Positions 1 to 64,000 of a stretch of 64,000 nt of DNA are shown here, one piece after another. The DNA is taken from positions 1,717,001 through 1,781,000 of the forward strand of contig OX031063.1 of the NCBI GenBank assembly GCA_943736015.1, given 5' to 3'. How positions within the stretch are numbered: the stretch's first letter is position 1; every line of letters begins with the position of its first letter. The notes under the pieces were generated by a model. It had not been told where the DNA came from and made no database searches. It was given only the letters and a program-made list of their open reading frames with translations. The translations under genes and the position numbers were made by a program. The stretch is from Tridacna crocea. Lineage: Eukaryota > Mollusca > Bivalvia > Cardiida > Cardiidae.

Positions 1-1
1 T

Positions 2-2929
2 ATCGGTCAATATTTTAATAATGAGATTAAAAAGTCTCTTGATCCCAGTTTGTCTGATACTCAGACAGACTCGTCAATGTCTTGTCATTCACCACCACGG
101 TCTATTGACCAAGGTCATGACACGCTGTCAAAGTCACAGCTTATCCAGGAACAGCAAACTGATCCTGAGATTTCAAAATTAATTTTTAGGGCTTTACCTG
201 AAGATGAAATTTCACAGGTCCCAATGTGTTACTATATAAAGCATGGGATTCTTATGAGAAAATGGCGACCATTTGATGTCCCAGCTGATGATGAATGGGC
301 TGTTTACCACCAAATTGTGGTTCCAAAGTCATATCGTCATGAAATACTAAGTATAGCCCATGAAAGTCCTATGTCAGGTCATCTAGGTATAAACAAGACC
401 TATCATAAAATTATTAGTCATTTTTATTGGCCTGGTCTCAAATCAGATGTCTCTAAATATTGTAAAACTTGCCATACATGTCAAATGGTAGGTAAACCCA
501 ACCAAACCATTCCCAAAGCTCAATTACAACCTATTCCTGCTTTTGATGAACCTTTCAGTAGGATACTTATAGATTGTGTTGGTCCTTTACCTCGAACCAA
601 GTCAGGAAATGAGTATCTCTTAACAATTATGTGTACTTCTACACGTTTTCCTGAAGCTATTCCTTTAAGGAACATCAAAACAAAGTCAATAGTCAAAGCT
701 CTTATAAAGTTTTTCACATTTGTTGGTCTTCCAAAATCAGTTCAGTCTGATCAAGGGTCAAATTTTATGTCTGGTATATTCCAACAGGTTATGCATGAAT
801 TAGGGATCAAGCAATACAGGTCATCCGCCTATCACCCTGAAAGTCAAGGTGCTTTAGAGACATTTCACCAGACATTAAAAAATATGATAAGGTCATATTG
901 CTTTGACACTGAAAAAGATTGGGATGAGGGCATCCATTTGTTACTATTTGCAGCCAGAGAATCTGTTCAAGAATCTCTTGGTTTCAGTCCTTTTGAATTA
1001 GTTTTTGGCCATTCTGTTCGTGGACCTTTAAAACTTTTGAAGGAGAAATTTCTCTCAAATGATGAAACACCTTTGAATTTACTGCAGTATGTTTCTGACT
1101 TCAGAAATAGACTGTCTAGGGCATGTGAGGTTGCTAGGTCTAATCTTAAAACGTCTCAGGGCAAAATGAAAGCAAGATATGACAACCATGTTATTGACAG
1201 AAAATTTAAACCAGGTGACAAAGTTCTTGCTCTTTTGCCAATACCTGGCAGACCTCTACAGGCAAGATATTTTGGACCCTACACTATTGACAAGAAAACA
1301 AGTGATTTAAACTATATAATTAATACTCCCGGAAGGCGTAAAAACAAACAAATGTGTCATGTAAATATGTTAAAAGAATACTTTGACAGAGATAGCTCTA
1401 TTTCAAAACCAATTACAGTTGTAAGCACTGTCCCACAAGAATCAAATGTATCTGATCTTGAAGTAAATTCTGACTTTAATGATAAATCTGATCCTGGTCC
1501 ATCTAAACTTGAGAATTCCGATATTTTGAGAAACCTTGACAACAAACTTTCTCACTTGGAACCATCACAGCAGGAAGAGCTGAAACAGTTGATACATGAA
1601 TATGAACATTTATTTCCTGATATCCCCACAAGAACTGATAAAATCTATCATGATGTCATTGTGGAAGATTCTAAACCAATAAAGCAACATCCATATAGAA
1701 TGAATCCTTTGAAACAGAAATACCTCCAAGATGAAGTAAAATACTTACTGGAAAATGACTTTATTGAACCTAGCCAGAGTAATTACAGTTCACCATGTAT
1801 ATTAGTACCCAAATCAAATGGAACTTATAGAATGTGTACTGACTATCGTAAGGTGAACTCTGTGACAAAAACAGACTCTTTTCCAATACCAAGAATTGAT
1901 GACTGTATTGTAAAAGTTGGAAATTCTAAATATGTCACCAAATTTGACCTGCTAAAAGGATTCTGGCAAGTTCCACTGACTGATAGAGCAAAAGAAGTAT
2001 CAGCCTTTGCTACTCCAAATGGTCTGTACCAATACAAAGTTATGCCGTTTGGGATGAAAAATTCTCCTGCAACGTTTCAGCGACTTATAAACAACGTTAT
2101 ATGTGGATTAGATGGTTGTGATGCATATATTGACGACGTCATCATCTACTCAGACAGTTGGAGTGACCACCTTCAAAGAATCAGGAAGTTCTTCGACAGA
2201 CTCAGTAAAGCGAAACTGACTGTGAATCTTGCAAAAACTGAATTTTGTCATGCTACTGTAACATTTCTAGGACATCTTGTGGGACAGGGTCAAGTTAAAC
2301 CTTTAGAAGCTAAAGTCAATGCTATCTCTGAGTTTCCTGTGCCTAAATGTAAAAGACAGCTGATGCGATTTCTTGGTATGGCTGGCTACTATAGGAAATT
2401 CTGTAAAAATTTCTCAGGTATTGCTGAACCTTTAACAAATTTACTTAAGAAAAGCACAAAGTTCAAATGGAATGACATATGTCAAGATGCATTTGATCGT
2501 CTGAAAGCCATACTAAAGAGTGCACCAGTTCTCTTGGCACCTGATTTTGACAAATGTTTCAAATTAGCTGTTGATGCAAGTGATGTTGGTATTGGTGCTG
2601 TTCTTTTACAAGAAGATAATAATGGTATTGATCACCCAGTTTGTTACTTTTCTAAGAAATTTAACAAACATCAGAAAAATTACTCTACCATAGAAAAAGA
2701 GTGTCTTGCTTTAATTCTGGCAATCCAGCAGTTCGAAGTTTATTTAACCTCTTCAACTTCACCAATTGTTGTATTCAGTGATCATAACCCTTTAAGTTTT
2801 CTACACAAACTTAAGAATAAGAATCAAAGATTACTGAGGTGGAGTTTATTGCTTCAAGAGTTTAATCTTGACATAAGACACATAAAAGGGAAAGATAACA
2901 TTATACCAGATGCTCTTTCAAGAGTTTGA
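2..2929 (+). CDS. Ty3/Gypsy polyprotein, integrase-RT-RNase H order (5' end outside window)
   Basis: The frame is open from base 2 to the TGA at 2927-2929 (975 codons), so the start lies left of the window. Domain order is visible directly. An HHCC zinc-binding module (HESPMSGH then CKTCHTC, about 359-483) comes first. The integrase core follows, with D in LIDCVG (about 575), D in QSDQGSNF (about 753) and E in GALETFH (about 857), then a GPY/F-like ARYFGPY (about 1264). The reverse transcriptase has YIDDVIIYSD (about 2125-2155), and RNase H has VDASDVGIGAV (about 2570), E in EKECLAL and SDHNP (about 2780). Normal Gypsy order is PR-RT-RH-IN; here integrase precedes RT, as in Gmr1-like Gypsy elements and Ty1/Copia. 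There are no internal stops or frameshifts, so this part could still be functional. Gag and protease are not in the window. Confidence 0.93.
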   Translation: MGQYFNNEIKKSLDPSLSDTQTDSSMSCHSPPRSIDQGHDTLSKSQLIQEQQTDPEISKLIFRALPEDEISQVPMCYYIKHGILMRKWRPFDVPADDEWAVYHQIVVPKSYRHEILSIAHESPMSGHLGINKTYHKIISHFYWPGLKSDVSKYCKTCHTCQMVGKPNQTIPKAQLQPIPAFDEPFSRILIDCVGPLPRTKSGNEYLLTIMCTSTRFPEAIPLRNIKTKSIVKALIKFFTFVGLPKSVQSDQGSNFMSGIFQQVMHELGIKQYRSSAYHPESQGALETFHQTLKNMIRSYCFDTEKDWDEGIHLLLFAARESVQESLGFSPFELVFGHSVRGPLKLLKEKFLSNDETPLNLLQYVSDFRNRLSRACEVARSNLKTSQGKMKARYDNHVIDRKFKPGDKVLALLPIPGRPLQARYFGPYTIDKKTSDLNYIINTPGRRKNKQMCHVNMLKEYFDRDSSISKPITVVSTVPQESNVSDLEVNSDFNDKSDPGPSKLENSDILRNLDNKLSHLEPSQQEELKQLIHEYEHLFPDIPTRTDKIYHDVIVEDSKPIKQHPYRMNPLKQKYLQDEVKYLLENDFIEPSQSNYSSPCILVPKSNGTYRMCTDYRKVNSVTKTDSFPIPRIDDCIVKVGNSKYVTKFDLLKGFWQVPLTDRAKEVSAFATPNGLYQYKVMPFGMKNSPATFQRLINNVICGLDGCDAYIDDVIIYSDSWSDHLQRIRKFFDRLSKAKLTVNLAKTEFCHATVTFLGHLVGQGQVKPLEAKVNAISEFPVPKCKRQLMRFLGMAGYYRKFCKNFSGIAEPLTNLLKKSTKFKWNDICQDAFDRLKAILKSAPVLLAPDFDKCFKLAVDASDVGIGAVLLQEDNNGIDHPVCYFSKKFNKHQKNYSTIEKECLALILAIQQFEVYLTSSTSPIVVFSDHNPLSFLHKLKNKNQRLLRWSLLLQEFNLDIRHIKGKDNIIPDALSRV

Positions 2930-3142
2930 AATTTCAATAGTCGTTTTTCCCTAAATCAAGTTTAAACTGTTTTTTCTTTTAAATTGTAATTTCATTACCT
3001 TGACTATTTTCATTAATCTGAAATACTTAATATTTGAGCTTGTCATTTCCTATGTATACTTCAGATAAAGTATCATATACATGTATATAAATAATATTGC
3101 AAAAAAGAAAGATTTATTTCATAAACCTTTCTTTTTCTTTTC

Positions 3143-3153
3143 AAGGGGGGAAG
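3143..3153 (+). other. Polypurine tract of the Gmr1-like element
   Basis: The purine run AAGGGGGGAAG sits directly before the TGTTA start of the 3' LTR and about 215 bases after the pol stop. This is where plus-strand DNA synthesis is primed in LTR retrotransposons. Confidence 0.8.
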
Positions 3154-3713
3154 TGTTATGTACATACCCAGTTATTCCTAGCTTTGTTCATGTGTGTATC
3201 TATTTTTGAATGGTTTTCCCCTGTTGCTATTTTTAGAACTGAACTCTCTCTTGTAGAATATTGTGCTGGAAGTTTCCAGGCCTTTATACAATCTGATTAC
3301 TAAGAATTATGCAACTGATTTTAACATGAATTTTCTGGAAGTTTCCCTGTTATTATAAAAGGAAAAGCTTTTTACATCTCGGTGTTTACTAGTTAATACA
3401 TGATTGCCAGACTACAGTGGGGATTATTTTGTGTTTGTGTCATAATTAGTGCTTGGATTACATTCAGTTTGGATTAGGATCAGACTAGACTAAAGTGAGG
3501 ATTATTTCATGTGCTTGGATTACATTCAGTTTGGATCAGGATCAGATTGGAATTAAGACTGGAATAGTTTGTCTTCTGAATTTAACGTCTAAGGTATTGT
3601 TTTGTACTATTGTAATATTGTCACTGTTTATTTGATATTTTTGTTAATAAATTCTGTTAATTGTTATCGTTTGTTGCTGGCTTCTTCTTTCTAGTTACGC
3701 CTGACTCGTAACA
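3154..3713 (+). repeat. 3' LTR of the Gmr1-like Gypsy element
   Basis: The 560-bp sequence starts TGTTATG and ends CGTAACA, giving the 5-base inverted ends TGTTA/TAACA. It follows a polypurine tract. It contains a TATA box (TATAAAA, 3354-3360) and a polyadenylation signal (AATAAA, 3646-3651) about 65 bases before its end, as expected for U3 and R/U5. An internal direct repeat of about 60 bp (around 3410-3475 and 3476-3540, both containing GCTTGGATTACATTCAGTTT) lies between them. The 5' LTR is outside the window, so LTR identity and the target duplication (TAGTT at 3714 is a candidate) cannot be checked. Confidence 0.82.
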
Positions 3714-4584
3714 TAGTTAAGATGTACTTTTCGACTTGTAAGTATGGTCTGACGTTTCTTGTTAGGGGAGATCTATCCTTCTTTACAGCATAGAGTTTCT
3801 CCCGTATATAATCAACACCTGACAACTAGGTTAGGAGATAATTCTCCTTAGTTCAGTGGTAAAGGTGTTGGTCTTTTACACCGCAAAAACTAACAATCTT
3901 TTCCGAATGGTTTCGAACCCGGCCCGGGGCGGTGTATAATCTAGATATGTATTTGTTGCAAACTTTTATGTCCGTAATGCCCCTGTCACACTATACAGAG
4001 TTTCCACTGCGTTGGCACGGTATTGTTAAATTTCCCAGCACGCCATGAAATCATAGAAAAATCTGATATTTATCCTGAAGACGGAAATTTCACGGCCTTC
4101 TCACAACAGAGGCTTTCTTCTTTGCGATTCCTTATACTCTAACAGCGCTTTCCTTGCGTGCTGTTCGTTTTAACGGTGCTCATGGTGAGAGGACTGGCAG
4201 TGCACGGCGTTACCAAGGCTCTCAGACTATGCCGACGGCGTGTTCTTGAACTCGTATGAACTCTCTCTTAAACCGAATTCTATGTATACATATTTAGGGC
4301 CAACCCATCAACAGATTCTTTGCTGTAGTCTCGAAAAGTCAATGGAGCATAAAACTGTGCTCGTAAAAGGAAATGGTGAAAATGCAGGTCATAAAGCTCA
4401 ACCCTCTGTAGCAGACGCAAGTCAACCATTGTTATCTCCTTTAACATTACGAAGCACACTTGCTAGTAGCAGCGTCTTAGAAGGGCAATGGTCGCCGTTG
4501 CAGCTCAGAGGAGTCGGTTTTAGAGCGCAGTGAAATAAATAAATAAAGATAAGCTTTACAACAGGCAGTAATGAAAAGACTTTT
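3714..4584. other. Non-coding stretch with one tRNA-like segment
   Basis: I see no gene here. A 97-codon open frame at 4240-4533 has no recognisable domain and poor support. The only structured part is the tRNA-like segment at 3843-3935. Confidence 0.5.
3843..3935 (+). repeat. tRNA-derived (SINE-head-like) segment
   Basis: An A-box-like TAGTTCAGTGG (3849-3859) is followed about 50 bases later by a B-box-like GGTTTCGAACCC (3909-3920). This is the internal RNA polymerase III promoter layout of tRNA genes and SINEs. No paired acceptor stem is evident and the anticodon arm region is too long, so it looks like a tRNA pseudogene or a degenerate SINE head rather than a working tRNA. Confidence 0.4.
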
Positions 4585-7500
4585 GTAACTAAAAGGTCTT
4601 ACGATCTGGGAAAGAGAGAGTTCGATAAGAATATAGAAAAATAAACAAGTTTTTAAATCCGAACGGTTCAGAGTACAGAAGCACATCATGACGAAACAAG
4701 GAAGTTTGAAGACGTATTTATAGTATACACAAAAACTTGATGATAACGACTTCACTGGACAAAGTGTCGTTGTGCACAAGGCAGAACTTTGAATTCATTT
4801 ATGGTTTACGTAAAGTAAATTTCTTATCGTTTTTTTTTTTTTTTAATTTCTTTTTCTTTTCTTCTACTTCTCTTCATTTATTTCTCGTTTTTGTCTTTTG
4901 TTTTTGTTGTTTTCTTTCAGATTTTAATTGGAATCCCCATTTCTCTTGACTTGTCCTTTTTCCACACAATCCAGAGTATTTTCAACCATGTTTGAATACT
5001 TTAATAAAAAAATGAGGAAATGCTAGTAATCAGTGTTTCCCCCTTTTTAGCTCACCTGAGCATGAAGTGATCATGGTGAGCTTTTGTGATCGCCCAATGT
5101 CCGTCGTGCGTCGTCCACATTTTCTTTAAACATCTTCTCCTCCTAAACTGCTTGGTCAATCTTGATGAAACTTGGGTAATGCTCTACCAAAGTTGTTCAA
5201 GAGATTGAATTCCAAATATAACTCTGTTTGCCATGGCAACCAAAAGGAAAAAATAAAATAGCAAAATCTTCTTCTCTGAAACTAAAAGGCGTAGAGCTTT
5301 GAAATTTTATATGTAGCATCTCCTAGTAGACCTCTACCAAGATTGTTCATGTGATGCCTCTAGGGTCAAAACTGGCCCTGCCCAGGGGGTCACAAGTTTG
5401 AAACATAGGAATAAAGAAGGAAAACTTTAAAATTCTTCTTCTCTGAAGCTAGAAGGTACAGAGCTTTCATATTTGGTATGTAGCATCTCCTTGTAGACTT
5501 CTACCAAGATTGTTCATACGATGTCCTTGTGGTCAAAACTGGCCCCGCCCCGGAGGTCACAAGTTTGAAATATAGGAACAAAGAAGGAAAACTTTAAATT
5601 TCTTCTTCTCTGAAAGAAGAAGGTGCAGAGCTTTGATTTTTAGTATGTACAATCTCCTAGTAGACCTCTACCAAGATTGCTCAAATTATGTCCCTGGGGT
5701 CAAAACTGGCCCCGCCCCGGGGGTCACAATTTTGAAACATAGGAACAAAGAAAGAAAACTTTAAAATTCTTCTTCTCTGAAACTAGAAGATGTAGAGCTT
5801 TGATATTTGGTATTTAGCAGCTAGTGGACCTCTACCAAGATTGTACATATGTTCCTGGGGTCAAAACCGGCCCGCCCCGGGGGTCAGAAAGTTAAAACAT
5901 AGAAATAAAGAAGGAAAAATTTAAAATTGTTCTTCTCCGAAACTAGAAGATGTAGAGCTTTGAAATTTGGTAAGTAGGACCTCCTTGTGGATTTCAAAAC
6001 TGGCCCCACCCCAGGGGTCACAAGTTCGAAACATAGGAACAAAGAAGGAAAACTTTATTTTTTTTCTTCTCTGAAACTAGAAGGCGTAGAGCTTTGATAT
6101 TTGGGATGCAGCATCTCTTAGTGCACTTTTACAAAGTCTCTTCATATGATGCCTCTGGGGTGAAAACTTTTCCTGCCCCAGGGGTCACAAGGTCGAAACA
6201 TAGGAACAAAGAAGGAACACTTTAAAATTCTACTTCTCTGAAACTAGAAGGTGTAGATCTTTGCTATTTTGTAAGTGGCATCTTCTAGTGGACCTCTACA
6301 AAGTTTCTTCTTAGGATGCCCCTGGAGTCAAAACTGGCCCTGCCCAGGGGTCACAAGTTTGATTTTACAGCTTAGTACTCAGGTGAGCGATATAGGACCA
6401 TCATGGTCCTCTTATTTCATGTGTTTTACACAGGCAAATTCCATCATTTGACCGTCATTTGATTTGCCGTCTGCGATAAATTTTAATCCAGAGAGGTCTG
6501 AAATTTTCTTGTGTGTTTAGGTCTTTTTTTCTGTTTTGCTTTTCATATTTGTTTCGGTACGTACATGTATATTGTTTGAGACAGTTTTGCTTACTTCATG
6601 TAAAAGGTTTTTCATTAATTATTATAAAGGAAGTAACTGCTGATACAGACAAATCTCTAAATTGGTCACTGTTTAAATGTACTTTTTTTAGATTTTGATA
6701 ATCATATAGGTTTTTAACCAAATGCTGGCCTATTATCAGCTACAGTAAGGAGATAGTTTTCATGCCGACGGTAAATAAGCCCGAGAGGTTAATGGTTCAT
6801 GAAATAACGTTTGCTGCAATCTTACATAATGTACATTATGTTCCCTGTCAGCTTAGGAAAACAATGTAGTTAAACCGAATCTCATTTTTTTAAAATTTCC
6901 CTCATTGTTTTTAATTCTTTCTTTCACTGTTGTCGTCTGGTGTAAAGACCGTCTAGCTTTTGTCTCAGTATATGAACCAAACGCATAGAAAAAAGTATGT
7001 CTCATCCATAATCATGAACTAAGTTTCTGATCCTTACCTGACTTCACTGGGCTTTGCCTTATTTTTACTACCCAAAGAAAGGAGGTTGAAATAATGATAA
7101 TAATAATATCAATAATAACAATGATGATAATGATAACTGAAGCCTGTATAGCCTGTACAAAACAAAACCCATTATTTTGTTCTGTATTTAGTCCATATCA
7201 ATTTTACATACCTTGTGCTATGCTTGTGATATGGCAGAACCTTAAGTTGCAATGGTCGTTAGGTAGAGTTAAATAGTATGCATCCCTCTCTGTGTGTTAG
7301 ACTGAAAAGTTATTTGCACGAGTGATGAGTATACATTTTCATGTGCTTGAATATGAAATAATATAAGTTTCCTCAGAAATTTGTGCCAATACGCAGACAA
7401 TAAGTAATGCAGTCAAATAAGCATCTATATCTAGACAGGATCTACGATTTGATATGCGAGTGATTATGAAATCCTTAAGGAAGAGAGAGAGAGATATTAT

Positions 7501-7893
7501 TTCGTTGAAAAAAATGTATCCTCTTGTCTCATAGTGGTGATGTATAAAGTAGTCCTAGATTTGTTTTCGGTGGCGGGGGTGGGGGGTATCAATAAGTTCT
7601 AACCAGTAACGACAACAGCTAAGGCTTGTCCAACTGGAAGGCAAATTAGATAAAATAAATATCTCTTAGATATAGTAGATCAATATCTTTCAAAAGCGAT
7701 CTTCTGATGTGTCGTAGACCATTCGAATACTTAGTTCATCGAGTAGATAGGCTTTATTTTCTGTTGTGCAAAAAAAGGAAAAGAAGCCAAAAAATGAAGC
7801 TTCAAATTGTTTTTGAAATCTCACTTCTACATATGAAAATCTTACTTGTGCGAAATTTTCATTCCTGTTTCTGAACAAAATTAGCAAAGCTCT
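4585..7893. repeat. Duplicated block A, copy 1 (copy 2 at 60820-62778)
   Basis: Long stretches match 60820-62778 in the same order and orientation. Examples are AAGGTCTTACGATCTGGGAA against AAGGTCTTACAGTCTGGGAA, CGAGTGATGAGTATACATTT in both, and TTTCAAAAGCGATCTTC in both. Copy 1 is longer because it carries a 1.37-kb insertion (5044-6413) missing from copy 2. The block has no credible coding sequence. It may be a segmental duplication or two copies of a long non-coding repeat. Confidence 0.8.
5044..6413 (+). mobile_element. Non-autonomous element with CTCACCTGAG end and about 165-bp internal modules, copy 1
   Basis: It begins CTTTTTAGCTCACCTGAG and ends with ACTCAGGTGAGCGATATAGG followed by the palindrome AGGACCATCATGGTCCT and CTT. 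CTCACCTGAG and CTCAGGTGAG form a short terminal inverted repeat. The interior is about seven imperfect tandem modules (period about 133-172 bp, landmark CTCTGAAACTAGAAGG near 5272, 5444, 5607, 5774, 5936, 6069 and 6235). Each module also has GACCTCTACCAAGATTGTTC and GGTCAAAACTGGCCC. There is no transposase. The ends are confirmed by the empty site at about 61245 in block A copy 2. The class is uncertain: terminal palindrome and tandem modules resemble Helitron-like non-autonomous elements, but no diagnostic enzyme is present. Confidence 0.75.
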
Positions 7894-7969
7894 AACAAAA
7901 TAGGCCTAATACATTGTTGCAGGCTAACTGTCAGGACTTGTAAATAATTAGAAAAGAGTGAATTTGCAA

Positions 7970-8082
7970 CCTAAAGCAATGTACTGTCAACTTAAAAAAA
8001 AACTAAAAGTAACTGCAAACCAAAAATATAAGTAAGGTACATATATGTGTTGCTTACCGAGTACCGGAGTGAAGTCCCTGAA
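7970..8082 (+). repeat. Direct repeat, left copy
   Basis: About 113 bp matches 8561-8669, sharing GCAATGTACTGTCAA, a poly-A/AAACTAAAAGTAA segment and GAGTACCGGAGTGAAGTCCC. Spacing is about 590 bp. A solo pair of terminal repeats of a small element is possible, but no TG..CA ends or primer sites are seen. Confidence 0.65.
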
Positions 8083-8560
8083 GTCAAGTCTCTTTTATTC
8101 AGAACAGTAAAATGTTAAAATCTTAGGCAAAAATATGTCTTGTCAATTAACAAAATAAATAGCACCTGAATGTGCTAAACATTACACTGAGGATAAAGAA
8201 TATTTGTTTGAGCAATGAAAATCTCTTTGGCTATCATTAATAAAGATCAAATGAGACTAGATAACAAGTATTTGAGAATTAATTGTCAAGCAGTAAGTTT
8301 AAAATCTTCAAATAGATCTATTACAAAATAATAGAGTGACTCCGTTCAGTGGTTTCAAAAAATGAAATAAACAAAAAAATAAATCTAAGTGTAGATCTTG
8401 GACTTCTAAGTATTTTCAGAAATTGCATAATTTAATCTTTTCAGAAGTGTCACTCTTCTAGACACAAAAATGAATCAAAAGTCTAAATTTCGTTAAATGC
8501 ATGAACACTTCTCAACTAAAGCATATTTTCGTCCTAAAATGATAAAACAAGCATAAGCTT

Positions 8561-8669
8561 CCTAAGGCAATGTACTGTCAAATTAAAAAAAAAACTAAAA
8601 GTAATTGCAAACAAAAAAATATAAGTTAGGTATGTGTTGCCTACGGAGTACCGGAGTGAAGTCCCTGAA
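8561..8669 (+). repeat. Direct repeat, right copy
   Basis: This is the second copy of the repeat at 7970-8082. It differs by scattered substitutions and a few short indels, which suggests an old duplication. Confidence 0.65.
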
Positions 8670-8755
8670 ATTCGGGAGAGACGCCACTTTTATAGCGTCC
8701 GCTGTCCTCTAACGTCGGGAATTCCTTCATCAAAAGAACGTCGGGAAAATTAAGA

Positions 8756-8863
8756 AATAATTTTCTTTCTATCGTGGTATATCGTTCAATAAACCACAGT
8801 TGTGAGTTATTAGGCGCAATAAATAATCCACGAGGGCGATAGCCACGATAGAAAGAAGATTAT
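8756..8863. repeat. Inverted repeat with about 20-bp arms
   Basis: The left arm (AATAATTTTCTTTCTATCGTGG) is largely the reverse complement of the right arm at 8843-8863 (CCACGATAGAAAGAAGATTATT), with about 67 bases between them. It looks like a short fold-back sequence of unknown origin. Confidence 0.55.
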
Positions 8864-9949
8864 TTCGATTCTAAAGTGACTAATTCTTAATGAAAGGAAA
8901 ACAAGTTCAAACTTGAAAACGCGGATGAAAATTATGTTCCATTATTGCATAAAACGTGCCTTTTCGGGCCGTTATAAGCATGTATTAACGGGTAGAAATC
9001 GGGCGGTAAGAATTTATCTTCATGCATTTTATTGATAATCTGATCACAAACGATTTCCGATAAAGGCCTGGCATATGGAATTTCATTAGGGAATTTTTTT
9101 GATCGACTAAAACAAATTGTTTGCTTAAAACGATTAAAATCTATAACGTCTTGAAGTATTCTGGGATATTTCTACTTCACTTGAATATAATTATAAGGTG
9201 GTACCATTCTAATGGAAAACAGCTATTTCCACTATAATGTTATTCAAAAACATTTGCTAGGATTGAAAATGAGTCACTTTTTCCATTTTTTCCTTGTAAC
9301 AATTCCATTTATAAATCTAAGGCCACTCTATTCTCATTACAAAATGAGGTAATAATCACCTCCATTTTCTGGAAAAAAAACAACAAAATATCAATAAATA
9401 TTTTCAAGATGGACATCAAATGAAATTCTGGTTGGTAAGAAATGTGCAAAAATATCATATCAGTATAAATCCTTATTTATCACTTAATAAGAAATTTCAT
9501 TCCATGTTGCGCTAGAAGCGTTAGGATGGTAATACCTTAATTACTGTAGCAAAATGGGAAGTTGCGTCCATTTTGATTTAAAGTTACTGACCCATTCTCC
9601 TTCTTATTTCTACAGAAAGGTTGAAGAAATTTGCTCTTGCGCCTTTTTTTGACTCTAATTAACATTAAAGTAAATTGCCAGAACAAAATCTATAACGTCT
9701 GTTTTTTGTGATCACGAATACTTTATTCTTTTACATTAGTTACATTGAGAACTTGCGTCCATTTCAGGTTAAAAACGACACTATCGTTAATGTTTGTATA
9801 CAAAATGCTGCGTCGATTTAAGTAAGATTTTAAAACTGAGTGAAAGGATTGAGGAACAGAGAAAGGGAAGATTGAAACAGATGACATGACAATCTTGTCT
9901 ATTGTTTTGATGAGCTTTGAACCTGTTTTTACACATTGTCCATTGTTAC

Positions 9950-10154
9950 TGTTTTATATTCTTGTTTTGGTAGGCTGCATATATTGAAGTAACATAAATA
10001 AAGTTTAATAGGAATATATTCAAAAGAATTATAAGTATGTATGTACGACAACATTATAACAACAACTACTACTAAACTAAGCGATTGGAGTACATGGGTT
10101 ATATATCCGCAGACGACCTTACTATAGTCTGTATCATACAAAATACATATAACA
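9950..10154 (-). repeat. 3' LTR of the minus-strand Gypsy element
   Basis: It is 205 bp, TGTT...AACA at its ends, and aligns along its whole length with 14342-14541. Relative to the other LTR it has a short insertion near 10000 and scattered substitutions. Confidence 0.88.
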
Positions 10155-10168
10155 TCGCCCTTCTTTTA
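10155..10168 (-). other. Polypurine tract of the minus-strand Gypsy element
   Basis: On the minus strand the sequence reads AAAAGAAGGGCGA immediately before the LTR TGTTAT start, matching the expected position of a plus-strand primer. Confidence 0.65.
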
Positions 10169-10392
10169 AAAAAGGAAAACAAAGCGTTAATTTCTATTGA
10201 AAATCTTTTCAAACAAAGTAACACCTGTGTAAAGAGTGAGCTGAGACAAAAGAGTCAACCTTGGTAGAGCTGTGTCTCATATTAAGCAGTAATCGGTAAC
10301 GTTCGGTATCATGTTACGAAGAAAGAGATGTTCATTCATAAAACAACACATAGGTATTTACATTAAAAGATAAACTAATCTAATTAGACCAT

Positions 10393-11514
10393 TCATCTCC
10401 AGTAAAAACGCTTGTTTTTCTTCACAACTCTCCTAGACCGTGTGACATAATTACCTGGTTCATATTTCGGGGAAATTTCAGATTTTTGGAGTTCACTATG
10501 GGGAGTTTGATCAAGAAGAATATTTGCGTCAAAAGGAAGAATATCTGAAGCATTCTCATTGGTTAGATTGAGTTGTTTCCTATTTCTGCTAAACGTAAAA
10601 TCATCCTTTGTTTGAACAATATATGATTTATTGTTTAATTTTGTAATGACTTTTGCCTGTTTCCATGTTTTTCCAAACTGAATACGAACTGAGTCATTGA
10701 CATTTAAAGGTTTGAGTTCTTTGGCTATTTTATCATAATGAAACTTTTGCTTACTCTTTGACTTTGACATCAACCTTTGTACTTTTTGCAAATCAACTTG
10801 CTGTGGTAAGAGTGCTTTACCTGTAATTGGAATAAATGATTTGGTTTTACGACCTAACAGTAACTGGGCAGGAGAGTATCCACAATCCAATGGAGCATTT
10901 CTATATTTAAAAAAATGAAATGTATGGACTCTGCTTTTCAGCTACGGCTTTTTTCATAAGTTTTTTAGCAATGCCTACACCTTTCTCTGCTAGACCATTA
11001 CCTTTCGGATAATGCTGAGATGAAGTGATATGTTCAAATTGCCAAGAGTCCGCAAATTGCTTGAACTCGTCACTTATGAGCTGTGACCCGTTATCAGATA
11101 TCAAAGTATTACATATACCATATCTAGAGAAATGGGCTTTTAATTTCTGTTTTACAGTGCTGGATTTTGTGTCCGGAAGGAAATCGACCTCAAAAGATCT
11201 ACTGTAATAATCAATCGTCAGCAAGTAGTTTTTTTTTCATCCTGGTGGAAAATATCTACACTTAATTTTTCATACGGCCTACTGGGAAAATCCGTTGAAA
11301 TCATTGGCTCTTTTGCATTTGAGTCTCTATACGTTAGACAGGTGGGACATTTCAAAACAAATTCTGTTATCTGTTTTGTCATTCCCGGCCAAAATAAGTT
11401 ATCTTTTGCTCTCTCAAGTGTCTTTGTTACGCCCAAATGACCTTTTTGTAGCAAAGTAATCATTTCCTGTCTCATAGGCTTGGGAATTATGATAGTCTGA
11501 CCTCGAAATATCAT
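10393..11514 (-). pseudogene. Gypsy integrase region, broken
   Basis: Three minus-strand frames together cover an integrase. 11514-11218 has the zinc-binding region (HLGVTKTLERAKDNLFWPGM, then CPTC). 11224-10907 has the core, with TIDYYSR, SDNGSQL and a later E-containing GLAEKGVG. 10890-10393 has the C-terminal part, with YSPAQLLLGRK and a basic tail. The frame changes at about 11220 and at 10891-10910, so no single protein can be made. It would have joined the element's cDNA to host DNA. Confidence 0.85.
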
Positions 11515-11529
11515 GTTGTCCTCGAATGA

Positions 11530-12108
11530 TTATTCGTCGCGGTGGTTCCAGAACTCAATTATATCTTTGTGACATTCTGAACGCATGCGCGGCCAGCCCT
11601 CTGATATTGTCTTTTTCAAAATGTGCATTTGTGCATCATTTTGAATACTGTTTCTGACTTTGTGTAAACGACTGTCGGTAACATGTAAATGCTTTCTGAC
11701 TGAATGCACGTGCAGATCAAGATCTTCGATCATGTTTGGGTACGTTTCTTTAACTGATTGACGTGAAAGACAATCACCGATCGGTATTTCTTTCCTATTG
11801 ACATGACGAACAGTAATTTTGTACTTTTGCAACTGCAGTAACATTCTTTGCAACCTTGGTGGAGCAGAAGCAAGCGGTTTTCTCATGATTGATGCAATTG
11901 GCTTTTGATCACAGTGACAAATGATTTCTCTGCCATATGTAAATTGATGAAAACGTTTGCAACCATAGAGGATAGCAAGTAACTCTTTCTCAATTTGTGC
12001 ATAAATGCATTCACTTTGCGTCAAACTTTTAGATGCATATGCTATTGGTTTGTCATCTTGCATTATGCAACAACCTAAACCGGATTTTGATGCGTCGGTC
12101 TCAAGCAC
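11530..12108 (-). pseudogene. Gypsy RNase H region and start of the integrase linker
   Basis: The 192-residue open frame starts ETDASKSGLGCCIMQ (RNase H first Asp). It then has AQIEKELLAILYGCKRFHQFTYG and CHCDQKP, the usual Gypsy RNase H landmarks, and ends in a linker rich in His and charged residues. It is separated from the RT part upstream and the integrase downstream by frame breaks, so it is one piece of a dead pol gene. Confidence 0.85.
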
Positions 12109-12956
12109 TAGCTGTTTATTTGGATCAAAATATCCAGAACTGATGCATTTGTGATTATCTCTTTGACCTTATTAAAAGCCTTAGTTTGTGCTTCGTCCCA
12201 TATGAAATCTGATTCCTTCTTTAGTATCATCCTAATTGGAGCAGTGACCTGGGCTAAATTTGGAGCAAATTTTGCAAGGTAATTAACCATGCCTAGGAAG
12301 GTCTGCAGCTTCTCACGGTTTGAAAGGATCGGAATTTGGGCTATGGCCTCTATCTTACTGGGATCTGGTTTCAGTCCTGAACTACTTATGATATGTCACT
12401 TCAGTCACGCCTATGATACATTTATCTGTATTAAAGCGAATTCCCTTTTCCCTCGCACGATTCAATGGATTCCTGATATTTTGGTCATGCTCAGATTTTG
12501 TTTTACTGTAAACAAGCGTATCATCGACAATAGCTTGAATGCCTGGCAAACCCTCAAATACCTCAGACACTTTCTGCTGAAATATGTCACCTGATGCATT
12601 AATTCCAAACGGTAGTCTCAGATAGCAATATCTTCCAAAAGGGGTATTAAACGTATAGTAAGCAATGACGATTGATCAAGTTTAACAGACTAGTATGCGT
12701 GAGTTATGTCAAGGATGATGCAATATTTCGCTCCTGATAACTGAGAAGTAATATCGTCGAGTGTTGGCATCTGAAAATGAGGCCTTCGAATAGCTTCATT
12801 CAAAGCTTTCGGATCTAAGCAAATTCTGAGTTTGCCTGTTTTGGCTTTTTCTACAATTACTATTGAATTTACCCAATCTGTCGGTTCAGTGACTTTTCTG
12901 ATTATCTTATCTTTGACCATCTGATCCAATTCCGCCTTAACTTTAGTTTTCAAAGC
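12108..12956 (-). pseudogene. Gypsy reverse transcriptase region, broken
   Basis: The pieces lie in three frames. 12953-12690 has the RT start (EKAKTGKLRICLDPKALN, HFQMPTLDDI) and ends at a stop after LDITHAY. 12570-12382 carries the catalytic AIVDDTLVYS. 12290-12108 has the palm/thumb region (VNYLAKFAPNLAQVTAPI). The sequence between 12690 and 12570 still reads as RT in mixed frames. The catalytic motif is IVDD instead of the usual YVDD or YIDD. Confidence 0.85.
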
Positions 12957-13061
12957 TTCTGGAATTCTGCGTGGAGCATTTACAGTAGGAGTGAGATTAT
13001 CTCTTAAATCCAGATGAGATTTTCAGGGAAGTAACCCTATACCCTTGAATAAATCCTTATA

Positions 13062-14282
13062 CTACCCTATGACATACTCTTTTGTCATTGTTTGACCGTC
13101 TATTGCAAAGGTGAGTTTGATCAAACCAAGGTCAATTGAAGTTTGCGTACTTATCAAAGGATGTGCGTTTATGTGGACGATATAGAAACGTGTATTAACC
13201 TTTCTATTCTGGTATGAACAATCAAAAGTTATCACACCTTGAGTTTTAAGCATGTCCCCCGAATAAGCAATTAACTTGCAATCTGTGCTCTTAATGACTA
13301 AAGATTTGAACATTGAAAATGGAATTATATTGGCACTACTACCAGTATCAACTTTAAAATTGATATTTGAAGATTTAGGGCCAATTTTGAGAGTAACAAA
13401 CAAGGAGTCACGGACTGGTAGATTTGCAGAAGAAGAAGCGCTTACCATGTTCACGCTGTAATCCGCATCTACACAATCATCACTTTCACTCGTATTCTCG
13501 TTCACATTGTTCACAAATTTCTTTGAGCGGCACATTTTCTGAAAATGATTCAGTTTTCTGCATTTTCTGCATTGTTTACCCTTTGCAGGACAAACTGAGT
13601 TACTGTCATGGTGCGTACCACATCTGTCACATGGTTTCGACTGTAGCCCTGGATTCGATTGTTTCTTGGATTTCGCCCCAGATTGTTTGTGCTGACCCAA
13701 TGCGTCGACGTTTGTTGGCATGTTCATAGTCATGGAACTGAGCTGTTTTTGACAGTATTCATGGTTCTGGACTATCTGAATTGCCCTGTCCATATTTAAC
13801 TTGTCGCCTTCATTGATCAGCTTTTCCCGGACTTTCGGATCATTGCATCCGAATACGATGCGATCACGAATCATTTCATCGGTAATGTCCGTGTGTTCAT
13901 TTACCCAAAAGTTACAGTCACATGCACGTATTCTTAGCCTAGTAACAAATGCATCAATAGAATCTTGTCCCTGAATTTCGTTGTAAAAATGAAAACGTGC
14001 AAATATCGGGTTGAGCTTAGGCTGAACGTGGTTTTTAAACCAATCATAATATGTTTGTAACTTTTTGGCATCGTCGTCTGAGAGTCCTGTCCAAGATTTA
14101 TAAATCTGACGGCCTTCTTCACCGATCCATAAAAGAAAATACGACACTTCCTCTTCCTCCTGTTTATTCCTGAGTGGACCAGAGAACATTAACTCGACAT
14201 GAGTTTGAAATCTCTCCCATTGTTCCGGTAAATTAGAACAATTCCAGTTCATTACAGGATTAGGAATATTATTGAAATCCAT
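13062..14282 (-). CDS. Gag-protease frame of the minus-strand Gypsy element
   Basis: The 406-codon frame is open and starts 48 bases inside the primer binding site. The N-terminal half resembles a Gag capsid (MNWNCSNLPEQWERFQTHVE). Residues about 217-253 hold cysteine knuckles, including CRKCRKLNHFQKMC (CX2CX4HX4C), which would bind the element's RNA. About residue 312 the aspartic protease motif VDTGSSANIIP appears. In related elements Gag and Pol are either fused or joined by frameshifting. Here the downstream RT is broken, so even if expressed this frame would give only Gag and protease. Confidence 0.85.
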   Translation of the reverse strand: MDFNNIPNPVMNWNCSNLPEQWERFQTHVELMFSGPLRNKQEEEEVSYFLLWIGEEGRQIYKSWTGLSDDDAKKLQTYYDWFKNHVQPKLNPIFARFHFYNEIQGQDSIDAFVTRLRIRACDCNFWVNEHTDITDEMIRDRIVFGCNDPKVREKLINEGDKLNMDRAIQIVQNHEYCQKQLSSMTMNMPTNVDALGQHKQSGAKSKKQSNPGLQSKPCDRCGTHHDSNSVCPAKGKQCRKCRKLNHFQKMCRSKKFVNNVNENTSESDDCVDADYSVNMVSASSSANLPVRDSLFVTLKIGPKSSNINFKVDTGSSANIIPFSMFKSLVIKSTDCKLIAYSGDMLKTQGVITFDCSYQNRKVNTRFYIVHINAHPLISTQTSIDLGLIKLTFAIDGQTMTKEYVIG

Positions 14283-14329
14283 GATTTAATAATATAACCG
14301 AGAAATATGTCCAAATTAAACCCGATTTT

Positions 14330-14341
14330 CTTCTGACACCA
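14330..14341 (-). other. Primer binding site of the minus-strand Gypsy element
   Basis: Directly after the 5' LTR the minus strand reads TGGTGTCAGAAG. TGG matches a tRNA CCA end, and the rest resembles the acceptor end of a tRNA-Leu. The tRNA identity is from memory of tRNA ends and is not certain. Confidence 0.7.
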
Positions 14342-14541
14342 TGTTTTATACTCTTGTTTTGGTAGGCTGCATATATGAAAGTAACATAAATATAATAGGA
14401 ATATATTCAAAAGAAGTATAAGCATGTATATACGACAACAATATAACAACAACTACTACTAAACTAAGCGATGGGAGTACATGAGTTATATATCCGCAGA
14501 CGACCTTACTATAGTCTGTATCATACAACATACATACAACA
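14342..14541 (-). repeat. 5' LTR of the minus-strand Gypsy element
   Basis: It is 200 bp with TGTTG...AAACA ends on the minus strand, matches 9950-10154 along its length, and is flanked on its outside by the GTTAC target duplication. Confidence 0.88.
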
Positions 14542-14821
14542 GTTACAATGTATTTATCTGTTTATTTTAAAACATATACGAGTATATTATGTGCATCAGT
14601 AAAAACTTTTTAGAGATTTGTAAAAACCGTTGGCCTCCCAGTTATTCTTTTTTATCTTGCGTTTTTCAGAATTTTTTTTTTTAGTTTGTTACCATGGATT
14701 TTTTTAAATTGCATATTTTTTTTCAAAAGTAAACTGCGCGAGAAATGCAGTCAATAGACCAAAATTAAACTGTACAAAACAAGCAGTCTGATCTTTGGCT
14801 GAATCGGTTTTATTTGTCGAG

Positions 14822-17674
14822 ATATGAGTACTAAATATGATCGTTTATTCTTGTGTGGTGATTTCAATGCTCAGACAAGTAATTTACAAGATTTTGTCTG
14901 CATTGATGATTATTTTTCTGAACTTTTTTATTTGAAGATGAAACCGGACTTTCTTTGAATGACCCGAGTATTTTATTACAAAAAGGTATTCAGAACAACC
15001 GGAACTTGACCGATAATAAGAAAAAATCTCATGGCTACAAGCTTATTGCACTGTGTAAAAGTACTAACCAGCTCATAGTTAATGGCAGGACAAGTGGGGA
15101 TATACCTGGTAAAAAAATATTCAAAGATTCTTCTGTTATTATTTTATTTCCTCACTACAAGATTATAATATGATACTGGACTTTTCTATTAAGGAATTAG
15201 ATCCTCTTTTTGCAGATGGTAACTCTATGCTGTGTTGTAAATTAAATATTAATAATCATATCCATTTGTTAGAAAATAATAGTAGCTTCCAACGTAAACA
15301 ATGGAATGAATCATGATAAAAGAACTACTGTGATAACATGGATGAAACAGAGATTGCTCTTATTCTAAAAGAATTGCACGAGAATAGTAATATTGATCAA
15401 ATTAAGCTTGATAAAATTGTTGACAGTCTGCCTAAAATATATATAAATACTGCAGATAAACAAACTCTAAAATAAAACAAAAATTACTAAAACAACATGG
15501 TTTGGTATAAACTGTTATAAGGCGAAAAATATACAATAAAACAAGGAAAAAATATAAAAAGTATCCAAATATGACAAATAAAGAAGAAATTAATTTAAAA
15601 AGCAGAGAATACAAAAAAAAAAAATATGAATAAATACATCAATAAGTATAATAAGCAAAATGAGGAGAAGCTAAGAACTCTTAACTACGAAAATCCCAAA
15701 TAATACTGGCGATACCTGCATTCTCTGAAGGACCCAGATAGGGGCGAAAGACCAAATGTTTCATCCCTATATGAGCACTTCAGGGATGCCAGCAACATCA
15801 TGAATATGATGATCAAACAATAACTGAAAGTATAAATGTGGAAGATGATGATGAATTCCTGAACTCAACAATCACAGCTGATGAAATTTTGAAATGTATC
15901 AAAACACTAAAAAACAGTAAATCTCCAGGAAAAGATGACATCATAAATGAATATACATCTCCCAATCTAAACTTCTTCCAGTTTATGTAGCATTATCTAA
16001 TACAATCTTAAAGAGTGGAAAATACCCTTCGCAATGGTTAAAAGGCACTATTATACCAATCTATAAAAGGAAAGGAGAGAAGGTAAATCCTGAGAATTAT
16101 AGACCGATTGCCTTATTAAGCTGTATTAGTAAGCTATTCACATCTAAATTGAACAATAGATTAACAAAATTTCTGGATGAATATGGTATTCTATCAGAGA
16201 ACCAAGCAGGCTTTTGATCAGGCTATTCCACAACAGATCATGTATTTACCCTTAACGCTATTCTAGAACTGTTCAAACATTATAATAAAAGTCTTTACTG
16301 CTGTCTTGTAGACTTTTCTTCTGGAAAAAACTTCTTGATTCCAATATAAATGGCAAATTTTTAAAGTTAATTAAAAACATGTATGAAAACACCAAGTCTT
16401 GTATTAAGTCAAACCATGAAGTCTCAGCTTTTTTTCCATGTAACTGCGGTGTCCGGCAAGGCGAAAATTTATCTCCAATTCTATTTTCCCTCTTCTTGAA
16501 TGATATGGAACAATTTCTCAAACAAAATGGAAACAATGGAATAAATCTACAAAGCAATGATTTTGGGCTATTTATAAAACTACTTGTTCTACTCTATGCA
16601 GACGACACTGTCATACTCTAAACTTACAAAATTGTCTTGACACTTTTTCTCACTACTGTAACCTATGGAAACTTAATATTAATGTAAACAAAACGAAGAT
16701 TATGATCTGTGGAAAAAGAAATACACCGCCATTCAAATTAAACGGAATAGAAATAGAAATTGTAAAGTCATACAAATATTTAGGTACACTTTTCACTTCA
16801 AATGGAAATTTCCTACAAAACCCAAAAAATATTGTCCAACATGCTAATGAAGCTTTATTTTATTTTTTTATAAAAGAATAAATAATCTGACTTTATCAGT
16901 AGACCTAGTTTTCAAGTTATTAGACAATACAGTTTTTGCCCATATTGACTTTCACGTATGAAGTATGGGGCCATGGAGATAACACTATTCCAGAAAAATT
17001 CCATCTTTCCTTTATTAGGAAAATCTTACAATTAAAACAAAGTACACCACATTACATGATCTATGGAGAAACTGGTAGAACCCCTATTGACATTATTATC
17101 AAAACTAGAATGATTAACTACTGGATGAAATTAATAACTGGAAAAGAAAGCAAAATAGCAAATATCATTTACAAAATTATGATAAAAAAAACAAAATTAA
17201 AAATGTTTTATTTGAAAATGGTAGACCAGATTTATGGTATAATCAACATTTAATTTTAAATATAAATTCCAAACTCATAGCCAATGTATTATCTGACCAA
17301 TACCAACAACACTGGCATGGATCTTTACTCCACTCCAGCAAAGGGACAAATTATAGTTTATTTAAAAAAAAAAAAGCATCAATCTGGAGAAATATTTACT
17401 TGTACTAAATAAACAAAATTATCTGAATCTGGTAAAATTCAGAACTGCAAACCATAAGTTACCAATAGAGACAGGGAGGTTGAATGATTTAGATATTGGG
17501 GAAAGAAAATGTACATTATGTAATCAGAATGACATAGGCGATGAGTTTCATTACATCCTAAAATGTCCTTATTTTTGCAATCAAAGAATGAATTTAATAA
17601 AAACTTACTACTACAGAAATCCCAATACCATTAAGTATGAGGAATTAATGACAACACAATCACCCAAACAATGA
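14822..17674 (+). pseudogene. Remnants of a non-LTR retrotransposon (endonuclease and RT)
   Basis: Short open pieces in shifting frames add up to a LINE ORF2. An endonuclease piece at about 14826-14950 has RLFLCGDFNAQTS. RT pieces follow: LKNSKSPGKDDIINEY (about 15909-15955), PIYKRKGEKVNPENYRPIAL (about 16055-16115), CGVRQGENLSPILFSLFLND (about 16447-16505) and LLYADDTVIL (about 16590-16620). The C-terminal part has ILTFTYEVWGHGDN (16940) and a CTLCNQNDIGDEFHYILKCP zinc-knuckle-like end (17511-17570). Stops and indels are frequent, so it is long dead. The motifs fit the Jockey/CR1-like group broadly; I cannot place the clade. Confidence 0.85.
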
Positions 17675-18677
17675 TTGAAATTGTCCAAGTTTGTAAACAT
17701 TATTATGCAGCATTTTAGGTGAGAATAAGTATAGATATCCGTACTGTACATATTGAAAAGCGTATTTTCCTATGTATTCTTTGAAATCAGACATTAAACA
17801 CTGTTAACTATTAAATGGCAGAACCATCATGTAGATTTAACAACGAGACGCGAAATCACATGACATAATAATATACATGCTTTTCTCATCTTTGCCCCTT
17901 TTCGTATTAAAGAAAAAAAAAAAACAAAACTTACAAATTAGCATTCCTGTATTAATCCGATTGCCTTATGTCGTTACAATTCGTCCCCATTCGGAAAATT
18001 CAAAGTCGCTAAAATCGCAGTATCCATCTATTTCCAGCAAAAAAATCTTTCACAATGTTTTAAAGTCGGGCAATTCAACTGAATTTCTATGCGGTCAAGG
18101 CCGATTCCATTCATAAAGTATTTACTATGTATTTTTAGTTAGGCAATATAGTAGAAAGATAAACATGGTGGTCAAGACTTGTGCTATATTTAGAATACGG
18201 GTGGTTGTTCTACATTACCCCTCCCCACCACAATCTTATTTCTTTGTTTATTAAAGATTCCACTTAAATATAAGAAAATCTACCTAATCGCGGCAAAAAA
18301 AAAATACATTTTAGCCCATATTTATGGAACTTGTTCACTGATATTTTATTTTAAAGTTAGGTAATTTAACCATACCACATGGAGTCAATATTGACTTACG
18401 TGTTTACGCCTGGGCAATATAGTAGAAGCGATAAACATACAACTGTTGTTATTTTTAGAATAAGGCTTAAAATCACGAGTATACTTGTGACAATTCAAAT
18501 ATATCTGTCGGTGCAACGAAAACAATTTACTTTTATTTTTTCAAAGATACAATTAGCATTAATAAATTATCCCATTACTGTATACGTTTTATATGTTTAT
18601 AGCGCATACTTAAATGACGCAATAATTTTGGCTGCTCAGTCCTGTTCTTTAAGGGAAATGGCATCCATTATTGGTGT

Positions 18678-18732
18678 GGATGAGGGTCAACGCCATCCGA
18701 CATGTTCCCTCGGACTGGCGTGGCCCTCATCC
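18678..18732. repeat. Hairpin with about 23-bp arms
   Basis: GGATGAGGGTCAACGCCATC on the left pairs with a right arm ending GGCGTGGCCCTCATCC. The arms are imperfect (about two mismatches and one bulge) and the loop is about 9 bases. Its origin is unknown. Confidence 0.6.
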
Positions 18733-18880
18733 TTACCATTCATGTTTATAATAACGCGCCTTCCCAAATACCCTATTTGCCTGTCTGTCCGTCTGAAAAT
18801 ATCTCACTATCACGAGACGCAGTTAAAAATTTAATGAAAGTGTTTATTTTTTTCTCATGTGTCTATGTATTATAGATTTG

Positions 18881-18913
18881 AGAATAAAAGTTTTTGTCTG
18901 TCTGTCTGCCTGA
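18881..18913 (+). repeat. Retroposon-like 3' tail (AATAAA plus TCTG repeat)
   Basis: AATAAAAGTTTTTG is followed by a short TCTG repeat. The same layout (AATAAAATTTTG plus a short repeat) occurs at 54471-54502 and on the minus strand at 55378-55406. This suggests the 3' ends of related non-LTR elements. Confidence 0.45.
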
Positions 18914-19019
18914 AATTCTTTTCCTTGAAAGAAAAAAAAAATGACTGAAAACGGCAGAAAACAAATAGCATTTCGGGACTATTGATTCGACCCGTAGAGC
19001 ACACTCCCGAGTCGTAACG

Positions 19020-19255
19020 GTCCTGAAATAAGGCTTTTGAAAACATTATGAGAAAGGGAGAAAATTCTGATATCCAGCATTGTTTCCTTTTCCCATATTA
19101 TTAATCAGCATTTTCTCCTTTTCCCACTCTTTTACTATTCTTATAAAGTCAAGAATATCAATTGAAATACAATGTACTTTTAATTCATTTTCTGAAATTG
19201 CTTTTAAGTTGATGAAGTCAAACAGTTCTCCATGTGGTAAAAAGTTTTAAATTGT
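19020..19255. repeat. Fold-back family copy, degenerate
   Basis: GAAAACATTATGAGAAAGGGAGAAAATTCTG and later CAGCATTTTCTCCTTTTCCC are the two halves of the central palindrome seen throughout the right part of the window, here separated by extra sequence. The right end (TGTGGTAAAAAG) is a weak match to the family end. Confidence 0.5.
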
Positions 19256-19857
19256 TGACTTTTAAGAACGTATGAAAGGGAGAAAATGATAAGTTAGATA
19301 ACAGGAAGAAAACATGGATATGTGAGCTGTGGCCATAAAATACTTGGCATTATTCATCACAAGCCAAAGCGTGTAAAAGGCAAGTGCGGAGGTGGGGGGG
19401 GGGGAAACAGGAATTCCCCATCAAAATCTTAAACTTAACTTTAAATCCTAATCCCATAAAAACAAAAGGCTGGTCTTATACCAATAAGACCAGATCTATA
19501 GGATGCTTGATACATATTTCACTAGGCTGCTATCATGATCAAACTCCAGTCCATTACTACGTAGGTACTTATATATCTTTCAAAAAATAGCACGGGGTCC
19601 CTATGTCAGTGTGTAACATACCGTAACACCAATCAAGATACCCGATAGGCATCTTATCTAACAGTGAGACTAAAGTCATCACCGGGGAACTCCGGCACAA
19701 TGCGAACAGGCAGGGAAAAATATTAGCTGCTTTAAAAAAGCGTAAAAAGGGCCAAAAGTTTATTTTTTAAATGACTGAAAATTGTACCATTTCAAAGAAT
19801 AAGAACAATAAACAAGCTTTCTGACTTCACTGAAGATAATTTAGACTTTTCAACGCA

Positions 19858-20735
19858 ATTTCACGATTTTGCAAGGGCGGTCAATATCCCCTTCATCAAA
19901 TTATAAAGGCCGTCGAAAGCCCCTTCGCGACTTCGCAAAGGCAGTCATTATCCCCTTCATCAAAGCCGCCAAAAGCCCCATAATTAGGCTAGCGTTTTCA
20001 GTTGTGATTTCTAACGAATTTATAAAATAATGTCAGAGTATCTTACCTGTGCCGTGCATCCCCATCCCCCTTTTTTCCTTTACATCGATGGTAATTTACA
20101 AATAAAAATTGTTTTTCTGTCTGCCTTATACATTAAACATGTAAAGGTTTGATCACTTATGTTTAGAAGCAGTTTGAGATAACATTAGAATCAAGAAGTA
20201 AAATTCGGGCAAAAGAGAGTAACCTAACCTGTATGTACATACAGCACCCATGACTTATTTTCGATAATACACCAGTGTTCTAGCTTTTTTGGGGGGTCTC
20301 GGTTCTGAATATGTTTGTATGTTATTTAGCCCTCTACCAAACAATCCCAAGTTTTGAGGACCAAGAGAAAATATAATTTGAAAACATATTGGGAAAACTA
20401 GAAAATATTTTAAGCTAACTCTTTCTCCTTTTCCAACATGTATATTTCCTAATACTATGATTCAATCATTTGAGCAAACGTATGTTGTCGTGTGCTCTCG
20501 AATTTCAGAAGCCTGAAATTTTGTCGTCTTCTTATCAGTTCAGTTGAAAACTGGAAATTCTTCTTTTCACCACCTCTTGGCACTAGTTTGTTCTACAAAG
20601 GATGTAAAGGGATTTTGACCGTCTTTATAAATTATAATGAGATATTGACCGCCCTTGCAAGATCGTGAAGGGGCTTTTGACCGCTTTACCGGTTTTGGGA
20701 ATAGGGGATAATGACCGGATGGGCTTGTTTACCGG
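19858..20735. repeat. Large inverted repeat with GCAAGGGCGGTCAATATCCC arms
   Basis: The left arm (19858-19990) and right arm (20600-20735) are inverted relative to each other. GCAAGGGCGGTCAATATCCC matches the reverse complement of GATATTGACCGCCCTTGC, and CCCCTTCGCGACTT matches GATCGTGAAGGGG with changes. The left arm contains two tandem versions of the CCCCTTCATCAAA unit. Between the arms is a degenerate fold-back family copy (about 20325-20530). It is probably a non-autonomous fold-back element. Confidence 0.6.
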
Positions 20736-22279
20736 TCTGATCTACCACCACACTTTCTCCAGCCTATTGAACGTATTTGTGACAATGCCATACAACCCAT
20801 TTCAACAAAACGCCTTCTGTTGACAATTTAATAGCTCTGTGCTACAGGTTAGAGATTATTTTTTTCAAAAACATTATCATAAGAGAAGCTTCTTCATATT
20901 ATCTCTAGCTTTTTGGTAGATTTTCAGAAATGTATTTAACCGAAGTATTTTACTATTGTACCAATTTTGTTCATTAAACTATGAAAACTATCAAAGATTC
21001 AATTTAATATAACGATGAAAAAATTAGAGATTGAATTCCAAAGATGTAATAAACATATGTGCATACTGTTATATTTCAAGCGTTCGTGTCGCGCCCCTGG
21101 CTTTTGACCCATCATAAGAAACTTGACCAGCGGGGAGTTTTTTTTTTCCAAAGTCTTCAGGAACTGGCAATGCATGACTTTCCTAGTATTTAAAAGCAAT
21201 TGTAGACAACACAATAAATATGGCTCATAGTACTGAATTTGAATCAGTTAAGGTATGAAAACATTGTTTGAAAAAGAGCAAAAGCCGGTGAGCAGCATTT
21301 TTAACGCTGACCAGTTTTCAAACGCGTTCTTTCGGTAAAATTTGGTGATGGTCAAATTGCAAAATATGAAAGGAAAATGAATTCTATAAGTTTTGGTACC
21401 CCAATTATTTACAACCCCAGATATCCTGCAGAGTTGTTTTCCAATTAATTGAAACCCTTTACACTCGAAGCGTGAAATTCGGGTTATTAATGCAAAGGGT
21501 TTGTAGAGATCGCCAATCAATATACTAATCTGTATATGATCGATTTCATGGCCCAAAGAGATCAAACTTTTATAATTTTATTGGCTTACATAGCGGTCAA
21601 ATAGGAGTTATCGGGTTTTATTTGCTTGGTGAACCATGACTTTTGATTTAAAAAGGCTTAAGACATTGTGAGTAAAAGATGATCATCACACTTCCGGTTA
21701 GCCATTTTTGGAAAGAAGTAAAAAAGGGGTCCTAGGAGAAATTGATCGACCTTTCACACTACTACGGCTTACCAAGAACAAACAGCTACGACAGATTTGG
21801 GTATACCCTCCCTCGACCAGTTATCGGTTCTTTACACTCGTGTTTTTTTTTTGCTCTCTCGAGAAATCATTTTGCATCACGTCTGATAGTGTACATATCC
21901 CACCCACCTCCTATTTTAGAGCAATCTTTTAGTTTGTTTTGTGGTCCCATCCCAACTTTATATAAACTTGTTTTACATTAGAGACCAGTTATTGCTCTAT
22001 ATATTGATACACTAGTATATTTAATTACTTATTATGTGAAACTATCCTACGTCGTCTGCTATAGTTTTCTTTTACCCCTCCCACTATATTTTCAACCCTT
22101 TGCTTCTTAGCACTGTAGGTCAGTTATTTACCATTTTATATAGACCCAGTGCTGATTTAATGTTACATCAGTTGTTTTGTTATTATTTCTCTTGTCCATA
22201 CAAAATACTTTAATAGCACTGAAGGTCGAACAGTTTTGTGGCGGCCCAGTGCAACTTCGTAACTAATAAACAGATAGAA
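20736..22279. other. Non-coding stretch before the I-type LINE
   Basis: I see no gene or clear repeat. Open frames here (20999-21214, 21248-21565, 21708-21981) lack recognisable domains. Confidence 0.45.
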
Positions 22280-22361
22280 GCATGAAATGTCCCAAAATTT
22301 AATAAAATATGGGAAACCTATAAATCCCGGTCAGGCCCACCTGCTAAGTAACAATACTTAG

Positions 22362-24068
22362 TCCTACAAAGCCTTCGTTAGGCCCCTCGGGAGGGGACCA
22401 GGTTTTCGAAATATATCTCCCCTGGCTCTTTCCCGAGGAATAAGCAGGGACCTGTCCGGGATTGGTAACAAAATTGTTGTTTTAAAAGACGGAGGGCTTC
22501 TGCTGGAGGTGTGTTCGGCACAAATGTTGAGAAAACTTTTACAAATGACCCCCCTTATTGTCTGTGGTGTACGCTGTTTTGCGTTCACCCCGGATGATGT
22601 GGTGACAGTAAGGGGGGTTATTCACAACATTCCTCTGAACTATAGTACAGAGGAATTAGCCCAAAACCTGGAGGCCCGGGTCAACAACAATAACATTTTC
22701 ATCATGAAGGCCTCCAGAATTCTCAATAGGTTTAGAGCACCTACAACAGTAGTGGCCCTGACATTTTTTGGCAATGTTTTGCTGGATTGTGTCAGGGTTA
22801 CTGATTCTAATTTCTACATGCCGGTGGAGTCTTACATTACCCCTCCACTCAGGTGCTTTAAATGTCAGGGCTTCGGACACACCTCCAACAGATGTCAAAA
22901 TAAAGAATCATGCGCCCGATGTGCTGGGGATCATAACAGCAGACACTGTCAGTCAGAAAATGTCTGCTGTGTTAATTGTAGGGGCAGTCACACAGCACGA
23001 TCCACCCGCTGCTCTGTGTACCTCTGGGCTTCTAAGGTTCAAGACTGTAGGAATACCCGGGGGTGCTCATGGGCGAAGGCTGTGGATTTGTGTGGGGGCT
23101 GCCCAGAAGCATTTGCCACTCCTGCGGCCACGGTTTGCAATCAGTCTGACCAAATTAAACCTTGCAACTTTTCCCAAGGCCCAAGATTCACCTTTAAAGT
23201 GAACGCAAATACAAGAGTTAGGTCCCTAATATATACAGAAAATGCACAAGAAATAAATATTGCCCAAACCCAGCTGGTAAGTCCAGAGGTTAAGGCCCCG
23301 AGAGATTCCGATAATCAAGTCAAAACAGATTCAGTGGAAAACAACCTTTCGCCTATCACGTCCCTGTTATCAGCTACTAATCAAACTCCCACTGAACCAA
23401 AAACTTCGGAATCTCTTTGTAATAATATTCATTCTACCCCATTATCTTCAATCTCCCCCTGTTCGAACCGTGGTGGCAGGAGAAATTGCTCCCAAAAAGT
23501 GTCTGAAAATAAGGGGGAGGAGCCATCTCTTACCGACGTAACTTCAGTGGCTACGTCGTTGGAAGATGCTTCCTCTCCAGTAGAGGTGTGTGACGCAGCG
23601 ACTCAGTGTAACATCCATACCAATGAAAATTCAACTCAAACAGAAGGCTATTTAGAAACAAACTTCATGAATTCATTTGATTTAACCAGCCTTTTGAAAA
23701 ATATGAGGATTTTACTTTTAGATAATAAAATAACATCTGGAAATTGTTCTGAAACGTATTTGAGAAATAGATTTCTGTCTTCCTTTCTCTCTTCATTTAA
23801 AAAGAAATCCCCACCAACATCTCAGGAAGACAATCCGAGTCGCTGCGACACCGTCTCAGTCGCTCCAGTTAACCCAGCACGCCGGGCCACCCCAACATCA
23901 AACAAAGTGTTAAAGCCGGCAAAACCAACTAGCCTCCCTAAGTCTTTGGGGTCTAGGCTGAAGGGCTTGAACTCCCCACTCAAAATGGGGGGTGGGAGCA
24001 GGCGCTTTGGCCGAGCCTCACGGCAGGCCTTCAGGGGGATAAAGAAACAAATCTTTAAACCCTGCTGA
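22362..24068 (+). CDS. LINE ORF1 protein with CCHC zinc knuckles
   Basis: The frame is open from an in-frame TAG at 22359 to the TGA at 24066. No ATG occurs before 22524; the triplet at 22509 is GTG. KIVVLKDGGLLLEV (22470-22511) reads like real ORF1 sequence, so the original start was probably further upstream and has been lost. The knuckles are CFKCQGFGHTSNRC, CARCAGDHNSRHC and CVNCRGSHTARSTRC (about 22854-23020), which bind LINE RNA. The C-terminal half is Ser/Thr/Pro-rich and ends in a basic segment (GSRRFGRASRQAFRGIKKQ). It has no internal stops over 560 codons, in contrast to ORF2. Confidence 0.85.
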   Translation, partial: SYKAFVRPLGRGPGFRNISPLALSRGISRDLSGIGNKIVVLKDGGLLLEVCSAQMLRKLLQMTPLIVCGVRCFAFTPDDVVTVRGVIHNIPLNYSTEELAQNLEARVNNNNIFIMKASRILNRFRAPTTVVALTFFGNVLLDCVRVTDSNFYMPVESYITPPLRCFKCQGFGHTSNRCQNKESCARCAGDHNSRHCQSENVCCVNCRGSHTARSTRCSVYLWASKVQDCRNTRGCSWAKAVDLCGGCPEAFATPAATVCNQSDQIKPCNFSQGPRFTFKVNANTRVRSLIYTENAQEINIAQTQLVSPEVKAPRDSDNQVKTDSVENNLSPITSLLSATNQTPTEPKTSESLCNNIHSTPLSSISPCSNRGGRRNCSQKVSENKGEEPSLTDVTSVATSLEDASSPVEVCDAATQCNIHTNENSTQTEGYLETNFMNSFDLTSLLKNMRILLLDNKITSGNCSETYLRNRFLSSFLSSFKKKSPPTSQEDNPSRCDTVSVAPVNPARRATPTSNKVLKPAKPTSLPKSLGSRLKGLNSPLKMGGGSRRFGRASRQAFRGIKKQIFKPC

Positions 24069-24073
24069 TAGCT

Positions 24074-27000
24074 ATGGACAGATATTTTAACATCTTATGT
24101 CTGAATGCGTGTGGGCTTTCAGCCCATACCATTACTGAATTATAAAATTTCATAGATAAAAATAACATACATATTTTGTGTATCCAGGAAACAAAATTTA
24201 ATGGCAGAACAATTCGGAAAATTCCTGGATACACGCTCGAAAACAAAATCTTTAAAAACAACAAAAATAATTTTTGTGGGGGTCTCGCAACTTTCTTCAA
24301 AAACGATATTAATTATAAAAATTTAAATGTAGACAATATTAGAGATCAAAACGGGGAAATCAAAATTGAAGTGCAAGCTTTTGAAATTTACTCTTCAGGT
24401 ATTCCTCACATTTTGGCAAACACATATTCAAGGGGGTGTGACCTTGATTCTTTAAATAATCTAAGTTCACTCATTTCGGCTAAGAATGACCTTAAAGAAC
24501 TCGTGATTACTGGTGACTTTAATTCACACCATCCCTTATGAGGCGCCCAGAGGTCAGACTCCCATGGAAGAGCAGTTTTTGATTGGGTAGAACAAAAAGA
24601 TCTTGTACTGCTCAACGATGGGAGTCCCACCAGGTTAGATCCTGGAAGGGGCATCTTTACATGCCTGGATCTAACATTCACGAGTGCAAAATTAGCAAAT
24701 CGCACCATTTGGCAAGTTATAAATGATAATTGGGGATCTGATCATTTCCCAATCCTTATTTCTTTTTACAATTCAAATTTTCCTACAGAAAATTCTGGTA
24801 CAGATGAAAAATTTCTTTTCGAAAGGGCGGATTGGGATTTATTCAAAAATCTATGTGAGGAAATCTCTCTAACAGAAGTCTACAGCGAAAATATCGAGAC
24901 CTTTCTTAAAAATATTTCAGAAAAATGTCTGTCCATGGCTAGAGGCTCAATCCCGGTTTCACCTAAAAAAAACAGCAACCAAAAAAACTGTCCCTTGGTG
25001 GAACGAAGTCTGTGAAAATGCAGTCAAGGAGAGAAAAAAAGCCCTAAACAATTTAAAACGAAACCCATGTGAAGTCAGCCGGGTCATTTACCAAAATAAG
25101 GCATCTTTGGCAAAAAATATTATACTACAAAGAAAAAAACAAAATTGGCAAGAATTCTGTGAATCTTGTATGCACGACCCGAAAAAATCGAAAGACTTTT
25201 GGCAACAAATTCACAGAATAAAAGGAAATTCATACGCACCTGTCCTTGTTTTAACTTCAAATGGCAAAAATTCAATTACCCCTACGGACAAGGCAAATAT
25301 GCTTGTCCAGCATTATGCTAAGGTTTCTAGTGATATAAACATTGAGCCTGAGGTTTTGGCCTTTCAAAAACAATTCGAACATGACCATTTTGAAGACATA
25401 AACTCTCCATTTGAGGATGTAAGTTCGAACCCTATAAATTTAGACTTCACTTTACAGGAACTAAAGGACTGCATCAGTAGCAGAAAAAATTCTGCCTCGG
25501 GACTCGACAAATTGTCATACGCTTTGTTTAAGCATATGTCTGATTCGACCTTGGACATATGGCTTATTCTTTTTAATAAAATTTGGAAAGAGGGCAGTTT
25601 TCCACAGGAGTGGGAGCTCGCCTGTTTGATCCCACTGCAAAAAAAAGAATAAAGATCCTTCTGATCCTAAATCCTACAGACCAATAAGCCTTACCTCCCA
25701 CCCTGGGAAATTGCTAGAGGGGATGGTTAAGGCACGTTTGGAATGGTATTTAGAATCCAAAAACATCATAAATCCCTTTCAGTCCGGCTTTAGAAAGGGC
25801 AGAAGCACTATTGATCAGTTGGTAAGGTTACAACATGACGTCGTCTATGCTAAAAATAGAGGACGTGCTGTTGTGGCCATATTTCTAGACCTTGAGGCCG
25901 CTTTCGATCTTGCATGGAACTCGGGGATTCTTTATAAACTTAAACAATGTTGGATCACTGGGCGATGCTTTAATTATGTTAGGGCCTTTCTACTGGATAG
26001 AAAAATTACTGTTAAGGTGGGGGATACCCTTTCAGAAGCGGAAACGCTGACAAGGGGTATCCCCCAAGGCGCCATTTTATCCCCTCTGCTATTTTCTCTT
26101 TTGGTTAACGATCTCCCTGCTGCAACTGAGGGGACAGGGATGGTTATCAGCCAGTTCGCCGATGATTCCGGCGGCTGGCTAGTGGGATCCGATGGTCAAA
26201 CCCTGCAACGTAATGCACAGGCAGGGCTGGATTCCATTTGGCGCTGGTCCCAGAAATGGGGCTTTAAAATCTCTAAAACAAAAACTGTAGGAATTATTTT
26301 CGGAAATAAAAATCTAAAAGAATTGGACGTATATTTAGGTGACACAAAAATTAAATTTGAAGAGACAGTAACATTTTTGGGTATGCTTTTGGATCGTAAA
26401 TTTTCACTACTGTCTCACATAAAACAGTTAACAGAAAAGTGTCAAAGGGACTTAAACCTTATGAGAATGTTAAGGGGCACCGATTTTGGCTCTGATAAAA
26501 ACTCGCTCCTGCTTCTCTATAAGTCCCTAATACGTCCAAAGCTAGACTACGGTGCCATAGTCTACGCCTGTGCTTCATCAACTGCACTTAAAATGTTAGA
26601 TAATATCCAGCGAAAGGCCCTGATAATTGCTCTGAGGGCACTGCCTTCCACCGCTTTGGCTTATTTAGAAGTTGAAGCCGGAATTGAGCCTTTAACCCTG
26701 CGTAGGGAGGCCAAAACGTTAAATACTGGGTGCGATTTACTGGTAGGCCGAGCAACCCGGTGAACGCGATCGTCGGGAAGGGGTTCTTTTTTAGGAATAG
26801 GTATAAAAACCCAACTCTTCCGTTTGGGGCCACCACAGCCAGTCTGGTGGAGGAACACCTTCCTGGCGTTAGCAGTGCAGCGGGCTCTGGATCGCGTTTC
26901 GTGGCCCCGTGGCTTCTCGTACCACCAAAAGTTGACATATCCCTCAGCTCGAAATTAACTAAAAGTGACCTTCCTTCTCATATTTTGGCTATCACGGAGG

Positions 27001-27891
27001 ATCATGTAAATTTGAGCTATGCTGAGCACTTAAAAAATTTTTACTGATGGAAGTAAAAATGAAAATTCAGCAGTTTCCGCGGCAATGGTTATACCAGCCC
27101 TTAAGGTTAACACATCAAAAAGACTCAGCGACAGGTTATCTATATATGCCGCGGAACTGACTGCTATACAATATGCATTAAACTGGACACTGGTCAATAA
27201 ACCACACACAGTTGCTATTCTATCTGATTCTCTTTCGGCTTTACAATCACTCTCTTTAAGGAATAGTAACTCTCGGCCTGATCCACTTAAAAATATTTTG
27301 TCCATTTATGATCAGTGCCATCTGAATAAATCAGAGGTTACCTTTGTGTGGTGTCCAGCACATGTCGGTTTTATGGGGAACGAGATACCTGACGACGCCG
27401 CGAGGCGCGCTCTGGAGGGTCCCATCGGAGATAAAATACCCTTGGCAAACAAAGAGCTTTACTCCATGACTAAAATATCCATCAATGAAAAATGGTCAAA
27501 AGGGCTGGCACAACGACTTCAGGGCCAGCCCTATCATGGTAGTGGAGAAACTTTCAGACCGCCACACAGTTATTCAACCAACAAAAGGGTGGATAAATGT
27601 GTGACGCGTCTGAGACTTGGCTATAATTTATTGCCAGGGAGCCTAGGACACCACATAATTGGGGGTTCGGCCATATGCCCCACATGTGGTGTCCGAAACT
27701 CCACGGAGCATTTTCTGCTGGACTGTAGCGTTCCCTCGGTTACAAGGCAAAAGTTCTCCAATGCTCCTGTTTGGAAGGATATTTCTTTTAACAACCGTAA
27801 TATTTTGTATCCTTCCAAAGCCTTTCAAACATCAGTATTTTTAGCACTGGAGACATATATTATTGACGGTCAGATGTCAGACAAAATTTGA
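24074..27891 (+). pseudogene. LINE ORF2: endonuclease, reverse transcriptase, RNase H (broken)
   Basis: It starts at ATG 24074, six bases after the ORF1 stop. The endonuclease is seen as FNILCLNACGLSAH, CIQETKF, VITGDFNSHHPL and WGSDHFPIL (24083-24765). RT follows, with SASGLDKLSY (about 25491), RKGRSTIDQLV (25793), GIPQGAILSPLLFSLLVNDL (26055-26115) and QFADDSGGW (26152). RNase H is at about 27030-27415 (FTDGSK, AAELTAIQYAL, SDSLSALQSL, HVGFMGNEIPDDAARRAL), then a CPTC...EHFLLDC knuckle (27677-27725). Breaks: stops at 24147 and 24539, and frame changes near 24970-24990, 25640, about 26760 and about 27030. Several frame changes lie in A or T runs. Confidence 0.88.
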
Positions 27892-28431
27892 GTCTCAGTC
27901 ATTTAAGATAAGGGTACGCCGTGGTTTTCTAATTTTGTATATTTAAGCCTCTCATTTTCCTTTTTTATTTTAGTAAAATGAGGCATTCTTCATTATATCT
28001 ATATCTCTGTTCCTAACAGACTTTCATAGCTGCCTTAGGCCCCTTTCTCTGAGAGCCTAACCCAGTCTGTTTTCATGCAGGCACGACTTTTTACATATAT
28101 ATACATTCGAGCCTTGCTTAGAATTTTTTAATAAAACCAACGGCGTGCTCTAAAATCGCCCCAGTATAGAACTTAATACTTTTCGGATTTTTGTATTTCA
28201 GAGAGCTCCTCTACCCTCCCCCCAACCCCTCCTCAACTTTTTTTTTTCTCTACAGTCTAGAAAGTAAACTGGCTTAGTTATAACCAGTTAAGAGTAATAG
28301 AGTTTGGCCAGACTTGTCTTTTATTAATTATTTCTTACATTATTATATATCCCATATATATTATGTTACGGGAGACCACTCCTTCCTGCATGGCATTCTC
28401 CCGATTTAAATACAATACCTGGCTAATGCGT

Positions 28432-28512
28432 CAGGGAGATATCTCTTTGGCTCAGTGGTTAAGATATTGGCCTTGCGTCCGGGAGTTCGGGGTTCGAATC
28501 CCGCTCGGTACC
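28432..28512 (+). repeat. tRNA-like segment (pol III box A and box B)
   Basis: TGGCTCAGTGGTTAAGA (box A, 28448-28464) and GGTTCGAATCCC (box B, 28490-28501) have normal tRNA spacing. The bases expected to form the acceptor stem do not pair, so it is more likely a tRNA pseudogene or SINE head than a working tRNA. Confidence 0.5.
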
Positions 28513-28839
28513 TTATTTCTGCCATGTATTTATTCATTTGTTTCTTTGTTACGGACTTTGTTCGTAAGAATTAAATGTATTTTGGGATTTGCGGGTCACT
28601 TGGTCAAGCCCGGGTTTTCCCCTTTTTACATGAGATTTTTATTCTTTTTTCTTTTTTTCCTTTCTATGCGTTGTGATAAGTCCTAAGCAAGACCACTGTG
28701 ACCATGCATATGTTTTTTTTTTAACGCCCCTTCTTAGTAAATTGGTTTAGTTACTAATTTGAGAGGCAGCCGTCAGTCAGTTCGCCCCGGATCTGATCCG
28801 AGTCGATAATTGATATTTTAGCTTAAATTATTTACAGAC

Positions 28840-28875
28840 ACGGGGGCTTTTACTATGTTCACTCTGAGCCCCCGT
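28840..28875. repeat. Hairpin with perfect 9-bp G/C arms
   Basis: ACGGGGGCT pairs exactly with AGCCCCCGT across an 18-base loop, in an otherwise AT-rich stretch of the LINE 3' region. Confidence 0.65.
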
Positions 28876-28952
28876 AGTCCTGCCCATTAGGGCTCTATTT
28901 TCTGTCAATGTTTAGACACCTACTTCTTAACTTAGATCTTACCCACTTGGGA

Positions 28953-29051
28953 CCTGCTGTGGAGGGGCGGTAGGGAAAGAACGGGCACCCCAGTAGTCTT
29001 GACTTAAAGCCCCTACTGCGAGGTGTCGTCCTGATCGCCCCGCACAGCAGG
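28953..29051. repeat. Long hairpin with CCTGCTGTG / CACAGCAGG arms
   Basis: CCTGCTGTGGAGGGGCG is the reverse complement of CGCCCCGCACAGCAGG apart from one or two bases, with about 66 bases between the arms. Confidence 0.65.
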
Positions 29052-29584
29052 CAGGACTGACTGCTGTCCCTCAATTTTTATGTGTATATCCTTATCTTAC
29101 CCCCCCTTTTTTTTTTTTTTTTTTTGAGGAGCTCTCAAGTCGGCTTTTACATGCTTTGTTTTCCGTCTATGAAAACAAATTAAAAAATAGTATAATAAAT
29201 TTGGGCTAAAACTTATAGCAGCATTATCATATAATATTCAGTTCATACTTGGGATATTTACACTATTGAGCGTACCGAATGGCAACTACTGGGACAAGTA
29301 AAAAATTTTGGGTTCAGACACGTAATGCCTCATGGCTTTGTATTATATGTTTATGTATATACTTTTTTAAATTATGATTTTTATGTGGTCCTGTAAATGG
29401 TCGTCCTTATTTATCAGGTTCTCAGATTTTTACCTATACTTTTTTAATTTTTTTCTTAAACCGTGAGGTGTTGCAGTCTGATAAAACATATTGATCTCAA
29501 TAAATAGTCGTTTATCCATAGTAAAGAACCAATAGCTGCTCGCCGCATGGCGCAATGCCACATGGTGAGGGTAAACAAACCCAA

Positions 29585-29610
29585 TAATGAATGAATGAAT
29601 GAATGAATAA
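29585..29610 (+). repeat. (ATGA)n tail
   Basis: About five copies of ATGA/TGAA follow AAACAAACCCAATA. Simple-repeat tails of this kind are typical 3' ends of I-superfamily LINEs. Confidence 0.6.
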
Positions 29611-29611
29611 A

Positions 29612-31579
29612 AGATCAGACTGCACTACTGGTCGATATAATCTCAAGATAAAATGTCTTTATAAACACTTGAAGTCGCTCCGAGGTTTATACTTACTGTA
29701 TACATTGTACTTCGTATCGTGTGGTATCGTGTGGTAAATCTTCGACAGATGTTGACTAGAGTTATAAAAGTAAATCCTTGACATAATGTCACATTTTTCT
29801 AACAATTATGATTGAAAACATATGCAGACGGTAAACTCTGTGTCTCGTGATTATTTTCTCTGAAATGGTATAAACATTGTTGAAAAAGGAAAAACATAAA
29901 GCTGGTAACCAGTATTTTCTCATTTTCCAGCAAGTTTTTCAAAAAGCCATCTTTCTCAGGGTCGCTAAAATTCAGGCTTTTTTTTTTCTCTTGAAAATTG
30001 TGTGTATGGACAGGACACGGGAAAACTTTGGCTTCTTTTTCAGGCAATATGGATCAAAATCAGACCCCAATTTGAAGTCTGACCTTGGATATAATATCCA
30101 TGTTATTTTACATAACGATTTTTATCAAAAAATTTCAGACAGTGAGATTTCTATAACGATTGGAAAAACTTATTTTCAGGAATTTAGGGACTGGGTTAAC
30201 CAAACCCTGTATGCAATAAGCTCATAATTACTTATAGTGTAGATTGAGACCAGATTCCACAGATCATGTGGATTGATCTGTGATCTACTTAGTATCCTTA
30301 ATAATATACTCTGAAAAAATCAGGAAAACGTGCACAATTTATACTGCTCAAAAAAGAAATAAAAAACTTAAAGGATCGCGTGTCCTCGACTTCGATTGTA
30401 AGACAATTTTGTTCAGTACATGACAATGCAAATATTTTTCTGCCCATAAATTCATTCAATCTTAAAACTGTAAAATCTCTGAACAGGCAAAATATTTTGT
30501 TTTGCACGAACAATATATGGGCTATTCCTGTCAAAGCTGTTTTTTGATATGCCACACTGGTTTTAAAGAGAATTGGAGGTGTCATTGTTTAATCTTGTCA
30601 TCGTTTTAATTAGATTTGATAAAAACGTGAACAAAAGATTGGAAAAAATATGAACTGTTTAACAAAAGAATAAGAAAGCATCTTTTTTTTCTTTTTTTTC
30701 TTAATATGGCTCATCAGCATTCAAAAACCAAAACGAAAACTAGTGAGCCATTTTGTCTTGAAAGATTGTATCCTGGTAGTTTCCAGAGCACAAAGACCGA
30801 GTGATCAGCATCTAAAATCTCTGAAATTTATACGCAGAACAAAGAACAACAACATTTCTAATGTGCACGAAAAAGGTGAAAAAAGAAAATAAGGGAAACA
30901 AATGAAACTGGAAAATGAAGAAAAAAGGAAAAAATAAAATGGTGAAGAAAAGATGTAATGAATAAGTAAGAATAAAAGTTCGAATCTTCCAAGCGTTTGA
31001 AAACAAAAAAAAAGACCAATAATAAAGTTGGTAATTACCTATAACTCTTTTCGAAAAGACCCAAAATCATTCCAGTTTCTTTCGAATCCTTCTATTTCTT
31101 TTTTTTTTCTTTCGATAGCAACGTCCTTCAAACCGTTTAATTTATGGATATAAAGTTTCCAAAAGCGGTTAGAGTGGGTGTGTTTTTCAAAGTGTTCGAC
31201 ATTTATAAATATACAGTTTAAAATGAATGAGGAGAATGTTTTCAGAGCTGTTTGAATTTTTTTGTGTAACTAAATAACATTTTACTGATATCAAGGTCCA
31301 TGTGAATGACATTATCATGTTTCAAGTAATCTGTAATTAATTGTTGAACTTTGGACAATTCCAAAATAAATGTTCAATTGTATCCTGACCATTGGAACAA
31401 AGTTTGCAGTTCGCATATTCGATAAATCTTATCTTATACAAAAATAGTTTATTCCAAGAATACGATGATTTACATGATTTCACATTAAAGTGAACTTTAT
31501 GTATGAATCAATTTTAACGTGATTTCAGATGGAGAACATGGCTGTGTAATGTAACTATACTTACAACATCTACAAAACG
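29612..31579. other. Upstream region of the receptor gene, no gene seen
   Basis: No coding sequence is recognised; the 116-codon frame at 29877-30227 lacks a domain. A fold-back family fragment (TTGTTGAAAAAGGAAAAA, GCTGGTAACCAGTATTTTCTC) lies at about 29870-29965. Any promoter of the gene starting at 31580 should be in the last part, but no clear TATA box or initiator can be chosen. Confidence 0.5.
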
Positions 31580-31637
31580 ATGCATCTTCGACTTCTGTAC
31601 TTCGTAACTTGTGTTTTATCACAATGCTTTTCTTCAG
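31580..31637 (+). CDS. Receptor gene exon 1: start codon and signal peptide
   Basis: ATG at 31580 has A at -3. It encodes MHLRLLYFVTCVLSQCFSS, a short basic start followed by a hydrophobic core, as in secretory leaders. The exon ends with one extra base (phase 1) before the strong donor GTAAGT at 31638. Because the next exon starts with CA, the split codon is GCA (Ala), near the likely cleavage site. Confidence 0.78.
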
Positions 31638-34600
31638 GTAAGTTAAGTGTGCATTTATTTTGTTCTAGTGCAACAACAATTTAAATCATAACCAAATAAT
31701 TCGTGTTCAAACGACCTTAGGTTAGGAAAAACAATGGGAAAAGGAGAAAATGTTAATCAACAACTTTAGATCATTTCGGCTAAATGTCTCTCTTTGAACA
31801 TCGTTGACTTAAGATGAGACTGATAATACAATCTACATGTATACAGGGGCGAATCCAGGATTTCTTCGGGGGGAGGGGGTCAACTCGGTCAATCTCAGAT
31901 ATGCAGACACGGACCCAAAGCACAAATCAGTTGCCAATGAGTTGGAAGTACATTAAAAAAAAAAAAAATCTGGAAATTTAGGGGGGTTCGTCCGAACCCC
32001 CCGAACCCCCCTGGATCCGCCAGTGGTATAAACGCTTCAAACGCATTTCGCAACCATGTAGTTGCCTTTGCAGCCAGTGTAGCTGACGATCAGACAACAC
32101 GAAACCAGGGCCCGTATTCACCAACCATTCTTGAGAATATTCTTAGTCTTATTCTCCAAGGTTTTCTACATTTGTATGTAACACAACTTCTGATTGGCCA
32201 AACCATTTTGTTTAGCCAATCAGAAGTTGTGTTACTTACAAATGTAGAAAATTCTGGAGAATAAGACAAAGAACGTTCTTAAGACTGGTTGGTGAATACG
32301 GGCCCTGATGTCTGGCATTTGATCTACACTGGCCGCTATAAGCAACACAAACATTATAGTTATTTAGGTCCTTAATGCTAGGTTCTCTATGTCGATCAGC
32401 ACCCGATTGTATAAAAGTTGGTTAAATTTAACCTCTAGGTTAAAAGTTTGATCAGGAGAGATTTTAATTTAAGATATTGGTTAGCGATTGTATAAAGGTC
32501 TGGTTAACTTTAACCAGACTCAAATTCCGGTTAAATTTAACCCACTTCTACTAATACGGTTACCCATTTACCTTAAAATAAACATGGCTGCCCCTGTTAC
32601 TCTGGGAGTTAGACAACTGAGACAAATTCGACGATTACGTGTGTAAAGTTACTAATTTGACGACAAAGTCAAAAAGAAACTTTGACCACGATGCAGATCT
32701 GGGTTTGTAACGGCAGCATTAGACAAAAGATTGTATATGTATGGTTTCTGTATAGACAGACTAGAAAACCATTTAGGGAATCGACTTCGACACGGGACGA
32801 ATCTTAGCTTGTCATTGACATCAAGGTCATAATATTGTTCTAAGGCTTCTTGTGGTTAATTTTGGGGATACTTTTGGGGTAGATATCCGTACTGTGTTCA
32901 GACCCATTGCAATAGTTAGACAAAAGACATTGTTTACTTTGAATGACGTTGATACCGACGATCGGAGACCAACGACGGACCACACGACAGGAGTATAACG
33001 AGATCGGTAGTCTTTTTCTGCTGTTTTGGGATGCGTGGATTGGACCCACAGCAGAATTTAATGTCTATCTGAAGATCCATAGGCCTTCAATAAAGATACT
33101 AGTGTGCTGGAAACCTATAATTTCGCAACTTTCCTTGGTGATGAAACAGTTTTTATAGTAATCTCCCCTGTTGGAACTGTAATGTCTGACAGTGCCTTAC
33201 AAATAAGAGGAAATAGTGGTTTTATTGATTTTCCCACAAATTAAAGTTCTAATAACTTTTAACACTTTCTTTAAAACAAAAATTCATATCTAACCCATGC
33301 ATCAGGGAATGTATGCTTTATTTAGTTATCATATATCTACACCTTTTGATGATGGTGAATAGAAAGGCTTAAGGAATAAGGCGATAGCTAACAGAGGAGG
33401 ATTTCGGGGTTCAAAACCGACGTGATTTTTTTTTTTTTGTCAACTAGATTTTATCCACTCTCTTAACTTTTTTTATAATATTGATATGGTCAGAAATTTA
33501 ATTCATATCAATAACTTGGGCCTTTGACTTCAATAAATTCGTGCAGTGACTTCAGAAATGAGTCGTAAGACAAAAAATGGTTCCAGCTGTTTTCCCATAA
33601 TTGTGTATGGCTGCATGTCTAAAGCATAATCTGTCAAGTTCTGGCATGTCAATCGGTAGTATACAAGACTTGAGAACAGATTTCACTGGTTTGATCCGCA
33701 GCTCTGCAAATTTCCGAGGTTTGATAATAGTCATTGTGACAGCATTCATTCCTCTCTCTCTGCTGATCATTGTTTTGATGTTGATTATGTAGGAAAGCAG
33801 CCAGTAGCTCCGAAAGAATATTATGGGGAGTACTGGAAACAAAAATTACAGGAAAGCATGGAATGTTGCACTGACTGCGGTGATATAACTGAAAGAAATA
33901 ATACTTATGGTGTAAAACATCATACAACCATACATCTAGAACATAATATGCATATTCATTTCATAACCTCTTGTCTTTGTTCCACAAACAAATCAAACTA
34001 TACTTATCAGCTATTTCTTGTTTTAGATTTACCAGCCCCACTTCACCTTACGTTTATGAGATGTTCTTAAAGAAGAGGAAACTGTGCTTTTTTCAGCATC
34101 ATCAAAAATATGATAGATTGATATGCAATTAACTTTCTCATTTTTTGGAGCTATCGGCTTCAGGGGTTAGTGATGAACATACTAGCCTGAATGTAGAACA
34201 ACAACAAAACAGTGTTATTACTTTAAGTTACTTATTTCTGTAACATGCCGTGGCTAATGTTATATTTCCATCTAATAGTCGTAATAAACTGAATTAAATA
34301 CCCAATTAAAAAGAATGTTCTAAAAACACATTGTTTTAATTCCCAGAATGCAAAAAAAGCTTCTACATCTAACACATGATTAAATGGTTTCAAGAAGTTG
34401 GCCATCATGGCCCTCGATCGCTCACAGGTCATAGACTGTAATCATGAAAGTAGCATGGATAATTGAAAACTAGTTCCCTCTCAAAACGGTAATATAAATA
34501 AATCTTTGACTTTTGAAGTTTATTTTTACGTATAATGTCTACAATAAAGCGTTTGAGATGACCCCTCCAACCTCTACTTAATACATTATACGGCAATAAT

Positions 34601-37600
34601 GACCGAAATGTCTAACTAAGTCCATTGGTGGCTATGATATGTTTAACTATGATAAGATGCACAAGACCATGAATTCAAGTTGTGGAAATCAACAAGAAAA
34701 AAATACTTACTTCGACACTTGATGTAGGCGCGTCCGTCATTTTGGTTGATAACCTACGAACACGTGACAACTTCAATACATGTATACCGATGACGTGTTT
34801 GATCGTGTGATAATTACAGAGAAACCCGCTCTATTTTAAAACGGAATTGGCTATGACTCCGGGATAAAAAGTGTTTTTCCACCCCTAAATACATGATTTC
34901 TTACGTTCCGTAATTATGATTAGTCTTGTGTAATAATGTCCTCGAAAAGGAAAAATATTAATATGCAAGAGGGTTTTTTTTTTTTTTTTTTTGGTCAAAA
35001 TATGACCATGTCCCTCTGGGCCCCCTTTTTACAGATCATAAATCTGGCTTTCTATGTAAATTGTACTTTGAAACAGCCAAAAAATGAGTTAGTCCTAATT
35101 AAGTGAAAAACGACTAGTGCATGACGTAAGAATAGTATCACTACTGACGTCAATGTTTGCTAGCATAGATCATTCGTAGGTTTATATATCCCCGTCCGAC
35201 CTAATTTCGATCAGCTAACCAGAATCTGCCTTTGTACTAATGTAAATGAATAACTGTAACGTTTCAAGCCATAAAACCAGGTACAATAACCTTTTTCTAA
35301 CCCAAATCAAATACTGACAAAACTTACCAAATTCTTAGCAGTGTATGGTGTAAACATCGACAAGCATCCATTTTGTAAACATGTTCAGGTCGCAACCTTG
35401 ATTCGATCAACATGAGGCTGGTGTCATAAAACTATACTGCACAGTAAAAAGTTAAGTCACATCTTCATGAAATTGTGTAAACTGTATTAATGAACTGTAA
35501 AATTAATTAAATGTTGGTTTTTAAGGAAATTTTAACAGTTTTCAACTTATTTAGATCTATTTCAATTTATTTTCTATGTTTATTCTTCAAGTGGTGTTAA
35601 AGAAACACAGTTGGGGCAGAGGAAGCTTTCCCCACACCTCAAGACCCTTACAGGAGAACATAACTGAAGATGGACCCATCCATTACATTTATCACAACAA
35701 CCCCACTTGACAATTATAACATATGGTAGTTTGGTTGTATCAGGTGAAAATTTTATTACAGATGATGCATTTTTCATTTTCAGCGATGTCTTCCTGTGAA
35801 CTGTCACTGTCTTCTGTAAATGTAAGACATTTTTTCCCTTTCTTGATTGGCAAACAAGAAGTGCTTTATATTTTCTTTTTCCTTTCCTTGATGTAGCTTT
35901 CCTTGTTTTTTGTTTATCGTTGTGTTCCTTGATCTTTTCTATAGTGTCATCTTCAGTTATTGATTTCCCACCGATTACTTTTCTTAAAGTGTTCCTAACT
36001 TTCTTTGCTGTATCAACATTTGGAAGAATGTTTCCACCTTTTTTTTGTAAAAACTTTTTCAGCTGCCTGGGATTGAATGGTATCATTTACAGAGGTTAAA
36101 GGAGCATTGCTCTCTGTAGTGAACGACATAGAAGGGGCAATTGATGAATCAAATATGACTTCAGAATTGAATGGATATAGGCCACATTTCCGAAATGCTG
36201 TTGTGATGTTTGAGACATTAAGGGTTGAAGTGTATACCCTACATGCTAGACGACATACATCATACCTGGTAATCATGCGTCCACCAGACATGCGCATATA
36301 TTTTTGGCAAGCTGAATTCCAAGCAACTTTAAACGGCCCAAAACAACTAATGTCGAGGGGTTGCAGTACATGTGGACAATGAGGGGGCAGTACAAAAAGG
36401 ATTATCTTTTCTGACTTGGTCCATTCAATTAAACCAAGGGAACAGTGGGACTTGTGGCCATCATAAAGCACCAACACATGTGCATTGTCACTTGAGGGCA
36501 AGTATATGAGCAAGTGATCTTTCATATACTGCTTAAATATTTCTGTATTTGACCACCCAGTACCAGAAATTGTGCCCTTGGCACCTGCAGAAGATCCTTC
36601 CATCAGCCCATCCACCATTCTTGCTCCAGCAAATATGAAAAAATGATGGCACTTGTTGTCCAATACCATTTACACAGCCAATTACTGTGGTGGTGTGGGA
36701 TTTTCCTGAAGTCACTGCCTTGTTGAACCTGCCCGCTACAACTTTCGGTGGTTTGTGGTCAAAGTTTAATCCCTTATCATCAATATTAAGTAGGCGGTGT
36801 GGCTTGTCCTTAAGGTTGTACTTTACAAGTATTTGTTTTAATTCTTTGAAATAGTTATCTACAGCTTTTCGTGTAGCACATTTAGCACGTGCTATATCCA
36901 AAGCTCTGGGCTTTTTCAACTTCAGTCGAGGCCAGCGCAGTAAAAAGTTGTGAAGCCACTTATCTGAAACTGGGTTGTGATCCCTGGAGCGCATATTCAA
37001 TTCCACTGCATATTCTGTGGCCAAATTGAGTGTCTCTTGACGGCTGTATCCATAGCCAACTTTAGCCATTGTGTCCAGGTGTCGTGCCAGTAGAGCCTCC
37101 TGCTCAAGAGAAAATAAAGGGGTAGCACCACACTTAACTGTATCAATATTTACTCTGCCATCAACTCTGTCTGCAAGTGTTGTGTAAGGAACACCATATA
37201 CAGCAGCTGCCTTTCTAATTGCCATTCCTCCTTCTTTAACTGCAGTGTAGGCCTTAGAGATGTCATCTTGGTCATAAGACTTATATGAACCTCTAACAGT
37301 CACATGTTTCAAAAAAGAAAAAGGAAAGCCTCATATATTTTGGGCAACACATTTCGTGAATTTATGATTTAATTAAATGTCCATGAAGAAATTTTGTAGT
37401 TAGCAGTATTAAGCACTGCATTGTCATGTTCCTTAACTTTTTATTTGAAGTATACTAATGACGTCATTTTTGTTGGAGCTGGGCCCTGGAAAATATACAT
37501 TCTAGCAGACGCACATATAAAGAAGTCTATTTTTTAATCATTTTTGAAGAAAATGAAATTTTATGAATGCAAATTTTTGGAAATAGTAACATGGCACCAT

Positions 37601-40600
37601 TTCATGCCATTTCTAGGTAATTAGCAATGTTTATTACCTTTCTTATCTCCATTCAAACCGGCTTTGGGTTTTTGACAATTATCGTCGTCACTGTAAACAA
37701 AGGGTGCGCGCGCAGACGGTGTCGGGGTAAACTTCAGCGAGATATTTGAAATTCGCCGAGGTGATCGAATCAAGGTTGTGATCGAAGTTAGGTTGGTTGG
37801 GGATACTAATTTACGCTTAATATGCTGAAATTAAGTAAGAAATTTGATAATCTGTACTCATTAAACTGATAATGAATTTTAAGTAATCAACCGATCGGTA
37901 GATAATTTTTATCCTTTTTTATCAATCAGGTACTTGTGCGAAAGACTGTGATACGTGTGATGCTGTGCGACTAACCGGAACACAATCAATTTTTAGTCAT
38001 CACTACTTAGATTTAGACTAAAATCCAGAACGAAGTCGGAATTTCATTTTTCAGCCAAACTCAATGTAAACAAAAAAAAAAAAAACACAATTGCCAAATA
38101 CTGCATGACAGAAAAATAACTTTCTACTGTTAGGAATCCTAATTCAGTCATTATGACAACTTTGACATAAAGCGCAGAATCTCTATCATCCCAATTTGAA
38201 CCTGTCCACTTTCAAAGCAATAGACTGTACAAGATGTTATTGATATGGTACTTGATGCTTGCTTATATGTAAATTATGTGACCTATATGCAAATCAGGCT
38301 CATATCACTGATTCCTACTCAGCAGAACGTAAAAGTTTGAATGGATTTGAAAATAATACCCCGAGGTGACTTGAAGCAAATCCCAGCTACACAAACTCTC
38401 ACTGGCCAGGGAACCCTTCTCATTCCTCCAGTCATTCATAATTTAGATCATTGTGAATGCGAAACTGATATATTAAACTGTTGTTTAACGTCTTGTATGT
38501 TAACCCTTTACCACACAATCCCTAGTTTTCACATAAGTGGAAAAGAAGCCCTTTGAAAACAATGCAGGAAAAGAAAGAAGGAAATGCTGGTTACCCGCAT
38601 TTACTCCTTTTCTCATGTTATTTTTAACCCTTTTAGAAAATGTTTTCATCAATTTAGTTTCATTTAACCTTATCGTCTCGAACAGCTTTTAATGTGGAGA
38701 ACTGTTAAATGTTTCGTTTTGTGAAGAGATAAATAGTTGACTATTGCATCCTGTGCTATTAACCCTTTACCACACAATGACAACTTTTAACGCCCCTGAG
38801 GAAGAAGCCTTTTGAAACATTGTGGAAAAATGAGAAAATGCTGGTAAACAGCATTTTCTCCTTTTTCCACGACGTTTCCTACCCTATCAAAGCAAAATTG
38901 CATCATTTGAGCCACTTTGAAATTGCCATTTGCAAATGCTTTCAATTTGGATAGTCCTAATATTTTGTTGTGTGGTAACAGGTTAATTAGCTGTATAATC
39001 CAAGTTAATCCTCAACCTGCTAAAAAAATTAAATAGAATATTGTGGCAGATGGTGAAAACCTGAATATTGTGATTTCAAAGTCATATTTTGAAAAAAGAA
39101 AGAAATATCCCATTATCGGTTAGTTAGATCCAAGATCAGACTGTACAAACTATGTTGCCTGATCATCGTTCCACACTGTCTGTCCGCTCTTCTGTCCAGA
39201 TCGACATCTTTTAAAATCATTGATGAAACTTGGTGAAACATCATTCATGTATTCCTTACGATAATTCACCGATAAAGATTCTGTTTTCATTTGATGCCGT
39301 GTTATCGGAAAAGGGGGCTTGATTTATATTTCGATTACGCACTGGTATCTCTTTAAATACTGGACAAAGTTTTCTGAAAATTCGTATTCATTTTGTTTGT
39401 TATAGGCCACAGACAATCATGTTTGTTTTATTTTTTTTCAAATTCTATGCTATGGAAATAACTAAAAGGTCAGGTGTACATGCAAAACACAATTTACCTC
39501 CTATTTATTTCTATCTAAAGATGTATTTTATCTCAACAAAATAACCTTTTTTAGATAGAAAGTTAACAAACTGAAGTTTTTCGTAATATTTCTCGTTTAG
39601 AGAAGAAATTAGTCGGGTAAAGTCAATGGATTGAACTGTATTTGATTTGAACCGAATTGGATTTAATAACCAGAATGAACCGATGGACCTGGAACGGACC
39701 CAGAAACAAATTATGACAATATCTCTTCAGTCTGGTATAAATCAACAAAGATTTACATTTACCATAGCCACTTGCTAGTTTCAAATTCGCTAGTCTGTCA
39801 GTACTTTCAGTGCTTTGATTTAATTCTAGACCTGTGTTACCGAAATACGAGCTTTGCTCGTCACGTTATTTGGCTTTAACTTGCTGTCTCTCGTTATCAA
39901 GTTCATCTTTTTTTCTTTTTCAAGTTACATTCGGACAAAATGTCAGTCAGATTGGCGAAAGAAATATATTTCATAGATTGTTACAAACCATTACATAACG
40001 CCTTACATCGTTGGAAATTACCCCTATCGAGTCATTCTCTTCAATGACGGTACAAAGGAAGTAGCGTGATAAACAACGTTACTGATAGTGACCACGTTAA
40101 ATTGATGAGGCGAAAGCCAAAATCCAAGTAATCCATTAAAAGGAATAAAATAAATCGATATACCTGTACTAACAGACAAAATGCCAGACTTGTTGAAATC
40201 ATAAGCATTAACATCCAGGAAATTCAGTGTAGCTCAATCGGTTGTATTTAATATTGAAAGGATAGGCAATTGTGCAGAAAGGCAAAAATGCAGGTTACAA
40301 GCATTTTCTTTTATTCCCACATTTTTTTATGATACCCACTTAGGATTGCTAAAACACTGGATTGTTTTTTACCATCTTTCCTTCTATCATTCTTGTAGCA
40401 CAAAGACTTGTCTCAAGAGGTAAAACTATCACTGCAAGCAGTCAGTTGGCGGATTGGTTTTTTAGCAGAGCAGTCGATGGAAATACAGATAGGGGGGCAA
40501 GTACATGTCTTTGTTGTGCTGCAACTCGTCAGCAATATGAACCTTGGTACAAACTAGATCTAGGTCAACAGTACAAGATATACAGTTTATCAGTGTTGGG

Positions 40601-43600
40601 ACGAGGTGGAGCTGGGGATAAAAATGGTGGATATGGCCGTATGTATCTTACCCTGATTGTTCAACATCCAGTGTGCACTTCTGAAATTGATCCCTTACCT
40701 AACCAGAATGAGTTTTAAACAGCTCGGGAAATTACCTATTTAAAAAAAAAAACATTGTTGGAAAGGAGGTAAATCCTGGAAGCCAACATTTTCTCCTCCC
40801 ACAATGTGTTCCATTCTCAAAAATGCAAATCCGATCATTTCAGTGACCTCTCAGATTAGAGAGTAGACAGCTTATACATACGAGCATCAAGGCATGCTCT
40901 GTCAATTTCGATTTGCCCCTTGTTTTAACTCTTTACCAAACGACAAAATCTTAGACATGTCCAAATTGAAAGCATTTGCAGACGACTATTTAATCGTGCC
41001 TTAAATGATGAAATCTGTCTTTAACAGGAACGTATTTACATTAGAATAAGTAGGGTCATAGGAAGTGGATGGTGTAGATTGAGATCATACTTCACACTAT
41101 GTGCAGTCCAAATCTAAATCACCCGCGATTTAGACATTATTACAGGTAAATTTTATAAGACAAAGATTCATTTATATTGGCGGTATTGTGTGGGAATTTG
41201 TCGTTAATAATCTATGTTGCTTTCATGATCATAGACTTCGACGGATAAGAATCGAGATGAGACTGCAGAAAGGGTAAAGTCTGATCACTTTCATAAAAAA
41301 AAAAAAAAAACACGGGCCGTCAGAGACGGGTTTTAAATGCTCCCCGAACAAGTGCTCGTCATAAAATGTATGAAATGTTCCAGCGAGTTCAGATTTGAAA
41401 TTTCATGACCTTTTGAGCACTAATGTTGGAAATATTAGCGTAAAACATTCTTTTTACATGAAGCCCCTTTTACCCGCGACTCAGCCTGTAATTGAGAAAC
41501 CTGGAAAGAGGTATCTGAGCAACGTTCCAATGAGTTCAGATTTTAAGTTTCACAAAGTTTTGAGCACTGATGTAGGAGATATAGTGAAAAAAAAAAATTT
41601 ACATGAAGCCCCTTTTTTCGTGACGGAGCCTAAAGTTGAGAAACCGGGAAAGAGGTATTTGCTGATTGTTCCAAGGAGTTCAGATATGATGTTTCATAAA
41701 ATTTGGTCCAGGAGTTGTGGAGAAATAGCTTCGGACGGACGGACGCACGGACAGATGGACGGACGGACGAGCAAACAGCGTTGCGACTATGTACTCCCCC
41801 AAAATGTTTCGGGGAGCATAATAAATGCCAAAAGACTGCTTGGTTTGTCAGAAAATCTGACTTTAGGAGCAACGTTCTCTGCTATTTTTTTCTGAAAAAA
41901 AATATTCTTAGAAGTATGGAGCGAGATCTGACTGTAGTAAATTGTGATCCCATCTTGACCTTACGATATTTTTTGTATTTCAAACATTAATGGCTAAAAA
42001 ATAAACTCATCGGTCTCTATTCATGACTACAGTTCACTTTATAAGCGCTTCCACCGCTACATGGTGCGTCCAATGCGAAGGTAGATGGGGCTCTGTCTTG
42101 ATTCTGCACCGTCCGCTTACTTGAAATTTCTCACCTGGGATCAAATTTGAATTTACCTAGTATTGTTTTTCTTTCCTTGATTTTATATATACTAGCTAAA
42201 CGGCCGAAAAGTATTATTAAAGAGCGTGCAGTCTGACCTATCGGTTGGAAAGTAGTTTTATCTAATTTTTTGAGCAGGTGAAGGGTTAATCATTCTACAT
42301 TATGATATTTGTATCTGTTAGCTATCGGTTTATGCGAGTTACTGCAGCTGTAGCATGAGCATTTTGTATCTAAATATATTCCATTTCAGAAACGCTTAAA
42401 AACATGCAGATCAAACTTGGTACCACTCGATTAAATGGACAAGAAATTACACATTATACAGGCAACGATTACACCTATGATTATACACTACCAACACCAC
42501 AGGGTGGTCGTTATTTAACTCTGACACTGCTTAAAACAAAACAGTTTTTTGTAATCTGTGAATTATCAGTTTACGCAGGTAAATTGTTAGATTATCCTTA
42601 TCCAAACTTAACTCTTTACCGAACTACACAAGGAAAATAGTTTTAAAAACATGGTGGACATTTCTCCTTTTCACTCAATGGTTTCCATTTTGTCAAAGAC
42701 CATCAGTCTACTTGTACCACATAATTTTTCATAAATTTGTCACTTGCCAATGTTTTCAGCGTTGAAGAGTTCGCAAATTTGTTCTCAAGGAAAAAGTCAA
42801 CTGTTAACCGAATAATCTTGTACTCTAACTATCTAAAATGTAGCTTTTGAAGATATTTTGGAAAAAGGATAAAATGTCCATAAACTGCATTTAAGTATTT
42901 CCCGCATGTCTTTTTTCACTTCTTCAAAGCCATTTTTTTTTCATATGAGCCACTTTTGAATTGTTGCTCGCAAATACATTCAATTTAAAGAAATCTGAAA
43001 TGTATTTGCAGACGATAAATAACAAGTGGCAAAAATCAAGGTATTTGTCCTTTAGAAGGTACAAATCATTGTTGGAAAAGAAGGAAATAATGCTTACAAG
43101 CATTTTCACAGAAGCCTTCTCCTGCAGTGTTGGTAAAGCCATGACCCTCGGGGTCCTGAAAATATGCGATTGTTTGCTCAGTCCTAAGCATTTTAAGCAT
43201 CAACCTGTTACCAAGCAACCCGAGTTTTGACAGACTTAAGAATGCAACTTTTGGAAACACTGGAAAAAAAGCAAATACTGGAAGTTATTTTTTTCTTGTA
43301 ACCGAGGAAGGTTTAATATATAAGGATTTCAAACCTGCCTAGCTGTAGAAATAGTTTTTACCATGATTCTGTTTGGTGTATTTCTCTCCGTAAGGAACGT
43401 GGTTTGTAATAAGTGTCTGGATTGGTGACAGACCGATTCAATACTTTTTGTCTTTAAAGACTTTTCAATAACATATCATTTCATGCTAGAAACATTTAAT
43501 TCAACATGAGAAAATGCTTCACATAACAGAGAAGTCTAAAATGTCTTTATTTTCCAAAGATTCAATATCATCAAAGGTGAGTTTTATAGGCAGAGTAGAT

Positions 43601-46600
43601 CAAGATCAAACCGCCGGATGTATATTCAACTGCACAGAACCTGCAAACTTATACAGATCAAAATGGTTTGTTGTGTTGTAAATTATCAAGACAACAATAC
43701 GTCCGACACTGCAATGATTTGATTTCTTTTCCTAAGTGAGAATGTCCGCATTATTTACATTTGACTCAACATACAAAAGATGAATGAAAAATAATGATAA
43801 AAAAGATCTAAATTAAAATGTTTGTTTTTACCTTTCTTAATCTTTTACCACACTATCTGGAATTTCGACAACCCTAAGAGAAAAAGCTTTATAAATATAT
43901 CGAAGGCAAATGGAAAAAAGCTGGCTATCAGCATGCAGTGTTTTATATCCTTTCATGGATAAAAACCGTTTTCGAAACAAATCCGTGCCCTTGTGTGCGC
44001 GCGCGCAACCCCCCCCCCCACATACACACACAAAGTACTTTTATTTTGTTACATATGACTATTGATCATTTTTTTAAACACATTCAAAAAGAGGAAAAAA
44101 TGAAAGGGAAGAGAGAGAGAGAGAGAGAGGAATGTATCACGTGGGGCATTCTGAAATCTTTTGTTGTAAGTATGTAGAGGATTTCTATTTTTAATTCAGT
44201 AAATTTACTTATGCATTTGTTACTTCAATTGCATCTTTTATCCTGCTTATATGTGCCACACAGAACTTTGATTAATTATTTTCCCTCTTCTAGTATTCAC
44301 CTGCAATAGTTTGATTTCATATTTTCTCCTCTTATAGCTTTCCTCAACACTATTTTGATTACTTAATCCTTTTTTTTTTCACCCCTTATAGTAATTGTGC
44401 CCCCACCATATCTTTATTTTGCTGATTTCCCATAGTGTATGATTTGTCTTTAACAGATTGTATTGATGGAAGGTACGGCTCAGACTGTCAGGAAATATGC
44501 GGTAAATGTGAAAACAATGATACTTGTAACAAGGGGGATGGAACATGTTTGAGGTGTAGGACAGGATATAAACCCCCTTTATGTCAAGGTAATGTTTTGT
44601 TCTTAACCCTTTAATAGGCGACAATATTTTTGTCTACATAGCTGAATTGAAAGATGACTAATGAAATGCATTTCAAATGATTGGCCGAGTATTTGAAATG
44701 AAAAGAAAAAAAGCATTGTGAGAGACGGAGAAATTGCTGGTGACCAGCATTTTCTCCTTTTCCTAGATTTCTTTTTTCAACTAAGAGTCTTGAAAACTCG
44801 CCATCATGTTGTAGAAGTTTAACTGATGTAGCCAATTATTTTATTTTGACCACATTAAACAAGTAAAATGAAATGCAATGATAGTGAGCGATTTTTTTAT
44901 TAAGTTTAAACAAATTTCACCATTTTTTTTATCCACAACATGCACAGATTAACTTAAACCAGATCTATACATTGAAACATGATCAACAACATATACTACA
45001 GATGAGTTTTGTTTTTGAAGCGGGAGTACTTGTTCTTTCCATAATTGATAAGCGACATACTTATTTTAACCAGTCTTCAAGGATAGTCTAAAAAGTTGTT
45101 CCTACAATTGTCGCGGATTAAATATGACATTTTTGTTCTTTTTTTCCGACTATGATTAGAAATAACACTTTAATATCTCGGAATTATTTCTCGTGTAGTT
45201 CTGTCGATGGCGGCGTTTTTTTCCATGGGTTTCTTTAACGACTTATATGACAAATTTTTTAGCGGGTTTTTTTTTTTAGACGTTGCACATAAAAAATGTA
45301 TCATGTCTATAGGAGATGAGGGTCCACGTTCTCGTTTCTGGGAAATAAAGTGAAAAAAAAATCTTATATTGGATTTATCAAAACATCTTTCTTAAATAAT
45401 CAGTTAAACAATAAAATAAAAGGAAAAATGCAAATATACATCATTTTAATGAAAATTCATTAACTGGTTTTAGAATGGTAAATGTACAAATGATAAGTTA
45501 TGAAGGGAGATAATTTATGCGAAATCTTAAAGATATAATACTTTCTTACAGACAGATTTTTCTAAAAATTTCCGTAATATTCATAATTCTAAACAATAAA
45601 AAAATGGCACCAATCCATGCTTATACCATCAGAAAGCAAGGCCGAAGGTCACTGTGGAAGTTATTGTTTCAAGATAATAGCTCAGCAGATATAGTGGGAA
45701 AAGGAGAAATTGCGAATAAAAGTGTTTCTCATTTTCCTGCCAAAAGACTTCCATAACTTTTAATTTTCTGCATTTGTGTCTTTGTTTGGTGTGTAACGCC
45801 GTGTCAGCAATATTTTGATTATTTCACGGTGACAGACTTTTTTTCTCTTGACAAATACTACCCAACGACATTGTTACTTGTTTCAGTGCACCAATAGTGT
45901 TACCATTAGATGCAAAGAAATACATAGATGCATTTTTTAATCAATATCCACCACATAAATACATGCACAGTAGGATACGAACATTTGTCATAATTATACG
46001 TAGTCAACATGACAGTGCGTAGATCTATCGCCAAAACTAATTTATTTGTAGTCTTCCTTTTTCATCCCTTCTGCTTTCCTACAAGTCCATCGTTGAAACA
46101 AAGATCAGTGTGGAGAGAAGAATGACTTCTGTCGCGATGAATAGATCTATCATCAATCCTGGGACAGAAATTTGCTGAGTTATCGGATAGATATCCAACT
46201 TTGGTGAAAAAAACACGAACTTTTAGATCTATCAACAAGTTTCTAACGTTATAACATTTGAATAAATACATCTGAGCCATATAGCAGTAAAAGAAGGTTT
46301 AATGCATTGTATGATGCATGAAACCAAGCAAGTAAGCAAATCATTATAGATCCATACAGATCTAGAGTCTAATCCAATTTGTACAATAAATCACGAGCCA
46401 TACATGTACATTTACACTGGTCCTTTGGCATGCAGAAAATTGATCAGTAGATTTAGAGTTTTGATTCATGTTAGCTTCCGCGAACTGCACAGGTACATAT
46501 GTCATGGATGATAAATCCGACTTTCTCTATACATAAAGGTTTGAAACAGTTGAAAAACTGCTTGCCGAGCTGCGATAGCGCAGTAAGTAGCGTATGAAAC

Positions 46601-49600
46601 TCAAGAACAGGGGATCGCTTGTTCGATTCCCGACGCGGCTAATTTCTTTCCGACGATTGATGATTGTCAATGAGAAAGGATTCATTCCCCTCTCAACGCT
46701 GATCATTGTTTCGACAAGTTATGTGGGAAAACAGACAATGGCTTGGACGGAAAATTGTGCAGAGCACTGGTAAACTTGAGAAATTCCAGAAAAGCATGGA
46801 TAGGTGCATTGGCCGCAGTGATGAACTAATTTTGAAATAATGTTGAAAACGGCGCTTTTTAAACACCACAGAATTAATCAACCATCATTAAAACAAGTTT
46901 ACTCATAATATCTTCTACACAATAGAAAAGTATGGCATTCCCCCGTAACTCTCTGTCGCTCGTTATTAGTCTCTCGTCTTCTGAGTCTTAGAAGTTATCT
47001 CCAGACTAAGACATTTTCTGATATCTAGGCCATACCTTAATTTTTTTTGTTCTAACATTGGCTTGTTATTATAATTTATGGAAAACTGAACCAATTCAAG
47101 AAGGGCTATTTTTTCTTTTTTTTTTTGTTACCAAAGGATGCCCCCTTTTTAGCTTATCTGAGCACGAAGTGCTCATGGTGAGCTTTTGTGATCGCCCAAT
47201 GTCCGTCGTGCGTCGTCCGTCGTGCGTCGTCCGTCATCCACTATGTCTTTAAACATCTTGTCCTCCTAAACCACTGGGCCAATCTTGATAAAACTAGACA
47301 GGAATGTTCCTTGGGTGCAGCTCTACCAAAGTTGTTCACGATATTGAATTCAAGCCATGATTCTGGTTGCCACCAAAAGGAAAAAAATAGCAAAATCTTT
47401 GAAAATCTTCTTCTCTGCAACTAGAAGGCGTAGAGCTTTGATATTTAGTATGTAGCATCTCTAAGTAGACCTCTGCGAAGATGGTTCATATGATGTCCCT
47501 GGGGTCTAAACTGGCCCAGCCCCGGGGGTCACAAGTTTGAGTCATATGAACAAGGAAAGAAAACTTTAAAATTCTTGTATTCTAAAACTAAGTGGTGCAG
47601 AGCTTGGGTATTTGGTGTGTAGCATCTCTTAGTGGACCTCTACCAAGATTGTTCATATGATGTCTTTGGGGTCAAAACTGGCCCCGCCCCGGTGGTCACA
47701 ATTTTGAAACATAGAAATAAAGAAGGAAAACTTTAGAATTCTTCTTGTCTGAAACTAGGTGGTGCAGAGATTTGATATTTGGTTTGTAGCATCTCTTAGT
47801 GCACCTCTACCAAGGTTGTTCATATGATGCCCCTTGGGTCAAAACTAGTCCTGCCACGGGGGTCACAAGTTTGAAACATAGGAACAAAGAAGGAAAACTT
47901 TAAATTTCTTATTCTCTGAAACTAGAAAGCGTAGAACTTTGATATTTGGTATGTAGCATCTCTTAGTAGAATTCTACAAAGTATCTTCATACTATGCTCC
48001 TGGTGTCAAAACTTGCCCTGTCCCAGGGGTCACAAGTTCAAAACATGGGAACAAAGAAGGAAAACTTTAAAATTCTACTTCTCTGAAAGTAGAAGGCGTA
48101 GAGCTTTGATATTTTGTAAGTAGCATCTCCTAGTGGACCTCGACCACGTTTTTATTAGGATGCCCCTGGGGTCAAAACTGGCTCTGCCCAGCGGTCACAA
48201 GTTTGATTTTACAGCTTGGTACTCAGGTGAGCGATATAGGACCATGATGGTCCTCTTGTTTTACGTAATGACAAAGCAGGCGTTGGTTTTATATATGTAC
48301 GAGGGAACCTGATAGAATAAATTTTCATTGACTCCTGACACACACATAAAAAATCTTAAAGAGTCACATAGTGAGAAACTTAATCCAATTAGATAGCAAA
48401 ATTTTTGTCAAGGAAAATACTTAGTCTTAAATGTATTTGGAAACGCATCTAAAAATGTATTCACCGGTACAAAAGCAAAGTCTCCGTTCCTTCCAAACAT
48501 TATTGAAAATTGAGTAAATGCTGGAAATCAACGTTTTTTCATATTCTAACAATTATATATATCAGGCATAGATTTGATTTCCTTGCAACATATTTAAATC
48601 TGTCGCCTGCAGATGTTGTTTTAGATGTATGGACAAGTTACATACATGATGAAAGCTAGGAAATACATGAGCAGGTTGCATTCTAGATGAATTCAATGGG
48701 GCCATATATCCCCTTGTCAGAAAAAAGTATGCGCCAGGATAAGACATCTGTTCAAATAATTTTTATTTCAATCCAGTTTTAACATCATATAGTCCATTTT
48801 AATGAACATTATTCTGAACTTCTGGACTTAAAATGTCAAAGTTATTGGTGAAAATTCTTCACCATTGGTTATTTGATAAGATCCAGCCACATTAGTGATT
48901 GATGGACTGCTTTACATTTTATCTATTACAAATGAATAAAATGCTTTAGGCATTAAAGAAACTTTTATTTTTCCTTTCCTTCCAGTGATCAAGAGCTTTT
49001 CAGATACCCAAATTTCTAGCCTTAGAAATATTTTCTAAGAAGCCTTTCTCACAGTCAATTGTGTGAATGGGGCTGTAATAGCTAATGTTGAAAGATTTGG
49101 CAGATTAGGGACGTCATCCGAATAGGATTTATCTTTGTGATCCCAATGGACAAATAACTTATCTATGGATCTTCACATTTGATTACAAGTGGTTTATTTT
49201 TTTCGGTATCAGGACATTTGCCCCCCCTGGACATCTGTCCCCCGGACTTGTGCTCCGGACTTTTGCCCTTTTAGGACACCTGCCTCCTGGATATCTGCCC
49301 TCGGGCATTTTCCCCCGTAGGACATCTGCCCCCTTAGAACATCTGCCGCCTGGACATCTGCCACCCGGACATTCGGCCCTGTAGGACATCTGCCCCTTTC
49401 GGACATTTGCCCACTGGACATTTGCCCCCTGGGCATCTGCTTCCCCGGACATTCGCCCCCTTAGGATATCCCCAGGACATTTGCCCTGATAGGACATCTA
49501 CCCCCGGCTATTTGCCCCCGTGGGACAACTGCCTCCTGGGAAACGATAAGCCTCTTCTAAATGATGTTGAAGAATTAATAACATCCTGAATTTTGCTTTA

Positions 49601-52600
49601 TTTTTCTTAAAATGCAAAAAAAAAGAATTTTTATCGGTGTTTACAACAGAGGTGCCAGATGAGTAACTGACTCTATAGTTATCATACTGGAAGTTTGATA
49701 TTAAAACTGAAATCAATTAATCAGCCGAAGATTTTCAGCAAAATAGCACTTAACCATACAACAGCTGAGAAGTATTTTTCATAAAGCCGCTCAAATTTAC
49801 CATGTACAATATACATGTATATCTCAAAGTTTCTTTTTTGAGTTTGTTCCTTAAAGGAGCTCGACGTCCAAGTTGTAAACAAACTGAGGGGGCAGATATC
49901 CAGGGGGCAGATGTCCTAAGGGGGCAGATGTCCGGGGGGCAGATGTCGGGGGGCAGATGTCGGGGGCACATGCCCTAAGGGGGCAGATGTCCTAGGTTGG
50001 CAGATGTCCGCGTGGGCAACGTCCAGGTGGCAGGTGCCCTAAGGGGGAAAAAGTCTGGGGGGCACAAGTCTGGGGACAGAAGTCCGCGGGTCAAATGTCC
50101 TAGACCCATTTTTTCCCACTTGTTTCTGGTTTTCTCTTAATGAATCAAGTACTTGTATTATCTATGTGAATGTGTTCCTGTTCTTGTCGAAATGTCAAAT
50201 TAAGTTCTCAATTTTAATATCAGTCAAACCGTTAAGTTCATCTTTAGACAAAGATGAAATTGATCTCCTTCCCAGAAATCTGAAACTATAAACAAAGTTA
50301 TCATCTTTGACTAGAAATTTTTCGTTCAATTTCTGAATAAGTCCTTCAGAGTATTCACAATCCTGTGACCCTTACTTACAACATGTTTACTTTCAAACAT
50401 AATGTTACCCTTATCTAGCTTCAAATGATCCTTAGCCTGATTAGATTAGACTTACTGTAGCGAAGCTTCAATGTTTTTTGAAGTTTCACCACATTGATGA
50501 GGAGAGGAGGAGGGAGAAAAGTACGAAAGTATTTTAACAAATAAAGATAAGTAGATATTTACCCTTTTTGAAAAAACATGTTATTCAGCTGTTTCCATTT
50601 ATCACAAAACTTACATCAAAAACTATCTTAATTACTCCTACAGTTCTACTTATAACGTTTGTCCCTCTTCCAAATTCCTCTCCTATGGAATGTTGAAGTC
50701 ACGGGCCTTATATACTCTACTGGACTCTCAAATCCACCAGAATCATAAAAAGCACGTGAATTCAGTATTTCAAGAAATTGTTTAAATAATGGAAAAGGAG
50801 TAAATGTAAATAGGTTGCATAATACATATTTACATAACATAATTGTATGGAGTAATCTACTTTAATAATATATATAAGCTAAATTGGGAGAAATAATTTC
50901 ACAAGCTTAGCACATGTTTCTCCTTATATAATAAATCGCAATCTCTGCGACACTTACTGTTTTTTTGTTCAGTTCTCCAAAGGCTTTTTGCAGCTGTCAC
51001 CTAAAGCATCAACAATTGAAACTTCAAGTCTCTTTTTTGGAAGACTAATCAGAGTTCAGATATTACATGTCTATAATTATATATGTAGTAAAACAAAATC
51101 TGAATGGGCAGATCTTTTTTGGCAAGCTATTTGGCCTTTGGATCCTGGTCTGTGATGAAAACGGTAATTAAATCAAGGCAACTGTACACTGTCTCAAATA
51201 CTTTGTAAATTAAATCTATCATGCACCCATGTGTCCATAATTTTGAATCATCCTACAAAGATTGGAAACAGTCCCGTCAATGTTTTCCCGTACTCATTCG
51301 TACTCCTGTAAGTAGATACTTGAACTAATTGCTGGTGAGGTTACGAAAGCCAAATGATGGGCCATTAAATTTTCTCTTCAAAAGTACCTTCTTCATGCTG
51401 GTGATCGACTTTGTGCCGTCACTACCCAATCTCATGACTTTAAACAGGGAAACCAAGTAAAACTAAGATTGTGTTTCTAAACAATGCAGATCATACAGCT
51501 TTTTGAAGACAGTTCGAGAAAGTGTTGTCTTTTGCATATGTGTAGATCGAGAAGACATCGCATTCAATGTTCCGCCTGATCTAGGATCAGCAAACGATTT
51601 TTTGTGCTATATTTTTTGTAATATTCTGGTAATAACTCCTTTGAAATTACAATGTCTAGGACTTTTCTTATAACTATTTTAGTGATTCAAGACTTAAAGG
51701 TAGGTATTTAGATTTTTCACATTGCACCAAATTAAAAAAGATATATATCACTGATTTTTTTCATGAAAAAAAAATCAAATCACCAATACTTGAGAGTCAT
51801 AAGATTACACACACAAAATATTTTGATGGTGTTCCCTGAAAAGGCTACATAGACTCTTAAGGTATTTCACAAGAAACAAAAAAAAGCATTGTGGGAATGT
51901 CATTTGACTGGTACCTGACTAATGACGTTTAAATTCCATAACATACGAAACAAGTAATTCATTTCCATTATGTCTTCTTCGGACACTATGTTTTAAGCTG
52001 TGCCTGTGTATTTATGATATGTAGATGAGCGAGTTGCTCATGTAAAATAGACTGTGTGTCCTGTTGCTGTCAACTTAAATCTCTAATTTGTCTTGCTGTC
52101 GGATGGTTTTCGACAACTGGGGATTTATGAATGAAAATTAAAAGGCTTTGGGAGTATAAAGATCGTTCTTGTAGGGGTATTTTTGCAAAATGTTCGTCCC
52201 AAAATCTGAAGGGCCACCTTTGAGAACAATCGGGTATTGTTTTTAATATATATATCTTACGACCTGCCGTATATTGTGAGTCAAAGATAACACTGTACGT
52301 CATATGCTATCTGGCACTGAACTACGTTTTCTACAGAATTACGTAATATGTCCTCAATACACTTTATATTACTCTTCTATCGCAGAGAATGCGGAAATCA
52401 AGGCTCAGAGTCCTGAAGTTAAGAGCTATCAACTTGCAACAGCCATCGTCGGAACAGTCGCCGGTGTTGTAATCATCGGAAACGTGGTGGCTGCAATCTG
52501 TTACATGACTCGTCACAGGTACACACACTGCTAAATGAAATCCTGAAATCCCTTTGCAATTATATAAGAAATTATCATGGAAAATTAGGGTAATGTTTCC

Positions 52601-53145
52601 TAGTGCTTGGGTATTTTCCACGATTTGGATTGGAAATAACAACAGTATGGTCGTCATTTTTTGAATCTGAATACGTAAGTATGTCATTCGTATTATAGGC
52701 TGGAGGCCTGTGTGTATATATTAATAGACATTATCATGGTCATTGTCATTGCGTGCAAGAGTCAATTAAATAGGTAGCTTTTAAGTTACGGAAGTGCCAG
52801 CGAATTAAGAATATTAATTAAAAGTGGGCCCTTGTATCACGTGTCCGGAATATGAAATGTTTCTTTGTTGTCTTGTGGTAACCATAGTCTTGAAAAAGCA
52901 CCCAGGTTATATTCTAATTATTCTTGCAAAACAGGGGTCGCTTGCTTAGTGAGGTACTAAAACAGTATTTATTGCATCATTTGTTCTTCAGGAGAAAGCA
53001 CAGAGAGAGACCGATACAAAGTCAACCCGTAATCAGCAATCTGTACGAGATGGCTAATAGAGGCGCCTTTGGAACTGAACATCAATACGGACAAACAGCA
53101 CCAGCTTATGAAGTACCGGAAGAGCCTTATGAAATTCCAAAATAG
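31580..53145 (+). CDS. Predicted six-exon gene: secreted-leader, fucolectin (FTP)-EGF transmembrane receptor
   Basis: Exons are 31580-31637, 40399-40638, 42390-42578, 44457-44588, 52386-52518 and 52992-53145. Together they give 906 bases, 301 codons plus stop. Phases agree at all five junctions and every intron is GT..AG. The protein has a signal peptide (1-19), an F5/8C-like fucolectin domain (about 20-162), an eight-cysteine EGF-like module (about 163-206), a juxtamembrane linker, a transmembrane helix (about 223-247), a basic stop-transfer segment (TRHRRKHRER) and a tail with Y269, Y283, Y290 and Y297. This is the layout of a type I surface receptor: an extracellular lectin-type domain and intracellular tyrosines that could be phosphorylated. 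The YEVP and YEIP motifs resemble SH2-docking sites. Extra exons in the 8.8-kb and 7.8-kb introns cannot be excluded. Ligand and function are unknown. Confidence 0.82.
31844..32025. mobile_element. Small element with CAGGGGCGAATCCAGG ends
   Basis: The left end CAGGGGCGAATCCAGG is nearly the reverse complement of the right end CTGGATCCGCCAGTG, and G-rich and C-rich tracts follow inside each end. There is no coding capacity; it is a MITE-like sequence in intron 1. Confidence 0.65.
32106..32307. mobile_element. Near-perfect palindromic MITE with CAGGGCCCGTATTCACC ends
   Basis: The 202-bp sequence reads almost the same on both strands. CAGGGCCCGTATTCACCAAC matches the reverse complement of the right end, and the inner arms CAATCAGAAGTTGTGTTAC and GTAACACAACTTCTGATTGG flank a loop of about 20 bases. 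No gene lies inside. It is a fold-back MITE in intron 1 of the receptor gene. Confidence 0.8.
32370..32590. repeat. Cluster of short palindromes around GGTTAAATTTAACC
   Basis: GATTGTATAAA occurs twice, and GGTTAAATTTAACC and CTGGTTAACTTTAACCAG are near-palindromes. It is probably a degenerate fold-back element. Confidence 0.4.
33741..33945 (+). repeat. SINE body fragment (related to 46564-46885)
   Basis: TCATTCCTCTCTCTCTGCTG, GAAAGCATGGAATG and the ending GTAAAACATCATACAACCAT are homologous, in order, to segments of 46680-46880. No tRNA-like head sits directly before it; a weak box-B-like GGTTCAAAACC is at about 33409. Confidence 0.5.
33946..35184. other. Intron 1 sequence, nothing recognised
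   Basis: This is AT-rich and non-coding as far as I can see, with a long poly-T run (about 34974-34992) and no repeat I can match inside the window. Confidence 0.45.
35185..37813 (-). mobile_element. pogo-like DNA transposon
   Basis: A transposase (35580-37312, minus strand) is flanked by imperfect inverted sequences. Left ATATCCCCGTCCGACCTAAT (from about 35187) matches the reverse complement of the right end GTATCCCCAACCAACCTAAC (to about 37812). CAACCTTGATTCGATCA (35394-35410) is repeated in inverse orientation at 37761-37777. TA dinucleotides next to both ends fit the TA target of Tc1/mariner-type elements. The exact ends are uncertain by a few bases. Confidence 0.7.
35580..37312 (-). pseudogene. 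pogo-like transposase with C-terminal zinc-finger region, two frameshifts
   Basis: The N-terminal frame (37312-36533) has a psq-type helix-turn-helix (AIRKAAAVYGVPYTTLADRV), a CENP-B-type region (DKWLHNFLLRW) and the first catalytic Asp in NIDDKGLNFDHKP. The middle frame (36669-36013) has LVLYDGHKSHCSLGLIEW and LPPHCPHVLQPLDISCFGPF, the second and third acidic residues of a DDD pogo core. The last frame (36086-35580) is Lys-rich, then has CCDKCNGWVHLQLC and ESFLCPNC, a PHD-like cysteine pattern. The frame changes fall at or near an A6 run (36638-36643) and a T8 run (36039-36046). Apart from these no stops interrupt it. Confidence 0.85.
37814..38049. other. Short non-coding spacer in intron 1
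   Basis: Nothing is recognised between the pogo element and block B. Confidence 0.4.
38500..38736. repeat. Fold-back family copy (in block B)
   Basis: It starts TTAACCCTTTACCACAC and has the centre GGAAATGCTGGTTACCCGCA followed by a CTCCTTTTCTC arm. The right end is degenerate. Confidence 0.65.
38758..38987. repeat. Fold-back family copy, well preserved
   Basis: The ends are TTAACCCTTTACCACAC and GTGTGGTAACAGGTTAA. The centre is GAGAAAATGCTGGTAAACAG / CAGCATTTTCTCC, flanked by ACATTGTGGAAAAA and TTTTTCCACGACGT. This is among the best copies for defining the unit (about 230 bp). Confidence 0.75.
40250..40345. repeat. Fold-back family fragment
   Basis: AAAAATGCAGGTTACAAGCA followed by TTTTCTTTTATTCCCAC is the central palindrome in decayed form, just before exon 2. 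Confidence 0.45.
40399..40638 (+). CDS. Receptor gene exon 2: first part of the fucolectin (F5/8C-like) domain
   Basis: The acceptor is TTCTTGTAG, the donor GTATGT at 40639. Phase is 1 at both ends. Family landmarks are the opening RLVSRGKTITASSQ, the AVDGNTD loop, a cysteine cluster STCLCC, and EPWYKLDLGQQYKIYSLSV (the usual PWW-x-VDLG-x-x-Y block). The common fucolectin segment with SCSHT before PWW and the R-x-DCC segment after the strand are not seen, so classic fucose binding may be lost. A weaker alternative donor (GTGGAG near 40609) would keep the same phase and shorten the domain by ten codons. Confidence 0.8.
40740..40990. repeat. Fold-back family pieces in intron 2
   Basis: A centre-like segment (ACATTGTTGGAAAGGAGG, CATTTTCTCCTCCCACAATG) is at 40752-40807. 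A separate end-type segment with AACTCTTTACCAAACGACAA and AAATTGAAAGCATTTGCAGA is at 40925-40985. Confidence 0.5.
41336..41820. mobile_element. Small element with ATGCTCCCCGAA ends and internal direct repeats
   Basis: Left ATGCTCCCCGAACA and right TGTTTCGGGGAGCAT are inverted copies. Inside, two to three units of about 120-130 bp share TTCAGATTT, AGTTTCA/GTTTCA, TTTTGAGCAC and ACATGAAGCCCCTTTT, and a GGAC-rich tract (41737-41773) follows. A 166-codon open frame runs through it, but its protein is just the repeat translated, so I do not call a gene. It sits in intron 2. Confidence 0.65.
42390..42578 (+). CDS. Receptor gene exon 3: second part of the fucolectin domain
   Basis: It follows a CCATTTCAG acceptor and ends in GCAG/GTAAAT, phase 1 at both ends. 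It encodes LKNMQIKLGTTRLNGQ, then a Tyr/Thr-rich stretch, and closes with GGRYLTLTLLKTKQFFVICE and LSVYAG. The R-Y-L-x-L...L-x-I/V-C-E-L-x-V-Y ending is the standard C-terminal strand of F5/8C and fucolectin domains. Confidence 0.82.
42607..42800. repeat. Fold-back family fragment in intron 3
   Basis: TTAACTCTTTACCGAAC begins it and a degraded centre and right part follow, only a short distance after exon 3. Confidence 0.4.
42955..43230. repeat. Fold-back family copy in intron 3, inverted arrangement
   Basis: End-type segments (TTGTTGCTCGCAAATACATT; later TGTTACCAAGCAACCCGAGT) surround a centre with TTGTTGGAAAAGAAGG and ATGCTTACAAGCATTTTC. Confidence 0.5.
43838..43990. repeat. Fold-back family fragment in intron 3
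   Basis: CTTAATCTTTTACCACAC is the family end; the centre is reduced to AAGCTGGCTATCAGCA. Confidence 0.45.
44000..44130. repeat. Short simple repeats (GC, C, CA, GA)
   Basis: GCGCGCGCG, a run of about 13 C, CACACACAC (about 43998-44034) and (GA)n at 44112-44130. Confidence 0.7.
44457..44588 (+). CDS. Receptor gene exon 4: EGF-like module
   Basis: The acceptor is TTTAACAG, the donor GTAATG, phase 1 at both ends, so the exon is a symmetrical, shuffleable module. It encodes 44 residues with eight cysteines, beginning DCIDGRYGSDCQEICGKC and ending GTCLRCRTGYKPPLCQ. This spacing fits the MEGF/laminin-like EGF modules of multi-EGF scavenger receptors. One N-glycosylation sequon (N-D-T) lies in ENNDTC. 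Confidence 0.82.
44602..44835. repeat. Fold-back family copy in intron 4
   Basis: It starts TTAACCCTTTAATAGGCGAC only 13 bases after exon 4. The centre is GAAATTGCTGGTGACCAGCA followed by TTTTCTCCTTTTCC. A long stem this close to the 5' splice site is notable. Confidence 0.6.
45640..45760. repeat. Fold-back family fragment in intron 4
   Basis: TAGTGGGAAAAGGAGAAATT and TCTCATTTTCCTGCC are parts of the centre and flanks. Confidence 0.35.
46564..46885 (+). repeat. tRNA-derived SINE
   Basis: The head has TAGCGCAGTAAGTAGC (box A region, about 46575) and TTGTTCGATTCCCG (box B, about 46619). The body from about 46680 matches the fragment at 33741-33945, and the 3' end reads GCTTTTTAAACACC...AATTAATCAACC. 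The acceptor-like ends GCCG/CGGC pair only partly. It lies in intron 4. Confidence 0.6.
47146..48257 (+). mobile_element. Non-autonomous element with CTCACCTGAG-type end, copy 2
   Basis: It is homologous to 5044-6413: CTTTTTAGCTTATCTGAGCA at the left, repeated GTGCGTCGTCCGTC next, about five modules of about 165 bp (landmarks near 47411, 47577, 47746, 47918 and 48080), and a right end with ACTCAGGTGAGCGATATAGG and the palindrome AGGACCATGATGGTCCT. It has two modules fewer than copy 1. No coding sequence. It is located in intron 4. Confidence 0.75.
48258..49210. other. Intron 4 sequence, little structure
   Basis: Only a weak fold-back family fragment (about 48490-48545, GTAAATGCTGGAAATCAACG) is visible. 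Confidence 0.4.
49211..49540 (+). repeat. Minisatellite array, GGACATCTGCCCC unit, forward
   Basis: About twenty degenerate units of 14-20 bp (GGACATCTGCCCC with spacers such as TTA, TGTA or CCT) run head to tail. Open frames through it encode only repeated PGHLPPG- or GGQMS-like peptides and are not genes. Confidence 0.85.
49886..50107 (-). repeat. Minisatellite array, same unit, reverse orientation
   Basis: About thirteen units of GGGGGCAGATGTCC, the reverse complement of the unit at 49211-49540. The two arrays face each other across about 345 bp, so the whole 49211-50107 stretch is an inverted repeat built of tandem repeats. Confidence 0.85.
50108..52075. other. Intron 4 sequence, nothing recognised
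   Basis: I looked for further cysteine-rich or membrane exons in the right phase and found none I could defend. Confidence 0.4.
52076..52245 (+). repeat. Dispersed repeat, copy 1 (copy 2 at 54074-54230)
   Basis: GTCGGATGGTTTTCGACAAC, AAAATTAAAAGGCTTTGGGA and GTATAAAGAT match 54074-54230 in order. It lies 140 bases before exon 5. Confidence 0.6.
52386..52518 (+). CDS. Receptor gene exon 5: juxtamembrane and transmembrane helix
   Basis: The acceptor TTCTATCGCAG starts the exon in phase 1; the donor AG/GTACAC leaves phase 2. A polar linker (ENAEIKAQSPEVKSYQ) leads into an uninterrupted hydrophobic stretch with AIVGTVAGVVIIGNVVAAIC, ending YMTRHR. It is long enough for one membrane-spanning helix, with basic residues on the inner side. 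Confidence 0.8.
52992..53145 (+). CDS. Receptor gene exon 6: cytoplasmic tail and stop
   Basis: The acceptor TTGTTCTTCAG starts the exon with G, completing the phase-2 codon AGG. The tail is basic at first (RKHRERP), then has VISNLYEMANRG and ends with APAYEVPEEPYEIPK before TAG. Two Y-E-x-P motifs seven residues apart suggest phosphotyrosine docking. The reading frame also continues upstream into the intron, but that part has no support. Confidence 0.8.
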
Positions 53146-53507
53146 TCTGATTATACTTCGTGGTCGCTTTAGGCCGGCATCATTACACCAGCAATTTCAG
53201 CTTTCGACATAAATATACATGTATATGAAACAGGCATTTCAAGATATTCAAATATAGAGGTTTCAGGTAACAATTTAATGGAAAACATTTGGACTTGACT
53301 AAATGTTTTCTACCAGAAAAGACGCTATAACGTTTACACGTTTAGCAGAAAAAGGAAATGTATGTATCTGCTTTTGCCATCAGACTAAATATGCTATTTA
53401 AATCACGTTTCAGTTATCAACTGGTCATAGCCGCTAATGAGTGACGTAATTACTAGAATATAATGGTATTTGGAAATGAAATGTGTAAATTAGGTCGAAA
53501 CGAAATC

Positions 53508-53513
53508 AATAAA
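53508..53513 (+). promoter_or_regulatory. Candidate polyadenylation signal of the receptor gene
   Basis: AATAAA lies 363 bases after the stop codon and is the first clear hexamer in an otherwise AT-rich 3' region. The actual cleavage site cannot be seen. Confidence 0.5.
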
Positions 53514-54073
53514 AACATTGTAAATTTTAAAATGATATACAATGTTAACAATAAAATGCACGATATGATTAAGTTAAAACGGTCAAAGGTTTGGATCTTC
53601 TGATCATATTATTAATATTTGACACAAGTATAGCTGTAAAAACTCTTGAAGCATTGATACAAGACTTGATGCTTTTAACGTCAAGCCTTTGCATTTTTCG
53701 TCAGTGATATCTACCTGTCCAATTGACAACATGTGCATCTCATGATATTGTTTCTTTTTTCATTGCCTTGTTGATATGTAGTTTTCTTTACATGTTTCAA
53801 CATTACTCAAAAAACTCTGTGTGGTTGTACATACACTGCATATAAACATTTTTTCATAGTTATGATTTAGATGAAATGCAAACGTAACTGTTGCAACCAA
53901 CGTTTCCTCATTTCATACGCATATTTTCTATACAAATGAAATACACTATTGTTAAGGCTGGCACTTTGTTAGATCAACAAAAGTGCAACAAAACATATAT
54001 CATAGTTTTAGAAAAGTGATTTAGTTAGAAGTTCAATTCATGCAATCCCGTCGGCATCGAACTGGGCTGTAGT

Positions 54074-54230
54074 GAATCTCCAATTTCTCTTGTCGTCGGA
54101 TGGATTTTGACTACTAGGGTTTTATGAAAGAAAATTATAAGGCTTTGGAGTATAAGGATGGATTTTTTGTACTTTTGTAAAATTTTTGTCCTAGACTCTA
54201 AAGGTCATCTTTATGCACTAGTCTTCTTTT
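54074..54230 (+). repeat. Dispersed repeat, copy 2
   Basis: It matches 52076-52245 (GTCGGATGGATTTTGACTAC, AAAATTATAAGGCTTTGGAG, GTATAAGGAT). No copy of the transmembrane exon follows it, so it is not simply a duplicated gene end. Confidence 0.6.
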
Positions 54231-54470
54231 AATTGTCATATTATAAGGTTTATAGCATGTTATCTTTATAATAATTGCTTTTCGCTTCTGTCTTTAAATG
54301 TGCTTCCTCTATTTGTCATTGTATTCTTTTTAAAAGTATTTGCATGTCTCTGTTTTTAATGTTTTGAATATTGTACGTCTATGTTTGTCTCATGTATATA
54401 TGACTAAATATGTCGGTAGATAGCGATACATCGCTAATGTTATTTTGTTAATACTCTAAAACCGACTTAA

Positions 54471-54502
54471 AATAAAATTTTGCATCTTGTATCTTGTAAT
54501 TT
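54471..54502 (+). repeat. Retroposon-like 3' tail (AATAAAATTTTG plus short repeat)
   Basis: AATAAAATTTTG is followed by two imperfect copies of CATCTTGTATCTTGTA-type sequence. It probably ends a retroposed sequence lying to its left (53.9-54.47 kb). Confidence 0.45.
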
Positions 54503-54534
54503 AAATAACGATCAAAGAAGGGTTTATTGGTGTG

Positions 54535-54816
54535 TGAATATGGCTGACAGAACAGAAAAGGCGATACTCAACAATAGCGGGAAGCTGCATGATATGCGAA
54601 AACCTGGAAAATAAAAACTTGATGAATTTTAGTGACGTTGATAGCGTGTTCGTTGCCCAAAGAATTGTTTTACGGTCTGGCATGGCTGCCGCTTGGTACA
54701 GATACGCCAACTGGCCGTATAGAAAGGAAGCTATTTTACGCCAACACTGTGACAAAAATCCGTACAAGACCATGCTGTCTTCTAAACACACTATCATGAA
54801 CGAAACATTCATTTGA
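54535..54816 (+). other. Unrecognised open frame, weak
   Basis: A 75-codon frame from ATG 54589 (with VAQRIVLRSGMAAAWYRY) and an overlapping 24-codon frame from ATG 54543 (MADRTEKAILNN) lie here. I recognise no domain and no splice context. The minus strand is also open. It may be a fragment of a mobile element or an exon of a neighbouring gene. Confidence 0.2.
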
Positions 54817-55377
54817 CACATTCCAAAACCTTACCCACCGGTCTCATCTGTAAATCGAATTAGAGTCCAGCCATTAAAGGCCCAAATAATATGATCCCAT
54901 GCTTTGTCAAACCGCTCCTGCTCCTAAACACGTACAGGCACTGTTCTCAGTTTGCTTTATAATACGCTGGTAAGGACATTCAGAATCTTTTATCAATGTT
55001 GATAGGTTGGATCAAAGATCATTGATGAGATTTCATGCTTTCTGCAGTTTTATTGTGAAGTAGATCTGTGCTCTCGTAAAAAAGAAAAACAAAAAACTAA
55101 AAAACATCGTAGACGTGAAAGGCGATAAAGCATTAACACAAACAAAAAATATCGTGTCTGACAACCCTAGGCAAAAAAAGAAACAAACAAACATATTTGC
55201 GGAATGCGCAAAACAACTAACACGCACAACAATTCATATTACATCATTAGTACAGTTAAATGCATACAATGAACATAATTTATGCTAAGGTCTGTGACAC
55301 TGTTGCTTCAAATTACTTAAGTGCAAGGTAAAACTAAAAAAGTCTCATTGAAATAGGTTTAGCTACACATGACTTTT

Positions 55378-55406
55378 AACAGAACAGAACAGAACAAAAT
55401 TTTATT
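55378..55406 (-). repeat. Retroposon-like 3' tail on the minus strand
   Basis: Read on the minus strand: AATAAAATTTTG followed by three copies of TTCTG. The pattern is the same as at 54471 and 18883 but with a different short repeat. Confidence 0.5.
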
Positions 55407-55504
55407 CAGACTGGTACATTACATACGTCGTCTTATCCCACTACAATGCAAAAAAGTAATGATAACAATTGTCACGTGATTCCGTCTCATCGAATCATAT
55501 TTAT

Positions 55505-55636
55505 ATCTATATATGTATGTATATGCATATGCATACGCACATGTGCACAAATAAACATTATACGTATATATATAAACATACACGCACATGTAAATATATA
55601 CATTCGAATACCTACATACACATCTCTACACACACA

Positions 55637-55719
<83 letters not shown>

Positions 55720-55761
55720 GGAAACGAAAAAATATATATATATATATAAATGAGTGGGTGG

Positions 55762-55804
<43 letters not shown>

Positions 55805-55850
55805 CCTACCTATACACGTACATATACTCACATACACATAGAAGAAAAAG
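55505..55850. repeat. Compound microsatellite (TA, GA, TG, CA-rich)
   Basis: (TA)n about 55638-55681, (GA)n about 55682-55718, (TA)n again, (TG)n about 55759-55786 and (TA)n to 55802, with CA/TA-rich flanks. The open frames over it are simple-repeat translations and not genes. Confidence 0.9.
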
Positions 55851-56697
55851 CACACACACTGACAGAAAATAGTTGTCGATGCTGGTTTAGGAGAGCTCTA
55901 ATATGAAGCAAAATTTAACTCAAGATTATAGTAAGATTATGGTAAACAAAAGCTTTATGCTCAATAATTGGAATGTTTTATAAATATATAATAAATTGAT
56001 AAATAATAAGTAGGTACTATTTGTTACATTAATTTGAACAGTTCTGACATAAAAAGCTTCTTTGAAATACATAGAAAAATTTCTTAGCACATACTTATCC
56101 ACTGTTTGAAATAACTGACACAATCTAAACATTGATGGTCTAAAATAAAACTTTTTTATCAGGGTATTTAGCTCTTAATGGAGCACATAAAGGGCAAATC
56201 AACAAATTTAACAACTGAACTTTGTTTCGTGCATCTCACTTTTCTTAGTTTTTAGATTAGTGAAGCTAGTCTATAGGCATCCAGTTTGAACCAGACTCCA
56301 TGTAAACAAAACAAAATAACTCCTTGCTGTTAGGAATCTTAATTCTGTCATTATGACAACTTTGACTTAAAGTACAGAATCTTTAACATCCCAATTTGAA
56401 CTTGTCCAGTTTCAAAACAATAGACTGTACAATATGTCATTGATAAGGTATATGATGCTTGCTTATATGTAAATTAAGTGACCTATATGCAAATCAGGCT
56501 CATATCACTGATTCCTACTCCGCAGTACATAAAATATCAGTGGATCTGAAAATGATACGCCCCTGTGACTTGTAGCAAATTCCAGCTACACAAACCCTGA
56601 TTGGCAGGGAACCCTTCTCATTCCTTCAGTTATTCATTATTTAGATAATTGTGAATGTGAAACTGATATGTCAAACTGTTGTTTAACGTCTTGTATA

Positions 56698-56935
56698 GTA
56701 GCCCTTTACTATCAATCCGAGTTTTCACATAAGTGGCGAAGAAGCACTTTGAAAAGAATGTTGGGAAAAAAAGAAGAAAATGCTGGTTACAAGCATTTTC
56801 CCTTTCTCTCACGTTATTTTCAACCCCTTTAGAATATGTTTCATCAATTTAGTTACATTGAGAACTTAATCGTCTGGAACAGCTTTTAATGTGGAGGGCC
56901 GTAAAATGTTTCGTTTTGTAAAGAGTTATATAGTC
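56698..56935. repeat. Fold-back family copy (counterpart of 38500-38736)
   Basis: The centre is GAAAATGCTGGTTACAAGCA followed by TTTTCCCTTTCTC. The left end GCCCTTTACTATC is degraded. Confidence 0.6.
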
Positions 56936-56954
56936 AACTATTGCATCCTGTTCT

Positions 56955-57193
56955 CTTAACCCTTTATCACAAAATGACAACTTTTAATCTCCCTGAGGAA
57001 GAAGCCTTTTGAAAACATTGTGTGAAAAGGAGAAAATGCTGGTAACCAGCATTTTCTCCTTTTCTCACAACGTTTTCTAGTTTTCTACTCTATCAAAGCA
57101 AAATTGCAGCATTTGAGCCACTTTGAAATTGCGATCTGCAAATGCTTTCACTTTGGATAGATCTAAAATTTTGCTAGGTGGTAACGGGTTAAT
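56955..57193. repeat. Fold-back family copy, best preserved centre
   Basis: GGAGAAAATGCTGGTAACCA continues as GCATTTTCTCC, a perfect central palindrome. The ends are TTAACCCTTTATCAC and GGTGGTAACGGGTTAA. Confidence 0.78.
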
Positions 57194-58150
57194 TAACAGT
57201 ATGATTCAAGCTAGTCCTCAACCCACTAAAAAAAGTTAAATAAAACTTTCTGGCGGATGTTGAAAACATGAATATTGTTAATTCAAGGTTATATTTTTGA
57301 AAAAAAAAAAATAACAAACAAACAAATAAATCCCATTATCGATTAGTATAGATCCAAGATCAGATTGTACAGCCTGATCTTGTTCCACACTCTCAGTCCA
57401 CTCCTCTGTTCAGAAAGACATCTTTTAAAATCCTTGTTGAAAATTGTTGAAACATCATCCATGTATTCCTTACGATAGTCCACCGATAAAGATTCTTTTT
57501 TCATTTGATGCCGTGTCATCAGAAAAGGGGGCTTGATGTATATTTCTATTATAGACTGATATCTCTTTAAGTACTGGACAAAATTTTATGAAACTTCATA
57601 TTCATTTTGTTTGTCATAGCCGCAAATAATCATATTTGTTTTATCTTTTCTTTATGCAATGGAAATAATTAAAGGGCGAGGTGTACCTTCAAAATTTACC
57701 TCTTATTTGTTTCTATCTAAAAAATTCTTTTTAGGCAGGAGATTTCATCTCAACAAAATAACCTGCTTTAAATTGAAAGCTGAGAAACTGAAGTTTGTTC
57801 GTAATATTTCTTGTTTAGAGAAGAAAATAGTCAAGAGTGTCGGGTAAAGCCAATGGATTGAACTCCATCTTAATTGAACCAGATTGGATTTGAAAACCAG
57901 ATTGAACCGATGGGCCTGGAACGGATTCAGAAATCAAATATGAAAATATTTCTTCTGTCTGGTATAAATCAACAAAGATTTACATTTACCATAGCCACTT
58001 ACTAGTTTCAAATTCGCTAGTCTGTCAGTACTTTCAGTACTTTGATTTCCTCCCCCCCCTCCCCCCCCCAGGTTAATAATGCAGTTTATGATAATGTTTA
58101 CGTTTCTTATTAATTATTCATTGTGTTCTAGTAAATGTTCACGCTTTTTG

Positions 58151-58417
58151 AGCCCGCCCTAATCGCTCATTGGTGAGCATGTCGGACTCATGACCTAGTG
58201 GTTGTGAGTTCGATACCCGGTTGAGGCGAACTTTCTTTCCAGCGTAGTTTCGCCTCTCACCTCTGCTGAAGCATGTGAGAAAAGTAGTCGGTGGCTTTGG
58301 AAAGAAAGCTGTGTTAGTACTTGTATAAAAAAAAAAGGAAACACATGTGCGTCACTGATAGCTATGATATGACATGTTAAAGTGGGGTTATAAAACCCCA
58401 ATATAATCAACCAACAA
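58151..58417 (+). repeat. tRNA-derived SINE
   Basis: The head resembles tRNA-Met: TCGCTCATTGGTGAGCATG (box A) and GTGAGTTCGATACCCGG (box B, about 58204-58220), with CAT in the expected anticodon region (GGACTCATGACC). The body has CTCTGCTGAAGCATGTGAGA and GTGTTAGTACTTGTAT, and the 3' end is GTTATAAAACCCCAATATAA followed by TCAACC. The layout of head, body and ATCAACC-type tail is typical of mollusc SINEs. Confidence 0.65.
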
Positions 58418-59119
58418 TTGACCCTTTTTGAAGAATGTGTGTTTGTTATATATCTATATATAAACATAAAATATGGTCCACTGGCATACTATATATTTGC
58501 TGTTTCATAGATGGCATACTGTTTTGGCTCACCTTGCTGACATATAGTGATAGACTGTTGTCTGTCCGTCCATATGTAATGAACGTTTGCCTTAATCAAC
58601 TTTTTCTAAAACTGTAGCTAGGCTTTCGATGTTATTTATGTAACATAAAGTTTCCTGTTTACTGTGTATACCATTTTTTTTATCTTCAACATGTGCAAAA
58701 AAGTATAGCGTGACGTCATATAAGACATAACTTCATACTTCTTTCATAGCATTGAATCAGTTTTTTTTTAGAAACAACCTCTAGTGCATGTATGGTTTAG
58801 AATCTCATGACGGAAAAATTATTGACATATTGTATTTTTTTTTTATAGAAATATGAAATTTCTCACCGGCGCTTAAGATAAATTTATTTAAATTCGTCTA
58901 CAAAATACACCAATAGGCCGGCCAGAATGATCTTTATGTGCCCCTATTCCACAACTTCTCTGCGGAAATAATTTACAGAGGACAACTTAAAGGTGGCCAT
59001 TGGAACTTTTTATTTAACAGGGTAGAAAAGTAAAGATTAGAATTGAAATAAAAATGATGGTATCTAGCATTTTTCTCCTTTTCCTACAATGTTTTCAAAT
59101 ATTGTTTTACTTGTGGTAG

Positions 59120-59400
59120 TTGAAAGTGCCTGATAAAGAGTTTAGGAAAAGTCTTGAAAATATCGAAGGAAAAAGAGAAAATACTTTAAACCTACATTTT
59201 CTGCATTGTTTCATTGTCTTTAAAATCAAATCCAACAATATGCCCCACATTTTCTTTGTCGTCTGCAAATACCTTGGATTTGAACACGCAAAAAACCTTG
59301 TCGTCTGGTTAGATTTATTCTTTCAATTTAGATACTTCAGTTGTATCGAGAACCTTAATGATAAATCTTTGATCATACAGTGCACATTTAGATTTGTCCA
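59120..59400. repeat. Fold-back family fragment
   Basis: GAAGGAAAAAGAGAAAATAC, CATTTTCTGCATTGTTTC and TTGTCGTCTGCAAATACCTT are the centre and right part in decayed form. The 98-codon frame over it is not supported as a gene. Confidence 0.4.
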
Positions 59401-59447
59401 ATACATTTGCAGATGACAGATTTAGTTTGTCTTCAGCGAGGGGAACC

Positions 59448-59710
59448 TTAACCCTTATGCTGATAGGTGCGACTCACTGAAATTTTGCACAGTGTCGATC
59501 ATGATCAGACTGCACAGAACACGCAGTCTGATCTTAGATCTATATTATCTGATATGGAGATAAGGATAAAGAGTTGGTGAAGTACTGGTAACAAGCGTTT
59601 TACAGTGAGAGATCATTCATTTCGTCAATATGTTTTTTTAGTTTTGTAGTCCACAAATGCTTTCAATTTGGACCAGTCTAATATTTGTCCTTTGTTTAAT
59701 AGTTAAGCCC
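59448..59710. repeat. Fold-back family copy, decayed, first of a cluster
   Basis: It starts TTAACCCTTATGC and ends with AAATGCTTTCAATTTGGACC ... TTGTCCTTTGTTTAATAGTTAA. The central palindrome is partly lost (CTGGTAACAAGCGTTTTAC). Confidence 0.5.
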
Positions 59711-60270
59711 TTTACTTTTTGTAACATGTAGTAAGCAATGAAAATAGTTGGTTAACACTTTACAAAATGTAGGCGGCCTTGAAAGCTTCAGGTAAAGTAT
59801 GGAATATTTTAACTTTATATTACACCACAACAATTTAACCCTTTAACTCTTTACCAAACGACAAATTTTTGGACTAGTCCAAATTGAAAGCATTTGCAGA
59901 CGATAAAATAAGCGTGAATCAAACATTTAATTGTGAATTGGAAAGGGTAGAAATCATTGTGGGAAAATGAGAAAATGCTGTTAAACAGCATTTTCTCCTT
60001 TTCCTACAATGTTTTTTTACCCTTCAAGAACAAGTTTCAATTTTTTTAATCACAAAAATAGTTTTGTAGTACGCTAATGCTTTCAATTTGGACCAGTCTA
60101 ATATTTGTCCTTTGGTTAATAGTTAAACCCTATTTTGACATACTTTTTGTAACATGTAGTAAGTGATGAAAATAGTTGGTTAACACTTTACGAAATGTAG
60201 GCGTACTTGAAAGCTTCAGGATGAAATATTTTAACTTTTTATTACACCACAACAATTTAACCCTTTACCA
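59640..60270 (+). repeat. Tandem duplication (about 420-bp period) carrying fold-back ends
   Basis: 59640-59850 and 60062-60270 match closely: TTTGGACCAGTCTAATATTT, TAACATGTAGTAAG, GAAAATAGTTGGTTAACACT and TTACACCACAACAATTTAAC. The repeated segment holds one fold-back right end plus a roughly 125-bp spacer. Confidence 0.75.
59843..60127. repeat. Fold-back family copy with long outer arms
   Basis: The left outer arm (CTTTACCAAACGACAAATTT, GGACTAGTCC, AAATTGAAAGCATTTGCAGA) pairs with the right outer arm (GCTTTCAATTTGGACCAGTC, TTGTCCTTTGGTTAATAG). The centre is GAGAAAATGCTGTTAAACAG / CATTTTCTCC. This copy shows that the family folds back along nearly its full length. Confidence 0.75.
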
Positions 60271-60486
60271 CACAGTCCCTATCATTAACGAATATAAAAA
60301 GAGAGGGCCTTTGAAAATTTTGTGGTCAAAGGAGCAAATGCTGGTAAACAGCATTTGTTCCTTTTACCACAAGGTTTTCTACCACTTTAAACACAAATTT
60401 TATCATCTGAGCCAAATTTTACCTGTCGTCTGCAAATGTTTTCAATTGGACTAGTCAAAAACTTTGTCCTTTATTAAAGAGTTGAG
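60257..60486. repeat. Fold-back family copy
   Basis: TTAACCCTTTACCACACAGT is at the left, the centre is GAGCAAATGCTGGTAAACAG followed by CATTTGTTCC, and the right end is GGACTAGTC ... TTTGTCCTTTATTAAAGAG. The matching changes on both sides of the centre (GAGCAAATG and CATTTGTTC) keep the pairing. Confidence 0.72.
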
Positions 60487-60559
60487 ACGAGTACAACTTG
60501 ATCCAAAGCTTTTGCAAACAACAAATAAATTCTGCACGAATTATATTATACGTACTTGT

Positions 60560-60725
60560 ATAAATGGTAACCAGCATTTCTTCATTTCCCGCAATGTTTT
60601 CCAAAGCTTCAGTACAAGAGCCGTTTAAGCACAAAATTGTTGGGCAAAGTATTCTACCTTTCTGAAGATAAATTCTATCATTATCACTGCATCTAAACTG
60701 TCGTCTGCAAATGTTTTCAATTCAA
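60560..60725. repeat. Fold-back family fragment
   Basis: GGTAACCAGCATTTCTTCAT and CTGTCGTCTGCAAATGTTTT are the right half of the family unit. Confidence 0.5.
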
Positions 60726-60819
60726 ACGAGACCCATATCGGGATGGGAAAGTAAGCAATAATTGTTTTGGTAGACTGCACGGAAAAATGTCAGAAATCAG
60801 ACCTGTATCAAATAAGGTC

Positions 60820-62778
60820 TTACAGTCTGGGAAAGATAGATTTTGATAAGAATTTGGGAAATACCACAAGTTTTAAAATCCGAGTGGTTTAGAGTAAAGA
60901 GGTACATCACGACGACACAAGGAAGTTTGAAAACGCATTTATCGTATGAAATACAAACACCCAATGATAACGACGTCACCGGACAAAGTGCACAAGGCGG
61001 AACTTTGTATGCATTTATGGTTTTGTAAAGTAAATTTCTAATCATGTTTTTTTCTTTTCTTCTGCTTCTATTCATTTCTTTCTCGTTTTGGTCTTTTATT
61101 TTCGGATATTTCTTTTAGATTCTTATTTTAAATCCATATTTCTCTTCACTTATCCCTTTTCCATACAATTCAGAGTATTCTCAACCCTGTCAAAAAGGCT
61201 TTTGAATACTTTACTGAAAAAGGAGAAAATGCTAATAGTCAGTGTTTCCCTCATTTCTCGTGTGTTTTACGCAGGCAAAATCTATCATTTGACCCTCATT
61301 TGATTTGTCCTCTGTAATTGATTTCAATTCAGAGAGGTCTGTAATTTTCTTGTCTGATAACGTGTTCTTCTGTTTTGTTTGTCATCTCTGTGTCGGAACG
61401 TATATTGTTAGAGTCAGTTTTGCTTATTTCATGCGAAAGGTGTTTTGTTAATAACTACAAAGGACATTGCCTAGCTGGCTGTTACGGTCGGACAAATCTC
61501 TAAATCGCTTCATTGTTAAAAGGTACTTCTAAGATTTTAATAATGATATCAGTTTTTAAACAAATGCTGGTCTTTACCAACTATAGTACGGCAATAGTTT
61601 GTATGCCACCATATATAAGACCGGGAGATCAATGGTTTATAAAAAAAAAAAGCTCTGTAATCGTAAATACATGTATGTTCTCCGTCAGCTCAGAAAAAAA
61701 TATAGTTGAACCTAGTCTGATTTTTTTTTAAAGTTTCCCTTGTTGTTTCTAATTCTCTCTGTCAATGTTTTCCTCCGGTGTAAAGACCGTCTCGCTTTTG
61801 CCTTAGTTTTTTAACCATGTGCACAAAAATTATCTCTCACCCGTAATTATGAACTAAGTCTTTGGTTCTCAACCGAGCTTTGCTGTATTTTATTACTCCA
61901 GAAAAGGAGACTGAAAAATAATAATAATGATAAAGAATAATAAAAGCCTGAGCAATAGGAGGAAAAAAGCATAGGGCCATGATCTTCTTGCTCCACAAAT
62001 ACGTGTACCCTGTTCAAAACAATCACCATTATTCTATTCTGTACCTCAGCAATATTTTATATACCTTCTGCTAATACTTTTGATATGATGGAGCCTTAAA
62101 CTGCAATGATCGCTAGGTAGTATCAATGAGTATGCATCCTTTTTATGTTTCAAACTGAATAGTTATATACACGAGTGATGAGTATACATTTTCATGTGAC
62201 TGAATATGAAATAACAAAAGTGTAAAGATATTCATAAATTCGTGCTAGATACCAAGACAACAAGTAATGCAGTTCAAAGAAGCCTCTAAACTGGATATGC
62301 CATTTCATATAATGGTTTTACATTCGAATGATTATGAAATTGTCAAGAGACAGAGGGAGAAAGAGATTATCTCTCCGGGTAAAATTTATCTTCCTATCCG
62401 TCACAGTGGTGACGTACAAAGTAGTCCGAGATTTATGTAAATGTGTTTGCGTGGATCAATAATTCATACTAGGAAGTTGTAAATTTTAAATCTTTCAATG
62501 AAGACAACAGCTGAGACTTGTCCAAATTGAAGGCGAATATAGACAAGATAAAATAAATGTTTCATGGATAAGACGATCACTATTTTTCAAAAGCGATCTT
62601 CCGATGCATCTAAGACCCTTCGAACATTTATTTCGTCGAGTAGATACGCTAAATGTGCAAATAAAGAGACCTAAATCCTAAAGCTTCAAACTGACTTTGA
62701 AAACTTATTTGTGCATATGCAATTCTTACTTTTGCGAATTGTTCAATCATATTTCTGAACTAAATGAGCCATGCTTTT
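60820..62778. repeat. Duplicated block A, copy 2
   Basis: This is the counterpart of 4585-7893 without the 1.37-kb insertion; the empty site reads TTTCCCTCATTTCTCGTG at about 61244-61261. No coding sequence is seen. Confidence 0.8.
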
Positions 62779-62866
62779 CACGATGCATGTTAACAAGCAA
62801 GTCACCACATGAATATAGGATCTGACATGTATTGGTCTTTGAGATAAAATTCTATTAAACGAGTCT

Positions 62867-62915
62867 ACAAAAATGTTATTAAGCGAGTATTTTGCGAGCT
62901 TAATAACATTTTTGT
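62867..62915. repeat. Perfect hairpin, 18-bp arms
   Basis: ACAAAAATGTTATTAAGC and GCTTAATAACATTTTTGT are exact reverse complements with a 13-base loop. Confidence 0.8.
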
Positions 62916-63270
62916 GGAAGAGTTTATTAAATCTATACCTAAAGCTAACGAGTGTCAGACTCTTTTATCACATAACTGTATTACAAGAATTACAGTCCAT
63001 AATATATTAAAACAGAAGCATACATGTAGAACGTGTAACGAAATTTACAGTAAACCTAGTTGTTACTTTGACAGATAGATTATGAAGGACAAATAGGTCC
63101 GAAAAAACTTGCAACACATTGATGTTGGTTCTAATCTTTACTTGTAAATCAACGGCTTTATCATGATTAGCCACAGAATGTATTGACCACTAATTATCTT
63201 CAGGAACTTATGTCAGCAATGTTTTAAAGTTGAAGCATATAAATACAGAGTGTCGACCAAATCGGCACTA

Positions 63271-63304
63271 TTTTCTTATCTCACACGTGTGTGAGACAAG
63301 AAAA
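63271..63304. repeat. Near-perfect palindrome without loop
   Basis: TTTTCTTATCTCACACG meets its reverse complement TGTGTGAGACAAGAAAA with one or two mismatches and essentially no loop. Confidence 0.75.
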
Positions 63305-64000
63305 TTCGTAACCACTGTATTACATTGAAAACAAGGGGAGTTATGTGATAGTAAGAGATCCATAAAATCCTTTTAGTACGATAACCGACTAAATAATGAG
63401 GTACGTATAATGGTCATTTGATCTGAAGAAAATTGTCATGTAGCAAAACAATTCGGAGCAGATCAGCCTACCCGTACTTTGCAGGCTGAAATAGATCAAT
63501 ACTTTTTTGAAAAAATATTAAGCCCCTTTTCACAGACCATCGCTCAAATCGTTGAAATAATACGTAGATCAAGATCAGACTCCACTGATGATGTGGTTTC
63601 GTCGTTGTTTGAATATTATTTCCTATCTTTTGTGAGAATATATAACAAAGCAGGAACCATATTGTAATGTCTTTTTCTACTTAGTCGGACACGACACTAC
63701 AAGCTTAACAAAAAATAAACAATTTATAGACGACAAACAACTATGAATATGTATTTTTTTTCAAAGGGTAAAACAACACTTTGGGAAAAGAGAACTCTGC
63801 TGGCTAACGGCATTTTTCTCTTTTTAACTGTGTTTTCTTAGCATGCTTCTGTATAATATAGTACACTCGGGGTCAGTTGTCAAAGCAATATTTGTCTAAG
63901 TGTTAAACTTACAGTATATGAAAGCCTTATGATTGTATAATACACGTGATTTCAGAAAGAAGTACAACATCTGAAATACCAGTTTTAGACTCCTTTACAT

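Follow-up and report, generated by a model that had tools for sequence, protein, structure and literature searches.

Between positions 31,580 and 53,145 of a 64,000-nucleotide stretch of the Tridacna crocea genome (the window), six exons appear to join a lectin-like domain, an EGF-like module and a membrane helix to a short tail rich in tyrosine. What kind of receptor would such a gene encode, and does it stand alone? An earlier note on this DNA had read it as a lectin-type signalling or phagocytic receptor and knew of no named family with this layout. A family exists in the genome itself, and it probably includes phosphatase-ended siblings.

The six exons and their copies

Based on its sequence, the window holds what looks like a real six-exon gene for a small single-pass cell-surface receptor. 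The six forward-strand exons are all present as the earlier note had read them, with 906 nt including the stop codon, 301 amino acids and a frame that is open throughout. All five introns have GT..AG borders, and their phases are 1, 1, 1, 1 and 2. The order of parts from leader to tyrosine tail holds as well. Exon 1 (31580..31637, phase 1) carries the start codon and the leader (MHLRLLYFVTCVLSQCFSS); its counterparts start at C8:1550531 in copy A and at C8:1638043 in paralogue B. Exons 2 (40399..40638) and 3 (42390..42578) encode the first and second parts of an F5/8C-fucolectin (FTP) domain, each recognized by Pfam and PDB matches. Exon 4 (44457..44588) encodes a single EGF-like module with eight cysteines, recognized by its cysteine pattern and a family profile, and exon 5 (52386..52518) a stalk and the membrane helix, recognized by hydrophobicity and a helix-tail search. 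The strongest hydrophobic segment of 19 residues (2.4) covers residues 227-245 and is followed by the basic stretch; on the same measure the leader reaches 1.1, a moderate hydrophobicity only. Exon 6 (52992..53145), delimited by the tail alignment, encodes the basic stretch, the cytoplasmic tail with four tyrosines and the stop codon, and two poly-A signals (AATAAA/ATTAAA, at 53508 and 53550; 53508..53555) lie downstream.

An alternative acceptor would extend exon 6 in the 5' direction by 57 nt (52935..52991), adding 19 amino acids with the frame still open in the window. We judge this form unlikely. Since the equivalent stretch in paralogue B is 55 nt and would break the frame, the acceptor chosen in the earlier note is favoured. 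A second EGF exon was not found in intron 4 by a cysteine-pattern scan of both strands or by tblastn. From these features we infer that the six exons are spliced into one message.

Copy A lies 198 kb upstream, has the same six exons with every splice site kept, and differs from the window gene at 4 of the 906 coding bases, three of which alter the protein. Paralogue B has matching exons, identical phases and the same tail; its model contains five eight-cysteine EGF-like modules as compared with one in the window gene, and leaves out EGF exon 6, which has an internal stop. Diverged relatives elsewhere in the genome carry the same exon phases and tail. Because the near-identical copy A and these diverged relatives keep phases and tail, the exon reconstruction is not a product of chance. 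Selection was assessed in 16 comparisons. In 10 of them dN was below dS with fewer than 5% of bootstraps contradicting, among these the window gene against paralogue B, a comparison that took in one of B's five EGF exons. The remaining six showed no clear constraint. One tail pair (L031) gave a dN/dS of 2.33. When the window gene was compared with B and with four FTP exons from two phosphatase-type genes, dN was below dS and 0.0-4.3% of bootstraps contradicted.

The four-tyrosine tail

The tyrosines of the window tail are residues 269, 283, 290 and 297, with A, T, P and P at the +3 positions; the last two read YEVP and YEIP. We aligned 19 of the 20 tail loci, the window included and C16:1033118 left out. 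The four tyrosines are present in 19, 19, 18 and 19 of these tails, and three of the four invariant columns are tyrosine. The last tyrosine has the form YxxP in 14 of 19 tails, and the third in 7 of the 18 that retain it. In the available part of PMC2689226, YxxP is the consensus of the Crk SH2 domain, and Crk, DOCK180, Rac and ELMO take part in engulfment. Docking of SH2 proteins at YxxP, raised in the earlier note, fits with how well the tail tyrosines are kept.

Could the tail be a structural or trafficking stub, with the FTP-EGF half doing the work of an ordinary adhesion or scavenger protein? The tail has just about 50 residues, and no phosphatase match was found behind the window gene, where none of at least 138 PF00102 matches falls within C8:1.38-1.89 Mb (150 of 217 candidates scored). 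A stub of this kind does not readily account for the four tyrosine columns, which all fall within the eight best-kept columns of the 19 tails. Yxx-hydrophobic is a sorting signal, and the +3 residues of the window tail do not conform to it. We regard this explanation as rather unlikely.

We considered and rejected the possibility that this tail also serves an Ig-type outer half. At C6:21.54 Mb a membrane exon of the tail family has an Ig-like exon (best E 0.018, weak) some 6 kb upstream, and three other copies of the Ig-like exon have no same-strand tail match within 100 kb.

The lectin-like outer half

The FTP domain matches the Pfam models F5_F8_type_C_2 (E 5e-9) and F5_F8_type_C (6e-8), both above cut-off, and the solved structures 3cqo (FBP32, 2.3e-16) and 1k12 (eel lectin, 1.8e-8). 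By this domain the window gene belongs with the F-type lectins and fucolectins. Is it then a classical fucose-binding lectin on a membrane anchor? The fucose motif, in the part of PMC5712786 available, consists of His52, Arg79-X-Asp81 and a basic residue at 86. In the HMMER alignment R88 corresponds to Arg79 and K94 to Arg86 (N95 if the gap is moved), which together with the domain family would suit such a lectin. However, the window gene reads R88-G-G90, so that Gly90 takes the place of Asp81; Ala replaces the His, and the Cys82-Cys83 pair is missing. None of the 32 aligned FTP rows has a histidine at the fucose-contact place, whereas L001, a lectin-like exon from another part of the genome that served as control, retains the fucose-site residues. 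The motif was scored by residues, as its printed form HX24R has a spacing of 24 residues, against 26 by the numbering of the same source (PMC5712786, in part), and the printed form fails on L001 too. Fucose binding of the classical kind is improbable for this domain. The domain family is clear, but these losses make the "lectin-type" label of the earlier note weaker than stated. AVDGN in the window gene fits the calcium motif in the same portion of PMC5712786. The two FTP exons of the window gene give different nearest relatives, with a borderline p-AU of 0.048, a hint of a possible exchange between FTP exon 1 and FTP exon 2.

While these fucose-contact residues were lost, an EGF-like module, a helix and a tyrosine tail were gained as compared with F-type lectins. 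A membrane-anchored F-type lectin domain also occurs in Furrowed of Drosophila, which has C-type lectin and membrane parts as well. In Furrowed the F-type lectin domain is combined with many CCP repeats (PMC5712786, in part), in place of which the window gene has its EGF-like module and tyrosine tail.

The module has the pattern C-x8-C-x3-C-x2-C-x5-C-x6-C-x2-C-x8-C, with the eight cysteines of the MEGF/Tie type. All eight are kept in each of the 8 aligned modules, and one loop is one residue longer in two. The Pfam scan found no EGF match to it. The family profile matched the EGF-like protein 6u11 in the PDB at 3.6e-5, followed by cytochrome c at 0.032 (a chance match) and Tie2 at 0.073, and the predicted structure is of poor confidence (pLDDT 62). 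Support for the EGF module of the earlier note comes from the cysteine pattern and from a single profile match, to an EGF protein of solved structure, with Pfam silent. Eight-cysteine EGF-like modules, a single helix and cytoplasmic tyrosines are likewise the parts of Draper, MEGF10 and SCARF. An engulfment receptor of the Draper/CED-1/MEGF10 type would agree with one such module in the window and five in the B model, on a single helix with a tyrosine tail. These receptors are defined by an EMI domain, an EGF array, NPxY and ITAM. The window gene instead has FTP at its N-terminus, the Pfam scan found no EMI domain, and its tail contains neither NPxY nor YxxL/I and no ITAM. Membership of that type is very improbable.

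Two inner ends behind related outer halves, by gene order

The FTP of the window gene is closely related to that of phosphatase-type genes at C8 0.86 and 0.96 Mb, and what is new here is that related lectin exons stand, judged by gene order, before either a tyrosine tail or a tyrosine-phosphatase exon. For each of 44 FTP exons we took the next element on the same strand within 150 kb: a tail for 14, a receptor-type protein tyrosine phosphatase (PTP) exon for 15, another FTP exon for 11 and none for 4, which leaves 15 of 44 with no assigned inner end. The nearest upstream element of the 20 tails is FTP in 14 cases, another tail in 2, none in 4 and PTP in 0; six tails have no FTP exon upstream. 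These links to PTP and tail exons are gene order over 12-106 kb, and one of the 14 FTP-tail links (on C16) depends on an unread tail match of E 1.5. The count used the PTP exons of contigs C2, C8 and C14, 62 of at least 138 PF00102 matches, and no PTP exon lies on C9 or C16 among the matches listed. The genome searches scored 131 of 397 and, for phosphatases, 150 of 217 candidates, so that exons may be missing. In one phosphatase-type gene, the EGF, membrane helix, WPD-loop and SAGIGRTG segments of the inner half are all open. Receptor-type PTPs are by gene order close outer-half relatives of the window gene, which has a different membrane helix and, among the candidates scored, no phosphatase match in it or behind it.

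The FTP exon tree has 32 aligned rows including the window; paralogue C FTP exon 1 (in-frame stops) and L085 (no alignment at cut-off) were left out. A first one-clade test set 8 phosphatase-type rows against 24 others, five of which were later assigned to phosphatases by gene order. One clade of 8 PTP-type rows against 13 tail-type rows was rejected (p-AU 4e-7), as was one clade of 13 PTP-type rows against 13 tail-type rows (p-AU 3e-90). The starred branches force at least two changes between tail and PTP type, so that more than one lineage has similar outer halves in front of both inner ends. Apparent swaps of this kind could also arise by gene conversion of the FTP exon.

That the window gene is a truncated, decaying copy of a receptor phosphatase is very improbable: kinship of its FTP with the genes at C8 0.86 and 0.96 Mb and the mostly non-synonymous differences from its tandem copy would fit, but the phosphatase gene has another helix, the helix-tail search finds none at C8 0.80-0.96 Mb, the tail exon was read at 19 loci including the window, and dN stays below dS against B and the phosphatase-type FTP exons.

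The explanation we prefer is a multigene family in which an FTP-EGF outer half is set either on a four-tyrosine tail, as in the window gene, or on a receptor-type PTP, and we give it an even chance of working as follows. The FTP domain would use loops that have diverged from the fucose site to bind a ligand, either microbial or on a surface. Clustering of the displayed receptor would lead Src-type kinases to phosphorylate the tail, and the last tyrosines, YEVP and YEIP, would then dock a Crk-type SH2 adaptor, with Rac-dependent actin changes as in adhesion or engulfment. Phosphatase-ended siblings with the same or similar ligands would strip the phosphate and oppose the tail signal. The window gene may be read as the half of a paired-receptor-like system that has no catalytic domain and docks by its tyrosines, and the two kinds of sibling could act as an on/off receptor pair.

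Among the literature matches listed (titles and abstract starts, with subscription journals mostly outside), no description was found of an FTP-EGF outer half common to phosphatases and tyrosine tails. Fucolectin, MEGF and PTPRK appear as distinct gene families in the available part of PMC7895826, and that of PMC12021676 mentions fucolectin-like and MEGF-like genes.

How does this family compare with known pairs? A characteristic feature of vertebrate immune cells is the pairing of activating with inhibitory receptors whose outer halves are alike; such receptors stand in tandem clusters with opposite inner ends, and an inhibitory ITIM recruits a phosphatase. The clam genes would resemble them in like outer halves and opposite inner ends in tandem clusters, as judged from gene order and tree. 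The difference is that the inhibitory end would here be the phosphatase itself. We put forward, tentatively and with somewhat more doubt than belief, that this family forms an invertebrate set of paired receptors in which a lectin-like half has repeatedly been swapped between a docking tail and a receptor PTP, so that the same ligand can turn a tyrosine signal on or off. If true, this would be an independent case of paired receptors in an animal genome, the inhibitory kind carrying its own enzyme, and the tandem clusters with either inner end would supply named loci at which the pairing may be tested.

The window gene, its copies and the surrounding elements

The earlier note had proposed a six-exon receptor gene, and this model was recovered when the exons were rebuilt from the sequence at 31580-31637, 40399-40638, 42390-42578, 44457-44588, 52386-52518 and 52992-53145. 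The introns are GT..AG throughout, their phases (1, 1, 1, 1 and 2) fit, and the predicted frame is open for 301 codons, with the stop ending at 53145. The predicted protein runs from a leader through an F5/8C-fucolectin (FTP) domain, one 8-cysteine module and a membrane helix to a basic, tyrosine-bearing tail. A longer exon 6 keeps the frame in the window gene but not in paralogue B, a relative upstream (57 vs 55 nt), and the short form is therefore preferred.

The window occupies C8:1717001-1781000 of a genome of 1.05 Gb, and a translated search took in 180 kb on its upstream side and 20 kb on its downstream side. Copy A, a near-identical second copy with six exons (G000:C8:1550531-1578887, L010-L013), differs from the window gene at 4 of 906 bases, three of which alter the protein, and keeps every splice site. 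The larger aligned blocks around the exons of the two genes are 95.6-99.2% alike; copy A may have arisen by recent duplication, or it may be an allele that was put in tandem. Paralogue B lies between copy A and the window gene. Its leader, FTP, helix and tail exons match in the same phases, and its model has five EGF exons and 477 aa; a sixth, stop-containing EGF-like stretch was omitted. This recurrence in copy A and paralogue B indicates that the reconstruction is not a product of chance. Between the window gene and paralogue B, dN was 0.135 and dS 0.218 over 297 codons, with dN equal to or above dS in 1.0% of 1000 bootstraps. Constraint was uneven: dN was below dS, with fewer than 5% of bootstraps contradicting, in 10 of 16 comparisons. 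In paralogue C, the next relative downstream, FTP exon 1 carries in-frame stops (L027:4728-4937). The window gene's FTP exon 2 (42390-42578) is closer than its FTP exon 1 to other relatives (against loci L059 and L055), and gene conversion there is possible, as a borderline case.

Intron 1 holds a transposon-like stretch on the minus strand (35580-37330) with HTH_psq and DDE_1 in overlapping frames, which we take to be kin to pogo/Tigger. Two retroelement-like stretches are surrounded by open frames, one on the minus strand with an RNase H-like RT domain (11530-12168) and one on the plus strand with reverse transcriptase and RNase H (25630-27891). Tandem arrays of a 167-base unit occupy 5263-6357 and 47393-48206, the second in intron 4. 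An array of 64-base period rich in GGACATCTGCCCCC lies at 49223-49429, and by eye it has an inverted counterpart some 400 bases on, at about 49890-50100.

Sugar site, EGF module and tyrosine tail

The FTP domain scored above the Pfam cut-offs for F5_F8_type_C_2 (E 5e-9; 37.1 bits, cut-off 27.8) and F5_F8_type_C (E 6e-8; 33.3 bits, cut-off 28.2), and the top solved structures were FBP32 (3cqo, 2.3e-16) and an eel-type lectin (1k12, 1.8e-8). An excerpt of the review PMC5712786 gives His52, Arg79 and Arg86 as the fucose contacts of eel lectin, with an acid two residues after Arg79 and vicinal Cys82-Cys83 as additional marks. In the alignment the histidine is replaced by alanine, Arg79 corresponds to Arg88, the acid to Gly90, and Arg86 to Lys94 (Asn95 if a one-residue gap is moved); vicinal cysteines were not found at the aligned place. 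The histidine is found in none of the 32 rows of the FTP exon 1 alignment, 31 of which share CxCC(A/S) at its place. A positive control, a lectin-like exon of the same genome (L001, C6:65.07 Mb), retained CIHT and NRADCCGER. The excerpt prints the motif as HX24R, although 26 residues separate positions 52 and 79; the printed form does not match the control either, and the residues were used instead. The fucolectin assignment of the earlier note thus stood for the F-type lectin domain family and failed for the fucose motif, because the histidine, the acid and the vicinal cysteines are gone.

The Pfam scan made no EGF call on the 8-cysteine module, and all eight cysteines are retained in all eight aligned modules of the window gene and its neighbours. 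A profile of these modules matched an EGF-like protein among solved structures (6u11, 3.6e-5), followed by a cytochrome c (0.032), surely by chance, and Tie2 EGF repeats (0.073). Since Tie2 ranks behind the chance match, the likeness is a hint at most. The predicted structure of the module was poor (pLDDT 62).

Searching the genome with the protein yielded at least 132 matches, the counts being lower bounds because 131 of 397 candidates were scored; the helix-tail search covered 41 of 41. Among 19 tail loci read, window gene and copy A included, the four tyrosines are present in 19, 19, 18 and 19, and the four invariant columns are three tyrosines and one serine. Proline stands at +3 of the last tyrosine in 14 of 19 tails; the third tyrosine is kept in 18 tails, and 7 of these have proline at its +3. 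In the window tail the +3 residues are A, T, P and P, giving two YxxP sites and, by the usual definitions of these motifs, no ITAM, ITIM or Yxx-hydrophobic signal. The tail dN/dS showed clear constraint against loci L038 (0.38) and L041 (0.39), and no clear constraint against L032 (0.79), L036 (0.81) and L029 (0.49); against L031 it was 2.33, with few synonymous changes. Family tails at G000:C6:19.38-19.53 Mb and C16:19.62 and 36.32 Mb had no FTP exon match upstream. An Ig-like exon occurs in four copies at G000:C6:21.37-21.53 Mb, and about 6 kb separates one of them from a downstream membrane exon of the tail family.

Two inner ends behind similar outer halves

A domain search for protein tyrosine phosphatase (PTP) gave at least 138 matches (150 of 217 candidates scored), many on the same C8 and C2 stretches as FTP and EGF exons. 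Each of the 44 FTP exon 1 matches listed was followed along its own strand for up to 150 kb: a tail came first in 14 cases, a PTP exon in 15 and a further FTP exon in 11, while 4 had no such element. Upstream of 20 tails, one of them a match with E 1.5 and sequence unread (C16:1033118), the nearest element among the matches listed was an FTP exon in 14 cases, another tail in 2 and never a PTP exon; 4 tails had none. One phosphatase-type gene runs on the minus strand from an FTP at C8:955305 to a PTP ending at about 916700. The part read (934000 to 916600), a partial exon model, contains an EGF segment, a membrane helix unlike that of the window gene, and segments in open frame that carry YHFQAWPD, VVHC and SAGIGRTG. 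In the other FTP clade, a tail gene at C8:10.860-10.875 Mb combines FTP exon 1 with three EGF-like segments, a helix and a tail; FTP exon 2 is matched there in part (E 0.015).

In a tree of FTP exon 1 (32 rows, 82 columns), with types assigned by gene order ahead of the tree, both main groups contain tail-type and phosphatase-type rows. One comprises C8 0.86-1.87 Mb and C16 (support 92/87), the other C8 7.97-11.44 Mb, C9 and C2 (80/83). The FTP of phosphatase type at 0.955 Mb clusters with FTPs of tail type (1.382 and 1.865 Mb; support 100/98). Fuller gene-order labels (13 tail, 13 phosphatase, 6 unlabelled) needed four type changes, at least two of them forced by starred branches. A single clade of phosphatase-type rows apart from tail-type rows was rejected (p-AU 4e-7 with 8 rows, 3e-90 with 13). 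Because the exon is short, the branches are long (a program warning) and gene conversion is possible, the safe statement is that similar outer halves stand ahead of both inner ends; our reading is that the inner ends were swapped repeatedly.

The F-type lectin fold, EGF modules, receptor phosphatases and paired receptors are already known. A literature search, with subscription journals mostly outside it, found no description of the FTP-EGF outer half paired with phosphatases and tyrosine tails among the titles and abstract openings listed. We read the window gene as one of the non-catalytic receptors in an FTP-EGF family, other members of which appear to end in a phosphatase. In an excerpt of the review PMC2689226, phosphorylated YxxP is a consensus site for the SH2 domain of Crk, and the worm is said to have an engulfment module made up of Crk-DOCK180-Rac-ELMO. 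In the signalling mechanism that we infer, a ligand would drive phosphorylation of the tail, its YxxP would dock a Crk-type adaptor, and the phosphatase-ended siblings would oppose the tail signal.
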